Below are positions 1-64,000 of a DNA stretch of 64,000 nucleotides, piece after piece. The stretch comes from Mixophyes australis (lineage: Eukaryota > Chordata > Amphibia > Anura > Limnodynastidae), in NCBI GenBank assembly GCA_036250195.1, contig JAVHZZ010000003.1, positions 40,583,835-40,647,834 on the forward strand, read 5' to 3'. The notes beneath the pieces were generated by a model, which was given only the letters and a program-made list of their open reading frames with translations, was not told where the DNA came from and made no database searches. The position numbers were made by a program, and so were the translations under genes. The number at the start of each line of letters is the position of its first letter. Position 1 is the first letter of the stretch.

Positions 1-360
1 TACTACATTGTACATGCCCAGCACTACACTACAAATATCCACACTACACTATATATACTCAACACCAAACCACACATGCCAACGCTACACTATACTTGAC
101 CAACACAACACCATAAATGTCTTAGATATAACACACGCACACTTAAGTCATATTTACTCAATTTTACACCATATATACCAATCCTACATCCACAATACAA
201 TATATGTTCAATACTACACCATGCATCCCTAGCACTGTATACTGAATATTATATCATACATAATCCACTCTGTCAATACATGCAGAACACTACTCCATAC
301 GCACTCAGCACTACACCATTAATACTGAAAGCACCATCCAATATACATGTACAAAACTTC
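1..360. repeat. Degenerate AC-rich minisatellite
   Basis: Imperfect units built around 'actacaccatatat' and 'caacactacac' recur about every 20-30 bases from the first base of the window. Divergence is high, so no exact period can be given. The array probably continues to the left of the window. The long reading frame at its start is low-complexity and not a gene. Confidence 0.75.
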
Positions 361-919
361 ACCATAGCTGCCTAACTCTGAAGTTACAATTACTTTTAAT
401 AATATGGTGCATACGCTGTAATAGTGTACCTTTACCACATTTGTCTATTCACTGTACTATTATTTCCCATACTAAGACCAACGCTGGATGTCCTTTTCCA
501 ATGTTTTCGGACCTGATTTTAGTTCAAGCATCACAGGTATTAACAGAAGAATCCTCTCGCCTCTTCAAAAGCAGATTTAATGGGCAGTAGTTCCCACATG
601 ATCGTTTTTTTTTATAATTTGCTGAAATTCTGGGTAACAAATGCTGTAGAAGTTAGTTTTATATTTTGGGGCTACTCATTTTGAAAGAAGAGCATCAATG
701 GGTAAATCAGAGGCGTCAATCGTCAAAATAGGTGGTAGAGATGGATCTGGGTGTGAGGAAATTGGAGCAGTGGGAAAGAGTTCTTTTAGCTTTTTAAAAG
801 CCACTTGTTGGGTCGAACTAAAGTGTCTCTTTCAGAGTGAGCTCTATAAGAGGTTGTATTACTTGGCAGTGTTCAATGGTTAATGATCCCTATTTCACAC
901 ATTTCCTTAAAGTAGGTTT
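361..919. other. No recognised feature
   Basis: AT-rich DNA without a convincing gene or repeat. The 61-codon frame at 698-883 has no family resemblance. By position this should be intron or flanking DNA of ldah. Confidence 0.5.
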
Positions 920-1813
920 TGTCACACATCAGACCCGCGGACCTACTACCCAAGGTCTGGTGCACTCTCCTGCCTGCGCTCCCTGAGTCTCCTGTCAGCT
1001 ACGTGGCATGCAGCTCCCCCTGACGCCACCAGTCCATGCGCAGACTCAGCTTTTATCACCTCCTCCTCTTATTCATTAGGAGACTAATTATCCCGCAGCA
1101 TATTTAAAGAACCTGTCCCATAGGTAAGGTGCCTGTTCTTTGAGTCAGCTCTTTTCCAGCGCTTAGACGTGGACCCTGCTCTTAGGTCCGCAGACTATCG
1201 CTCCTTGTCTACAGCAACTCTGCAGCTAACCACAGTGCTCTCCATGTCTGCCGCAGACTATCCCTCCTTGTCACCAGCAACTGCAGCTCACCACAGTGGT
1301 CTACATTTCTTCCGCAGACTATCGCTCTTTGTCTCCAGCACCTCTGCAGCTAACCACAGTGGTCTCTATATCTTCCGCAGACTATCGGTTCTTGTCTCCA
1401 GCATCCCTGCAGCTAACCACAGTGGTCAACATATCTGTCGCAGTCTATCACTCCTTGTCTCCAGCAAGTCTGCAGCTTACCACAGTGATCTCCACATCTG
1501 CCGCAGACTGTTGCTCCCTGTGCTCTGCAGAGTTAGCTATCCACAGTGATCCTTACTTCTGCAGCAGACCAGCGCTCCTTCAACCATTTCCTACCATTGG
1601 GCCTTCTCCAGTCCCAGTTGGATCATCTCCTTCCCAGCATCTCGGTTCTCTCTACAGGTCTCGTCTAACACTCACTCAGAGGACCGTGACCTGCAGGGCC
1701 GAGGATGCAAAGTCCATACCTTCTTTCAGGGGTCCCTGGCGAAAACCACTAGGTGCTGGGTAGCGCTCAAACAGACAGACCTTGAGGATCCGACAATCAT
1801 AGTGACTGTGACA
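920..1813 (+). mobile_element. LTR-like element A (TGTCAC...GTGACA ends)
   Basis: The element starts with TGTCACAC, ends with CTGTGACA, and has a GC-rich start, a TATA-like 'catatttaaag' and a block of internal tandem repeats. The same order (TGTCACAC start, 'gcctgttctt' before the repeats, 'ccact...gtgaca' end) is seen at 14900-17428, so the two look like members of one family. TG...CA ends with short inverted repeats suggest a solo LTR. No coding sequence or clear target duplication is visible here. Confidence 0.5.
1186..1560 (+). repeat. 63-bp tandem repeat inside LTR-like element A
   Basis: About six copies of a roughly 63-bp unit containing 'ccgcagactatc', 'cttgtctccagca' and 'ctgcagctaaccacagtg'. 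The units stay open in several frames because the period is a multiple of three, which explains the 126- and 155-codon frames here. Nothing suggests a protein. Confidence 0.85.
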
Positions 1814-2375
1814 GAATTCTTGCTTAAACAGTTTCGGTTCCAAACCTTGGGTGATTGTTCCCTGAAGGAAGTGTAGCATCTGGTAATACGTCGATGAGGC
1901 TGTCATAGATTCTGTTCACTGGTAAAAAAAAATATTAAATACATCTAGAATCTCATGATTGTCCTCTTCAACTAATACACTGGCTAAGTGGTGATAGACA
2001 CAAGGTACTAGGTGATGTATAATGGTAAGCACAGTATTTCAGTAGTCTCCAGTGTACTGTAATGACCAGAGTCAATGGTTGATTCATCCAGCAATTAAAC
2101 ATCCACAGCAAGTCAAGGATAGACAGTGTTTAAGGTCATCATTTTTCCTAAATATAAGCATAAATATGAGGTCAGAATTAGGTTGGGACTGAAATCCCAT
2201 AGAGTCACCAGAATAGAAACCTTTTTACCCGAGACTTGGGGTAAGATCAAAGAAGATGACCTTTCCACAATGTTAGCAAGTGTTCTCCTCCTTAATCTTT
2301 CTTCAGATGATGATTCTGGCTTCTGGCAACCTGGCAGTGGGTTGAGATAGAGGTAGTCATCAAATAAGCTTCCGT
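1814..2375. other. No recognised feature
   Basis: Moderately AT-rich DNA. Short frames on both strands around 2113-2382 show no recognisable domain. Confidence 0.5.
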
Positions 2376-2383
2376 GCTCCATC

Positions 2384-2548
2384 CAGTGGCGGAAGCGCCC
2401 TTGGTGCGGCCAGTGTGGGCATCGGGGCCCATGGAGATAATGGGGCCCACTGCAGATACAGAGGGTAGGAACTAGTGAGCTGTAGGCCTCGATTCACTCC
2501 TCCTCGCTTACCTGCATCGGGGCCCACAACTCGAAAGCTCCGCCTCTG
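2384..2548. mobile_element. Short nonautonomous hAT-like element
   Basis: The left end is CAGTGGCGGAAGC and the right end, read inverted, is CAGAGGCGGAGC. The flanks are gctccatc (2376-2383) and gcaccatc (2549-2556), an 8-bp target duplication with one mismatch. CAG-type ends plus an 8-bp duplication are typical of the hAT superfamily. There is no coding capacity. Confidence 0.7.
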
Positions 2549-2556
2549 GCACCATC

Positions 2557-3545
2557 TATCTCTCAGGTGTCGATAAACAATCAAATATACCAAATAGCCG
2601 GTTTTACAATTAATTTAATGCTTAATGGAAAATTATTGCTGGGTCAAAGTGAGAGTGAAGGATTTAAATTAGTTGGATAGTAAGATACTTTTGTACTATG
2701 TATTATTACTCTGCTATTGTGTAATGTGTTCCTCCCCACTATGTACCCCTCCTCCCCTTCTTTTTGTTTTGGTCTTCCCCCCCCCCCTTCCTTTTTACTT
2801 TTCTGTACCCCTTAAATTTTGAATAAAAATACTATTGAAGTTAAATTAGTTGGATAAATGTTGCCAAATTATGCAGCTTCAACGGCTACACCTATAACAG
2901 GCTTCTGCTCTCGTAAAGATTGGAAATAATCCCTGAATAGGAGTATTCAATGTGAAATAATGGGTGCTAGTTTACTCTATTTATTGAGGTGGCTTTTTGA
3001 ATATCACTGGTATTTTATCTGGTATCATGGTGGTTAGTATAAAATCACTATATGATAAGAGATTATTTTTTATTGTTCCTATGTTTTAGTTTTATTGACC
3101 AAACAATTATAATATCTAAGAAATACCAAAAAAAGGATCTTTAGAACGGCATTTTGAATTATTGTTGGGTATGTGATTGCTATTAATATTATTAAGATAA
3201 TAGTAATAATAATTCTCTGTACGGACCCTACTTAGTTGCTTGTTGTATTTTTGTTGCTTAAATCTTTGTATAAGGAGATTTCTCTGTATTCTAATAGCTC
3301 TTTAACAATATATTGTTATTTAAATAACATTTTTCCTACATATGTGCAATTTGAAATGGTGCTGCAAAGATACACAGCAATATAAAGAAACTTTGAATTC
3401 CTCTCTATTTATTTTTATGTATATATAGCGATGGATGTACCTCTTTTCATATTTTAACAATCAAAATATTAAAAAAAAATGTGGTATTACATTGTTTTAA
3501 TCTAAACATCAATATGTACTTAAGCTGAGAAGACACAACATCTTT
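2557..3545. other. No recognised feature; C-tract
   Basis: AT-rich DNA with a run of C residues near 2779-2791 followed by pyrimidine-rich sequence and a 'gaataaaaa' that resembles a polyadenylation signal. No gene could be assigned to it. Confidence 0.4.
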
Positions 3546-3550
3546 AAAAA

Positions 3551-3639
<89 letters not shown>

Positions 3640-3640
3640 A
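3551..3640. repeat. (TA)n-(GA)n compound microsatellite
   Basis: About 50 bases of pure TA dinucleotides pass directly into about 36 bases of GA repeats. Confidence 0.98.
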
Positions 3641-4450
3641 TCTGCAGATCTAAAAAAATGTAAACACATTACAAAACGTCAACAATAAAGTTCAAGATAT
3701 TTGAAGTATGCTACAAATTGACTGTTTTCTCTCTGTATTATAAAGTTATGGTAGATTAAAATTTTAAGAGTTTTGTTTTCCTAACAGACGCCCCGGCTAC
3801 AGCGAACTCGTGCAGATGTAGTCAAATTAATAGATGCATTAAAAAACCATATTTTTCATGTAAGCAGCTGCTAATATCTGACTAATGCATCGTAAAAATT
3901 ATGGGCAACATCTCTCCCAACAGCTGCTGCAATCTTTGTTTTGTCTGTTCTAAATTATTTACACAAAAGAAGAAAATGTTTCTGTAGGTTTTGCACGTTA
4001 ACCAGTTTCCTGTGCGGCAGCAAACTGCCGACACCTCCTAAGGAATCATCATTGTCTGTCATTTTATCATTCCAAAAATGCTGTTTCTTTAGTCATACTG
4101 TGCGGCGCCGTTGTGAAACATGACCAAGCAAGAATAAAAAGCAGAGGACTGTCCTAACTTCACCGTATTATTATACAGTGTTATCTGCAGAAGTGGAACA
4201 AAAACTTCTGCAAATTATTTCTCCGTTTGTCTAAGAATATCGCTTGCTTAAAAAGTCAGCTTAATTATTCTTTGATATGGTTTTGATTTAAATACAATTA
4301 CAAGCCACGTAGAACCGCACTGGTCTCTAAATTTTTCTAAATGACTGCCAGTAATTACTCATTTCATAACTATGAATAAGTGTAGCTTTTATGCATGAAT
4401 TTGCCTGTTTCCTGCTCCTCTAGACTTGCAGCACTCTCCATTCAGAACAT
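3641..4450. other. No recognised feature
   Basis: AT-rich DNA in the expected ldah intron. A short stretch at 3788-3859 is bounded by AG and GT and open in one frame, but its translation does not resemble LDAH, so it is not called an exon. Confidence 0.4.
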
Positions 4451-5010
4451 ACACCGTTCAGCCACAACATTAAAACCACCTACCAAGGAGTGGTGTATAT
4501 TAGACAACAAGTGAACAGTCAGTTCTTGAAGTTAATTTGTTGAAAGCAGGAAAATTGCCAAGTGTAAGGACCCGAGCGACTTTGACTAGGGCCAAATTGT
4601 GATGGCTAAAGGACTGAGTCAGAGCATCTCTAAAATTGCAGGTCTTGTGGGGTTTTCCTGGTATGCAGTGGTCCAAAGAAGGACAGCCAGTGAATAGGCA
4701 TCTGGTCCAATTCCACAGAAGAGCTACTGTAGCACAAATTGCTGAAACAGTTAAGCTGGCTATGATATAAAGGTGTCAGAACACACAGTGTATTGCAGCT
4801 TACTGCGCCAGAACTGGACCATGGAGCAATAAAAGAAGGTGGCCTGGTCTGATGAATCTCGTTTTATTGTGGACGGCCAGCCAAATGTGTGCGCGTGGTT
4901 TACCTGGGGAAGATATGGCACCAGGGTTCACTATGTGACGAATGCAAGCCAGTGGAGGCAGTGTGATGTTCTGGGAAATGTTCTCCTCTGACTCCACCCA
5001 CCCACAAACA
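4451..5010 (+). pseudogene. Tc1/mariner transposase relic
   Basis: The sequence begins with a terminal repeat of the type 'gttcagccacaacattaaa' that borders one vertebrate Tc1/mariner group. It continues with decayed transposase sequence. The stretch near 4848-4990 reads roughly as 'WSDESRF', then 'WGRYG' and 'GSVMFWEM', which are signature blocks around the first catalytic aspartate of Tc1-like enzymes. The frame is broken by stops and indels and no full DDE triad survives. The right end is not identifiable and seems replaced by other repeat sequence after about 5010. It lies in the presumed ldah intron. Confidence 0.8.
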
Positions 5011-5150
5011 AAAATGCCACTTTATTGGAAGAATATCGCTGCACCTGCCCATAAAACAAAACATCTGATTGCCCCAATCACTAAATGTAAACAGACCAAA
5101 GAAGAAAAAAAAATATGCAGTCTGAGGAGACCATGTGTGGGCAGTGTGTC

Positions 5151-5260
5151 CAAGCCCAAAAAGAAGCAACAAGCAGCAGCCTAAAAAAAACCTGCAACTC
5201 GGGAAAAAAAGAAGCCCAATTCCGCTTGTTATAAGCGGAATTGGCAACTATGCCAGCAGC
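5151..5260. repeat. Direct repeat, copy 1, with small palindrome
   Basis: About 105 bases containing 'aattccgcttgttataagcg' and its continuation, a small hairpin. A similar copy lies at 5648-5750. A hAT-like MITE sits between the two, so this may be a tandem duplication with a later insertion. Confidence 0.65.
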
Positions 5261-5290
5261 GTCCTTACACTAACTAAAGCGTTATTATAC

Positions 5291-5603
5291 CATACTTGCC
5301 GACTTTCTTCAGCTCCCTTCCGGGAGCCAGCCAGTGGAGGGGGGCGGGATAGCCAAAATCGCGGCATTTTGGCCCCGCCACCTGTGACGCCATGACGCAA
5401 ACATGGCGTCACAGGTGGCAAATGCCGCGATTCACTGGGAATCACGGCGTTTGGGATCTAATTCTGCCCACTTCACTAGTAAGTGGGGCACTTCCTAGTG
5501 AAGTAGGCAGAATTCGGGAGATTGCCACACTCGTCCGGGAGTCCGGGAGACTCTCGCAAAATGCGGGAGTCTCCCGGACATTCCGGGAGAGTTGGCAAGT
5601 ATG
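5291..5603. mobile_element. Palindromic hAT-like MITE
   Basis: The ends are CATACTTGCCGAC and its near inverse GTTGGCAAGTATG. Flanks tattatac (5283-5290) and tattatgc (5604-5611) form an 8-bp target duplication with one mismatch. The interior holds stacked inverted motifs such as 'ccgggagtctcccgg' and 'cttcactagtaagtgg', so the single strand could fold extensively. There is no coding sequence. Confidence 0.75.
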
Positions 5604-5647
5604 TATTATGCACAAGGCAATAAAGTTTTTTTGAAAAAAAAAAATGT

Positions 5648-5750
5648 TGTGAAGCCCAAAAACCGCAATCCGCGACCACAAAAAAACCCTGCAACTCTGA
5701 AAAAAACAAGCCGAATTCCGCTTGTAATAAGCGGAATTGGCAACTATGCT
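5648..5750. repeat. Direct repeat, copy 2, with small palindrome
   Basis: Counterpart of 5151-5260. It starts with 'aagcccaaaaa' and includes 'aattccgcttgtaataagcg' and 'gaattggcaactatg'. Confidence 0.65.
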
Positions 5751-5981
5751 CCCCTCAGATCGTACCAGCCTGAGTTTGCTAAGCAACATTCCCAGTGTGT
5801 CTCCTCTGGGTCCTAGTGCTAGGCCACACACTCAGTCACTGGGAGGTGTGAACAACAACACTAGAGGGGGTGTTACATTTAAAAATAAGAGGGATACACC
5901 TAAATTGGAGGGAGGAAGACTGAAAGGTGCTTTCATCATGGTGACAGATCCATGGAGCAATCTCCAAGAGGTTGTAGTATC

Positions 5982-6077
5982 TAGTATATTCTAGAACATG
6001 ATAGCTAGAATCTGATTGGTTGCTATGGGCAACATCTCCACTGTACTCTTTAGAAGGTTTGATAAATCTACCCCTAA
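5982..6077. mobile_element. Fragment of CCAAT-bearing palindromic MITE
   Basis: One arm of the frog MITE described at 9696-9870: 'gctagaatctgattggttgc', 'gggcaacatctccact' and a degraded end 'gataaatctacccct'. The other arm is missing. Confidence 0.75.
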
Positions 6078-6698
6078 TGCTCATTTATTATTCACAAAAC
6101 TTGCACGTTTCAGTTTGCCCAAATGTGCCGGCTAATCATTTCTCCTGCGTATGCAAAAATCTTACCTCCTGTCATGAAGTATTTGGCTATTGCATACAAC
6201 GCAGCTCTGCTCAGAAAATGAAGCACACACAGGCTCTAAAATACTTAAGGACATTTTTGAAACAGGCAGTAAACATGATTTTTGACTGAATGTTTTTTTT
6301 CACTGTACATTAATTTAAACTTTAAACACTGCACTTTGTTTTGAGTCTATAGAGACAGAGGAGGAATTATACACGTGTATTGTCAAGGTACTTACTACGC
6401 AAGTTACAAGAAACACGTGTCAGTCAGTGTCCAGTCAAGATACCTATTATTTTGTAGTAACTTATATCTGCTGTTTCCTTGTTGATATCCTCTTCTACAT
6501 ACATACAATATTACTGTACGAATCTCATCTCCAGGCTTTTTGCAGCCATGTTGTAGAAATGTTTACAAAAATATTCTATGCTATTTGCTTTTATTTTAAC
6601 CAAAGCAAAAAGTATCACTCATAACTAACAGCTACATAATGCAATATTACATGTAAAAGGCTTTAAAAAAATCTATTCTCTTCTCTTTCTCTCTTCAG
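6078..6698. other. ldah intron end, no further feature
   Basis: AT-rich DNA ending in a pyrimidine tract (tctcttctctttctctcttcag, roughly 6677-6698) that forms the splice acceptor for the ldah terminal exon. Confidence 0.7.
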
Positions 6699-6875
6699 CT
6701 CATTTTCTATTATGGTGCCAAAGACGCGTGGTGTCCCGTTCAGTATTACGAAGACATCAGGAAGGACTTTCCTAAAGCCAATATCTTGCTATGTGATAAA
6801 GGGATCAGGCATGCTTTCGTCCTGGACTCCGGCAAAGAAGTAGCTGCCATGATTATAAGCTGGTTAAACATCTGA
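6699..6875 (+). CDS. ldah: LDAH terminal coding exon (partial gene)
   Basis: This exon encodes the last 58 residues of lipid droplet-associated hydrolase (C2orf43 homologue), an alpha/beta-hydrolase-fold protein of lipid droplets implicated in cholesterol ester and lipid turnover. It follows a pyrimidine tract and AG acceptor, starts in phase 0 with LIFYYGAKDAWCP and ends SWLNI-stop. In the family, the Asp in the block after FYYG and the His in IRHAFVL should be the acid and base of the Ser-Asp-His triad; both are present. The nucleophile Ser and the rest of the protein are encoded upstream and were not located, so they are probably left of the window. No stop or frameshift occurs inside the exon. 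ldah and gdf7 are neighbours facing tail to tail, as in mammals. Confidence 0.93.
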   Translation, partial: LIFYYGAKDAWCPVQYYEDIRKDFPKANILLCDKGIRHAFVLDSGKEVAAMIISWLNI

Positions 6876-6901
6876 GCTCTGCTCTGCAGAGAAACTGTTT
6901 C

Positions 6902-7253
6902 AGGCCTTGTACACACGGGCGTCAAGTTTAAGCATTTAATGCGCTTTCCTAGCGCCTATTAAATGCTCATTGATGCGGATAGTCCGAAAAATAATGTAAG
7001 CCAATAAAATTGTGCACACACACACTCTCTAATAAGCGTTTGCCTCACTTTCATTTATTTCATGTCAATTTTGACATTGCCTTGAGGGTTCAGTGCTCGG
7101 TAAAATGCAATGGCGTTATATGAAAGCGCTCATTAAATACATAGTACACTAGAGAAGCTTGAGAACACACTTACAAAACCCTGGTAAAAGCACGGTAATG
7201 TCTATGTCTTTTGCTGGCGTTTGTCTTTTTTGACGCCCGTTTGTACAACACCT
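6902..7253. mobile_element. MITE in the ldah 3' region
   Basis: The left end 'ttgtacacacgggcgtcaa' matches the inverted right end 'ttgacgcccgtttgtacaa' with few differences. It starts 27 bases after the ldah stop codon, so most of the ldah 3'UTR is this element. It holds inner inverted segments ('aagcatttaatgcgc', 'ggcgttatatgaaagcgctc') and no coding sequence. The family was not identified. Confidence 0.7.
7003..7008 (+). promoter_or_regulatory. Candidate ldah polyadenylation signal
   Basis: AATAAA 128 bases after the ldah stop, followed by a 'tgtgcacacacacactc' stretch. It lies inside the MITE. Another AATAAA is at 7509-7514; which one is used cannot be told from sequence. Confidence 0.4.
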
Positions 7254-7868
7254 TTTAATTCTGTAACATTTTAAGTTGTAATTCAGTTATACGTGGCGTC
7301 AGCACTGTAGATTATACAATGGCAGGGTTTTTATTGTAGATTACATATACTTTAGAATGAATTACAGCTTTTTCATTGCTAGCCTGGACGCACTTGACTT
7401 CCTGCCATTGAAATGTTGGCTGCACACAAGGCCCAGAAGTGACACTCGGGAAATGTGCAAATCAGGCGTTGGGTGGAGAGGTTTGGGAAGGTGAATCTGT
7501 CTTTGCAAAATAAAACTTTGCAAAGCAGGAAAATGAAGAGGCTTTGCTGCTAGGACCCGCTCTCTGGCAGGGAAAAGGGATGACACATTTGAGTATATGG
7601 ATCAAAGAGTTGAGAGATCTGACAGTCCTCATCTCTGCAAGAAGTAAAAATATAACTGAAAGGTGATTGATTGTTGAAAAAAAAAACGCAACTGCTTGCA
7701 ATGGTATCCAATAAGAACTGAAGTGCTATTGTCGTTTAAATTTTTATAACCTGTCCCGCTGATTATGGACAGGTTTGCTCTGCAATGCTTGTTTGGATAT
7801 CCAGGGCCATGTATTACACATGTACATAGACATAGCATCGTGACCACTGCTTGCATCTAATCTTGGGA
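7254..7868. other. No recognised feature
   Basis: Intergenic DNA downstream of ldah; short frames only. It contains the alternative AATAAA at 7509-7514. Confidence 0.5.
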
Positions 7869-8016
7869 CCTGGCTAACCTGTGACTAACCTGTGACACAC
7901 CAGGTGTTGTGAAACTACAAGTCCCAGCATGCTTTGCCAATATATAGCAGCTTATTGCTGGAAGGGTATGCTGGGACTTGTAGTTTCACAACACCTGGAG
8001 TGTCACAGGTTAGCCA
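7869..8016. mobile_element. Palindromic MITE with two ZNF143-like motifs
   Basis: Inverted arms 'ggctaacctgtga...caccaggtgttgtgaaac' and 'gtttcacaacacctgg...tcacaggttagcc' surround a short loop. Each arm contains an ACTACAAGTCCCAGCATGC-type sequence (7914-7932 forward, 7966-7984 reverse), resembling the ZNF143/THAP11 site. The left arm also has an 11-base duplication, 'ctaacctgtga'. Related copies are at 12885-12981 and 31936-32085. Confidence 0.8.
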
Positions 8017-8998
8017 ACACTGACCTATACGCTTCAGGTGTATTGGGAAAGAGGTCCTTGCCTGCATTCCTAGGGCACATGTTTTCCAAATTACTGTCAC
8101 TTAGCTGCTTGTTTGGATATATTGTAAGTCTGTGTATTTCATCAGTGTTAAGCTTTAAATTGCATTGCTGTACTGTGTACACATATCATACGGCTCAAAA
8201 CTTTCATTGAAAATCTGACAGATGCGCCAAGCAGTCATAGCAGTACAGATTGTCTGGGAGAGTTCTTCTACCTTTCACAAATAAATATACTGCGTCCCTC
8301 TGCATGCTGAAGTGTCAAGATTGCAAAGCCAGAGTTGTGTTTATGCACGTACCTCATTACACCATTGTCCATGTTCAGTCTTAGCTGCAGTCTTTGCAGC
8401 GGGCTTCATTTAGATTGTCTTTGTTGTTGTCACACACCCCAATTTGTGCTGATGGGCCACCTAGATTTGTGCTGAAGTGGATTGGTTTACAGAGTAAGGT
8501 GGTGGTGTTTAGTGAGGAGTAGAATGTTGCACCAGCCATTGGGGGGAATGACAGCACTGCTTCCTAAATACAGAGTAGCTGCACTAGTGCGCCTTGTTTG
8601 TAAATAAGTGAAAAGACGAGATTTTCATTTTGCAGAGCTCTATTATTAAAATATATTAAAGTGGTGGAGAAGTAGCATATTTAGGGGTGTTCCTTGCTTT
8701 GCAGAGAGTGTACAGCCACTTTGCCAAATGTAAAAAATAAAACAGCCTAGATGCACACAAAGTGCCGCATCTAATAAAGGCAATTTCTGGTGTACCCACG
8801 ACTACCAACATTCCATTTCGGACAAAAGTAAAAAGTGTATTCCGTCTAGAGGTTGTACTAGCAGTGGTTGGACAAAGTGTGCACATTTTAGAGGTTACAA
8901 AGTCTAACTAACTAAATCTTATATGAAGTGCCCTTTTAAACAGAAAGTGAACCCCCAAAAAGGAAGCACTTGTGTTAGTGTCAGTAACAAATGAGAAC

Positions 8999-9000
<2 letters not shown>
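8017..9000. other. No recognised feature
   Basis: Unremarkable intergenic sequence on both strands. Confidence 0.5.
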
Positions 9001-9095
<95 letters not shown>

Positions 9096-9114
9096 TGTGT
9101 ATATATATATATAT

Positions 9115-9211
<97 letters not shown>
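9001..9211. repeat. Long (TA)n microsatellite with TATACA variants
   Basis: About 210 bases of TA dinucleotides broken by 'aaataaatatgtg' and 'acatacat' blocks. All reading frames here are artefacts of Tyr-Ile repeats. Confidence 0.98.
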
Positions 9212-9695
9212 ATGTATCATGCATTGTTGTAGTAGTACCAAGTGAGGAGCTTCACACAGTTGTTCTGATATATAATAAAGGCAAGAGAGTACCGTTTACC
9301 CTTCTCTGCAACATATAAGGGCATTTTCAGGGTGTTGGTTCCACCTTATTTCTTGTTGCCTCGGCGTTGCTGCAATTTGCACCAACAGTGGTCATGAGGC
9401 ACTGCAGAGACTAACCTTTCCAAGGCAGGATGTCTGCAATGTTAAAGTGTGTCCTAATCGCATGGTGCTATATGTATATCACATGTCCATCAGACAGGCT
9501 CATCTCACGTCCAGGGGCAGGCTGGGGTGGGGGACAGGGGGAATCTGCTCTCCGGGTTGGGTCAGTTTGGGCTGGGCCACGGGGCCACCAGCATTTTTCT
9601 TCCTTTAAAATACTACTAATAGTCTGCTGAGTCGAGTTTTGCCACCCAGGTTAAAAATTGTCTGACGTCCCCTGTTCATGTCTCATTGACCCTTT
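9212..9695. other. No recognised feature
   Basis: Mixed sequence with a short GC-rich patch near 9510-9590; no gene or known repeat recognised. Confidence 0.4.
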
Positions 9696-9870
9696 GGGCT
9701 AGATTTACTAAGCTGCGTTTTTGAAAAAGTGGAGCTGTTGCCTATAGCAACCAATCAGATTCTAGCTGTCATTTTGTAGAATGTACTAAATAAATGAAAG
9801 CTAGAATCTGATTGGTTGCTATAGGCAACATCCCCACTTTTTCAAACCCGCAGCTTAGTGAATCTAGCCC
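9696..9870. mobile_element. Harbinger-like palindromic MITE (CCAAT family)
   Basis: Near-perfect palindrome with ends GGGCTAGATTTACTAAGCTG and the inverse CAGCTTAGTGAATCTAGCCC. Each arm carries 'gcaaccaatcagattc', a CCAAT box in inverted orientation relative to the other. Three-base flanks (TTT here, TAA for the copy at 43879) suggest a PIF/Harbinger-type target duplication. This is the best-preserved copy; others are at 20741, 32225 and 43879, with fragments elsewhere. Confidence 0.85.
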
Positions 9871-11486
9871 TTTGTCTTTGTTTGAAGCAATATGAAAGAT
9901 TAAACCTTAAATAGTCTAACGAGCCTACAGCACGTTCCAACTGACCAAGCCTGGTGGTCATTTTTATGTTGTAAGGTAATAAATTGTTAGGAAAGTTACT
10001 TCCATTTATCTGGAACACTCTGGGTGGTGAGGATTCTGAACACTAGAGATTGCAGTATACACGTGCGGAGATCTCTGGTGGGTGGTCTGAATTATTTATG
10101 AGGGGCCGAATATCTTTTATTGTAGATCCTCCCCTAAGTCTTTTATTTATGGAAGGTACTTGTTTAGCTTTGTATTCGGTCTTCTCCCTCTGTGATTCCT
10201 TTTTAATCAGCATTAAGTAGAACTTGTTCAGCAATCCACCAAAAAAATAAATATTGTTTGGTTTCTGCCAATACCTCCAGCTGTTGACTCCCCCAGCGGG
10301 TCACAAATGTACTCCAAGCATCTCAAAACTTTGGGGAACGACTCAGTTCAACTCAGCGTAATCACATTTTTTCAGACATCCAACTTAAAAGGAGAAGCCA
10401 GTTGTCAGGGCTCGTTGCTACAAACTGGCCGAAGATCACCTTAGCTCGGTCTGTTTGCCAACCCTAATTGGGTGTTTGGGGCGTTATAGTTACTGAAGTT
10501 AAGATGCAGCTTTGATCCAAAATTCTTTGTAGGTGAATTAGAGGTTGAAAAACGAAATTATACAAATGAGCCTCCTGTTACTTCTTCTCTGAAACAGTTT
10601 CCATATTGTTTAGTAGCTGCCCTAGTCGAGGGTAGATGTTTAGCGAAGTGGTTTGGAGAGATTGCAGGAAACACATCGTCAAAATAGGTGTACGATGTTC
10701 AGACCTAGGTTTCTTTGTATTCCAAAATTTTCTCATTCACTATTTGTCTGTGATGTCTAAAATAGGAAAAATCTGCAGACATTACTGATAATTGTTTTCA
10801 TGCCATTCTAACCTCACAATTGTTCTGGTTTAACTGTATTTAGCTAAGTAGGAAGCATTTGTTAGACTAGTATTTTATCAAGCTATGAGCAATATTAAGT
10901 GATTTATATATATTTCCACTTTGTATGGTCCATGTCAAAGTTATGGACCTTAGTCACATAGGAGTTCTCTGGAAAGTGATAGGGGGTTTGTGGGATTAAA
11001 AATTAGAGAACGGCATTCTATTGAATTGTGAGGTCTGCGGGTAGACTTGGTCACACCTTCATAGAAAGTACAGTCCGTACTAAGTATAAATTCACAGCTG
11101 AGGCAGCCATTGTGTGTAACCTAACCATTTACTAGGAACCAGTAACATCACAGAGGTATTAAGGCAAGCAAAAGTTAAAAAAAGGAAATAGGTAAAGTAC
11201 AGAATAGAAAAAAGGAAGTGTTTGAGAGACTAGTTTTGATATTATTTTTTTACATTGTTCTAGAAAAGGTTAATATGTGTGACGACAAGTGGTAAAAGGA
11301 ATTCATTATGCTTTCAGTTAATTTAATTTTATAGTGGTTAATCTGTTCATTTTACGATGTAATATAAATTACTGTAAGCCGTTATATGCCTTGCAATACT
11401 AATGTCCTTTTTTATTTATTTCTAGACATAATAAAATAGGGGGACATTTATATAAAGCTGGTGCAAAAAAAAAGAGTGTTGTAACC
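9871..11486. other. No recognised feature
   Basis: Intergenic DNA. A minus-strand frame at 10043-10234 is lysine-rich and unidentified. No RNA gene or repeat family could be recognised. Confidence 0.4.
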
Positions 11487-11620
11487 TTGCCTCCCAACAT
11501 TTAAACGTGCAAAATCAGGACAAAAATAAGCTCCGCCCCCCAATTCACCCACTTTTGGATGAAACTCCACCCACTTTGATGTAATGCCACCCCAAACCAG
11601 GACAGCTGGGAGGTGTGATG
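11487..11620. mobile_element. Small nonautonomous element, unassigned
   Basis: Bounded by 'gcctcccaacattt' and the partly inverted 'agctgggaggtgtg', with a GC-rich middle ('ctccgccccccaattcaccc', 'aactccacccactttgatg'). The layout resembles a short MITE, but no target duplication was identified. Confidence 0.4.
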
Positions 11621-12884
11621 TAATTCATAGCAACCAAATGGTGGTGCTTTCCTGTTCTACAGTACAATAGAAAAAACATGGTGGCGCGTGCCTTTAGTCC
11701 TGCCTCTGGGATGGCCGCGTCTGGGGGTTCCAGTCTCCACCCTGCGCCACCTGCCCCACGTTGTCGAGCAGAGCATCAAGAAAAAAAATGACAGCATTAT
11801 ATGTCCGTTAGTTACAGCACCTTTTTTCGTTGCACCTGTTTTATAAATGCTTCCCAATGAATCTTGTGGAAGTTGTAGAAAGTTGACTAGTAAAAAAAAC
11901 CAAATATTAAAAATGTAGTTTAGTTTGCTCCATATTGTAATGGAACAATCCACAAATAATCCCTATAAGTATAGCTCACCAGTCTGTTCATAGAGATCTC
12001 AAGTTTAGTTCTTAACAGGGTACCTGTCCATAGTAATATGTTTTATTTGCTCCCTGATGTTAGATTGTACTTAATATTCCATTGCATTACTGCTTAGTGG
12101 TGGTATTTAAAAACTGACTAGTAAATCCCTGTGCTTTCAGCAGAATACCTTCTTATGATTATCAGATGTTTCAACTTTAAGGCTAATCACAATTTTATGG
12201 ACCAATTTATTACTTCCTCTTAGAAACTAGCTGTGCCAGGCATCTAGCCGAGACCTCGAGCAATGTCTCCGAAACAATAAAACCGATTCTTAACCAAGAC
12301 ACATTTAAAACACATTTTAAGTTGTCATTAATTGTTCATAATTTAATTAACTCATGTACATTTAAGCAATAAACATATTACAGTCTATTGTTTGCTGGTT
12401 TTATGTTCTTTTGACTGTTTATTGTATTATGTTGTTTTTTTGTTTTTTTAATTATGTGTAGTTTGCACTTGAGGCTGTTTTTGCTCTTAGAGAATCCTGG
12501 TTCTTCATAGAAACATTTGTTTGTCATACAAGCCTCAGTGGTGAATAATTGTGCTCCTCTCCTGCTCCAGAGATCGTTACGCTATGTCACAGTTCATGGT
12601 AATTAGAGGGTATTTCTGATGCGGTGGCTCCAAGCTACAAGTTCTCCACTTGGATCTCGATCAGCTATCCCATAGAGTGAAGACATCTGAGATATCACGC
12701 AACCGTTCTACAGCACATGTCGATGATGCTCAGCGAATGGGGCTCAGCTGATTTGAAGCAGACTGACCGGCTTAATTGATTGCATGGAACAATACTTGCT
12801 ACCTCAGCCGTGAGCATACGTTACTTTCAGGGGCTGGCTGGCAAATTTTAAGCTGCAGGGACGTGCTCTTATGCTCTACAGCAG
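11621..12884. other. No recognised feature
   Basis: Intergenic sequence. The minus-strand frame at 11657-11953 has no recognisable domain. Confidence 0.4.
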
Positions 12885-12981
12885 CCCAGGTGTCGTGCAA
12901 CTACAAGCACCTGCATGCTTTGCCAACTGAGAGACTGATTGCTGGCAGGGTATGCTGGGACTTGTAGTTTCTCAACACCTG
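12885..12981. mobile_element. Second copy of the ZNF143-motif MITE
   Basis: Shorter relative of 7869-8016. The right arm keeps 'gtatgctgggacttgtagtt' and 'ctcaacacctgg'. The left-arm motif is changed to 'actacaagcacctgcatgc', so only one motif looks intact. Confidence 0.75.
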
Positions 12982-13802
12982 GGGGTAAATGAATCAAGCT
13001 CCGATTTTGAAAATCCAGCTAGTTTCTCAGAAGAGTTGAAACTCGGTGATGTATGAACCTGAGATTTCATGTAAAATCGCCAGAGATGTGTTTCTGTCAA
13101 AATAGCTACTTCCAAAATCAATAGAGATCAAAGTCCCGACTGTTTGCCACTCTAGCTATAGCAAATGTATGAAGCTGAGATTAAGCAAACTCCTGAGTTT
13201 GCTTTAAAAATCGCTAAATACAACACGCTGCATCCTAGCTGCGAGATTAGTAAACACATCACTGTTACACTGCCCTATCTATAGAGCTGCAGGTCCCAGC
13301 AGCTGTCAAAAGTTTAAAACTAGATAAATGTTCCACAAAAAAAAAGCATGGGGATCCCCCGTCCGACCGCTATTAACCCTAGTGCTGCCAGTCTACTGCT
13401 GGTTGCGTGAAAATTGGGCGGACCCCACGCATATTTTTCACCGATTTTCACTCGGCCAGCAGTATGCTGGCAGCGCTAGGGTTAATAGTGCTCGGATGGG
13501 GGGGACCCCATGCTTTTTGGTTTTTTTCCGAACATTATTTTTAAACTTTTGACAGCTGCCTAACATCTGGCTGTATAGAGAGACAGTGTAACAGTGATGT
13601 GTTTACTAATCACACAGTTAGGAAACACGGGAGTGATTGACAGCACAGCAAATCGTCAGAGATGACCAGCGATTTTTCAGATCAGAGTAAAAATCGCAGT
13701 TTAATACATCTGGCAACTTGGGGACTAAAATCGCGGGTTATCACCCGCGATTTGCCGCCATTTTAAATCGCTGAAAAAATCGGACCTTGATACACTTACC
13801 TC
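12982..13802. mobile_element. 820-bp palindromic MITE
   Basis: The ends are GGGGTAAATGAATCAAGCTCCG and the inverse of CGGACCTTGATACACTTACC. The interior is also mirrored: 'tcactgttacactg' with 'cagtgtaacagtga', 'cagctgtcaaaagtttaaa' with 'tttaaacttttgacagctg', 'gcatggggatccccc' with 'gggggaccccatgc', and 'attaaccctag' with 'ctagggttaat'. The centre is near 13410. There is no coding sequence. It directly abuts the ZNF143-motif MITE on its left. Confidence 0.85.
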
Positions 13803-13978
13803 CTGGGGAGTCTGAGGATTTCTAAGCCCGCTCTAAAACAAGGAACTATAGAAATAGCAGCTGAGAAATCAAGATTATAAAGTTATGAGTATCTGCACTT
13901 CACCCAGATCAAGTGTATGGTGGCTGCCAAAATTAGGGACTGTGTCAAGAGGGAGTCCCCAACCCTCCAGATAGAAAT
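13803..13978. other. Short unassigned spacer
   Basis: Sequence between the large palindromic MITE and the Penelope palindrome; nothing recognised. Confidence 0.4.
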
Positions 13979-14899
13979 CACAAAGTAAATATAGTTCAGT
14001 GTAAAAAAAAAAAAACAAGCTCTCCAAGCGCCTGTGTGTAGGATGTATTTAGAACAAAAAAGTAAGTAAGGGTTGTTGTCAAATCATTGTGTTGTAGATA
14101 AGGATATATAGCAACAACAAACAAAGTTCTTAGTGCACTAAGATAAATGACTGGTACATAACATACATAACAATATAAAAGCGTATCACATGCTCAATGA
14201 TTATGAATAGGAAAGAGGTCCAAGAAAATAATGGCATATGAAACAAGTAATCATATTACTAGTCCTCGAGGTGAATGGGGCCAGCAAGGAAAAACATAAG
14301 GCAGGAGCCAAAATCCAAGGTGAAAGTCGCTAGTATATAGGCACTAAGAGATCAAAGTGTCTTTATAATGTCCAATAGATTAATAGTTCCACATAAGTGC
14401 AGAAATACTGATAGATAAATCCAATAAGAATGAGAGGCAAATAAAGTAATGCAAGTTGCTCAATCAATTTATAGGCTATAGCAGGTGCGTGAAACTTGCA
14501 TTTCTGTATTTGTCTGAGAGGCATGTTGGTGTCAGTAGCTGAGGGGGAGTGCTGACATTGGATTGCTATTTGGAGGCTTCTAGGGTACCTCTTTGGTAAG
14601 TTAGCTCTCAATTTAAAAACACATATGTATGGCCCAAATATATGGGACTCTCATTGTTTAGAGTTAGGACCACCCTATTAGCAAAAGCGCCGGAAAGGCG
14701 GGTGGCTTTAACATACATTTGCAAATGTGTGCAACTGAGACTTTTGCATTTTTATCTACAGTAGAAATAGCAGATCTGTTGCTGGCTATAGCAGTGTGCT
14801 GGGGGATCTCTCTGTAAGAATGAGAGGCAAAAGACCAAAGTAGCAAAGGCAAAAAACAAGTCCAAAGACCGTTGCTGACATCAATTTGACAGTAGGCTG

Positions 14900-17428
14900 T
14901 GTCACACGCCGGTCCCATAGATAGGTGCCGGCATTGTGACTTGCCTCTGGGAACTGCGATTGAACCTACTCCTGTTTCTAAGATAATACCTTTGCACAGG
15001 TGTTCCTGATTGCTTTGCTTGGACCTTCCTTCGATTCTCATTGGTTCTGGAGTATTACTTAAACTACCCATGGTCCTTGGCTCATTGCCTGTTCTTCGTG
15101 TTACTCAGTTTGCCTTGGTACTGGCTGTCTGCTGAACCTCTAGCTGCTGTTACCTGTTTGCTGGACTTCTGCATCTACAACCATTGTACCTGGTACTTGT
15201 AGTTCCACGCTGCCTGCTGAACCTCTCGCTGCTGTTACCTGTTTGCTAGACTTCTGCATCTACAACCATTGTACCTGGTACTTGTAGTTCCACGCTGCCT
15301 GCTGAACCTCTCGCTGCTGTTACCTGTTTGCTGGACTTCTGCATCTACAACCATTGTACCTGGTACTTGTAGTTCCACGCTGCCTGCTGAACCTCTCGTT
15401 GCTGTTACCTGTTTGCTGGACTTCTGCATCTGCAACCATTGTACCTGGTACTTGTAGTTCCACGCTGCCTGCTGAACCTCTCGCTGCTGTTACCTGTTTG
15501 CTGGACTTCTGAATCTACAACCATTGTACCTGGTACTTGTAGTTCCACGCTGCCTGCTGAACCTCTCGCTGCTGTTACCTGTTTACTGGACTTCTGAATC
15601 TACAACCATTGTACCTGGTACTTGTAGTTCCACGCTGCCTGCTAAACCTCTCGCTGCTGTTACCTGTTTGCTGGACTTCTGCATCTACTACCATTGTACC
15701 TGGTACTTGTAGTTCCACGCTGTCTGCTGAACCTCTCGCTGCTGTTACCTGTTTGCTGGACTTCTGCATCTACAACCATCGTACCTGGTACTTGTAGTTC
15801 CACGCTGCCTGCTGAACCTCTCGCTGCTGTTACCTGTTTGCTGGACTTCTGCATCTACTACCATTGTACCTGGTACTTGTAGTTCCACGCTGCCTGCTGA
15901 ACCTCTCGCTGCTGTTACCTGTTTGCTGGACTTCTGTATCTACAACCATCGTACCTGGTACTTGTAGTTCCACGCTGCCTGCTAAACCTCTCGCTGCTGT
16001 TACCTGTTTGCTGGACTTCTGCATCTACAACCATCGTACCTGGTACTTGTAGTTCCACGCTGCCTGCTGAACCTCTCGCTGCTGTTACCTGTTTGCTGGA
16101 CTTCTGAATCTACAACCATTGTACCTGGTACTTGTAGTTCCACGCTGCCTGCTGAACCTCTCGCTGCTGTTACCTGTTTGCTGGACTTCTGAATCTACAA
16201 CCATTGTACCTGGTACTTGTAGTTCCACGCTTTCTGCTGAACCTCTCGCTGCTGTTACCTGTTTGCTGGACTTCTGTATCTACAACCATCGTACCTGGTA
16301 CTTGTAGTTCCACGCTGCCTGCTGAACCTCTCGCTGCTGTTACCTGTTTGCTAGACTTCTGAATCTACAACCATTGTACCTGGTACTTGTAGTTCCACAC
16401 TGGTTTGCTGAACTCCTTGGTTGCTATCAAGCTTCATGTTGAACGTTTACTGTGAGTTGATTTCTGCACCTGTGGTTAAGCCTGCACACCTGCTGTTGTA
16501 TTTTCAATGCTGAGTTCTATTGAGACTTTCCTTGTGATTAATCTACCTGCTGAATTACTACGGCCTGCAGCTAGTTTCATGGTTCAAGTTCCTGCTTTTG
16601 CCCGGCTGATTTACAGTGCTGTTTTCTTCATTCATATGTTTATTGGAAGACATCAGTTATCGGCAGTTCTATACTCGGCTAGGATACTCCTCGTTCTTGC
16701 TACTTCTAGGTAATGAACTGTTTGAAGTTTCTGTTGTTCTACTAATAACAGTCCCAGAGATATAGTTGAACATCAGTTCAACGATTATTGCTGTTCTATT
16801 CTGAGAATTATCGTGATACCTGTAACCCACCTGCTATGTAGAATCATCTTTATCTTCGGATCAACAGTTGTACATTCTCATTCTCTTGGAACTGTTGTTG
16901 ACCAGTGATTCACATCAATCTGCCGTGTGTTACATTATTGGATCCACGCATTCTCCATTTGTCATCCTATGTTTGGACTATTGTTTACTCATCCCATGCA
17001 GTTGTCAAGAGTTACCAATTCTGAAGTGGCATAACGTGATCTGTATCCTGCTTGTGTCCTAATTTCCGTGTATTTAATATCTGCCGTTATATATATATAT
17101 TCTTCCATTTCCATTGTACCATCAATCAATATACTACTTTAGAGCATAGCTACCATCTCCAGTGTTTTATTACTACTATTGCTGAAGCCTGTGAATCCTG
17201 AACTCTTTACTCTGTGTCTTCTCATCCATCGTGTCATTGTGTGTTGCCTCCACTATCCTCTGTCAGTCCTTGCCTGGGAGACCGCGACCTGCGGAATAGG
17301 AGCATATAGTCCATATCCCCTTGCGGGGATCCCTGATGAATACCTCCTATCCGTTAGACTCCGCACTCCTGGGCAAGTCCTATATAGACAGAGGCAAGGG
17401 ATCTACAAAACCACTCGGAGTCGTGACA
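14900..17428 (+). mobile_element. LTR-like element B, 2.5 kb
   Basis: Starts TGTCACACGCC and ends GTCGTGACA, flanked by GGCTG on both sides (14895-14899 and 17429-17433). The opposite arm of the Penelope palindrome (near 18494-18520) keeps the uninterrupted sequence 'tttgacaggctgattgataa' when read inverted, so the insertion boundaries can be read directly. A 5-bp duplication, TG...CA ends and short inverted ends fit a solo LTR. No coding region is seen; half of its length is an 85-bp tandem array. Confidence 0.7.
15100..16410 (+). repeat. 85-bp tandem repeat, about 15 copies
   Basis: The unit contains 'gctgcctgctgaacctctcg', 'ctgctgttacctgtttgctg', 'gacttctgcatctacaacc' and 'tggtacttgtagttccac'. 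Copies are very similar, differing at a few sites such as gcatc/gaatc/gtatc and attg/atcg, which suggests recent expansion. Because 85 is not a multiple of three, the repeating 62-codon frames rotate between units and are not genes. Confidence 0.95.
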
Positions 17429-17633
17429 GGCTGATTGATAAATGCCGTGTGATAAATGCGGAGACAGAGGCAGGCTCTCTCTTACCTCCAGATGTGTGAT
17501 CGTCTCCTCCATTTAGAGCCGCGCAGGCGCATGCTGAATCCACTGTGTGGACAGTAGCGGTTTCCTCCGACTTGTCAGAATAAGTGATGCAAGGAGTACT
17601 CGTTCTTGCTTGATATCTCATTAAATAGGAAGG

Positions 17634-17682
17634 CAATAACCAATGCGTTTCACCCGTGACTGGGCTTCATCAGGGATAATTG
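17634..17682 (-). ncRNA. Hammerhead ribozyme-like motif of Penelope type
   Basis: On the minus strand the order is CTGATGA (17673-17667), a GCCC...GGGT hairpin as stem II, then GAAA (17651-17648) and CGCATT as a minimal stem III. The flanks 'caattatc' (17682-17675) and 'ggttattg' (17641-17634) can pair at seven of eight positions, including one G-U, as stem I. The invariant CUGAUGA and GAAA boxes are intact. Hammerhead ribozymes with very short stem III are known in Penelope-like retroelements, and reverse transcriptase sequence lies next to it. The change to CGCATT may weaken stem III, so activity is uncertain. Confidence 0.7.
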
Positions 17683-17749
17683 AAATGTAAGTTTCTTTGT
17701 AGACCTTTATACTGTCCTACTGAAGTGAAGTCAATTGCTGATTGGTCAC

Positions 17750-18000
17750 ATACTGTCATATTGTTCTAGAGTGGAGCAGTTTCGCCTGATCCTAGTAAAC
17801 TGGTCTTTAGGAATATTCTGCAGCCAGTTTATGTGGTGACTGCTATGGGCAGGAATATATGAGTTGCAGTCTTCCTCTTTTAAATATGTCTTAGTGGCCA
17901 GTTTATTTTCTTCGATGTATATTTTCAGATCTAGAAATTCAATCTCTTGCGTGCTCCATTTGGCCGTAAATACGATGTTAAGGTCATTATTGTTAATGTA
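17750..18000 (-). pseudogene. Penelope-like reverse transcriptase fragment
   Basis: Read from 18000 downward, the minus strand gives an open stretch with EIEFLDLKIYIEENKL, then TYLKEEDCNSYIPAHSSHH and DQFTRIRRNCS. The order FLDL, an 'NSYxPxxSxH' block and 'RIRRNCS' is characteristic of the C-terminal part of the Penelope-like reverse transcriptase. It stops shortly after NCSTLEQYDS and passes directly into the hammerhead-like region. It has no start and is a truncated copy. Confidence 0.8.
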
Positions 18001-18009
18001 GAGAATGAG

Positions 18010-18262
18010 GGCTTTCAGGGCTTCCTCTGTATTAACTGCTCCAATCTAGACAAGTATGACATTCAAGCAACTGATCTAAGAAACAGGTTTCTTGAGAGGG
18101 ACTATGATCGCAACACTGTTCAAACAGCTTACACTGAACTTAGAACTGTAGACAGAAAAAGTCTCCTTACCAAAAAATGAGCTCTCCATTGAAAATCCAT
18201 GTACCATCCCCTTTATTATCAGATTTAGTCGGGACTCAAAAAAAGTGGAGGGTATTATAAGG
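18010..18262 (+). pseudogene. Penelope-like RT fragment, opposite orientation
   Basis: The plus strand reads CINCSNLDKYD, then QATDLRNRFLERDYDRNTVQ up to a stop after LLTKK, followed after a frameshift by PFIIRFSRDSKKVEGIIRRK. This continues the protein from the point at which the minus-strand copy ends (NCSTLEQYD versus NCSNLDKYD). The two pieces therefore represent adjacent parts of the same protein placed head to head. It has no linker or endonuclease region and is not functional. Confidence 0.75.
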
Positions 18263-18639
18263 AGGAAATGTCGGAGGAAACCTCTACTGTCCACACAGTG
18301 CATTCAGCATGCGCCTGCGCGGCTCTACACGGAGGAGACGCTCACACATCTGGAGGTAAGAGAGATAAACTCTGCCCTGAGGAGAGGTGAGAGGTGGAAT
18401 TGATACATTCAAAGACGTCCCCTTGGAAGGGGTAAGTGTTTTTCCCTCATCATTGAATCTCTTCACAGCCTGACTCTGTCTCCGCATTTATCACACCACA
18501 TTTATCAATCAGCCTGTCAAATTGATGTCAGCAACGGTCTTTGGACTTGTTTTTTGCCTTTGCTACTTTGGTCATTTGCCTCTCATTTTTATTGGATTTA
18601 TCTATCAGTATTTATGCACTTATGTGGAACTGTGCTCCT

Positions 18640-18958
18640 TCTTTAAAGCCTACCAACCATCCACTTAACCCCTTCACCTCCACTCGCTCTCCCCTCTGCC
18701 TCTTCTGGCTCCCCTTGTGTCTTTCTGTTTTCCCTCCCTTAGGATGTAAGCTCAAATGAGCAGGGCCGTCTTCCCTCCTGTCTCCTCACCTGTTCTTCTG
18801 CTCCATGTTTATTGCTGAACTTGCCTGGAGTTTCTGAAGTACTGGTATTTTTGTTTATTGTTTTGTGCTGTCTCACCCTGTATAGTCTACTGTTTGTACT
18901 GTGTACGGCGCTGCGGAAACCTTGTGGCGCCTAACAAATAAAGGATAATAATAATAAT
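18640..18958 (+). mobile_element. Truncated LINE/SINE 3' tail
   Basis: Contains 'ggatgtaagctcaaatgagcagggc', 'tgtacggcgctgcggaaacc', 'ggcgcctaacaaataaagg' and a final (ATA)n tract. This tail is shared with the L2-like LINEs at 24775, 25150 and 58283. It interrupts the right Penelope arm, whose left-arm counterpart lacks it. Confidence 0.7.
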
Positions 18959-19026
18959 AATAACTATTGATCTATTGGACATTATAAAGACACTTTCTTA
19001 AACGGAATGGACACTTTGATCTCTTA

Positions 19027-19208
19027 GGGCCTGATTCATTAAGGATCTTAACTTGAGAAACTTCTTATTTAAGACTCCTGGACAAAACCATGTTACAATG
19101 CAAGGGGTGCAAATTAGTATTCTGCTTTGCACATAAGTTAAATACTGACTGTTTTTTCATGTAGCACACAAATACTTGATAGCTTATTTGTACACTGAAA
19201 TTTAAAGT
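19027..19208. mobile_element. Half copy of the 27198 MITE
   Basis: Preceded by TTA and starting 'gggcctgattcattaagg', it follows the left arm of the element at 27198-27530 through 'cttgatagcttatttgtacac' and then stops. The mirrored arm is missing. Confidence 0.8.
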
Positions 19209-19403
19209 AGATATATGTATTTTATGTACCAGTGATTTATCTTAGTGCACTAAGAACTTTGTTTGTTGTTGCTATATATCGTTATCTACAACACAATGAT
19301 TTGACAACAACCCTTACTGGTGTTTTTTTGTTCTAAATGCATCCTACACACAGGCGCTTGGGAAGCTTGGGGGGTTTTTACCCTGAGCTATATTTACTTT
19401 GTG

Positions 19404-19858
19404 AGCAGCTGAGAAATGCCTGAGAAACAGAAGTTAACTTAGCGGATTCTTTGCAGCACTAAGACTTGAAGAGATCTACGTTTTAGATAATACTTTTTTA
19501 TCAAAGCCGGCACTACCATTAGACAAACCTAGGCAGTCGCCTAGCATGCCATGGTTTAGGGGGAGCATAAAACACTGAATGAGTGACATAAAATGTCTGA
19601 CTGTGTGGTCAATGGGTACATACTGTATGTTTGAGCGCTTATTTTTTTAATAAGTCAGGTGGAAACCGCTATTGACATTAGCAGGACACAGGATGAGGAG
19701 ACACGTGCAGGAGAAGTGATATTAGGCAGTGCCGGCACAACAGACGCTCCTGCCATTTTTGCTGGTGAATGATGTCATAGCCATTGTTTCTGCTGCGTTC
19801 ATTTGTAAAATTACATTTATTGCGATGATAATGTTATGCTTGTACTAAGTACAGATTA
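19404..19858. other. No recognised feature
   Basis: Intergenic sequence with no recognised repeat. A stretch near 19505-19570 ('ggcactaccattagacaaac') resembles the edge of a transposon but was not assigned. Confidence 0.4.
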
Positions 19859-19985
19859 AGGGGTAGATTTATCAAACCTATAAAGGAAAAGTGGAGATAT
19901 TGTCCATAAGAACCATTCATATTGTAGCTCTGTACTAGATAAATGATAGCTAGAATCTGATTGGTTGCTTTCCTTTTTAGTCCAT
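19859..19985. mobile_element. Degraded CCAAT-family MITE
   Basis: Starts 'aggggtagatttatcaaacc' and contains 'gctagaatctgattggttgc'. The left CCAAT box and right end are degraded. Confidence 0.65.
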
Positions 19986-20740
19986 CATAATGGCTGATCT
20001 GAAGGTGAGGATATTTCTTTACGTGGAAATGATATACTTGTTGTCTAAGTAGACCAATAAATGAGAAAAAGGGAAAATTACATAAACTTTATTCTCTTTA
20101 AGGCCTGGTCAACTTTTGGACAAGCCTCACTGTTTAGCCTGACTCCCGTGTAGGCACTTATTGGGCTCCCCACCACTACCTGCAATCAGCTCCTGGTGCA
20201 CTGACAACCTGCAGAGGAGAGCGATGCCAGCTTGGCTGGGCAGGAGATTCAAACTCCCAGATCTGTATCAATCCAGTCAGCTGCCACAAGCCTGCATTCT
20301 ATCTTTCTAGATGCTTGAATTGCCAAGACAAGCTCAGTCCATCACATCCGAGAGCGATGTTCACAGCATTCTGAGAGGCAGCATGGACTGGTAGACAAAT
20401 TAAGGCAACCAACAGGGTACCTGGAGGACATCCTAACTGAAGGACACCATGGACAATGGGCATTACAGTCATTAGATGGTTTTGTTCTGTAATTGAGGAA
20501 TGGGTAATTCGAAGGTAGTGGGAAAGGACAGGACTTAGCTCCCATTTGTTCTGTCAATGAGGTCTGAGCAGAAATGTGTGTTGAGATTTAATACTCTAAA
20601 ACCAATACTTTGGTTCAAGTAGACATAGGAGTTGGAATTTCCACGATGTAAAATTAAAACATAACATTATTGAAAACTGGGTAAATCCCTGGCTGAGACA
20701 CCATCAGCTATTGATCTCAGCAAAAATGTACATACCTGGG
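19986..20740. other. No recognised feature
   Basis: Intergenic sequence; the minus-strand 71-codon frame at 20342-20557 has no recognisable domain. Confidence 0.4.
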
Positions 20741-20884
20741 GGTAAAGCTGCAGGTTTTAAAAAGTGAAGATATTGCCTATAGCAACCAATCAGATTCTAG
20801 CTGTCATTTTGAAGAACGTACTAAATAAATGATAACGAATCTGATTGGTTGCTATAGGCAACATCTCCACTTTTTCAAACACTC
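20741..20884. mobile_element. CCAAT-family palindromic MITE copy
   Basis: Both arms retain the central part: 'gcctatagcaaccaatcag' and 'ctgattggttgctataggc'. The terminal repeats are degraded. Confidence 0.8.
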
Positions 20885-21129
20885 TGGACTGTTTATCACC
20901 TGCATAAAAAGGAAGATATGGATAGATGGCTCAGTCTGTGGAGCTATAGTGGTCTGATCATTTATTTGAAAAGTCCAAGCGCAGGCTGCTTTTTTCTAGA
21001 CACTTACAATGTACTTAATGTCAAACTCTTCATAGTAGAACAAATAGCCAAGACTTTCCTACAATACTACAGAGACTTCGATGTAACACAAGTGTCAGCT
21101 ATCTAAATAATATTATATTGCCTAGACTG

Positions 21130-22480
21130 TCTCAGGAGTCAGTAGATTTATTAAATGCTTACAGTGGAGGAACTGGACTTGGTCATTGCATTAGTTCCAA
21201 ACAATAAAGCCCCAGGGGGTGGACTGTATCCCTATAGAGGTGTACACAAAATTTAGGAACCTCTTTATTCCACAACTATTAGAACATTACACACCGTTGT
21301 TAGAGTTGGGCACCTTACCATCTTCCAGTTGGAAACTCAGATAATTTTACTACCTAAAGCTGGAAAAGATCCCCCTTATTTGGACTCTTATAACCCTATA
21401 TCCCTGTTACGCACAGGTATAAAGATACTAGCCAAAAGCCTTGCTCCTAGACTTAATAATGTGATCACTCCAATAATTCACCCAGACCAGATGGGGTGTA
21501 TGCCAGGCAAGTCTACAACATCCAACCTCTGCCCCCCCCCCCCATATGGGGGGACAGATGTTCCGCCCCAGTCAAACAGTGGTGGTGTCACTGGATGCTG
21601 CCAAGACCTTTAACTCGTTAGAATGGGACTATCTATGGGAGGTAGTTGGCCGATTTGGTTTGGGAGAGGTTTTTTTTAGCTAGGTTAAATTACTATACTC
21701 TGCCTCCAAACAAGGGTATGTGCCAACGGTGACACTAGAGCTTGTTTGGCCTGGAAATGAGAACTATTGTCCACTGCCATCTTCACTGTTTGCAAAGACT
21801 TTAGAGCCACTCACATACCTGATGTGAATGCATCCGAATATATGGAGTTTCCAGCTGGAGAGGTCACTGATACCATAGCCTACGGTGTCCTCGACTGGCT
21901 ACATAATCTACATGGGATAAATCCAGCATATACCCGTTACATAATACAATTCCAGTAGATAAAATACCATGACATTCCATGTACTGGACCCTGAGGTTCA
22001 AATACCTGGGAGTCTGGATATTCAATTTGCCAGGAGAAATAATTCAACTAAACCTTGACCCAATAACAGAGTTTTTTTTATAACGAAACCGCACTCGTGG
22101 AAGAGACTGTGTGGCAGAATCAATCTATTTAAAATGATTATTCAACCCAAATATCTTTACATCTTACAACACTCTCCTGTATATGTCCTTTATAGAGTAT
22201 TCCATAACGTTATCTTCATTCGCATGGGGTGGTAAATGGGTCAAACGCCTATTGAGCATGCTCTATGGGTCTCCCTAATCTCAAACTGTACCCGCGACAC
22301 AGTTGTCACAAATAGGGGGGGAATTCGAAGGATTGCACTGGAGGACTTCTGAATGTTTACTCTGCCAACAGTAACGGGTAACACAATGGTACATGTCCCG
22401 CGCACAATACTATTTTGTTATCGGCATGGAAGAATGGTGATAACCAATACTAAGATGGCAATCTATATGCACTAATCACT
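21130..22480 (+). pseudogene. L1/Tx1-like LINE reverse transcriptase relic
   Basis: Reverse transcriptase blocks appear in order: IILLPKAGKD, YNPISLLRTGIKILAKSLA, IIHPDQMGCMPGK (within 21329-21613), then SLDAAKTFNSLEWDYLW near 21590-21640, and a FKYLGVWIFN block near 22000. These match the finger and palm start of L1/Tx1-clade enzymes. The YADD region is not recognisable, a C-tract and several frameshifts interrupt it, and no endonuclease part precedes it. It is an old, truncated insertion with no neighbours to which it relates functionally. Confidence 0.75.
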
Positions 22481-22679
22481 TTGATAAATGAAAAAGCAAC
22501 AAAACTTGTATCAATAATTAATATGTGACAATGATGTAACGGCTCCAGACCACAAAGTGATATAATCTAAAAAAAATGTAAAAAAAAAAAAACTAGCAGG
22601 TTTAACTATAATTTATAGTGCAACACACTACAATGTAAATCAGAGCTGGTAGTTCAAATGTAACTAATTTGACAATTGA

Positions 22680-24932
22680 TTAATTGGGGAGGAGCAAGGG
22701 AAGGAGGAGAAATGCGCAGGTGCCGCTCACCTGAGTAAAAGTGAGGGCGTAGTCTGCGATGTACCAAATATATGTCAGCGCGCTGCCTTCTCTATGGCAA
22801 TCGCCAGCGGGTGACCCTCGGAGGAAGGCCGCATGATAGGAGGTGGGGCTGTGCGCTGCACTAGAAGGCTGCGTGGCCCCTGCCTTCAAAGCAATGAAAG
22901 AAGGAGGAGGATTAAAGGGGCCATCCACAACCTGACAGCCAACAACAGCATACTGCCCCTGGACAGAAGTGACTAATCCCTGCTTCCTCTCTTTCATCAA
23001 CAGGTAATTACTTCTACCTTATTTGCATCAGTGTCAGAGCTGTATAAAGAAAGTTCATTTTTATTTATAATGGTATGCTGTACTTTGACTGTTTGTTTAC
23101 AACTTTTATTGCTACCCATTCTACAGTTATTTCAGTCCTCTATCTCATCATTGTACTTTCAATTCTACTCAAGGCTTTGTCTGCCATCACAAGTATTAAG
23201 ATATTAAACCGTTTGAACCACTCTCCTCTCTCATGACCATGTAATAACTCAGCTACTCCCTCACCTGTGCCTTATTCATTCACTCCATTCAACACTTCCA
23301 CCCACTGCCCCACATGGCTCTCCACATCATTAGTCCATGCTATCCAGACATCCAGGAACAAACTACATCTACTGCAGCCTCACTCTGCACTACTTCTCTG
23401 ATTGCACAGGACATTGCAACTAGGTAATTCTTTTAATTCCCTCATTTTTTGCTATTTTACTCATAAATCCCAATGTTTGCCAAATTATTTTTCTTACTCT
23501 CCTTTCATGGCATTATCTTTAGGACTATATCATCCTTCACCCACCCTGCAACATACACCTCTGTCCACATTGCCCCTTTATTACTTCACTCACCTCTAAT
23601 GAACACTCACAAACTCTTTTCCTGTTTAAATTCAATAATTTTAACAGCCTCACCCTGTCGCCAGAAACTAAAAGGACACATATCTTACAATCATCTTTAC
23701 TATCTTTCTTTGTTCCTGCTTCTATTAGCTGGTGATATATCACCTAATCCAGGCCCCCTCACTTCTCCCATACACATATATCTGAACACTACAGAAGTCC
23801 GGCAAACCTCAAACACATCACCTGTCTCCTATTTCTTCCAAAGCCCTTAAAATGTGCCCTTTGGATTGCACGCTCTGTTTGTAACAAACTTACCTCCATA
23901 TATGATCTCTTCCTCTCAAACAACCTAAGCCTTCTAGCAATAACAGAAACATGGCTCACGCAATCAGACACTGCCTCATCTGCAGCCCTTTCACATGGTG
24001 GTCTCCATTTCACCCACACTCCCAGAACTGGAGACAGACAAGAAGGTGGGGTTAGACTGCTTCTACAGTGCATGTTCACAGTTCTACCAAATTTCCCATC
24101 ACTCACGTTCACCTCTTTTGAAGTACATACTGTTAGGATTTCTAACCCATTCTCTATGCGTATTGCTGTCATCTATCGCCCCCCTGGATTACACCAACAA
24201 TTTATGAACACTTCTCTGCATGGCTCCCTCACTTCTTATCCTTGGACATCCCCACCATCATCATGGGTGATTTCAACATCCATGTTGCTAATCAACGTTC
24301 CAAAGCTGTTTCCAGACTACTCTCTCTAACCTCCTCACTTGATCTCTCCCAGTGTATTGAATCCGATACTCATCAGGATGGTCACTGTCTTGATCTTATT
24401 TTCTCTAGACTATGCTCAGTTTCTCATTTCCTTAACACTACTTTCCCCCTCTTGGATCATCACTTTATTAGCTACTCGCTCACCCCCAGTTTCTACATTC
24501 TCCTCCCCTGATAGCGCAGTACCTCATTTTCACCAAACCCTAGCAACTGCTCTTGATCAAGTGGCTCCAGCGACCTAATACTCCGCGTAGACTTCATTGA
24601 CAAACTACATATCACAAACTCTACAAAAACTTTATGGTCAAGCAGAATGTCACTGGTGTAAATCTTGTACGTCTAATGATTTCATCACATATACTACTAT
24701 CTACCACTCTTATCATCATCATCAACATTCCTGTTGATCACAGCAAGAACTGCAGGCCATTGTCCTATAGATTATAAGCTTGCGAGCAGGGTTCTCTTAT
24801 CTCTATATCTGTATGTATTACCCAGTGTTGTTTTATTAATGTTTGTTCCCAATTGTAAAGTGCTACGGAATTTGCTGGAGCTTTATAAATACATGTTGAT
24901 GATGATGATGATTCCTCTAGTCTTCAAACCTT
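22680..24932 (+). mobile_element. L2/CR1-like LINE, copy A (internally deleted)
   Basis: The 5' part and endonuclease domain match copy B at 58283-63425, but the reverse transcriptase core is missing. After the endonuclease and a short linker (to about 24700), sequence jumps to the 3' tail 'agattataagcttgcgagcag', 'aattgtaaagtgctacgg' and (GAT)n at 24895-24912. It belongs with the second tail that follows at 24933. Confidence 0.8.
23473..24578 (+). pseudogene. LINE endonuclease domain with 2A-like motif, copy A
   Basis: A hydrophobic stretch YLSLFLLLLAGDISPNPGP (about 23700-23756) precedes an apurinic-type endonuclease domain. Recognisable blocks are RSVCNKLTSIYDLFLS, AITETWLTQS, SHGGLHFTHTPR, AVIYRPPG and IIMGDFNIHVAN (near 24262), with the catalytic Asp and Asn of GDFN retained. 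The final SDH block reads LDHHF, so its Ser is lost. The domain is broken into at least four frames. DxxxNPGP is a 2A-like signature, though the usual glutamate is a serine here. Confidence 0.8.
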
Positions 24933-25350
24933 CAAGTGTTCTCTGAAAACCCACCTCTTCAGACAAGCTTATAAAATTCCTCTACCACCCTCTTAATCTT
25001 CCGAGGATACCCTATTACTATCTTCTACACAGCTAACACAAGACAACAACCCTCTGACCAATATTGCTGTGTGACTGATCACACAGCCCACTTAATAACT
25101 TTTATCTTTGCATTCTAGCTGGTCCAGTGTGCAATATGATGTAGCTTGTGCCATTGTATATCAAACTCCCATTGTCCCATAGATTGTAAGCTTGCGAGCA
25201 GGGTTCTCTTACCTCTCTGTATGTATGTATTACCCAGTATTGTTTTACTAATATTTGTTCCCAATTGTAAAGTGCAATGGAATTTGCTGGCGCTATATAA
25301 ATAAATGTTGATGATGATGATGATGATGATGATGATGAGTTGGCACTTCA
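24933..25350 (+). mobile_element. Second L2/CR1-like LINE 3' end
   Basis: The start reads roughly SLQTFKCSLKTHLFRQAYKI, the conserved C-terminal block of L2-type reverse transcriptases. It is followed by a 3'UTR and the tail 'gattgtaagcttgcgagcag', 'ggcgctatataaataaatg' and (GAT)n at 25308-25338. A complete tail also lies just upstream (24775-24912), so this is a separate or duplicated 3' end. Confidence 0.8.
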
Positions 25351-25814
25351 CGTACAGAGGGGTTTCTCCCTAAGTGTTCACCTGAAGTGAGATCTCATTT
25401 TGGCACATTATTTGGGAGTGTCAGATGGTGAGGGGATTCTGGAAGAAGGTTTGGGTCTTGGCTCGCTACAGATTTCCAGGACTTACAGAAATGAAGAGCG
25501 TTTGTTAGTGATGCTATGAAGCATGAAAGATCTATGTACACTAGTAGGAACGCATAACATAAACACCACAAAATTTGGTCCCGATTAAAATCGAGGTACA
25601 GAGCGAGCTCTAGAGATCTGGAAACAACTCAATAAATGAATAAATAGTTGAGTGCTGGTTCCTTGGAATGCTTATCGCTGTGTCGTTTATGGTTGAGCAT
25701 CGAACATGTAAACAAGCAAAGTAGAATGTGAATGTTTATTATGCTGTTTTTATTAATTTAAGAGCTTTTTGTCTGCTTTTTGTCTTAGTACTATCAAAAA
25801 TTACTGATACAATT
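25351..25814. other. No recognised feature
   Basis: Intergenic DNA with short frames. The 25400-25650 part may be decayed LINE sequence but could not be assigned. Confidence 0.4.
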
Positions 25815-25822
25815 GCTTAGTG

Positions 25823-26803
25823 CAGTGGTACCCAAAGTGTGCGCCGCGGCTCCCAGGGGTGCCACGGCGCTGTCACAGGGGTGCCCCGAGCCAGCCATAG
25901 ATAAAAAAAAGAACACAAAAACTTACCAATCCATGCGGCGCCGAGACCCAGCATCCTCCTCTCTCACGCAGCTTGTCACTGATGAGAGAGGAGGATGCTG
26001 GCTCCAGGCACCACATGGATTGGTAAGTTTTTGTGTTCTTTTTTTTATCTACGGCTGGAGCGCGGCAGAGGGGGCAGAGTGAGAGGGATTGTGACAGCGT
26101 GGCAGAGGAGGGGACAGCGTGGCAGAGGAGGGGGACAGCGTGGCAGAGGAGCGGGACAGAGGAGGGGGACAGCGTGGCAGAGGAGGGGGACAGCGTGACA
26201 AGGCAGAGGGACTGGTGGCAGCGTGAGAGAGGGCAATGGGACTGGTGACAGCGTGAGAGAGGGGAGAGGGACTGGTGGCAGCGTGAGAGAGGGACTGGTG
26301 GCAGCGTGAGAGGGCAGAGGGTCTGGGGGCAGCGTGATAGAGGGCAGAGGGACTGGTGGCAGCGTGAGAGAGGGGAGAGGGACTGGTGGCAGCGTGAGAG
26401 AGGGGAGAGGGACTGGTGGCAGCGTGAGAGAGGGCAGAGGGACTGGTGGCAGCGTGAGAGAGGGCAGAGGGACTGGTGGCAGCGTGAGAGAGGGCAGAGG
26501 GACTGGGGGCAGCGTGATAGAGGGCAGAGGGACAGAGGGCAGAGTGTCTGGATGCAGGGGGAGGGCAGAGTGCCTGGATGCAGAGGGGGCAGAGTGCCTG
26601 GATGCAGAGGGGGCAGAGTGCCTGGATGCAGAGGGGGCATACAACTAAATAAGTATTTCTGTCCTCACCTAAATACTTATTACAATTTTTTGACCCAATT
26701 ACTTTTAAAACAGGACTGCTCAGTAATTATTTTGGAGGAGTGCCTTGAAAAAATTATGGAGACTCTAAGGGTGCAGCGAACTCCAAAAGTTTGGGAACCA
26801 CTG
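25823..26803. mobile_element. Nonautonomous hAT element with internal minisatellite
   Basis: Left end CAGTGGTACCCAAAGTG, right end the inverse of CCAAAAGTTTGGGAACCACTG. It is flanked by a perfect 8-bp target duplication GCTTAGTG (25815-25822 and 26804-26811). Near the left end is an inner palindrome ('aaagaacacaaaaacttacc' with its inverse at 26020-26040). Most of the rest is a GC-rich tandem array. There is no transposase. Ends of this kind are typical of hAT elements. Confidence 0.92.
26090..26640 (+). repeat. 30-bp (and about 20-bp) GC-rich minisatellite
   Basis: An about 20-bp unit 'gacagcgtggcagaggaggg' gives way to a 30-bp unit built from 'gggactggtggcagcgtgag' plus 'agagggcaga', then to 'gtgcctggatgcagaggggg' units. 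Long Arg/Gly-rich and Pro/Ser-rich frames on both strands, up to 255 codons, are by-products of the repeat. Confidence 0.93.
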
Positions 26804-26811
26804 GCTTAGTG

Positions 26812-27194
26812 CAAGTTAAAAAAAAATTGTTCTAATGTATTTGTGTGCTTTTATGTCTATCTGCTTTTATTATGAAAACCTCAATAAATGCTTCATGTTT
26901 ACTTCTTTGTGTTGTGTCAAAGGTGGAATATCAGAAATCAATTAATACTTTGTTATATTGCTCCGTAGAAGATTGCTTGTGATTCTCATTCAAGGAGTGT
27001 GAGTTATGATGATGATATAGACACTTGGGGCGCAGGCAAAGGGGGATTACAGGTGCCTGTAGAATCCTCCCACCTAGACTAGGGTAGACTTACTGAAATA
27101 TGAAATACCCTGTTGTTTCTAGCACCGCACAACCATTGCCTCCTGTTTTTTACAGTAGTGTGATCTGTAGGCATTTCCAGAGCAAGATGAAGAT
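26812..27194. other. No recognised feature
   Basis: AT-rich intergenic sequence. Confidence 0.5.
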
Positions 27195-27197
27195 TTA

Positions 27198-27530
27198 GGG
27201 CCTGATTCATTAAGGATCTTAACTTGAGAAACTTCTTATTTTAGTCTCCTGGACAAAACCATGTTACAATGCAAGGGGTGCAAATTAGTATTCTGTTTTG
27301 CACATAAGTTAAATACCGCCTGTTTTTTCATGTAGCACACAAATACTTGATAGCTTATTTGTACACTGAAATTTAAAGTTGATATTTGTGTTCTACATGA
27401 AAAAACAGTCAGTATTTAACTTATGTGCAAAACAGAATACTAATTTGCATCCCTTGCATTGTAACATGGTTTTGTACGGGAGACTGAAATAAGAAATTTC
27501 TCACGTTAAGATCCTTAATGAACCAGGCCC
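27198..27530. mobile_element. Harbinger-like palindromic MITE, TTA duplication
   Basis: Ends GGGCCTGATTCATTAAGG and CCTTAATGAACCAGGCCC, flanked by TTA (27195-27197 and 27531-27533). The arms mirror through 'catgttacaatgcaagggg' and 'gcacataagttaaatac'. A TTA duplication suggests PIF/Harbinger. A half copy is at 19027-19208. Confidence 0.9.
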
Positions 27531-27533
27531 TTA

Positions 27534-28227
27534 ATCTTGGCTGTATATGTATATATTTGTAGAATATTTATATACATAGAATATTAAAATTTTGGTGGAA
27601 GAGAAATCTGGACTCACCCCTACAATTACCCATACGGGGTTACACTATAAAACATATATTTGCTTTTTCACTTCAATCTACGGTCATAAGACAACCTCAG
27701 AACACTGAATGCTCCCTTACCCTGAATTCTGTATTTCATTCTCATATCTACTTGCCAAGAAGGTTCTAAAAAGAGTTTGCACTCGCAAAATGTTTTGACT
27801 TTGCTCGGTGCCAAATGGAATAGTAGTATAGTCGGACTTGTAGTGATTTACAGAATGTGAGTGTGGTTTTATGGTCAAGTAAGTACGCATAAAATGCCTT
27901 TAACTTTACACAAACATGGGATGGCTGCTGTAAACAGGAAATACTATGGAAAATAGTCCTCACATGCAGGAGCCAAGAAATATTATTTTAATTGATGGTT
28001 AGTGGCTTCTAAAATTGTGCGGCAGATGAGATAACTGGCATAATGGACCATCTGAGTTTAAATGTTTTCTGTACGTTACTAATTGGATGATTCACCTTAC
28101 AGCGACAGACTGAATGGGTTCCAGCCTTAATTCAATAACAGAAGGGCATATTCTGCTCTAATATAGAACAGAAAATAAGGGTGCGGTGGAATGTTCAGTG
28201 GGTTTTACTTCCTAAGTGAAAATATTA

Positions 28228-28229
<2 letters not shown>
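27534..28229. other. No recognised feature
   Basis: AT-rich intergenic sequence. Confidence 0.5.

Positions 28230-28275
<46 letters not shown>
28230..28275. repeat. (TA)n microsatellite
   Basis: Pure TA dinucleotide run of about 45 bases. Confidence 0.97.
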
Positions 28276-28278
<3 letters not shown>

Positions 28279-28517
28279 AGGTGGGTCCAATTTGTAATGT
28301 GTAGCAGTTTTTATATATTATTTGGTAAATAGACCAAAGATGCTATTTACAAAATAAGATTTGTTGCTTTGTCGCGTTGTCTAGAAATAAACACTGACGA
28401 TTGGTAGTTTGCGGCACATGTAGCATTTTCCTGAGACCTATGTCCGCCAGCTAAGGGCTGCTACTTTTTACCCCGGTAAAAAACAAATAAGGAACTGATT
28501 ATGTAAATAAGATTCAA

Positions 28518-28680
28518 TGGGGCATATTCAATTGTCCGCGGTTTCCGCTGCGGAAAAACTATTACCAGTATTACGGTAATAGTAAGCTGGATTTCAGCTT
28601 GAAGCTCCCTGATCCGCGATCTGAATAGTGGACACGCCGCGAGATTTTTGGTTATAACGCCAACAATTGAATATGCCCCA
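28518..28680. mobile_element. 163-bp MITE with perfect ends
   Basis: TGGGGCATATTCAATTGT at the left is exactly inverted as ACAATTGAATATGCCCCA at the right. The inner part is only partly mirrored ('ccgcggtttccgctgcgg', 'attaccagtattacggtaat'). The target duplication is unclear. Superfamily not assigned. Confidence 0.8.
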
Positions 28681-28954
28681 ATGGATGGAAATGGCGCATT
28701 GCTTCCCACTAAAGAACTTTTACAAGTCCTCGGAGGTGCTAGAAATCATATATAATTTCAGCAGGATGCCCGTTCCACCGTCCACTTAATGCAGGAAAGC
28801 ACATTTTCCAGGCACCTTTCAACCAATGTAATAAAAAGCATTTAAATACTTGTAATAAAGACAGTCTCTGAAGTTCCCTCACACCCACGATTACTTTAAT
28901 GATGAGGAAACCATGCTAATTACCAGCCGGTCCCACCAACCGGCTATAAGTCGC

Positions 28955-29290
28955 ACAGAGCGGGTCTGAAGGTGTGCTGTCAGTATGCTCTGTTATTAGA
29001 CCTCGTGGTGTTGGGGTCGTGGGTTCCATCCTGACCAGGGCGTTATCAGTGTGGAGTTTGTAGGCTGTCTCCAGGTGTACAGGGATTTACTTGGGTGCTC
29101 TGGTTTCCTCCCACGCTCCAAAATAAAACATTTGTAGGTTAATTAGCTTATGATGAAATATGCTCTATTGTATGACTGTGTGGTACAGAACTTAGATTGT
29201 AAACTCCAACAGGGCAGAGACTGATGTAAGTTATTGAATATTCACTGTACAGCACTGCATAATATGTAGATGCTTGAGAAATAAAATGAC
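28955..29290 (+). mobile_element. Diverged SINE copy
   Basis: Shares with 29885-30238 the order 'ggggtcgtgggttcc', 'gtgtggagtttgtaggc', 'tgctctggtttcctcccac', 'taggttaattagct', 'agattgtaaactccaac' and 'tgtacagcactgc'. More decayed than that copy. Confidence 0.7.
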
Positions 29291-29884
29291 ATGCCCTTAT
29301 ATTTTGCAGATAGCAAATTACCTTATTCCTTTATACTTTTCTTAATTTTGTACGATTCTGAGCCCCTTATCTCTTGGTAACCTATATTTTCTCCATGTTT
29401 TTTTCGGCTTTGTAGCAATTACTTCACTTTAATTCTAGATTGTATTACTGTAAAGCCAAGTTACACAACCGGTGGTGTGTTTACCCTGAAGGGAATATGA
29501 CAAGATATACAATAGAAGGATGTAGTCATTTTACTACATTAGTAATAGAGTACAGAAATAAATTCTAAAACAAAATCGGAAAGGGGAATTTTTTGTGATA
29601 TGTGATAAGAAAAAAATTGGGAAAACCTGTGTTAAAATGAAATAAAAACAGTATTATAAATTCAGACAGAACAAAATCTGAGTTTCTGAGTGAAAGCCAG
29701 ACAGGTGCCAATCCTGGACTCAGTTCATCTGTTTCTATATTTATAGCAAAACATTTTTTGCCACAAAAATCTCTACTATGAAAGTCAATATGACTTGAAT
29801 AAAATATTTTTTGTGGTTCTATGACACAAAACATAGCTTTTTAAGCAAAATGCAAAGCAAGCCTAATACCCTACAAAATTCATG
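29291..29884. other. No recognised feature
   Basis: AT-rich intergenic sequence; the minus-strand frame 29565-29834 has no recognisable domain. Confidence 0.5.
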
Positions 29885-30238
29885 TAGGGTAGCACCATGG
29901 CTCAGTGGTTAGCACTTCTGCCTCACAGCACTGGGGTCATGAGTTCAATTCCCAACCATGGCCTTATCTGTAAGGAGTTTGTATGTTCTCCCCGTGTTTG
30001 CGTGTGTTTCCTCCGGGTGCTCCGGTTTCCTCCCACATTCCAAAAACATACTGGTAGGTTAATTGGCTGCTAACAAATTGACCCTAGTCTGTGTGTGTGT
30101 GTGTGTGTGTGTATGTTAGGGAATTTAGACTGTAAGCCCCAATGGGGCAGGGACTGATGTGAGTGAGTTCTCTGTACAGCGCTGCGGAATTAGTGGCGCT
30201 ATATAAATAAATAAATGATGATGATGATGATGATAATA
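29885..30238 (+). mobile_element. tRNA-like SINE with LINE-type tail
   Basis: The head 'ggctcagtggttagcac' resembles a pol III A box, and 'gagttcaattccc' resembles a B box. A conserved body follows ('gggtgctccggtttcctccc', 'ctggtaggttaattggct'), then a (GT)n tract at 30087-30112. The tail 'acagcgctgcggaattagtg', 'ggcgctatataaataaataa' and (GAT)n is shared with the L2-like LINEs here, which suggests it uses their reverse transcriptase. Confidence 0.8.
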
Positions 30239-30379
30239 CCATCCCTACACTGAAGGTGTGCTGACAGTAGTGTGCTATGGAGATCTTCAAATGAGACAAA
30301 GAACTGAAAAATGCACAATGGAACTGAAGTTGTGGAAAAATGTCATCTTCCAGTATGGTATGGTCATGAACCATAGAGC

Positions 30380-31020
30380 AATTCAGAAACAGTAGAATGT
30401 AGCTCAGCAAATTGAAGTAGAATGTAGCTCAGCAGTATGCAGTAGAATGCCAGTCAGCAGCGTGCAGTAGAATGTAGTTCAGCAGAAGGTATAATGCAGC
30501 CCGCTAGAAGGAAGTAGAATGCAGCTCAGCAGAACTAAGTAAAATGCAACTCAGCTGTATGCAGTAGAATGCTGCTTGGCAGAAGGTATAATTCAGCTCA
30601 GCAGAAGGATGTAGAATTTAACTCAGCAGAAGGAAGTAGAGTGCAGTTTAGCAGAATGAAGTAGAATGCAGCTAAGCAGATGGAAGTAGAATGTAGTTCA
30701 GCAGAAGGAAGTAGAATGCAGTTCAGCAGTATGTAGTAGAATGTAGCTCAACAGAAGGTATAATGCAGCTTACTAGAAGGAAGTAGAATGAAAATAAGCA
30801 AAATTAAGTAGAATGCAGCTCAGTAGCATGCAGTAGAATGCTACTTGGCAGAAGGTATAATTGAGCTCAGCAGAAGGAAGTAGAATGCAGATCAGCAGAA
30901 GGAAGTAGAATGCAGTTTAGCAGAAGCAATTAGAATGCAGCTCAGCAGAAGGAAGTAGAATGCAGCTTTGAAGTGTGCAGTATAAAACAGATCAGCAGAA
31001 TGAAGTAAAATGCAGCTATG
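30380..31020 (+). repeat. 22-24-bp minisatellite
   Basis: Units of the form 'cagaaggaagtagaatgcag' plus 'ctcag' repeat about 27 times with many substitutions. There is no open frame throughout. Confidence 0.9.
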
Positions 31021-31935
31021 GAATCAGGAGGGCTTTAAGAGTCATCATTTATGAATACAAGAAAATGTGCAGGCAAATTGCAAATGTCAGGGGAGTAAAA
31101 TTTCTTTCCTTATGATGAAAGGAGCTGATCAGACCACGGTGTTGGTTGCTCAATGCAGTCTCAGTGCACTAATCCATCCGATTCTGCAGCCAAATGTAGC
31201 TTAGTGGGAACAGACATTATAATAAATGTCAGGGGGTTAAATAGCAGATTTAGGAAGTCTAAAGAGCATTTTTCTGAAGCACAGAACAACATGACTTTAT
31301 CTCATCCTTAGGTGCAGCATTGAGTACAAAGGTGGAACTACAGGAGGTGTAATGGGTTTGTTTGGGGGTGTTGGGGGAAGCTAGAGCAGCATTGCTGGAC
31401 CCTACCCAAACTTTGCTATATAGACTTGTATTGCAGTCGCTCCACCCCTTAGTGAACAGATGCCTCTTGTACAATCTAGGTGCATTTTATGCTGGAAAGT
31501 TAAATGCAGCAAAAACCAGTGTAATTGAAACCCAATGTAAAAATCAGGGCTCGGACATAGCCAGACTGCATTGCCTGCAGGCAGTCAGTGTAGCGTTGGA
31601 CAATTATGTCTAGTGAAGGTGATACCCGCATGTTACATTCCCCGGTCCCTCGCGCCTCTTACGCTGCACTGCTGAGCAGTAATGGTTATAGTTCAGGCTG
31701 CGTAAACTGCAGTTTTCCTGGCCAATTGCACTCAGATGAGTTTAACTGCATTGGAACACTACTAAAGTAAGCCTAGAAATGGTGTTATTTATCTGTATGG
31801 ACCTACAATACCCACAGACTTCTGTGCAAATATATGGCAGACCACTAGGAACACAGTCTGAACTGTTTGAATGTTCGAGGTCTTTCCTGCTTTTACAGTA
31901 AAATCTTATGTTTATTTTAAAGCCATGCTATAGAT
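31021..31935. other. No recognised feature
   Basis: Intergenic sequence. The plus-strand 83-codon frame at 31362-31613 has no recognisable domain. Confidence 0.4.
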
Positions 31936-32085
31936 CAGACTTGGCTAACCTGTGGCACTCCAGGTGTTGTGAAACTACAAGTCCCAGCATACCCTTTCAG
32001 CAATAAGCTGCTATATATTGGCAAAGCATTGCTGGGGCTTGTAGTTTCACAACACCTGAAGGGCCACAGGGTAGCCAAGCCTGCT
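31936..32085. mobile_element. Third copy of the ZNF143-motif MITE
   Basis: Palindrome bounded by 'cttggctaacctgtggcac' and 'gggccacagggtagccaag'. It carries 'actacaagtcccagcatac' and, inverted, 'gcattgctggggcttgtagt', both slightly changed from the best copy. Confidence 0.8.
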
Positions 32086-32224
32086 CTAGATGCTCATACT
32101 TGCAGCATATTACCCGGTTATTTTCCCCAAGGAAAGAGATAGCTAGCATTTGGGAAATGTCCATTGCTGCTATGTTCCCCCAAACCTTGTTTGCTACCCA
32201 TACGTTTTTTGCACCAAGACTTCG

Positions 32225-32398
32225 AGGTATATTTACTTAACTGCGGTTTTGAAAATGTGGATATGTCTATAACAGCCAATCAGTTTCTAGCTGTCATTTA
32301 TTTAGTGCATTCTACAAAATGACAGCTGGAATCTGATTGGTTGCTATAGGCAACATCAACCACTTTTTCAAATCCGCAGTTTAGTAAATATACCCTTT
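32225..32398. mobile_element. CCAAT-family palindromic MITE copy
   Basis: Ends 'gaggtatatttacttaactg' and 'agtttagtaaatatacccttt'. The CCAAT boxes 'cagccaatcagtttctagc' and 'gctggaatctgattggttgc' are both retained. Confidence 0.8.
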
Positions 32399-32599
32399 TG
32401 TCTTTACAGGTTTTTAGTATCCTTGATTATTATTGATTTACATTATTATCACTGTCTTTGCACTTTAGTATGATGTAATTAGGGTACACACCAGTATGAT
32501 GGATTTCCTTAGCAATCCTTTTATATATTATATTATGGAGAGTGTATGCATGGTCATCCTTGGAAAATCGTTTTCGCTGGATGCTCATCATTACGCTGT

Positions 32600-32690
32600 G
32601 CCTATATAAACCGCTTCCATCAGCCTCATGATGAAGCACATAGGATGAAACGCGTGTTGGGACAGATGGATCTTTATTTTCTTACAATGT
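32600..32690 (+). mobile_element. Penelope-like terminal fragment, decayed hammerhead
   Basis: The stretch 'atgatgaagcacataggatg' followed by 'aaacgcgtgttgggac' has the spacing of the motif at 17634-17682. The invariant first C of CUGAUGA is A here (32628), so it should be inactive. Only about 90 bases can be assigned. Confidence 0.5.
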
Positions 32691-32734
32691 TTAGCCATGT
32701 TTTCTACATTTCTACATTATTATAATATGATTGT

Positions 32735-33078
32735 ATATCTTGCTAGGAACTGCCGTGTGTTTGTGTCATTGCTCTGTCGCTTACCATCCAGCCAGGTCGC
32801 TGCAGTCTTTGTTTGAAAGTGTATGAAAATAATATTGTGATCTGTGAGGTGGTCTAAATTGACTGCAAAGGACTTGAAATTAGTGTTATTGAGGTTAATA
32901 ATAATGTAGGAACAAAAAAAGAGCAAAATTATGTGATTTTAGCATATTTTAGGTTTTTATCTAAAAAATCCAAAACCAAAACACACGAGGGTGGTTTTGC
33001 TAAAACCAAAACCAAAACACAAAGTAATCCAGATCCAAAACCATAACCAGTTCACGGGGGTCCGTGAGCATCTCTAAT
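32735..33078. mobile_element. 3' part of the hAT family also at 52655-53030
   Basis: Closely matches the region after the hAT transposase relic: 'ctgccgtgtgtttgtgtcat', 'agccaggtcgctgcagtctt', 'aaaataatattgtgatctgt' and 'aaaccaaaacacacgagggt'. It ends near 'gggggtccgtgagcatctct', a hAT-type terminal repeat. No transposase portion is present. Confidence 0.75.
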
Positions 33079-33199
33079 TATAACCTTTGAACTGTTTTGA
33101 GTTCTTGAATTATCACCAAATTATTTTGGTAACTATGGGTATTAGTATTTATTGTGATGTCAGTTTTGTTAGTAACTGTATGGTGGCACTGAAGCATAA

Positions 33200-34320
33200 A
33201 GAGGATAGAAAGAAGTTGTGTATTGGAAGGCACTCAGCGATCTTTTTGTTAAAGATAAAAAATCTAATTCTTTATTGATATACTTTAAAATAATAATATA
33301 TATTCCTCCTAATTGAATAGCGAAATATTTAAGTGACTAAAGTGAATTAAAATAGCAAAATAAATTGCTATGCCCTGCTACTTGGTATCAATATATATAT
33401 AAAGATAATCAGTGTATAATAATCACTCCTATAGTAAATATATATAACTACCTAAGATACCACTCCAAATAAGAATGTGTGGTATGTGTACTATAGTAAC
33501 CTTGATTGGAACCAATGGTCATATGATTTTAATTGACACAATTTCTAAGGTAGTGAGCTTGTATGTAGATTGACTAAGACCTCTGATAAACTTGTTTGAT
33601 TGTAAAGAGCACTTCATTATCCCATTCATCCTTTATAATAACTACATTTCTCGATAATGTGACATCTTGATATAATGAGTATTCCATATAAATATACCCC
33701 ATGTTCAATCACATCAATATACATGCATGTTTATATAAGCCCACAAAAAAGTTAGGCATTAGTGTATATTGATAAGTAGTATTACTAGGGCTTGAAAGAA
33801 ACTCTGGCTAGTAATTATTTAGTTATATAGTCTAGCAATCTTTGTCCCTGTAATCTGCTTAGATAGTTACTGAGCTGCTATCAATCAGGCACCTGATATG
33901 TCTGTGGCTCTCCTACTAATATCGGTAGTGCCGTTGTCCAGTCATACACGCACACACTGTGGTATACTGCTATCAGTCAGGCACCTGATGTGTCTGTTTA
34001 TTTTCCTACTGAATATCGGTAGTGCCGTTTGGCAGTCATACATACACACACGTTTAAGCTATTAAATAACCCATACACGGGTGGGTGATAGCTTGGTTGC
34101 TAATTATTAATAAAGGTAGCAAGGAGTGAATGATTACAGTAGCAGGGTAAACGCCAACGCGCGTTTCGCTACATGCTTTTTCAAGGCAAACAGTGGTACC
34201 CCCCAATTGTATGGTGGCACTAGCACTTTAACACAAACGTTATTTTGCTGATTGAAATTCTGGGCTTTTTTCAAGTAATATGTAAATATTGTAATACAAA
34301 TATTATTTTTATGCATATTA
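33200..34320 (-). mobile_element. Penelope-like long terminal fragment
   Basis: Read on the minus strand the sequence includes 'ttgaaaaagcatgtagcgaa' continuing 'acgcgcgttggcg' (34190-34150), a decayed version of the hammerhead region. It also has two direct copies of an about 95-100-bp block (33867-33960 and 33965-34055) with 'atatcggtagtgccgtt' and 'caatcaggcacctgat'. No reverse transcriptase is recognisable. Confidence 0.5.
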
Positions 34321-36770
34321 CTGTTTAAGAGTGATCAATCACGTATAAACTATGTTGTTCCATTTCTTCTGCATTGTCTGCATACAATTTTTATGATCGA
34401 TACAAATAATTTGTTAGGCTACATTATTATTTTTTATTATGTTTGTAGTGCCTATCTTTGGGGGATCGTGTTTAGATATTTTATTTGTATTTTTCTGTTG
34501 CCGTCATGTTGGATATCGAATGGCGTTTGATTTTCAATTAAAAACATAACTTCAAACTCTGGTTAAACCGCATGTCAAGGGCAAATTTGTTTGACATGTA
34601 GTTTAACTTGCATTCTGAAGGTCATTGGAGATCTATTCCACACTTAATCCCTTTACTAACAATTTATTTTGTGTAAATCTATTTTTTATTTTCTTGCACA
34701 CATTAAATGAAGCAGGCAGCGTTTGTAAACCAGCCACACTGCTACAACGCTCCCGAAGTAAACATTGCAAGTGGTAGGGTGTCATTGGAATCAGTTATTT
34801 TCATTTTCACACCCATCTCCTTGTGTTGTAGTAAAAACGCTAGTTTAACGCACAAAAATGTCACTAGTGGGTATGAAGCCGAAACGTGAAAACTAAATTT
34901 GTCATCTAATCTGCAGCAGAAGGATTAGTGCAGCACCATTGTTGCAACAATGTAAAAATGATACAATAATCTTGGCTGGCCACCTGCCAAGTTTTGTAAT
35001 AGTGAATAAGGGAAGAGAGAGGGAAAGAAGAGAGTTTTTATTACTATTTTTCAAAAATGAATCCAGCACAGAAGTAGGTTTAAAACAACTGTAATATATA
35101 CTTTACTTTTTATTCCCCGCAATGCAGCAAAGAAAAAGGTGCAAACTTTGTTACTATCAATTGGGAGATATACTGTATATCTTTTTCTTATATGTTTGAT
35201 GTTGCCTATGAGCCCCTGCCCTGTGACCGCGCCGTTTGCGCTATTCATCGGACACTTGATACTTCCAGCGGGGACCTCTGCTGGTCAGATGCGGTAAAGT
35301 TGTTAGCATATGCACCAGATGTATGTCAGGCATACGTCAGATACACTTACACCCAATCTCAAAAGCATAAGACATGTTTTGAAACGTTTTTGATGGAGAA
35401 AAATGCATTTGCATGAAAGTAAGGAAAAAATTAATTCTAAAATACGCCCACACAATCCTATAATATTGTTATGATCAACACAGAAAGCACCTGTCAGCTT
35501 TAGCGGTCAATCCACAATCAGCCAATCGGAAGAGGCTAGCTAGTGCTGACGACCATCTTCATAATCATCAGTGTGGATCTGCACCAGCCCTCGGGCATCC
35601 ACAAGTGGTAGGGCTACAGTCAGGCGTATCTGGGTCTTTGTGCTGGTCTGTTTCTGTCACAGTTGCGGGCCCTTACTGTACTCAGCGTTTGCTTCCTGTC
35701 CGCCTCTTCATGGTTGTATAGTCACAGGCTCATCCAATGCGCTCGTGGTATAGGTAATAATGAACACTCCTTAATTTAAAATCTGGCTTCCTTTACCCCT
35801 TTCAACCCCCCCCCCCCCCCTCCTCAATATTTATGTTCCCGTGTTGTCTAAACTCAGCTCCACTCAGCTTTTAAAATGGGTCACGGCAATTTTTGTCACA
35901 ACTGTCTAGCAGAACGGAGGCGTAAGCGAGTGCTACTGAAGGTGACAGAGAAGAGGGAGGAGGCTGTCGCCATCCTTGTCTCTCATAATCGCTTATCCTC
36001 AAACGCCCGCGCAAAGATAACTTATTGTCTTCAAGACTAAAACCTTACTACACTTTTCTTTTATGTTTTTTTTTACTTTAGAGAACAACTATTCTCTTAT
36101 ATTTTAAAATTAATTTCAGTTTATACCTCTCCCCGGCACCCCCAAAAATGTTGCCCCCCCCCCCCCCCCAAAGCCTCACGTCCTAGGCTGCAGCCTAGTC
36201 AGCCTATGGGATAATCAGAAGCTAGCTCTCAGGTACCGGGGGAGTTGAGTGAATTGGGCAATTGTCAGGAATCCCATTGCAGTTCTAGTATGAAGAAGAG
36301 AGTGAAAAGTTGAATTGAAAGGAGAATCCCACCGTCAGTCCAGTTTATCTTCCCTGCAGGTTTGTTTATGTTTGCTGCCCTCTCATATAACAACAGCTAA
36401 TTTCAGGTCTTTTTATTGGAAACAATTTTATCTACATAGTAGACTGCAGTCATTATATCTAAAGGTAGAGTCACTCTTTAAGGTTGAAAACCCTTTAAGC
36501 TGTAAACACTATAGTTGGTTCTGGTATATTATTTAGCTCACTAATGCATAGGCTTTGGTACACAGTATATGACTATCCAGGCAATAAAAATTGCTGCACA
36601 TTTGGGAGCCATAGACAACGGCAAACCCAACTGGAAACAACTAATTGACTTTATTTGCTGTTGATATAAATTATTTATTATATATTTTCTAGCACATTCA
36701 CTCGATATTAATATTAGACTGGGGAGAACAAGACCAGCCGATGGACAGAATGTGCTCGTTAGAATTTTTA
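34321..36770. other. No recognised gene; C-tracts
   Basis: Mostly AT-rich intergenic DNA. Runs of C lie at about 35805-35820 and 36155-36169, followed by 'ctaggctgcagcctag', which looks like an element end but could not be assigned. Frames of up to 74 codons show no family resemblance. Confidence 0.4.
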
Positions 36771-36777
36771 ACTCCAT

Positions 36778-36925
36778 GCAATGGTGGAACTAAAATGGGT
36801 GCGGTAGCAACGAGCGGGGGTGTTGGGTCACCACCACCTCCAAGGCCCCCGTTCTTTCCTGGGGCCCCCCACATTGCTCTCAAAATAGCCAAAATTATGC
36901 TATGAACTGTTCCACCCCCCCTGGC
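36778..36925. mobile_element. Possible decayed hAT fragment
   Basis: A GC-rich island with 'aatggtggaactaaaatggg' at one side and 'actgttccaccccccctgg' at the other, giving weak inverted GGTGGAAC ends. It resembles other CAGTGG-type hAT MITEs but is too degraded for a firm call. Confidence 0.3.
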
Positions 36926-37751
36926 TCCACTCCCCATAAGGTGCATTGCCAACAGATGACTCCTTGAGACCATGGTTAAAAAACCAGACAACATGATATC
37001 AAGACAATTTTTAATCATAAAATATTTAATAAAAGTATCTGTACAAAATATTTTAAATGGGTTATAAAAGAGAGTATTCAGGAATGTTTAATTGACAAAA
37101 TATATCCCACTATATAGTATATTGAGAAAATATAGAATGATAATTTACATTTCAATATGTACAGTCTCAGAATACATACAAAGCATTTACATCCTTGTTT
37201 TGTTCCACGGGTAGACTATCTAAATGTATACATTTCAAAGTCCAAGGCCACTAGTTTAACATGAATATATATTAAACAAAAAAACACGGATCCACCTGTA
37301 TTAACACAGGGAGAAGAGGCTGTAGAGAGTGGGATGCCTACAAAAAGATATTATTCCATTAGGTTTGTACTGTGACTCCTCAGAAATCCCCACAGCTTGG
37401 TATGAAAATGTTATACCTTCTTTGATAAATAAATTAAACATGTTTGATAAATAGGTTTGCTGCACGTTTCATAATATTTTCTCCTGTCAGTCACTGGAAA
37501 AGAAAGGATTAGAAAATTTTTATTAAACATAAAATACAAGGCACTTTAAGTGGAATTACCCTATAAAATAAGTGACCAAGGCAAGTGACCAAGGCAAGCA
37601 ATCAGTTATGTAGCACGTACTTAAGAATTAGGAAATAGCTTGACTCGTTAGGTGGTGTTAAATTAAACCCCCCAGTGTGTAACATTTAAGAAAGCTAGTG
37701 CACAGGACGGGGACGAAGGGGGGCAGGAAATTTACAAAATGTTCTAAAAAT
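36926..37751. other. No recognised feature
   Basis: AT-rich intergenic sequence. Confidence 0.5.
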
Positions 37752-37862
37752 GAAAAGTGGAGGTGTGGCCTATAGCAACCAATCAGATTCTAACTACCAT
37801 TTCCTCGAATGTACTAGATAAATTATAGCTAGAATCTGATTGGTTGTTATGGGCAATACAAC
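37752..37862. mobile_element. Degraded CCAAT-family MITE
   Basis: Core arms 'gcctatagcaaccaatcag' and 'gctagaatctgattggttg' are retained without clear ends. Confidence 0.75.
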
Positions 37863-38653
37863 TCAGAGAAACCCATTAGATTTTTTTTTTTTCCTAGTCC
37901 ATTTTAGAATATGAATATCTTGTTCTGTTTTTGCCATGGATTACAGAACCTCTTTCCCCTGTAAATCAGATTTTATAAATACCCTACCCCAATCTCCAAA
38001 CTCATTATGGCTGAAGAGTTTAGAAAATCAAAAAGGATCATTTACTTAAAATTCAGAATAAAACATTACGTGTGTATTCTAGTAGACAAAAAAAGGAACT
38101 ACAAAGGATTCATTAAAGTACATTTGTTTCACTACATTTATCTATTAAGGGACAACTTAGGAGTAAGCAGACAGAAGCGAGGGAGCCTGCGGGATAGCCA
38201 GACCCCAGTTTTGGGTGGAATTATATTTTAAGTAATGACTTTGATATTTATTATTTCAACAAGCCGAAGACTTTTCCTCTATTTGTGATGAAATACTGGT
38301 CTACAAATAATGTCCATGGTATTATGCATTAGTAACAGTGTAATTTGGATACAAGAGTCTGTACATAATTTATATCTCTAACATCTGATTTGAGATGAGA
38401 GAACAGGACCAGAGGTAGGCAACATATGGCTCTCTGTTCAATGTGGAAATCCCATTAACCAGGGGGAGGCAAGGCATGGTGGGACTTGTAGTTCCACAGC
38501 GACTGGAAAGGAACCAGTTGTCTAAGCTTGCGATAAACACACAAAACTAACTTAGAAAGCTGTGGATCAGGTAAATACTGTAGCAGTAGATTGTTATTTG
38601 AATGTGTTTTGTATGTCCTGATTGAATTAAATGTCGCTTAAGCCATATGACTG
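37863..38653. other. No recognised feature
   Basis: Intergenic sequence; a short 'catggtgggacttgtagttc' near 38477 resembles one arm of the ZNF143-motif MITE. Confidence 0.4.
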
Positions 38654-38656
38654 TAA

Positions 38657-39254
38657 GGCTAGGTACACACTGGAGCGTTTTAGTCCAATAATCGGCCAAA
38701 TCAACCAACATACGCTTGTTCGGTCAGAAGTCGGGTTAGTGTGTATAGTGACACGAAAGTCGTTCCAAAATGTCGATTGTCGGTTCATTTGGTTGGTCGT
38801 ACTGTTTAATATTTTCCGACCAATCACTGACCGATCATGTAGTGTGTATGCACTCAGGATCTCCATAGAGTTTACAGAGTCGGGCTCTTTTCAGCTGATG
38901 CTAGCAATGAATGTCCCGGTGAATAAATGTAGAGAGTGCAGTAGAAGGAATAATTAATTTGTTCGTTCTGAGACAGAATGTTTAGTTTCAGAGTCACAGA
39001 AGCTAACGAAATTCGCTAGGACATGTGGATAACTATAACAAGGCGGTTTTAATCAGTGTGACAATGTGACAAAAATGAATGAATATTGTGCTGTCATTCT
39101 CTGAAGACTAGAGGACCAGATGAAGAGCACAGATCTGAAGGTAAATTGTGTCAATGTGTATGGATGAATCGTCAGACTGATCAGACCTTCAGTCGTAGGT
39201 ACAATTGTTTGAGATAACACGTTGGTTGGAAAATTCTTCAGTGTGTACCTAGCC
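38657..39254. mobile_element. 600-bp MITE, TAA duplication
   Basis: Ends GGCTAGGTACACACT and AGTGTGTACCTAGCC, flanked by TAA on both sides (38654-38656 and 39255-39257). The arms contain mirrored Tc-rich motifs of the form 'ccgaccaatcactgaccgat'. Three-base TWA duplications suggest PIF/Harbinger. No coding sequence. Confidence 0.85.
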
Positions 39255-39257
39255 TAA

Positions 39258-41368
39258 GATCCGACACTGTCTGTCTCACCTCTGGGGAGTTGTCGCTTAA
39301 GTTACTTGGTAATGTATCATCGGATACAGCATTACAGCATTAAGGACATATTCCCTGTCTGTATTATTTTAAGCATTACAGTATGCTAATAGTTATAATG
39401 ATAATGGACATCGTCATTGGAACAGCGAAATTCTGAATGTAGCCAATCAAATGTTACCTCTATCTACGTGTGGGGATGTACGTGACAACTGTGTGTCAGC
39501 TGGAAGGGCATGCTGAGACTTGTAGTCTCACAACAGTTGGAGAAGCACTGATGCTGTCTCCCAGTGCATGCTGGGACTCAGGAGCTCCACAATAACCTTT
39601 GGTTATATTATTAAATAATACTCAAGAATTCATAAAACAATTCACTAACATAAGATAAAAGTCAGCTTAGATACCAACACGCTCACAGAAAAGCGACTGC
39701 TTCAAGATATACTAAAAAATAAAATAGCTTTTGCAAAAAATAAATGTATATTTTTATAATATGAATTTATTTAGTTTAATTATATTTATTTATACATTTA
39801 TTTTCTTTGCAAAAGCAGTTTTATTTATCTACACAGCATACTTGTTGAAAGTGTTGACATTGGGACAGATTGATATGTGTGCATTTAAATTAATAGTTCC
39901 CAGAAAATATGTAAATGACCATGTAAATGTTTAGCGGTGGAACAATGCTGTATAATGTTATATAGCATATGTGATATATTATATCTAAGCCTTTAGTTAT
40001 CCAATAACAGCTCAAGCTGTTTCCTGGCGCCTGGCCCCAGCACTATTAGGTATGGAGTACAGTACGGTATATCCTGCAGTGACTTCATATGCTGACCTGT
40101 ATTACCTCTATGCCCTGGTTCCTCTCTGTGGATGAATGATGTTACCTGGCTGACGAGTTTTGATGAATTAGGGTCATTGAGTCGAGATTCTGAACAAATT
40201 ATTAGAATTGCCTTTCCTTTGTTGATTTATATGTAATCTGCCGTTTCCCCAAATATGAATATTATTTATAGGCTAAAAGTCATGTTCATTTTTGACATTT
40301 TTGTAGGGCACGGCTTCCTCAGTTCTTACAGAAAAAAAAGAAAAAATCTATTACAATTTAAATCTCTCTTTCTATCACCCAGAGGCAAGGGGTAGAACTA
40401 TAGCTGCTGTAAAACTACAACCAGTCAACTTCTGGCTCTCCAACGGTTGTAGAACTGAAAGTCCCAGCATGTCACAGAGCAACATTTTCAGAACTCTTCT
40501 GCGGAATTAATTCTGTGTTTGGGTGCAGAGTTTTGCCAGTTTCTTTTGCGGAATTTCTCCTTAAAGGTTCTGAGTGGAATACTCCGAACTACCCAATTCT
40601 ACACATATAGTAGAGTAGAATTAATTGACACATCTCTAGTTTACACCCATACAGCATTGATGACTTGGGTGTACCAACATGGTGGCTGTATTAGATTTGA
40701 ACTCCAATTGGTATGGAATATTTTATTAAAAAAAGAAAAGTAAAGGAATGAGATCTATTTTTTTGGAAACGTGTTATCTAAAATGTTAAAAAAGTACAGA
40801 AATAGTGATAGTGTCATAAACACAGACATGATTACCATGTTTTTCCTCCTACTGTCACTGTGAGGAGCGTTGCTAAATAATTTAATTAAGAAGGGAATGC
40901 CAAAGGGAAGTGTTGGAGAATATAGGGGTACTTTAATAACTGTACTTGAGGATTGTTTGGACATGATGATCCAAATTACGGAATCCCTTTGTCTGGAAAA
41001 CTAAGCACTAAGATCGTAACCTGTATATTTTCCCCTTTGGAATGATTTTCTTACATACTCTGTGATTTCCTTTCCGGTCCAATATGATAAACATTTTCAT
41101 TGTAAACTATTGTAACGTGTATTTTACCATAACTACCTCCTGTACTGAAATTCAGTGGCTCATATATAGTCTCATGCCTGTGAAATAGCTAAGCCTGTCA
41201 TTAAGGAAGATAGCACATAGTGACACACAGGAGAATGTAGACAATTACACACTTATCTTTACCTCTGCTTGCCTTTTTTGTTTTTATATGAGTTTTTTTT
41301 TTTGTTTGTTTTTCGTTTTTAGTTAGAATATACACATAACACAATCTTAAATCTGTATAAAATAAATG
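39258..41368. other. gdf7 downstream DNA; MITE scraps
   Basis: AT-rich DNA including the presumed gdf7 3'UTR. Fragments like the ZNF143-motif MITE occur near 39505-39590 ('gcatgctgagacttgtagtc', 'gtgcatgctgggactcagg') and 40410-40475 ('gaaagtcccagcatgtcac'). No gene is visible. Confidence 0.45.
40722..40727 (-). promoter_or_regulatory. Candidate gdf7 polyadenylation signal
   Basis: AATAAA on the minus strand about 640 bases after the gdf7 stop codon, and the first clear one I found. Use is not proven. Confidence 0.3.
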
Positions 41369-42282
41369 CTACCTGCAGCCACAGTTTTCTACTACCATGT
41401 CCTCATACTGCTTGTAGACTACATTATTCCCAGAGTCTATGTACAATATACTGATGGGGCTGAGTTTGGAAGGAACACAGCAGCTTGGTGGGGTGGACTC
41501 GGGGTCCATCGAGTTCATTAAAGTCTGGATAATGGCATGGTTGGTAGGCTCCAGGTGGGACCTCAGTGGGAAATCACAAACGCCCTCACAGTGATAAGCT
41601 TCATAATCCAAGGGGGCAATGATCCAATCATCCCAGCCCAGCTCCTTGAAATTGACATGAAGGGGCTTCTTACTACATCTTGTTTTAGCCCTCTTGCCTT
41701 GACCTTTATTGTGACTTGTCCTAGTTGGGAGAGTTGTCCGTTTTCTTCTTCTTTTAATTACGGACCTTTGGCCATATTCTGGAGAGTCTAAACTTTTTGG
41801 ATTACCCTTGGACTTAATTTTGTCTCTTATCTCTTTAAAAAGGTTCTCTCTCCTCTTAGAGTAAGAAGAGACCACCAACAGAGCTTTCTCTGGGTCTACT
41901 TGGCCCAGCCGATGAAACCCCAGTTGGGCCGGTGGCAGGTAGGTCAGTGTGAGATCCGAGACCATCTTCAACGTAAAACACAGAGGTTCACCAGGGCTCT
42001 TCCTGCTGTCCATGGCCTTCAAGACATTAAAGACCTCCCACTTTGAGAATGTGTCCAGCAGATCAGCAGACCGAGAGTCTAGAAGCTTAGCCTCTTGCCA
42101 AATGGTGGCACAGGTGTACAGATAGAGGTGCACCAGACTCCCGGACTCAGGGACAACAAAGCTTATGTTTTCTGGAGCTTTGCGCAGAATCCTCAGCTCA
42201 GCTCCTACTATCTCATCCAAGGCAGACAAAGTTCTGGTGTCAAATATGTATTTCTGTTCCAACGACTGAGCAGAGACTTCAT
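41369..42282 (-). CDS. gdf7: GDF7 (BMP12) last coding exon
   Basis: This exon encodes the distal prodomain and entire mature ligand of a GDF5/6/7-type BMP. GDF7 is a secreted growth factor best known from the dorsal neural tube roof plate and from tendon and joint development. It starts after a TTATCTGTTCCAG acceptor with two bases of a split codon (probably Asp), then [18 protein letters not shown], and runs 304 codons including the stop. A furin-type RRRKR site precedes the mature region. The mature part has seven cysteines in knot order (RCSKK, HCEGVC, SCC, NCGCR) and the family blocks [15 protein letters not shown] and [15 protein letters not shown]6 is very similar; the ldah neighbour in convergent orientation favours GDF7. 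The first exon, with the signal peptide, was not found between 42283 and 64000. No disabling change is seen. Confidence 0.93.
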
Positions 42283-42390
42283 CTGGAACAGATAAAGAAA
42301 CACAGGACCTTAAAAACCATCACATAAATAGTTCATAATATGTACAAAACACCAAAGCCTGCTTTAGGACCTCATAGGACCTTAATAATA

Positions 42391-42545
42391 TAGCATGATG
42401 GAAATTAATTATTGCAGGTAGAATACATATGTGTTAATAATATAGCAAGATGGGAATTGATTGCTGTATGTATAATGCCCCTGAGTGAATGTTATAGAAT
42501 GAGTCAATACCCATGCTAATAATATAGCATGATGTCAATTAATTA
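42391..42545. repeat. Decayed 52-bp units next to gdf7 exon
   Basis: About three units recognisable from 'tagcatgatggaaattaatt', 'attgcaggtagaatacatat' and 'gtgttaataata'. The spacing from 42391 to 42443 is exactly 52 bases. They match the main array consensus at most positions but carry many substitutions. They begin 108 bases upstream of the exon boundary (in gene direction). Confidence 0.8.
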
Positions 42546-42599
42546 AATATGTTGAAAGAGACAAAACAATTGCAGACAAAATAAATGACTGTCTGCTCT

Positions 42600-42790
42600 G
42601 CATTTACTGGTGAAGATTCACAGGGGTCACCTAAACCAGGGGTAAAAGATATACCCTACTGTACTGTGAAGAATGATATATTTAATAAGAGTTCTTACAT
42701 GAACGCTCAAATGGGCCCAGATAGCATACCTCCAAGAGTGGTAAAAGAACTAAGAGTAGCACTTGCAGGACTATTAACCAATAGATGCTG
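42600..42790 (+). pseudogene. LINE reverse transcriptase fragment
   Basis: A short open stretch ends in MGPDSIPPRVVKELRVALAG. This resembles the 'GPDGIPxRVLKE' block upstream of the palm domain in CR1/RTE-type LINE enzymes. Only this block survives. Confidence 0.55.
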
Positions 42791-43019
42791 ACAGGCATTA
42801 TTACAGGCAACACTGAGCCACATGGGTTTGATAATGACCAGGGCCCTATCTGTATGGAGTTTGTATGTTCTGGAGGCATGGTATAGAGCTATGTGAGGAT
42901 GGTGACACAAGCAGTACTATCTATCTGCTTCTAATTGCATGCCTGCTTATTGACCACACCCCTCGTTTATTAGGATCAGGTCTAGATTAGGACAAGTTTC
43001 AGCTGTCTATTTAATAATT

Positions 43020-43345
43020 TTGGTGATGCAGAGGATAACTTTGCTGCCTCACTCTGCTGGGGTCATGGGTTCTGTGCTGAACATGGCTCTACCTGTATGG
43101 AGTATGTATGTTCCCCCCTGTGTATGCATGGGTTACCGCCAGGGAACTCCGGTTTCTCCAACCACCCACAGACATACTGGTAGGATAATTGACTTCAGAT
43201 GAAATTAACACTAGTGCACGTGTGTGTGGTAGGGGATATACTGTAGATTGCAAACTCCGCTGGGACAGGGACTCATGTGAATGATAAACATTTTCTGTGT
43301 AATATGTAAGTACTATATAAAATGTATTAATAAATAAATGCCAGA
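43020..43345 (+). mobile_element. Diverged SINE copy
   Basis: Same family as 29885-30238: 'gctgcctcactctgctgggg', 'tggagtatgtatgttccccc', 'cagacatactggtaggataa', 'agattgcaaactccgctggg' and a 3' end 'taataaataaatg'. A short separate piece ('ctatctgtatggagtttgta') is at 42846-42872. Confidence 0.7.
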
Positions 43346-43849
43346 AAATTGGTAAATGTAGTTCAACTGCACAAAAAAAGGCAATATAGACCTGTGAGAG
43401 GGAACATTAATGGAATCACTTAAAAAAAATACTGTTGTCTATTTTGGGTCAGACAAACTACAAGGTCCAAGGTAGCATGGATCTCAAGCAGGGCAGGGCT
43501 GGCTAATTTTAGCCCAGTGGTCAATATTGGATTTATCAGCCCATTAGGAACATTTTAAAGGAAGAAAAATGGAGGTGGCCCAGTGGTCCAGCCCAAGGTA
43601 GCCCACTATGGGGAACAGATGACCACTTGCCCTCCAACAATCCAGTCTGCCCCTGATGTCAACCCAATCTAGTGGATTATTTTGACTCAGTAACTAAAGC
43701 AACAGATCAGTGAATATTGCTTATTTCCATTGTAGCAAATTTTACACATTAACCCAAAATAAATTAATTCAAAAACCGTAAATGATTGGATTTGACTCAA
43801 ATACAGTGTAATTGATAAATGTTTGGCTACAGCACAGGAGACAGAGAGG
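43346..43849. other. No recognised feature
   Basis: Intron sequence of gdf7 by position; no recognised gene. A stretch at 43490-43650 ('ggcagggctggctaatttta') may be transposon-derived. Confidence 0.35.
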
Positions 43850-44170
43850 TAGATTTACTAAAACGTCTAAAAGTCTAAGGGCTAGATTTACTAAGCTGTG
43901 GGTTTGAAAAAGTGGGGATGTTGCCTATAGCAACCAATCAGATTCTAGCTGTCACTTTGTAGAAGATACTAAATAAATGAAAGCTAGAATCTGATTGGTT
44001 GCTATAGGCAACATCCCCACTCTTTCAAACCCGCAGCTTAGTAAATCTAGCCCTAAGAGTCTAGCTATCATTTATCTAGTACATTCTAGAAAAGGATAGG
44101 ACGAATCTGAATGGTTGCTATGGGCAACACCTCCACTTTTCCTTTTTAGAAGTTTCAGAAAATCTAATCC
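43850..44170. mobile_element. Outer CCAAT-type MITE, split by another MITE
   Basis: The left end 'gaggtagatttactaaaacg' and the right part 'gtctagctatcatttatctag', 'aatctgaatggttgctatggg', 'agaaaatctaatcc' belong to one degraded MITE. It is interrupted by the inner copy at 43879-44053. Confidence 0.7.
43879..44053. mobile_element. Inner Harbinger-like MITE with TAA duplication
   Basis: Almost the same as 9696-9870: ends GGGCTAGATTTACTAAGCTG and CAGCTTAGTAAATCTAGCCC, flanked by TAA (43876-43878 and 44054-44056). Both CCAAT boxes are intact. Confidence 0.92.
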
Positions 44171-44660
44171 AGACTGTTGTAGTCAATGGTGTAAGCTCAG
44201 AGGAAGGGCTGGTAGCCAGAGGAGTACCTCATGGCTCAGACCTTTAGATGATACGAAGGAAAGCCAACAGTGTAGTCAAGCAGTGGGAATAGTAGAATAG
44301 TAGAATACTTGGTTGTATTGGAAGAGGTATTAGGAGCAGGAGGAATGAATCAGAGAAGATGCTACATAAATGGTGCATGGGCTGCATAACAAACTTAGGA
44401 CCTGAAGAGCTGAACATTTCCAGCTTAGAGGAGACAAGGGACAGGGGTGATATGATAGAAACATTACAATATATCTAATACAAATTACTAACATAGTTTG
44501 GGAAGGCAGTGCTTTTAAAAATAATCAGGATCATAATAAGGATTTCTAAAATTAGAGGGAGGTAAGGTAACATAAGAAAGAAATTTCTTTCAGATCCACG
44601 GAATAGGATCCTAGAAGTTGTGGTGGGAACTCATACCATGATAATTCTACAATGCATGGG
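44171..44660 (+). pseudogene. CR1-like LINE reverse transcriptase fragments
   Basis: The plus strand reads roughly VVNGVSSEEGLVARGVPHGS near 44178-44240, matching the GVPQGS block. It then reads LEETRDRGDMIETLQYI near 44428-44475, matching the conserved C-terminal 'RGDMIE' block of CR1-like enzymes. The part between, including YADD, is not recognisable. Together with 42600-42790 it may be one scattered insertion. Confidence 0.6.
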
Positions 44661-45384
44661 GCATATTACTAATAGACATAGATCCGAGGCAAATGCAGGA
44701 TTTGTATAGGGTCGTTTCCACACCATCCCGCCAGTGGGCGTGACCAGCATGCATGTGGGCATGGCTATAATTTTAGACAGTGCTTGGATGCTCTCTAACT
44801 CTTACTATCCCCATAATATACATGGCCAATGCTGCGTGCACTACTGTAAGATCTCTCTTTTCTAGTGTTGATGCCAAAAAGTTTAATCTTATTCTCATCA
44901 GACCACTGAATCTTCCTCCACCTGGTATATGGATCTCGCACATGATTTATGAAAACTCTAAGCAGCACTTCATTTGATTTCTCTTCAACAATGGTTTTTT
45001 TTGCCTCCTCCTATTAAGCTTAAACTTGTTATATTCTTCCACTGGATGATGCTTTTCAATAAACTTTGGATGTCCTATGAATTTTCATCTCTTGCACATC
45101 CATGTGTAACCTCTTTATTAGCCAAACAAATCCTCAGAATATTTATGGTAACAAAAAAAATGTGTTGCTGGGCCCATGGCTAAATTTCCCCGTGAATGCT
45201 CAGAAGGGGGCCTGTTTTTCTCTTCTCAAAGCGGAGTGAAGGCCCCTGGAGTGTGACCTGGCATTGCTTGGTGCTGTTGGGGCTGCACCCCCTGGAAGTA
45301 GTTCCTCAACTGGCCACATTGATGCAAGAACATTGTGGTGTTCAATTCACCCCTGTACGAATAAGTTCATACATTCAACTCACT
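44661..45384. other. Possible Tc1 relic; otherwise unassigned
   Basis: The 44830-45080 part ('gccaaaaagtttaatcttat', 'ctcatcagaccactgaatct') resembles text common in decayed Tc1-like elements, read inverted. No ends were identified and confidence is low. Confidence 0.35.
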
Positions 45385-46400
45385 GGTAAGAATAAACTGA
45401 TAGTTTGATAGAATAAACTGATAGTTTGCCAGAATGAACTGATAGATTGATAGAATAAACTGATAGTTTGATAGAATGAACTGATAGTTTCATAGACTGA
45501 ACTAATAGTTTGACAGAATTAACTGATAGTTTGATAGAATGAACTGATAGTTTGAAGAATGAACTGATAGTTTGAAGAATGAACTGATAGTTTGATAGAC
45601 TGAACTGATAGTTTGACAGAATGAACTGATAGTTTGAAGAATGATCTGATAGTTTGATAGACTGAACTGATAGTTTGACAGAATTAACTGATAGTTTGAC
45701 AGAATTAACTGATAGTTTGACAGAATGAACTGATAGTTTGCAGAATGAACTGATAGTTTGAAGAATGAACTGATAGTTTGAAGAATGAACTGATAGTTTG
45801 AAGAATGAACTGATAGTTTGATAGACTGAACTGATAGTTTGAAGAATGAACTGATAGTTTGATAGACTGAACTGATAGTTTGAAGAATGAACTGATAGTT
45901 TGAAGAATGAACTGATAGTTTGAAGAATGAACTGATAGTTTGATAGACTGAACTGATAGTTTGAAGAATGATCTGATAGTTTGATAGACTGAACTGATAG
46001 TTTGACAGAATTAACTGATAGTTTGACAGAATTAACTGATAGTTTGACAGAATGAACTGATAGTTTGCAGAATGAACTGATAGTTTGAAGAATGAACTGA
46101 TAGTTTGAAGAATGAACTGATAGTTTGAAGAATGAACTGATAGTTTGATAGACTGAACTGATAGTTTGAAGAATGAACTGATAGTTTGATAGACTGAACT
46201 GATAGTTTGAAGAATGAACTGATAGTTTGAAGAATGAACTGATAGTTTGAAGAATGAACTGATAGTTTGATAGACTGAACTGATAGTTTGAAGAATGAAC
46301 TGATAGTTTGATAGACTGAACTGATAGTTTGGTAGAATGAACTCATTGTTTGATAGACTGAACGGATAGTTTGATAGAATGAACTGATAATTTGCTTTGT
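45385..46400. repeat. 20/22-bp minisatellite
   Basis: About 48 units of 'gaatgaactgatagtttgaa' or a 22-base variant with 'atagactgaactgatag'. A block of roughly 327 bases is repeated within the array: the unique variant 'atgatctgat' occurs at 45641 and 45968 in the same context. The long Ser/Gln/Tyr frame on the minus strand (45502-46449) is a by-product. Confidence 0.95.
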
Positions 46401-46409
46401 GTGATGGGA

Positions 46410-47090
46410 ATAAATTATCATGTAAAGGATGAAACTGTACTAATGACAAAGAATGATGAGAAATAATGAATGTATATTGAATACACTTATTGATATAGAA
46501 TAATGAGCATGAATTACTGAATGCAGAACAGACCTGTGTTAATCAAATAAAATACTGTGAATAAATGTTTGTACGTAAAAAGCATCTATGTTAATGATAT
46601 AGAACTATGGGAATTATTTACGGTGTTTAGAATACCCCCTGTGTTTATAATTATAATGCACATCATTTTTTATTCATTATTGTATATAGTATGCACTTCT
46701 ATTAATAATATAGAATGAGGGAAACAATTACTATATGTAGGATATACATCTGTTAATGATATAGGATGATGGTAATCAATATCTGTAGTGTTGATAATAA
46801 TATGATGGTAATTATTTATGTAGGATACACGTGTGTTAGTGATATAGAATAATGGAATAAATGACTGTGTATAGATTACCCTTGTGTTACAATTCAACTC
46901 TACCGGGCTATCAGTGTGATAAGGGCAATTATCTGGAAGGAATCCCAGACAGTTAGGGCAACCCTGAGAGTTACAGTTACATGGGGAAACTGTGCAGAGA
47001 CAAAAAGAGCCCGAGCATTTTACAAATCTGTGCTTGTATAATCTCTTGTATTAATAACATAGAATGACAGAAATTAATTGATGTATGTAG
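46410..47090. repeat. Decayed part of the 52-bp array
   Basis: Units can be followed by 'atatagaatgag', 'attactatatgtagg' and 'cacctgtgttaat'-like segments, but spacing and sequence are variable. It bridges the exon-proximal copies at 42391 and the better array starting near 47740. Confidence 0.7.
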
Positions 47091-47740
47091 GGGCTGACTG
47101 GTAGAGGGTGTCAGAGTAGGAGGAGCCTGCTGCCACCACTAGGCTCCTACACCGGCACCTAGAACTGCTTCCTTCTGGGTAACTTTCGCTGCTAGTGTAC
47201 TCCCTTACTGGGTAACTGGGTTGGTACCCCTGACCTTTTCCTTTAGATCAGGAATGCTGTAGATGGTTCCCCCTGGCCTATCACACTGGCCAGAGGGGCA
47301 AAGTAGCGGGCAGAGCGTTGGTACTGGAATGCTGGGTCCCAAAGATTAACATCAGGATGTGAGATGTTCTCTAAACTTGTACTTAACAAAATTTACACTA
47401 CTCTGTGATATCCTAATGTTGTTTCATTGTTCAGATCTTTCCTTCCACTTTAACAAGGCAGGATAACAGGTAAAGACACCCTGCTCTGTTTTCAGGCTAA
47501 AAAGATGTGATGGTCACTTCACATGAAAATAATTAATAAGCATGAGGCTTCCAATAGTAAAATTACAAAATTTTAATTTCCTCCCCTGGCACTGTTTCAG
47601 AAATAAATGCATTTCCTATACCGAAATACAACATAATATTAAAAAATCAGTACATTTGCAATTACATAAATTGGCGTCCTGAACTATTAATTTACATAAA
47701 TTTATACAATACGTTATTTATAAGTGATCCAGCCACAGTA
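47091..47740. mobile_element. Partial LTR-like element C
   Basis: Shares with 53686-54783 the segments 'acctagaactgcttccttct', 'gctggtaccc/ttggtacccctgacc', 'ttccccctggcctatcacac', 'gtagcgggcagagc', 'tacatttgcaattacataaa' and the end 'gtgatccagccaca'. The left end is truncated or replaced. Confidence 0.7.
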
Positions 47741-48683
47741 CCTATGTTATATATAGAATGATGGGAAATAATTACTTTATGCAGCATGCACCTTTGTTAT
47801 GTATAATATGATGGGAAATAATTATTGTTTGTAGATTGTAACTGTGTTATATATAGAATGATGGGAAATAATTACTGCATGTAGACTGTACCTGTGTTAT
47901 TTCTATAAAATGATGGAAAATAATTACTGCATGTAGAAAGCACCAGTGTTATTCATATAGAATGATGGGAAATAATTACTCTACAAAAAATGTATCTGTC
48001 TTAATTGTATAGCATGATGGCAAATAATTACGGTCTGTAGAATGCACCTGTGTTATTTATATAGAATGATGGGAAATAATTACTGTATGTAGAATGCACC
48101 TGTGTTATTTATTGAGAATGATGGGAAATAATTACTGCATGTAAAATGCACCTGTTTTATTTATATAGAATGATGGAAAATAATTATTGTCTGTAGAATT
48201 CATTTATGTTAGTTATATAGAATGGTGGAAAATAATTCCTATATGTAGAATGCACCTGTGTTAGTTATATAGAATGATGGGAAATAATGACTCCATGTAG
48301 AATGGACCTATGTTTGTTATATAGATAGATGGGATGGGAACAAAATACTGCATGTAGAAGGCACCTGTGTTATATATATATATATATATATAGAATGATG
48401 GAAAATAATGACTGTATGTGGAATGCACCTGTGTTAGTTATATTGAATGATGGGCAATAATAATTACTGCATGTAGAATACACATGTGTTACTTATATAG
48501 AATGATGGGAAATAATTACTGCATGTAGAGTGCACCTGTGTTATTTAAGTAGAATGATGGGAAATAATTACTGTTTGTAGAATTTATCTGTGTTACTTAT
48601 ATAGAATGATGGGAAATAATGACTGCATGTAGAGTGCACCTGTGTTATTTATGTAAAATGGTGGGAAATAACTGCTGCATGTG
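47741..48683 (+). repeat. 52-bp minisatellite, block 1
   Basis: About 18 units of consensus 'tagaatgatgggaaataatt' + 'actgcatgtagaatgcacct' + 'gtgttattta' + 'ta'. Similarity between units is high, with scattered changes. Confidence 0.95.
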
Positions 48684-50242
48684 CAGTCATGGTCAAAGGT
48701 ATTGAGAATGATACAAGTATTATTTTTTCACAAAGTCTGCTGCCTCAGTTTTATAATGGCAATTTGCATATACTTCAGAATGTTATGAAGAGTGCTCAGA
48801 TTGCAATTAATTTCAAAGTCCCTCTTTGTCATGACAATAAACTTTATCCCAAAAACAACATTATCACTGCATTTCAGCCCTGCTATTAGAGGCCCAGCTG
48901 ACCTCAGGTCAGTGATTCTCTTGCTAACACAAGTGAGAGTGTTGACAAGGACAAGGCTGGAGATCACTCTGTCATGCTGATTAAGTTAGAATAACAAACT
49001 GGAAGCTTTAGAAGGAGGGTGGTGCTTGAAATCATTGTTCTTCGTCTGTTAACCATGGTTATCTGCACAGAAACACGAGCAGTCATCATTGCTTTGCACA
49101 AAAAGGGCTTCACAGGCAAGGATATTGCTGCTAGTAAGATTGCACCTAAATCAACCATTTATCGAATCCTCAAGAACTTCAAGTAGAGAGAGTCAATAGT
49201 TGTGAAGAAGGCTTCAGGGTGCCCAAGAGCGTCCAGTAAGTGCCAGGACCGTCTTGTAAAGTTGATTCAGCTGCGGGATCGGGCACCACCAGTGCTGAGC
49301 TTGCTCAGGAATGGCAGCAGGCAGGTGTGAGTGCATCTGCACGCACAGTGAGGCGAAGACTTTTAGAGGATGGCCTGGTGTCAAGAAGGCCAACAAAGAA
49401 GTCACTTCTCTCCAGGAAAAACATCAGGGACAGACTGATATTCTGTAAAAGTTACAGGTATTGGACTGCTGAGGACTGGGGTAAAGTAATCTCCTATGAT
49501 GAATCCCCTTTCAGATTGTTTGGGGCATCTGGAAAAACGCTTGTCCGGAGAAGGAAATGTGAGCGCCACCATCAGTCCTGTGTCATGCCAACAGTAAAGC
49601 ATCCTGACACCATTCATGTGTGGGGTTGCTTCTCAGCCAAGGGAGTGGGCTCACTCACAATTTTGCTCAGACATGAATAAAGAATGGCACCAAAACATCC
49701 TCCAAGAGCAACTTCTCCCAACCATCCAAGAACAGTTTGATGATGAACAATGCCTTTTCCAGCATGATGGAGCACCTTGCCATAAAAGTGAAAACTAAGT
49801 GGCTCAGGGCCCAAAACATCGAAATTTTGGGTCCATCGAAATTTTTGGGTCCACTCCCCAGACCTTAATCCCACTTGAGAATTTCTGGTCAATCCTCAAG
49901 TGGGGGGGTGGACAAACAAGAACCCACAAATTCTGACAAACTCCAAGCATTGATTAGGCAAGAATGGGCTGCCATCAGTCAGTATGTGGCCCAGAAGTTG
50001 ATTGACAGCATGCCTAGGTGAATTGCAGAGGTCTTCAAAAAGAAGGGTCAACACTGCAAATATTGACTCTTTGCATAAACTTAATGTAATTAACAATAAA
50101 AGCCTTTGACACTTATGAAATGCTTGTCAGTTTACTTCAGTATACCATAGCAACATCTGACAAAAAGGTCTAAAAACAATTAAGCAGCAACCTTTGTGAA
50201 AACCAATACTTGTGTCATTCTCAAAACTTTTGCCCATGACTG
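48684..50242 (+). mobile_element. Tc1-like DNA transposon, nearly full length
   Basis: Ends CAGTCATGGTCAAAGGTATT and the inverse of AACTTTTGCCCATGACTG form long terminal repeats ('gagaatgatacaagtatt' with 'aatacttgtgtcattctc'). The right flank is TA and the left TG, a mutated TA. Removing the element restores the 52-bp unit exactly at its 'gcatgTAgaatgc' position. The interior holds a broken transposase gene. Confidence 0.95.
49055..50090 (+). pseudogene. Tc1-like transposase, broken
   Basis: This would encode a Tc1-type DD34E transposase, about 340 residues in intact relatives, which cuts and pastes its element at TA sites. The N-terminal paired-type helix-turn-helix reads ALHKKGFTGKDIAASKIAPK before a stop at about 49184. 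The frame 49240-49680 carries a second HTH block (SASARTVRRRLLEDGLVSRR) and VISYDESPFRLFG with the first Asp. A different frame (49616-49798) has CLFQHDGAPCHK with the second Asp. IPLENFWSILK near 49868 has the Glu. All three catalytic residues are still readable but separated by frameshifts and stops, so it is inactive. Confidence 0.92.
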
Positions 50243-50244
50243 TA

Positions 50245-50480
50245 CAATGCACCTTTGTTAGTTAAATTGAATGAGTAGAAGTAATTTCTGCATGTAGAAT
50301 GCACCCGTGTTATTTATATGGAATAATGGGAAATAATTACTATTTGTAGAATTAATCTGTGTTACTTATATATAATGATGGGAAATAATTACTGTATATA
50401 GAATGCACCTGTGCTAATTGTATGTCATGACGGGAACTATTTGCTGCATGTGGGATGCACCTGTGTTAGTTATATTGAAT
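50245..50480 (+). repeat. 52-bp minisatellite, block 2
   Basis: Four to five units between the Tc1-like element and the hAT relic, resuming in phase after the Tc1 insertion. Confidence 0.92.
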
Positions 50481-53373
50481 GACACAGAGGCAGGAGGGGT
50501 GGCAGTGTTCTTGTCAGTCTTCAGTGACATTGCTATCTGCAATTGCTTACACAGAAAGAGGAGCAAGGCAGTGTTCTTGTCCCTCTCAAGTCTCCGGTGA
50601 CATTGCTCAGTGCCATTGCTCACACAGAAAAATTTCATGTGTAAAAGCGGAGCTGTAAAAAACAGTAAGACAGTAGAAGAAACTGTATGTTTGGAAATGG
50701 CATAAATCCCTGAGGAGAGTCCATTCACGAGTGGTATGTGTAATCCTGACCTGTCTGATGGTGTACCCATAAAGAAGGTCCCTTTCAGCATTTGTGCAGA
50801 TGTGTGCCTGAACAGCTGAGTGTAGCCGGTGATACACAAATTGAGGAAGTCACTTTGGAATTGCAACAGAATGTGGGTGATGTGGGTGATGTTTGTGTAG
50901 ATGACGAGGGCGCTAATGAGGATGTTGATGAGGATGATGTTGTTTGTGTAAGTCCTGCAGATCTTGCACATGATAAGAAGAAGGCCATTGTCATGCCTGG
51001 GCATAAGAGTAAAAAATCCACCTCCTATGTGTGAAATTATTTTTACCCAAATCGTGACAACAGTTGTCTAGCCATTTGTAGTGTTTGTAAAGCCACAGTA
51101 AGTAGAGGTAAGGATCTTAACCATCTAGGAACCTCATCCATGTTACGCCATTTGAAGAGAGTTCATATGAAGCTTTTGGGAAAACCAGAAACTTCTGCTA
51201 AAAAAATAACAACAAGCAGTCCAGCATCAGCTAGGACCCTTCTCTCAGCTAGATCCCGACACCTGCAATCTACACCCACAACACCATCCTCAGCAATATC
51301 CTCAGTAGCGATCGGAGTTAGTCCTGCATCCAAGTTGCTAAGGCAGCTCCACTATCATGGATTACTCAGAAGAATACTTGAGCGTTAGTCCCACTGCTGC
51401 TGCTGCTGCTGGGGGTGGATCTTCATCCCAGAAGCAGACCAAGAAGAAGACTACTAGTAATTTACAACAATTGACTGTTAAACAATCCTTTGCAAGAGGA
51501 AGCAAGTATGACAGCTGTCACCCAGTCGCAAAGCAGATCACAGGCGCCATGGCGTTTATACTAGTATCAGATCTGCTTCCAATATCCACAATTAATGCAG
51601 CTGGTTTAAGACAGTTATATAAGGTCCTGTGCCCCTGTTACCAAATTCCATCACAACACTATTTTACTACAAAGGCAACTCCTCACCTCTATCAGAAGGT
51701 TTGATAAAATGTAATTATTGGTCTACAAAATTTCCTTCTACTCACTGTACTAGTCTTAACCACAGATATGTGGACAAGCGGAACTGGGCAAACTAAAGAT
51801 TATATGACTGACAGCCCAATGGGTTGATGAATCGCCTTCGGCAGCAGGGACAGCAGCAGCATCTAACAAACAATGTCGGATTTTTCAAAGGCAGGCTACT
51901 CTGTTTATCACCAGCTTCACTAAGAGACATTCCGCTGACAACCTGTTAGAAAAACTAAGGGATGTCATTGCAACATGGCTTATCCTGCTTGGACTCTCCT
52001 GAAGATATGCGATTTCTGATTACGCCACCAATATTGTGAGAGCATTACAGCTGCGTGAATTCCATCACATTCCCTGTTTTGCTCACACAATCAACTTGGT
52101 GGTATCAAAAACTTCAGCCACAAAAGTGGTAGTCCTTGTCACTTTTGTTAAACTGTACATGTCCATTTTAACATATTTCCAAGGACAATTCCATCTTGCA
52201 CTGTTTGACATTTAGGCATTGGTCTATCAGCTTGTGTAACCTGAAAATTCAGGTGTTAACAGTATTATTAGGTCGCCAATTCACATGGTAGACAGCATGA
52301 TTAGGTAGACTATTCAAATGTGGACAGTATTATTGTAAGGCTAGTGATATGGTTAAGGACAGGTCTAGAGACAGGGATAGGGACAGGTGTAGTGATAGGT
52401 ACTGGTGTAGACATAGGGCCAGGTATAGGAATAATGATAGGGGGTAGGGATAAGGATAGGGCTAGGTATAGGAATAGGAATAGGGACAGGGCAGTTGTTG
52501 TCAATGTATTGTCGACTTTATAACCTTGTCTAGTCTGCTGCCCATCAATCATATTATGTCAATCCTACATAAGGGTGGGTGGGAGTTACCAAGGACAATT
52601 CCATCTTGCACCACTTTTCTGCCACTGTTGTGTGGCAATGTTTCATAGACGTGCTATGGACTGCTGTGTGTTTGTGCCTTTGCTCTGTTGTTTAGTATCC
52701 AGCCAGGTCACTGCAGTCTTTGGTCGAAAGTGGAGGAAAATAATATTGTGACCTGTGAGGTGGTCAAAATTGACTGGAAATGAATGGAAATTAGTATTAT
52801 TGAGGTTAATAATAATGTAGGAAGAAAAAAAAAAGCCAAATTTAGTGATTTTAGCATATTTTAGCAATTTTTAAAAAAAATACAGAACCAAAACCAAAAC
52901 ACATGAGGGCGGTTTTGCCAAAACCAAAACACATGAGGGCGGTTTTGCCAAAACCAAAACACGAAGTTAATACAAATCCAAAACCAAAACAAAAACACAG
53001 GGGTCAGTGAGCATTCCTATCTATGATCTCTCGTGGTATCAGCTGCTTGAATTCTGCAGTCTTACAGTTCATTGACAGCACTGTTAGCTTAGCTGCCTTA
53101 AACCCATTGGTAGCTTGTTTTGTGGAGGCCCAAACAAACCAAGAACTTCAAAAGTGTCACTCCTTGTAGCTAAACTGCTTGGTTTGTTAAACTGTACCTG
53201 CTACCCCTCCCGTTTCTGTGTGAGTTTGTTAAACCTTTTTAAAATATTAACATTTTAGCAATTTTTAATAAAAATAAAAACATCCAAAACCAAAACACGT
53301 GAGGCGGTTTTGTCAAAACCAAAACACAAAGTTAATAGAGATCCAAAACCAAAACCAAAACACGGGGGGAACA
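50481..53373 (+). mobile_element. hAT transposon relic
   Basis: Insertion in the 52-bp array with a decayed hAT transposase gene, an inner 'gggacagg/gataggg' repeat tract (52330-52500), and two successive copies of the 3' end. These have 'aaaaccaaaacac' repeats ending near 53020 and 53370. The first 3' end matches 32735-33078. The terminal repeat is seen on the right ('gtcagtgagcattcctat' and 'gggggaacatctatag'); the left end was not identified. Confidence 0.75.
50800..52215 (+). pseudogene. hAT (BED-finger) transposase, broken
   Basis: The order of recognisable parts is that of hAT transposases. An acidic leader is followed by a BED zinc finger (NYFYPNRDNSCLAICSVCKA, ending in HLKRVH, about 51034-51165). 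A Ser/Thr-rich linker and FARGSKYDSCHPVAKQITGA and LYKVLCPCYQIPSQHYF follow (about 51490-51670). Next come LTTDMWTSGTGQTKDYM (about 51760-51810) and DYATNIVRALQLREFHHIPC plus FAHTINLVV (about 52017-52105). The C-terminal dimerisation region is missing. Several stops and frameshifts make it nonfunctional. No host domestication is suggested. Confidence 0.82.
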
Positions 53374-53685
53374 TCTATAGAAATAATGACTGTATGTAGA
53401 ATGGACCATGTTAGTTATATAAAATGATGGGAATTACTTACTGTATGCAGAATGCACCTGTCTTATTTGTATAGAATGATGGGAAATAAATACTGCATGT
53501 AGAGTGCACCTGTGTTAGTTATATAAAATAAAGAGAAATAATTTCTCTATGTAGAATGTACGTGTGTTAGTTATAGTGAATGATGGTAATTATTTACTGT
53601 ATGTAGAGTACACCTTTGTTATTTATATAGAATGATGAAAAATAATAACTGAATGTAGAATGCACCTGTGTTATTTATATAGTGT
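53374..53685 (+). repeat. 52-bp minisatellite, block 3
   Basis: About six units between the hAT relic and the LTR-like element. Confidence 0.93.
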
Positions 53686-54783
53686 GATAGGATGGACCTC
53701 CTTTGCCACCCAGTCTGTTGTGCTCTTGGGGACCGGATGGGCTAGCCTTGCCACCATCCCCTCTTTCTTTATCCCAAATGCGTCCTCTCACCGCAGTAGG
53801 AGGGACTTTTGCTGCTGCCAGCAAGAGTCTTCTTAGTGGCACCTAGGACCGCGTCCTTCTGGGTAAGTCTCACTGCTAGTGTACCCCCTTGCTGGTACAC
53901 CTTGGCTGGTACCCCTGACCTCTTTCCCTCAGATCTGGGTTGCTGTGGATGATTCCCCCTGGCCTATCACACTTTCCATAGCTGCAGGTAGCGGGCAGAG
54001 CTTTGGTACTAGAATCCTGGGTCCCAACCTCAGAGCAGCCGGATAACGGATTAGATGTAGTCTAATCTGCAAGTCACAAGAATTATAGCAGGGCAAATAG
54101 TCGTCAAAGCAGGATCTTGAAGCAGAGATGTTTTATTAGATCAAGTGTACTAATAAGGACAGTTACATACACTAGTTTCAGGTACTAGTGATATCCAGAA
54201 GTACAGATGGCATAACATATTTCAGTGTAAAATACAATTTTGGACACTACCTTGGCAGGAGGTAATCTAGCCTTCTGCCCCCCCCCCCCCCCTCCCTCCC
54301 CCTCCCACCATTCCAGACTGATTCATGCAGCCTGCATGTGAAACAGTCTGGAGGGGATTAACACCTTTTTACTTAGCTACTAGCGGCGCCACTACATCTG
54401 AGATTTTTTATTAAATGCTTATCATCCAGATATCACATTTCTATAATCTTACTTTGAACGCAATTTTGCTTGCAAAATTCACATTCATATGTGCTCTTTT
54501 GCATAGGCAGTCTGCCAGAAAGTATAATAATATCCACCTGTCATTCAGACTGAACAGACGTTTTGGTCACTGAGCGATGAAAAGGTCTAATTGACATGAG
54601 ATTACCTGTCTCTAGACAGTTGTAACCTCAAACATGACATACTGTCTCAGAAGTCCGTACATTTCCATAGAAAACACATACCACTATAAAAGGATAAGTA
54701 CATTTGCAATGATATAAAGAAGTGCATTGCACTCATAATTAAAATAAATATCTTCAATAATTTTTTACTATGTGATCCAGCCA
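53686..54783. mobile_element. LTR-like element D, 1.1 kb
   Basis: Begins TGTGATAGGATGGACC and ends GTGATCCAGCCACA, so TG...CA with short inverted ends. Flanking 'tatag' and 'tttag' could be a 5-bp duplication with one mismatch. Includes a C-tract at 54281-54294. A relative is at 47091-47740. No coding sequence, so it is best read as a solo LTR. Confidence 0.6.
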
Positions 54784-56665
54784 CATTTAGAATGATGGGA
54801 AATAATGACTATACGTGGACTGCACCTGTGTTATTTACATAGAATGTTAGGAAATAGTATACGTTGAATGCACCTGTGCTAGTTATATAGAATAATGGGA
54901 AATAATTCCTGTATGTAGAATGCACCTGTGTTATTTATATAGAATAATGGGAAATAATTCCTGTATGTAGAATACACCTGTGTTGTTTATATAGAATGAT
55001 GGGAAATAATTACTGCATGTAGAATGCACCTGCGTTATTTATATAGAATAATGGGAAATAATTCCTGTATGTAGAATGCACCTGTGTTATTTATATAGAA
55101 TGATGGGAAATAATTACTGCATGTAGAATGCACCTGCGTTATTTATATAGAATGATGGTAGATAATTACTACATGTAGAATGCACCTGTGGTATTTTTCT
55201 AGAATGATGGGAAAAAAATACTGCATGTAGAATACACGAGTGTTATTTATATAGAATGATGGGAAACAGTAACTGTATGTAGAATGCACCTGTGCTAGTT
55301 ATATAGAATGATGGGAAATAAATACCGCATGTAGAGTGCACCCAAGTTACTTATATTGAATGATGTGAAATAAAAACTGAATGTAGAATGCACCTGTGCT
55401 AGTTATATAGAATGATGGGAAATAATAGCTGTACGTAGAATGCACCTGTGTTACTTATATAGAATGATGGGAAATTATAACTGTACGTAGAATGCACCTA
55501 TGCTAGTTATATAGTATGATGGGAAATAATTACTGCATGTAGAATGCTCCTGCTTTAATTATATAGAATGATGGGAAATAATTACTACATGTAGAGTGCA
55601 CCTGTGTTATTTTTCTAGAATGATGGGAGAAAATTACTGCATGTAGAATGCACAAGTGTTATTTATATTGAATGATGGAAATAATAACTGCATATAGAAT
55701 GTACCTGTGCTAGTTATATAGAATGATGGGAAATAAATATTGCACGTAGAATGCACCTGTGTTAATTATATAGAATGGTGGGAAAAATTAACTGTATGTA
55801 GAATGCACCTATGCTAGTTATATAGTATGATGGGAAATAATAACCGCATGTAGAATGCTCCTGTCTTAATTATATAGAATGTTGTGAAATAATTATTGCA
55901 GGTAGATTGCACCTGTTTTAGTTATATAGAATGATGAGAAATAATTACTGCAGGTAGAATGCACCTGTGGTACTTATATAGAATGATGGGAAATAATTAC
56001 TACATGGAGAGTGCACCTGTGTTAGCTATATTGAATGGTCGGAAATAAATACCATATGTAGAATGCACCTATGTTATTTATATGGAATGATGGGAAATAA
56101 TTACTACATGGAGAGTGCACCTGTGTTATTTATATAGAATGATGGAAATAATAACTGCATATAGAATGTACCTGTGCTAGTTATATAGAATGATGGGAAA
56201 TAAATATTGCACGTAGAATGCACCTGTGTTAATTATATAGAATGGTGGGAAAAATTAACTGTATGTAGAATGCACCTATGCTAGTTATATAGTATGATGG
56301 AAAAATAATAACCGCATGTAGAATGCTCCTGTCTTAATTATATAGAATGTTGTGAAATAATTATTGCAGGTAGATTGCACCTGTTTTAGTTATATAGAAT
56401 GATGAGAAATAATTACTGCAGGTAGAATGCACCTGTGGTACTTATATAGAATGATGGGAAATAATTACTACATGGAGAGTGCACCTGTGTTATTTATATG
56501 GAATGATGGGAAATAAATACTGCATGTAGAGTGCACCTGTGTTAGTTATATAGAATGATGAAAAGAATTACTTCATGTAGAATGCACCTGTGTTAGTTAC
56601 ATAGATTTATGGGAAATAATTACTGCATGTAAAATGCACCTCTGCTAGTTATATAGAATGATGGG
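54784..56665 (+). repeat. 52-bp minisatellite, block 4 (largest)
   Basis: About 36 uninterrupted units. A stretch of about 350 bases starting at 55674 recurs at 56141, an offset of 467 bases or nine units, with the same rare variants ('aactgcatatagaatgtacc', 'attgcacgtagaatgcacc', 'ttgtgaaataattattgcag'). Confidence 0.97.
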
Positions 56666-57100
56666 CAGGGCCGGATTAACGGAATGGAGGCCCCTGGGCT
56701 AATGGGGCCCCCATTCCCCCGTGAGGCCCCCCCTCATTAGCAGCCTGGCCCCCCTGTTAGCCGACCGCTCCCCCCCCTCCCCTCCTCCCTCCCCTCCAAG
56801 CGCTTACCTTCTCCTCTCCTGTCACTGCAGTCCTCCTTCCTACTGCAGTCCTCCTTCCGCGGCGCGCTGTAAGCTCCTTACTGAGGAGATCTCGTGACAC
56901 TCTCGCGAGATCTCCTCAGTAAGGAGATTACTGAGCGCCGGAGAAGGAGGACTGAAGTGACAGAGCTCAGCATTGATCGGGCCGGGGGCGCCCCCGCCCC
57001 CGTCCCGATCAATACCTCTGCTGAACTCTGTCAAGGGCCCCTTGGATGCCCGAGGCCCCTGGGCTGTAGCCCAGTTAGACCTCGGGTTAATCCGGCCCTG
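56666..57100. mobile_element. GC-rich hAT MITE in the array
   Basis: Ends CAGGGCCGGATTAACGG and the inverse of GGGTTAATCCGGCCCTG. The flanks are ATGATGGG on both sides (56658-56665 and 57101-57108), a perfect 8-bp duplication taken from the array unit. Inside are 'cgtgacactctcgcgagatc' and mirrored 'ctccttactgaggagatctcg' arms. No transposase. Confidence 0.93.
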
Positions 57101-57265
57101 ATGATGGGAAATAAATACCGTATGAAGAATGCACCTGTGTTAGTTATATACAATGATGGGAAATAAATACTGCATGTAGAGTGCACCTGTGTTAGTTATA
57201 TAGAATTATGGGAAATAATTACTGCATGTAAAATGCACCTCTGCTAGTTATATAGAATGATGGGC
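57101..57265 (+). repeat. 52-bp minisatellite, block 5
   Basis: Three units between two copies of the hAT MITE. The unit before the second copy carries the same variants as the unit before the first. Confidence 0.93.
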
Positions 57266-57358
57266 AGGGCTGGATTAACGGAATGGACGCCCCTGGGCTA
57301 ATGGGGCCCCCATTCCCCCGTGAGGGCCCCCCCCCCCATTAGCAGCCTGGCCGCCCTG
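57266..57358. mobile_element. Truncated duplicate of the hAT MITE
   Basis: The first about 90 bases match the start of 56666-57100 ('cagggctggattaacggaat', 'gggctaatggggcccccatt', 'cattagcagcctgg'). It then returns abruptly to array sequence at 'ggaaataattactgc'. Its left flank is the same as that of the full copy, so it arose by duplication of array plus element rather than by a new insertion. Confidence 0.85.
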
Positions 57359-58282
57359 TTGGAAATAATTACTGCATGTAGAATGCACCTGTGTTAGTTA
57401 TCTAAAATGATGGGAAATAAATACTGCATGTAGAGTGCACCTGTGTTAGTTATATGGAATGATGAGAAACAATTACTATATATAGAATGCTCTTGTTTTA
57501 GTTATATAGAATGATTGGAAATAATTACTGCGTGTAGAATGCACCTGTGTTCTTTATATAGCATGATGGGAAATAATAAATGTATTTAGAATGCACCTAT
57601 GCTAGTTATATAGATTGATGGAAAATAATTACTGCATGTAAATTGTACCTGTTTTAATTATATAGAATGATGGAAAGTAATTACTGCAGGTAGAATGCAC
57701 CTGTATTAGTTATATGGAAATATGGGAAATAATTAATGCAGGTAGAGTGCATCTGTGTTATTTATATAGAATAATGGGAAATAATAACTGTATGTATAAT
57801 GCACATGTGCTAGTTATATAAAATGATGTAAAATAATGAATGCACCTGAGCTAGTTATATAGAATGATGGGAAATAAATACTGTATGTAGAATGCACCTG
57901 TGTTAGTTATATAGAATGATGGGAAATAAATACCGTATGTAGAATGCACTTGTGCTAGTTATATAGAATGATGGGAAATAATTACTGTATGTAGTATGCA
58001 TCTGCGCTATGTACATAGAATGATGAAAAATATTTCCCGCATGTAGAGTACACCTGTGTTATTTATATAGAATGTTGGGATATAATAACTGTACGTAGAA
58101 TGATCCTGTGCTAGTTATATAGAATGATGGGAAATGATTGCTGCATGTATAATGCATCTGTGTTACTTATATGGAATGATAGGAAAATATTCCTGCATGT
58201 ACAATACACCTGTGTTAGTTATATAAAATGATGGGAAATAATTACTGTACATAGAATGCACCTGTGTTACTTATATAGAATA
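57359..58282 (+). repeat. 52-bp minisatellite, block 6
   Basis: About 18 units ending at the 3' tail of the minus-strand LINE. Confidence 0.95.
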
Positions 58283-58353
58283 ATAATAATCATCATCATA
58301 ATTTATTTATATGGCGCCAGTAAATTCCGCAGCGCTTTACAATTAGGAACAAA

Positions 58354-59281
58354 CAGTGCTTTTTTTCCCATAGAACGCTGGGAACGGCGTTCCGGGACCT
58401 TTTTTTTTTGTTTGCGGCGGCTTCTCCGCCGGCCTTTAACAATAAAAAGTAAAAAAAATAAACAAATACCATCTCTCCGGCGCGGCTGCGCTCTCCTCCC
58501 TTCTCTATTTGCTAGGACTGTCGGGCGTGACGTCATCACGCACTTCGCGCCCGGCATTCATTCACGGAGGTGTGAGGAGCATATTCAACACAAGAAGAGG
58601 AGCGCCGCACCAGAAATGAAAGCTAATAAGAAGTGAAGAGGAGAAAGGAGGCAATAGAAAGCAAGGTAAGTTAAAGGAAAAATGGGGGGCCGTTTAAAAG
58701 AAAGTGTGCAAAAAAATAAATGGTGATTTTTTTTTTTAAAAAGGTCAGCATGATGGTGGGGGGAAGGGGAAAGGGGGTTCGGTATAAAAATTAGTAGGGC
58801 CCGGGTCACAGCATAAAAACTCAAGGGGGACCAAAAAATTAGTAAGGGCACTGGCATTGGCACAGGATGAAACCTGAAGGGGGACATAAAAATTATTAGG
58901 GGCACTGGCACAGGATGACACCTGAAGGGGGACATAAAAATTATTAGGGGCACTGGCACAGGATGACACCTGAAGGGGGACATAAAAATTATTAGGGGCA
59001 CTGGCACAGGATGACACCTGAAGGGGGGCATAAAAATTATTAGGGGCACTGGCACAGGATGACACCTGAAGGGGGACATAAATATTATTAGGGGCACTGG
59101 CACAGAATGAAGACTGAAGGGGGGCATAAAAATTATTATTAGTGTTTGGAATTTACTATGAACATTTGCCTGAAATACAATACATTAAAGGTATGTTTAG
59201 ACATGAATATATAATTTTTTTTCATAAAATATTAACAAGATGTGAGTTCCACCACCTTTTTTTTTTACAAAAAAATCACTG
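58354..59281. mobile_element. Nonautonomous hAT element inside the LINE 3'UTR
   Basis: Ends CAGTGCTTTTTTTCCC and the inverse of ACAAAAAAATCACTG, flanked by GGAACAAA on both sides (58346-58353 and 59282-59289), a perfect 8-bp duplication. It interrupts the LINE tail between 'gtttgttcc' and 'aattgtaaagcg'. It includes a GC-rich leader and a 48-bp tandem repeat; there is no transposase. Confidence 0.9.
58855..59130. repeat. 48-bp tandem repeat in the hAT element
   Basis: Five to six copies of 'cctgaagggggacataaaaa' + 'ttattaggggcactggcaca' + 'ggatgaca'. The minus-strand 180-codon frame here is a repeat by-product. Confidence 0.95.
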
Positions 59282-59616
59282 GGAACAAACATTAATAAAA
59301 CAATACTGGGTAATACATACAGTCAGAGGTAAGAGGGCCCTGCTTGCAAGCTTACAATCTATGGGGCAGTGGGAGTTTGAAACACAAGGGTACGTGCTTG
59401 CATATTGGACCAGCTAGAATACAAAGGTAAAAAGTATTGACTGTACTGTGTGATCAGTCACGCAGCAATGTTGGTCAGAGGGTTGTTGTCTTGTGTTAGA
59501 TGTGTAGAGGGTGGTAATAGGGTAACCTAGGGAGATTTAGATGCTGGTTGAGGAATATCATAAGCTTGTCTGAAGAGGTGGGTTTTCAGAGAAGGTTTGA
59601 AGACTGGAGGAAAGTC

Positions 59617-62500
59617 TTATTTTGTGTGGGAGGAAATTCCACAAAGTGGGTGCAGCCCGAAAAAGTCCTGTAACCGGGAATGGGAGGATGTGATCAGAGC
59701 GGAAGAGAGACGCAGATCTTGTGCAGAACAGAGGTGTCTCGTTGGGAGATATTTTGAGACAAGTGAAGAGATGTATGTCGGTGCAATTTTGTTGATGGCC
59801 TTGTATATTAGTAAAAAAGTTTTATATTGTATTCGTTGAAAAATAGGCAACCAATGTAGAGACTGACAGAGTGACTCAGCAGAGGAAGAACTGTTTGCAA
59901 GGAACAACAATCTAGCCGCTGCGTGCAAAATAGATTGTAGGGGTCCAAGTCTGATTTTCGGAAGACCATTAATGAAGGAATTGCAATAGTCAATGCGGTA
60001 GATGATGAGTGCATGATTTAAGGATTTTGCGGTGTCTTGTGTGAGATATGTGAGTATTCTGGAAATGGTCTTAAGATGTATGTAACATGATTTAGATATA
60101 GAGTTGATGTGGGGAGCAATGGATAGTTCTGAGTCAAGGATTACACCTAGGCAGCGAGCTTGCGGGGTGGGATTTATGGTCATGTTATCAACAAAAATAT
60201 AAATGTCAGGCAGGATATTTCAATTTTTGGGTGGGAATTATTAATTCTGCTTTTGAAAGATTGAGTTTGCGAGTTGGCGAGAAGACATCCAAGATGAAAT
60301 GGCAGAAAGACAGTCAGTAACGTGAACAACACAGATGGTGAAAGATCAGGAGAGGATGAATAGATTTGTGTGTCATCCGCATAGAGATGATATTGAAAAT
60401 CTAAAGGAGCTTATTAGTTTTCCAAGAGAAGTGGTGTAGATAGAGAATAGCTGAGGACCTAGGAGTGAGCCTTGTGGTACTGCAACTGATAAAGGAAGCA
60501 AAGCAGAGGTGGATCCAGACAAATTAGCACTGAAAGAGCGATTAGATAGGTATGATGAGAACGAGGATAGGACAGTGCCTTCAAGACCTAGGGATTGTAG
60601 CGTTTGTATGAGGAGACAGTGGTCAACAGTGTCAAATGCAGTAGAGAGATCCAGGAGAATTAAAATAATGGCCTTCAGTTTTTGCTGTGATCAAATCATT
60701 GACAACCTTGGTCAGTGCAGTCTCTGTGGAGTGTTGGGAGCGAAAGCCTGACTGAAGAGAATCCAGTAGGTTGTTTGCTGTAAGAAAATTTGTGAGGTGA
60801 GTGTAGACTATTCTGTCAAGAGGCTTGGAGGGGCATGGGAGCTGGGAGATGGGGCGGTAATTTGAGAGAGATTGGATCAGAATTTAGGTTTAGGAGTAAT
60901 CACTGCATGCTTGAATAGTGATGGAAAAATACCAGTAGAAAGAGATAGATTACAGATTTTAGTTAGAGGTGGAATGAGCACAGGAGACAGGGACCAACCA
61001 ATTTGTGAGGGTATGGGATCAAGAGGATAGGAGGTAGAGTAGGAAGATGAGAAGAGAGTAGAAACTTTATCTTCATTTGTGGGATAAAATGAAGTGAGCG
61101 TGTCAGAGGGTGCTACAAAGAAATTGAGATGATGATTGTCAAGGGAGATACCATTTCAAGTTTGGTCTTATCTATTTTATCCTTGAAATAGGAAGCAAGA
61201 TCCCGGGCACTGATGGTAGTTGGAGGATTTGGGGTGGGAGGATTCAGAAGAGATTTAAATGTGTTAAAGAGGTGTTTGGGGTTAGAAGCCTGAGAATAGA
61301 TGAGAGATTGAAAGTAGGTTTGTTTAGCAGTGTCCAGAGCATTTCTATAGGAGTGGTAGATATCAGTATATGTGATGAAATCATTAGAGGTACAAGATTT
61401 ACTCCAGTGATGTTCTGCTTTATGAGAAAGTTTTTTTGGAGAAAGAGTTTGTGTTACTTTAGTGTGCCACGGCTGGCAACAAAGTCTAAGCGGAGTATGT
61501 ATAGTCGCTAGAACCACTTGATCAAGGGCAGTTGCTAGGGTTTGTTGAAAATGAGGTTCTGCCCTATCAGGCGATTAGAATGTAGAAATTGGGCAGAGGA
61601 GGTGCTGAAGAGAGAGGAAAAACATTTGAAAATCAATAGCGTTTGTATTCCTGCGGTTGTGAGGAGGCTTGGAGGAGTTTGACACTGGGGAGATTAAAGA
61701 ACTGGGGGTGAGCGAGTAGGTAAAAAGGTGATGATCAGAGAGGATGAAAGGAGTCTTAAGGAAATGAGAAACTGAGCATAGTCTAGAGAAAACAAGATCA
61801 AGACAGTGGCCATCCTGATGAGTAGCGGATTCAGTCCACTGGGAGAGGTCAACTGAGGATGTTAGAGAGAGAAGTTTGGAAGCAGCATTGGAACGTGGAT
61901 TAGCAATAGGGATATTGAACTCACCCATGATGACGGTGGGGACGTCCAAAGATAGAAAGTGAGGGAGCCATGCAGAGAAGTGTTCAAGAAATTGTTGGTG
62001 TGGTCCAGGGGGGCGATAGATGACAGCAACACACATAGAGAATGGGTTAAAAATCCTAACGGTATGTACTTCAAAAGAAGTGAACGTGAGCGATGGGACA
62101 TTTCGTAGAACTGTGAGCGTGCACTGTGGGGAGAGAAGTAGTCCAACCCCCACTCCTTGTCTGCCTCCGGGTCTGGGGGTGTGGGTGAAATGGAGACCAC
62201 CATGTGAAAGGGCTGCAGGTGAGGCAGTGTATGATTGCGTGAGCCATGTTTCTGTTATTGCCTGAAGGTTGAGGGTGTTTGAGAGGAAGAGATCATGAAT
62301 GGAGGTAAGTTTGTTACAAACAGAGCGTGCATTCCAAAGGGCACAGTTAAAGGACTTTGGAAGAAGGGGGAGACAGGTGATGCATTTGAGGTTTGCTGGA
62401 TTTCTGTAGCGTTCAGATATATGTGTGTGGGAGAATTGAGGGGGACCTGGATTAGGTGTTACATCACCAGCTAAAAGAAGCACTGGACAAAGAAAGATAG
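59617..62500 (-). pseudogene. LINE endonuclease-reverse transcriptase, copy B, broken
   Basis: From the 5' side: MLLLAGDVTPNPGP, a 2A-like signature (62483-62442), and an endonuclease domain in one frame to 61575 (RSVCNKLTSIHDLFLS, ITETWL, HGGLHFTHT, AVIYRPPGP, MGEFNIP, SDHHLFTYS). The catalytic Asp of GDFN is Glu here. A linker follows with RNALDTAKQTYFQSL and SARDLASYFKDKIDK (61517-61113). Then come [19 protein letters not shown] (about 60480-60425), an intact YADD (60383-60372), LGVILDSELSI and the C-terminal block to 59617 (TYISSLVSKYLP). Several frames and stops separate the parts. The upstream frame with a hydrophobic leader lies at 62727-62464. Confidence 0.9.
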
Positions 62501-63425
62501 GAAAGATGATTGTAAGAAGTGTGTCCTTTAAGTTTCTGGCGACAGGGTGAGGCTGTTATATCTATTGAATATAAATAGGACAACAGTTCATGAGTGTTAA
62601 GTAGAGTTGAGTGAAGTAATGAAGGGGCAATGTGGACAGAGGTGTGTGTTGCAGGATGGGTGAGGGATGATATAGTCCTAAATATAATGCCATGAAAGGT
62701 GAGTAAGAAAAATAATTTGGCAAACATTTGGATTTATGCGTAAAATGGCAAAAAATTAGGGAATTAAAAGAATTATCTAGTTGCAATGTCCTGTGTAATC
62801 AGAGAAGTAGTGCAGAGTGAGGCTGCAGTATATGTAGTTTATTCCTGGATGTCTGGATGACATGGAGTAATGATGTGGGGAGCCATGTGGGGAAGTGGGT
62901 GGAAGTGTTGAATGGAGAATAATAAAGAACAGGTGATGTAGTAGCTGAGTTATTGCATGGTCATGAGAAAGGTGAGTGGTTCAAACTCAGTTTAATTTCT
63001 TCCTACTTGTGATGGGAGACAAAGCTTTGAGTAGAATTGAAAGTACAATGATGAGATAGAGGACTGAAACAGCTGTAGCATGGGTAGGAAGTGGTTGAGC
63101 AAGTAGCACAGCAGACTGGTTAAACAGAGGGGATGTTGCAGGGAAAATAAACTGACAGATAAAACAAACTTTCATTAGCTGAGTATAAAATAAGAGCAGA
63201 GTCCAAAACAGTATTCTTGTGGTGAAGCTTGTAGCCAGGGAGAGATGGAAACATCAGGAGTAGAATATGGAGTTTCAGGTGAATACTGACTGTTGTCCTT
63301 CTGTAGCCGTGGTAATAGACCGAATGTTCTTCTCTGTTTCCTCCTGTTTAACTTCGGTATAACTCCGAATTATGGTATTTAATTTTTTTTGCACTTATAA
63401 CTATACACTTAGAGCTATACACACT

Positions 63426-64000
63426 AACTACAATGTTGGGAAATAATTACTGTATGTAGAATGCACCTGTGCTAGTTGTATAGAATGATGGGGAATAATA
63501 ACTGCATGTGGAATGCACCTTTGTCAGTTATAAAGAATGATGGGAAATAATAACTGCATGTAGAATGCACCTGTGTTAGTTATATATAATGATGAAACAT
63601 AAATACTGTATGTAGAATGCACCTGTTTTAGTTATATAGAATGATTACAAATAATTACTGCATGTAGAATGCACCTGTGTTATTTATATAGAATGATGGA
63701 AAATAATTACTATATATAGAATGCACATGTGTTTCTTATATAGAATGATGGGAAATATTTACTGTAAATAGAATGCGCCTGTATTACTTATATAGAATGA
63801 TGGGAAATAATTACTGCAGGTAGAAAGCACATGTGGTAACTATATTGAATGATGGGAAATAATAACAGCATGTAGAATGAACCTGTGATATTTATATAGA
63901 ATGATGGGAAATAATTACTGCAGATATAATGCACTTGTGTTAGTTATATAAAATGATGGTAAATAAATACTGTATGTAGAGTGCACCTGTGCTAGTTACA
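63426..64000 (+). repeat. 52-bp minisatellite, block 7 (to window end)
   Basis: About eleven units continue to the last base, so the array extends beyond the window. Confidence 0.96.

Follow-up and report, generated by a model that had tools for sequence, protein, structure and literature searches.

A 52-bp minisatellite interrupted by inserts beside the predicted last exon of gdf7 in the frog Mixophyes australis

Introduction

Minisatellites are tandem arrays with a unit of roughly 10–100 bp. The closest described counterpart of the array reported here is a 52-bp minisatellite of Xenopus tropicalis and other frogs, which derives from the 3' tail of SINE/tRNA-V and is reported to have expanded only in subtelomeric copies (PMC10794172). 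Two human introns hold comparable repeats. A 30-bp VNTR in CACNA1C spans 3–30+ kb, with both length variation and an association with expression measured (PMC13131567), and the length of a VNTR in ABCA7 correlates with skipping of exon 19 (PMC5954066).

The array next to gdf7 resembles the frog subtelomeric minisatellites in host group, tandem organization, a 52-bp unit and growth attributed to unequal crossing over (PMC10794172). In contrast to the Xenopus repeat, no SINE was identified beside it. With the CACNA1C repeat (PMC13131567) it shares kilobase scale and a position in an intron of a protein-coding gene, and with the ABCA7 repeat (PMC5954066) an intronic position; unlike the CACNA1C repeat, it is cut up by inserts. 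Among the literature matches listed, none concerned this array, repeats in gdf7 introns or myobatrachid satellites.

Results

Host gene and placement of the array

The window, meaning the whole 64,000-nucleotide stretch of DNA that was analysed, carries an exon that we assign from its sequence to gdf7 (Table 1). This exon matches PF00019 (E = 3.3e-37), and its top protein match is GDF7 isoform X1 from a myobatrachid frog, Pseudophryne corroboree, to which the 304-aa query is 91% identical; of the 10 best matches, nine are named GDF7 and one is GDF6-A-like. The tblastn alignment of frog GDF7 runs from 42283 to 41375, and the exon edge read from the sequence places the start of the exon at 42282. 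Searches for exon 1 with residues 1–112 of five GDF7 proteins from frogs returned nothing better than E = 0.31 across the window, including 42283–46000, where a first exon would have refuted an earlier note on this DNA. This agrees with a position of the array in the intron before the last exon, in which case exon 1 would lie beyond the array.

Table 1. The predicted gdf7 last exon, the 52-bp blocks and the intervening sequence, in window coordinates
Feature	Position	Strand	Basis or remark
gdf7 last coding exon: propeptide end and TGF-beta domain	41369–42282	−	stop codon 41369–41371
Intron bases, acceptor (TTTCTTTATCTGTTCCAG, sense) to first profile match	42283–42390	−	sequence read
Degenerate array edge with 2 units at E ≤ 0.01 and weaker traces judged by eye	42391–42540	+	~73–77% identical to units further out
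Interspersed repeats, ends uncertain	42541–45388		BLAST; parts recur elsewhere in window
Nested 21-bp array	45389–46394	+	48.9 copies with a higher-order period of 327 bp; exact repeats reach 350 bp
Degenerate 52-bp units, 5 at E ≤ 0.01	46397–46889	+	dimer profile E = 2.1e-9 from 46402
Insert without class	46890–47753		47127–47342 81% identical to 53812–54027
52-bp block, 18 units	47754–48683	+	profile HMM
Tc1/mariner-type element, terminal inverted repeats	48684–50242	+	HTH_Tnp_Tc3_2 E = 1e-16
52-bp block, 5 units	50243–50482	+	Tandem Repeats Finder, profile HMM
Insert with BED zinc-finger reading frame and 30-bp tandem repeat	50483–53379	+	zf-BED E = 1.9e-6
52-bp block, 6 units	53380–53682	+	Tandem Repeats Finder, profile HMM
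Insert, uncertain class	53683–54787		by eye, TG...CA ends and imperfect 5-bp duplication TATAG/TTTAG
52-bp block, largest, 36 units	54788–56665	+	profile HMM; holds recent nine-unit duplication
MITE, ends CAGGGCCGGATTAAC/GTTAATCCGGCCCTG	56666–57100		perfect 8-bp target duplication ATGATGGG
52-bp block, 3 units	57101–57264	+	profile HMM
Short second MITE copy, ~first 93 bp, behind same array flank	57265–57358		56503–56758 vs 57101–57360
52-bp block, 18 units	57359–58284	+	profile HMM
LINE-type insert, approximate ends	58285–63429	−	RVT_1 E = 5.4e-10; Exo_endo_phos E = 9.5e-5, below curated cut-off
52-bp block, 11 units, reaches window end	63430–64000	+	Tandem Repeats Finder, profile HMM

Extent and organization of the 52-bp array

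A profile HMM of the unit, built from 78 copies and applied with a cut-off of E ≤ 0.01, detects 104 copies between 42391 and 63999, that is, to the window end, and all 104 lie on the plus strand. Most units in the main blocks score 40–60 bits, against a top score of 8.9 bits in five first-order Markov sequences of 64 kb. Tandem Repeats Finder, a kind of check proposed in the earlier note, reports period 52 at five intervals (47750–48682, 50241–50482, 53380–53682, 54788–58281 and 63432–63998). The array is real, and consists of one unit repeated head-to-tail in a single orientation.

Grouping with a gap limit of 60 bp yields 11 blocks. Seven main blocks hold 18+5+6+36+3+18+11 = 97 units, and four minor ones (42391–42485, 46450–46645, 46711–46757 and 46845–46889) hold 7 degenerate units. 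The earlier note had followed the unit from about 110 bases from the acceptor to the window end, with about 96 units in seven blocks totalling about 5 kb; these figures agree closely with ours, the first profile match lying 108 intron bases from the acceptor and all units together covering 5178 bp (5.2 kb). Its title of over 21 kb of 52-bp repeat and its picture of an array filling the intron, however, overstate the extent, as units make up only 24% of 42391–64000. BLAST similarity to other units already starts at 42381. The exon-side blocks average 16–27 bits versus 36–53 bits in the seven main blocks, from which the profile was mostly built, and by BLAST 46402–46890 is 65–75% identical to units further out.

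An internal division of the unit into two similar halves (28+24) was considered; both start with TAGAATG, and their likeness is not significant (p = 0.11). An exact search with a 26-base piece of the unit found 0 matches in each of the viral and prokaryote collections; as these are not collections of frog sequence, the result does not bear on how widespread the unit is among frogs.

Inserts between the blocks

Clean ends within the array are seen for two of the inserts. One, the Tc1/mariner-type element, was inserted at a TA of the 52-bp unit, the left TA now being TG; the other is the MITE, which we take to be hAT-like from its ends and the length of its duplication. The LINE-type insert encodes fragments of a reverse transcriptase and of an endonuclease, each in its own frame, contains a 48-bp tandem repeat (58853–59138) and is related to an element at 23109–25263 (89% over 1394 columns). 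The insert at 50483–53379 is suspected to be of hAT type, and inspection of its flanks revealed no clear target duplication. A terminal inverted repeat was sought in the insert at 53683–54787 and none was found; its right end resembles that of the insert at 46890–47753, and the match continues into array units. Not every gap is a proven transposon, since the ends are uncertain in 42541–45388, 46890–47753, 50483–53379 and 53683–54787. The earlier note gave everything between the units as inserted transposons. Transposons do interrupt the array, but the remainder also includes the 21-bp array at 45389–46394, which had gone unmentioned, and several unclassified stretches.

Unit phase is kept across all eight large gaps, with 10, 6, −3, 11, 0, 4, 10 and 1 bases skipped or overlapped where −26 to +26 is possible. 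By chance, all eight values would fall within ±11 with a probability of 0.0015, and between −3 and 11 with one of 5e-5; these ranges were set once the values were known.

Divergence and internal duplication

The units differ by about 20% (mean pairwise identity 0.80). Adjacent units are 0.805 identical versus 0.800 for all pairs, and there is therefore little sign of local homogenisation, duplications aside, which weighs against the reading favoured in the Discussion. Signs of unequal exchange or slippage are the duplications themselves, together with the 327-bp period of the 21-bp array. Within block 54788–56665 a nine-unit segment (467–468 bp) is duplicated with exact runs of 164 and 190 bp, and of lags 1 to 19, lag 9 gives the highest mean identity, 0.858, with 0.806–0.836 at the rest. 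The start of the MITE has been duplicated with its array flank (56503–56758 vs 57101–57360, 92%, with 65 bp exact at 56607/57206). Because such recent internal duplications exist, length variation between alleles is plausible.

Exact direct repeats of this kind, 350 bp in the 21-bp array and 190 bp in a 52-bp block, could mislead a short-read assembly, and the array might then be collapsed, expanded or misjoined. We find such an artefact scarcely credible: the units are too dissimilar, the inserts lie in phase and two have clean ends, there are no N bases, and 42284–64000 contains no exact direct repeat longer than 350 bp, a length that long reads would span.

Possible relation to the 21-bp and 25-bp arrays

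In-register 52-bp units begin directly behind the 21-bp array. The 21-bp sub-unit probably descends from the latter half of the 52-bp unit and was re-amplified after shrinkage near the exon side, although the scores for this origin are modest: the 52 vs 21 comparison gives p = 0.0025, and a dimer profile gives −0.4 bits, a score equalled or bettered by 10 of 999 shuffles. The single-unit profile does not report the 21-bp unit.

A broader kinship, in which the arrays of 25 bp (30391–31017), 21 bp and 52 bp share one TAGAATG-containing ancestor, is possible but doubtful. All three are on the plus strand, and the in-register start of 52-bp units where the 21-bp array stops fits a shared origin. 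The 52- and 25-bp units have GTAGAATGCA(C/G)CT in common (12/13, p = 0.001), while comparisons of the 52-bp unit with nine further units give p = 0.38–0.96. On the plus strand, all 39 sites of GTAGAATGCA lie in arrays, the 25-bp array holding 7, with one minus-strand site at 32306, and the 25-bp unit scores 2.5 bits against the single-unit profile, a value reached by 0 of 999 shuffles. However, the 21- and 25-bp units compared directly give only p = 0.06, the dimer profile does not report the 25-bp unit, so that the single-unit and dimer profiles disagree, and correction for 11 comparisons raises the unit-comparison p values to about 0.01–0.03.

Possible origin in a mobile element

The 52-bp unit might instead derive from part of a mobile element, as a subtelomeric family expanded at many loci; the SINE/tRNA-V tail, with its identical unit length, offers a precedent (PMC10794172). 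We consider this unlikely, if a good deal less so than an assembly error. A profile search of the window found no copy of the unit outside the array, the best score there being 6.2 bits, within the random-sequence range. Scans of the window for tRNA genes and for Rfam families at their gathering scores were also negative, with tools not built for decayed SINEs. Satellite expansions are reported to differ in non-Xenopus frogs (PMC10794172).

Tests for function

Folded as RNA, three 52-bp units show no advantage over shuffled sequence (z = 0.73; 150 of 200 shuffles as good). The 21-bp array does better as RNA than most shuffles (z = −2.71, matched by 4 of 200), a result to which we attach little weight because the minimum energy reaches only −5.3 kcal/mol in 122 nt. 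No Rfam family for a structured RNA reaches its gathering score within the window. CACCTG, considered as an E-box decoy, is intact in 55.6% of 90 units and ranks 18 of 47 hexamers, and so is not specially conserved. Candidate cryptic splice sites (ACAG|GT, transcribed strand) were weak, as judged by eye against the consensus. The 52-bp unit gave no functional signal in the folding and hexamer tests.

These results bear on a reading by analogy, in which variation in array length would influence the regulation or splicing of gdf7, as reported for the intronic VNTRs of ABCA7 and CACNA1C (PMC5954066, PMC13131567). The array does lie in an intron about 100 bp from the acceptor, its main blocks contain 52 copies of CACCTG, which reads CAGGTG on the transcribed strand, and its recent duplications suggest a changeable length. 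Against this stand the folding and hexamer results, and the units closest to the acceptor are among the most decayed. We regard such a role as very improbable. The expectation in the earlier note that the array could affect splicing or chromatin finds no support in these tests, and the acceptor sits outside the array. Still less credence is due to the fuller version, in which a living, length-variable array would tune splicing or expression of gdf7 through its copy number, as part of a local lineage of related 25-, 52- and 21-bp arrays grown to either side of the last exon.

Comparison with other frog genomes

Tandem arrays (at least 5 units longer than 10 bp) make up 10.67% of X. tropicalis chromosomes (PMC10794172). 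By roughly this definition they occupy 13.7% of the window, and the description of the array as unusual is not supported. They amount to 28% of the intron part and 6.3% of the window remainder (2652 of 42283 bases). The intron value exceeds the Xenopus mean about 2.7-fold, although the array was the reason for choosing this window. Satellite DNA at 0.0022–0.43% of 14 anuran genomes, a different measure (PMC10324214), counts against calling it ordinary. The array is probably ordinary repeat DNA.

Discussion

Considered together, these data favour, with a probability of roughly 0.8, a single minisatellite of 52-bp units, old and probably neutral, that lies in the gdf7 intron before the last exon and was shaped by unequal exchange or slippage and then invaded by transposons. 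Growth by unequal exchange or slippage would have kept the core units alike. Transposons would have inserted later, cutting one array into blocks of common strand and unit phase. Recombination would then have continued, producing the nine-unit duplication in one block and the duplicated MITE start and flank in another, while part of the array close to the exon probably contracted to the 21-bp sub-unit before being amplified anew. The array is probably neutral in the sense that a signal is absent. The array itself, its strand and phase, the two clean insertions and the internal duplications are observed, whereas the mode of exchange, neutrality, the sequence of events, the source of the 21-bp unit and the frog family are inferred.

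Read in this way, the array would preserve the stages by which a frog intron enlarges, from the growth of a minisatellite through decay at its edge and the uptake of transposons to their duplication along with the repeat. If length alleles exist, the locus would be a natural test of the effect of an intronic array on a developmental growth factor; if not, the sequence is ordinary repeat DNA.

Evidence placing the 52-bp repeat in the gdf7 intron

The TGF-beta domain (PF00019, E=3.3e-37) identifies a minus-strand coding exon whose closest protein match, among the best 120 of 980, is Pseudophryne corroboree GDF7 (91% over the whole query). Nine of the ten best matches are named GDF7 and the other GDF6-A-like. 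Judged by this one exon, the sequence comes from a frog other than P. corroboree, probably one related to the myobatrachids. The acceptor of this last exon is TTTCTTTATCTGTTCCAG. The earlier note had placed the array of 52-bp units in the presumed gdf7 intron, a placement that a first exon at 42283-46000 would contradict. A search of the window for exon 1 with residues 1-112 of five frog GDF7 proteins as queries gave no match better than E=0.31, so the intron would be at least 21.7 kb long and contain the array. The sequence thus places the 52-bp array inside the gdf7 intron, provided that exon 1 has not diverged strongly in this species.

A profile of the unit (consensus TAGAATGATGGGAAATAATTACTGCATGTAGAATGCACCTGTGTTAGTTATA), made from 78 copies, has 104 matches at E<=0.01 in the whole window, all on the plus strand and covering 5178 bp; five first-order random sequences of window length reach at most 8.9 bits. 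Seven main blocks hold 97 of these, in line with the roughly 96 good units counted in the earlier note, and seven further degenerate units lie closer to the exon. The array does continue to the window end as first described. Its units make up 24% of 42391-64000, and inserts together with unclassified sequence account for the remainder, for which the note had given inserted transposons only.

Repeats and inserts in the window
Feature	Position	Remark
gdf7 last exon	41369-42282	minus strand; exon start 42282, frame ending at 41369
52-bp profile matches	42391-63999	plus strand
Period-52 array	47750-48682	TRF
Period-52 array	50241-50482	TRF
Period-52 array	53380-53682	TRF
Period-52 array	54788-58281	TRF
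Period-52 array	63432-63998	TRF
21-bp array	45389-46394	48.9 copies; higher-order period 327 bp
25-bp array	30391-31017	about 25 copies; downstream of gdf7, same strand as 52-bp unit
hAT-like MITE	56666-57100	435 bp
LINE-type insert	58285-63429	ends approximate
85-bp array	15124-16402	15 copies, 96% matches
Compound G-rich repeats	26093-26639	units of 13-55 bp
Fold-back repeat	43870-44061	also near 9688, 20745, 32220, 37742

In-register 52-bp units start where the nested 21-bp array stops (46397 by extrapolation), and a dimer profile of the unit matches from 46402 (E=2.1e-9). Allowing a 3-base gap, the 21-bp unit can be aligned to the latter half of the 52-bp unit and on over the junction (p 0.0025). 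Against the dimer profile 10 of 999 shuffles score as well, and the single-unit profile gives no match to it. The 21-bp array is probably, though not demonstrably, a re-amplified half of the 52-bp unit. The 25-bp and 52-bp units have GTAGAATGCA(C/G)CT in common (p 0.001, uncorrected for 11 comparisons); none of 999 shuffles matches the single-unit profile as well as the 25-bp unit, which the dimer profile does not report. A common origin is possible.

Inserts and history of the array

Unit phase resumes close to its stopping point at all eight large gaps (10, 6, -3, 11, 0, 4, 10 and 1 bases off), an agreement with a chance of 0.0015 for separate arrays, at a range of +/-11 set after seeing the data. 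The inserts comprise a Tc1-type element that has long inverted repeats and clean ends at a TA of the array, the MITE, with clean ends and target duplication ATGATGGG, and the LINE-type insert, with reverse-transcriptase remains. In four further stretches no clear ends were seen. The LINE-type insert has a relative elsewhere in the window, the two copies lying on opposite strands (23109-25263 and 59280-63090; 89% over 1394 columns).

The MITE start is repeated together with its array flank (56503-56758 and 57101-57360; 92%, exact run 65 bp); therefore, the array went on duplicating once the MITE was in place. There is also a nine-unit duplication of 467-468 bp, in which stretches of 164 and 190 bp are identical. 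Decay is strongest in the units closest to the exon by the profile, which leans to the main blocks, and BLAST identities of 65-77% there agree. Unequal exchange in a core and wear at an edge are expected to give a duplicated core and decayed edge units, and the core of this array was probably shaped by such exchange while its exon-side edge wore. Counting against unequal exchange, adjacent units are scarcely more alike than all pairs (mean identity 0.805 and 0.800).

Elsewhere, no other long minisatellite array in the window is as homogeneous as the 85-bp one, which is therefore perhaps young. The fold-back repeat, GGGCTAGATTTACTAA..., matches in both orientations, and the G-rich repeats carry long open frames on both strands.

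Function and comparison with other frogs

The suggestion that the array could affect splicing or chromatin found no functional sign in tests of the 52-bp unit. Folding against shuffles gave no RNA structure (z 0.73), an E-box-like CACCTG has no extra conservation across 90 units (rank 18 of 47), and no profile match lies within 107 bases of the acceptor. For minus-strand RNA of the 21-bp array (45746-45867), 196 of 200 shuffles fold less well (z -2.71), though its own fold is weak (-5.3 kcal/mol). Effects are reported for human intronic VNTRs in CACNA1C (PMC13131567) and ABCA7 (PMC5954066); an effect of the array on gdf7 is possible, and finds no support here.

The earlier note also considered the array unusual. 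X. tropicalis chromosomes are reported to be 10.67% tandem arrays, of at least 5 units longer than 10 bp, and to carry a SINE-tail-derived minisatellite expanded in subtelomeres (PMC10794172); its unit is 52 bp, the same length as here. By roughly that definition the share is 13.7% in the window, 28% in the intron part (at least 5 copies, 21-bp array included) and 6.3% in the rest (2652/42283 bases), a loose comparison because the window was chosen for its array. By a different measure, a survey of 14 anuran genomes puts satellite DNA at only 0.0022-0.43% of them (PMC10324214), which argues against regarding such arrays as plentiful in every frog. The P. corroboree assembly is described as 8.87 Gb with 76% repeats (PMC12314482). 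Given this repeat content and the X. tropicalis tandem share, it is no great surprise for a long frog intron to hold a minisatellite. The 52-bp array is real and correctly placed, and is probably ordinary repeat DNA, another case of a known kind.
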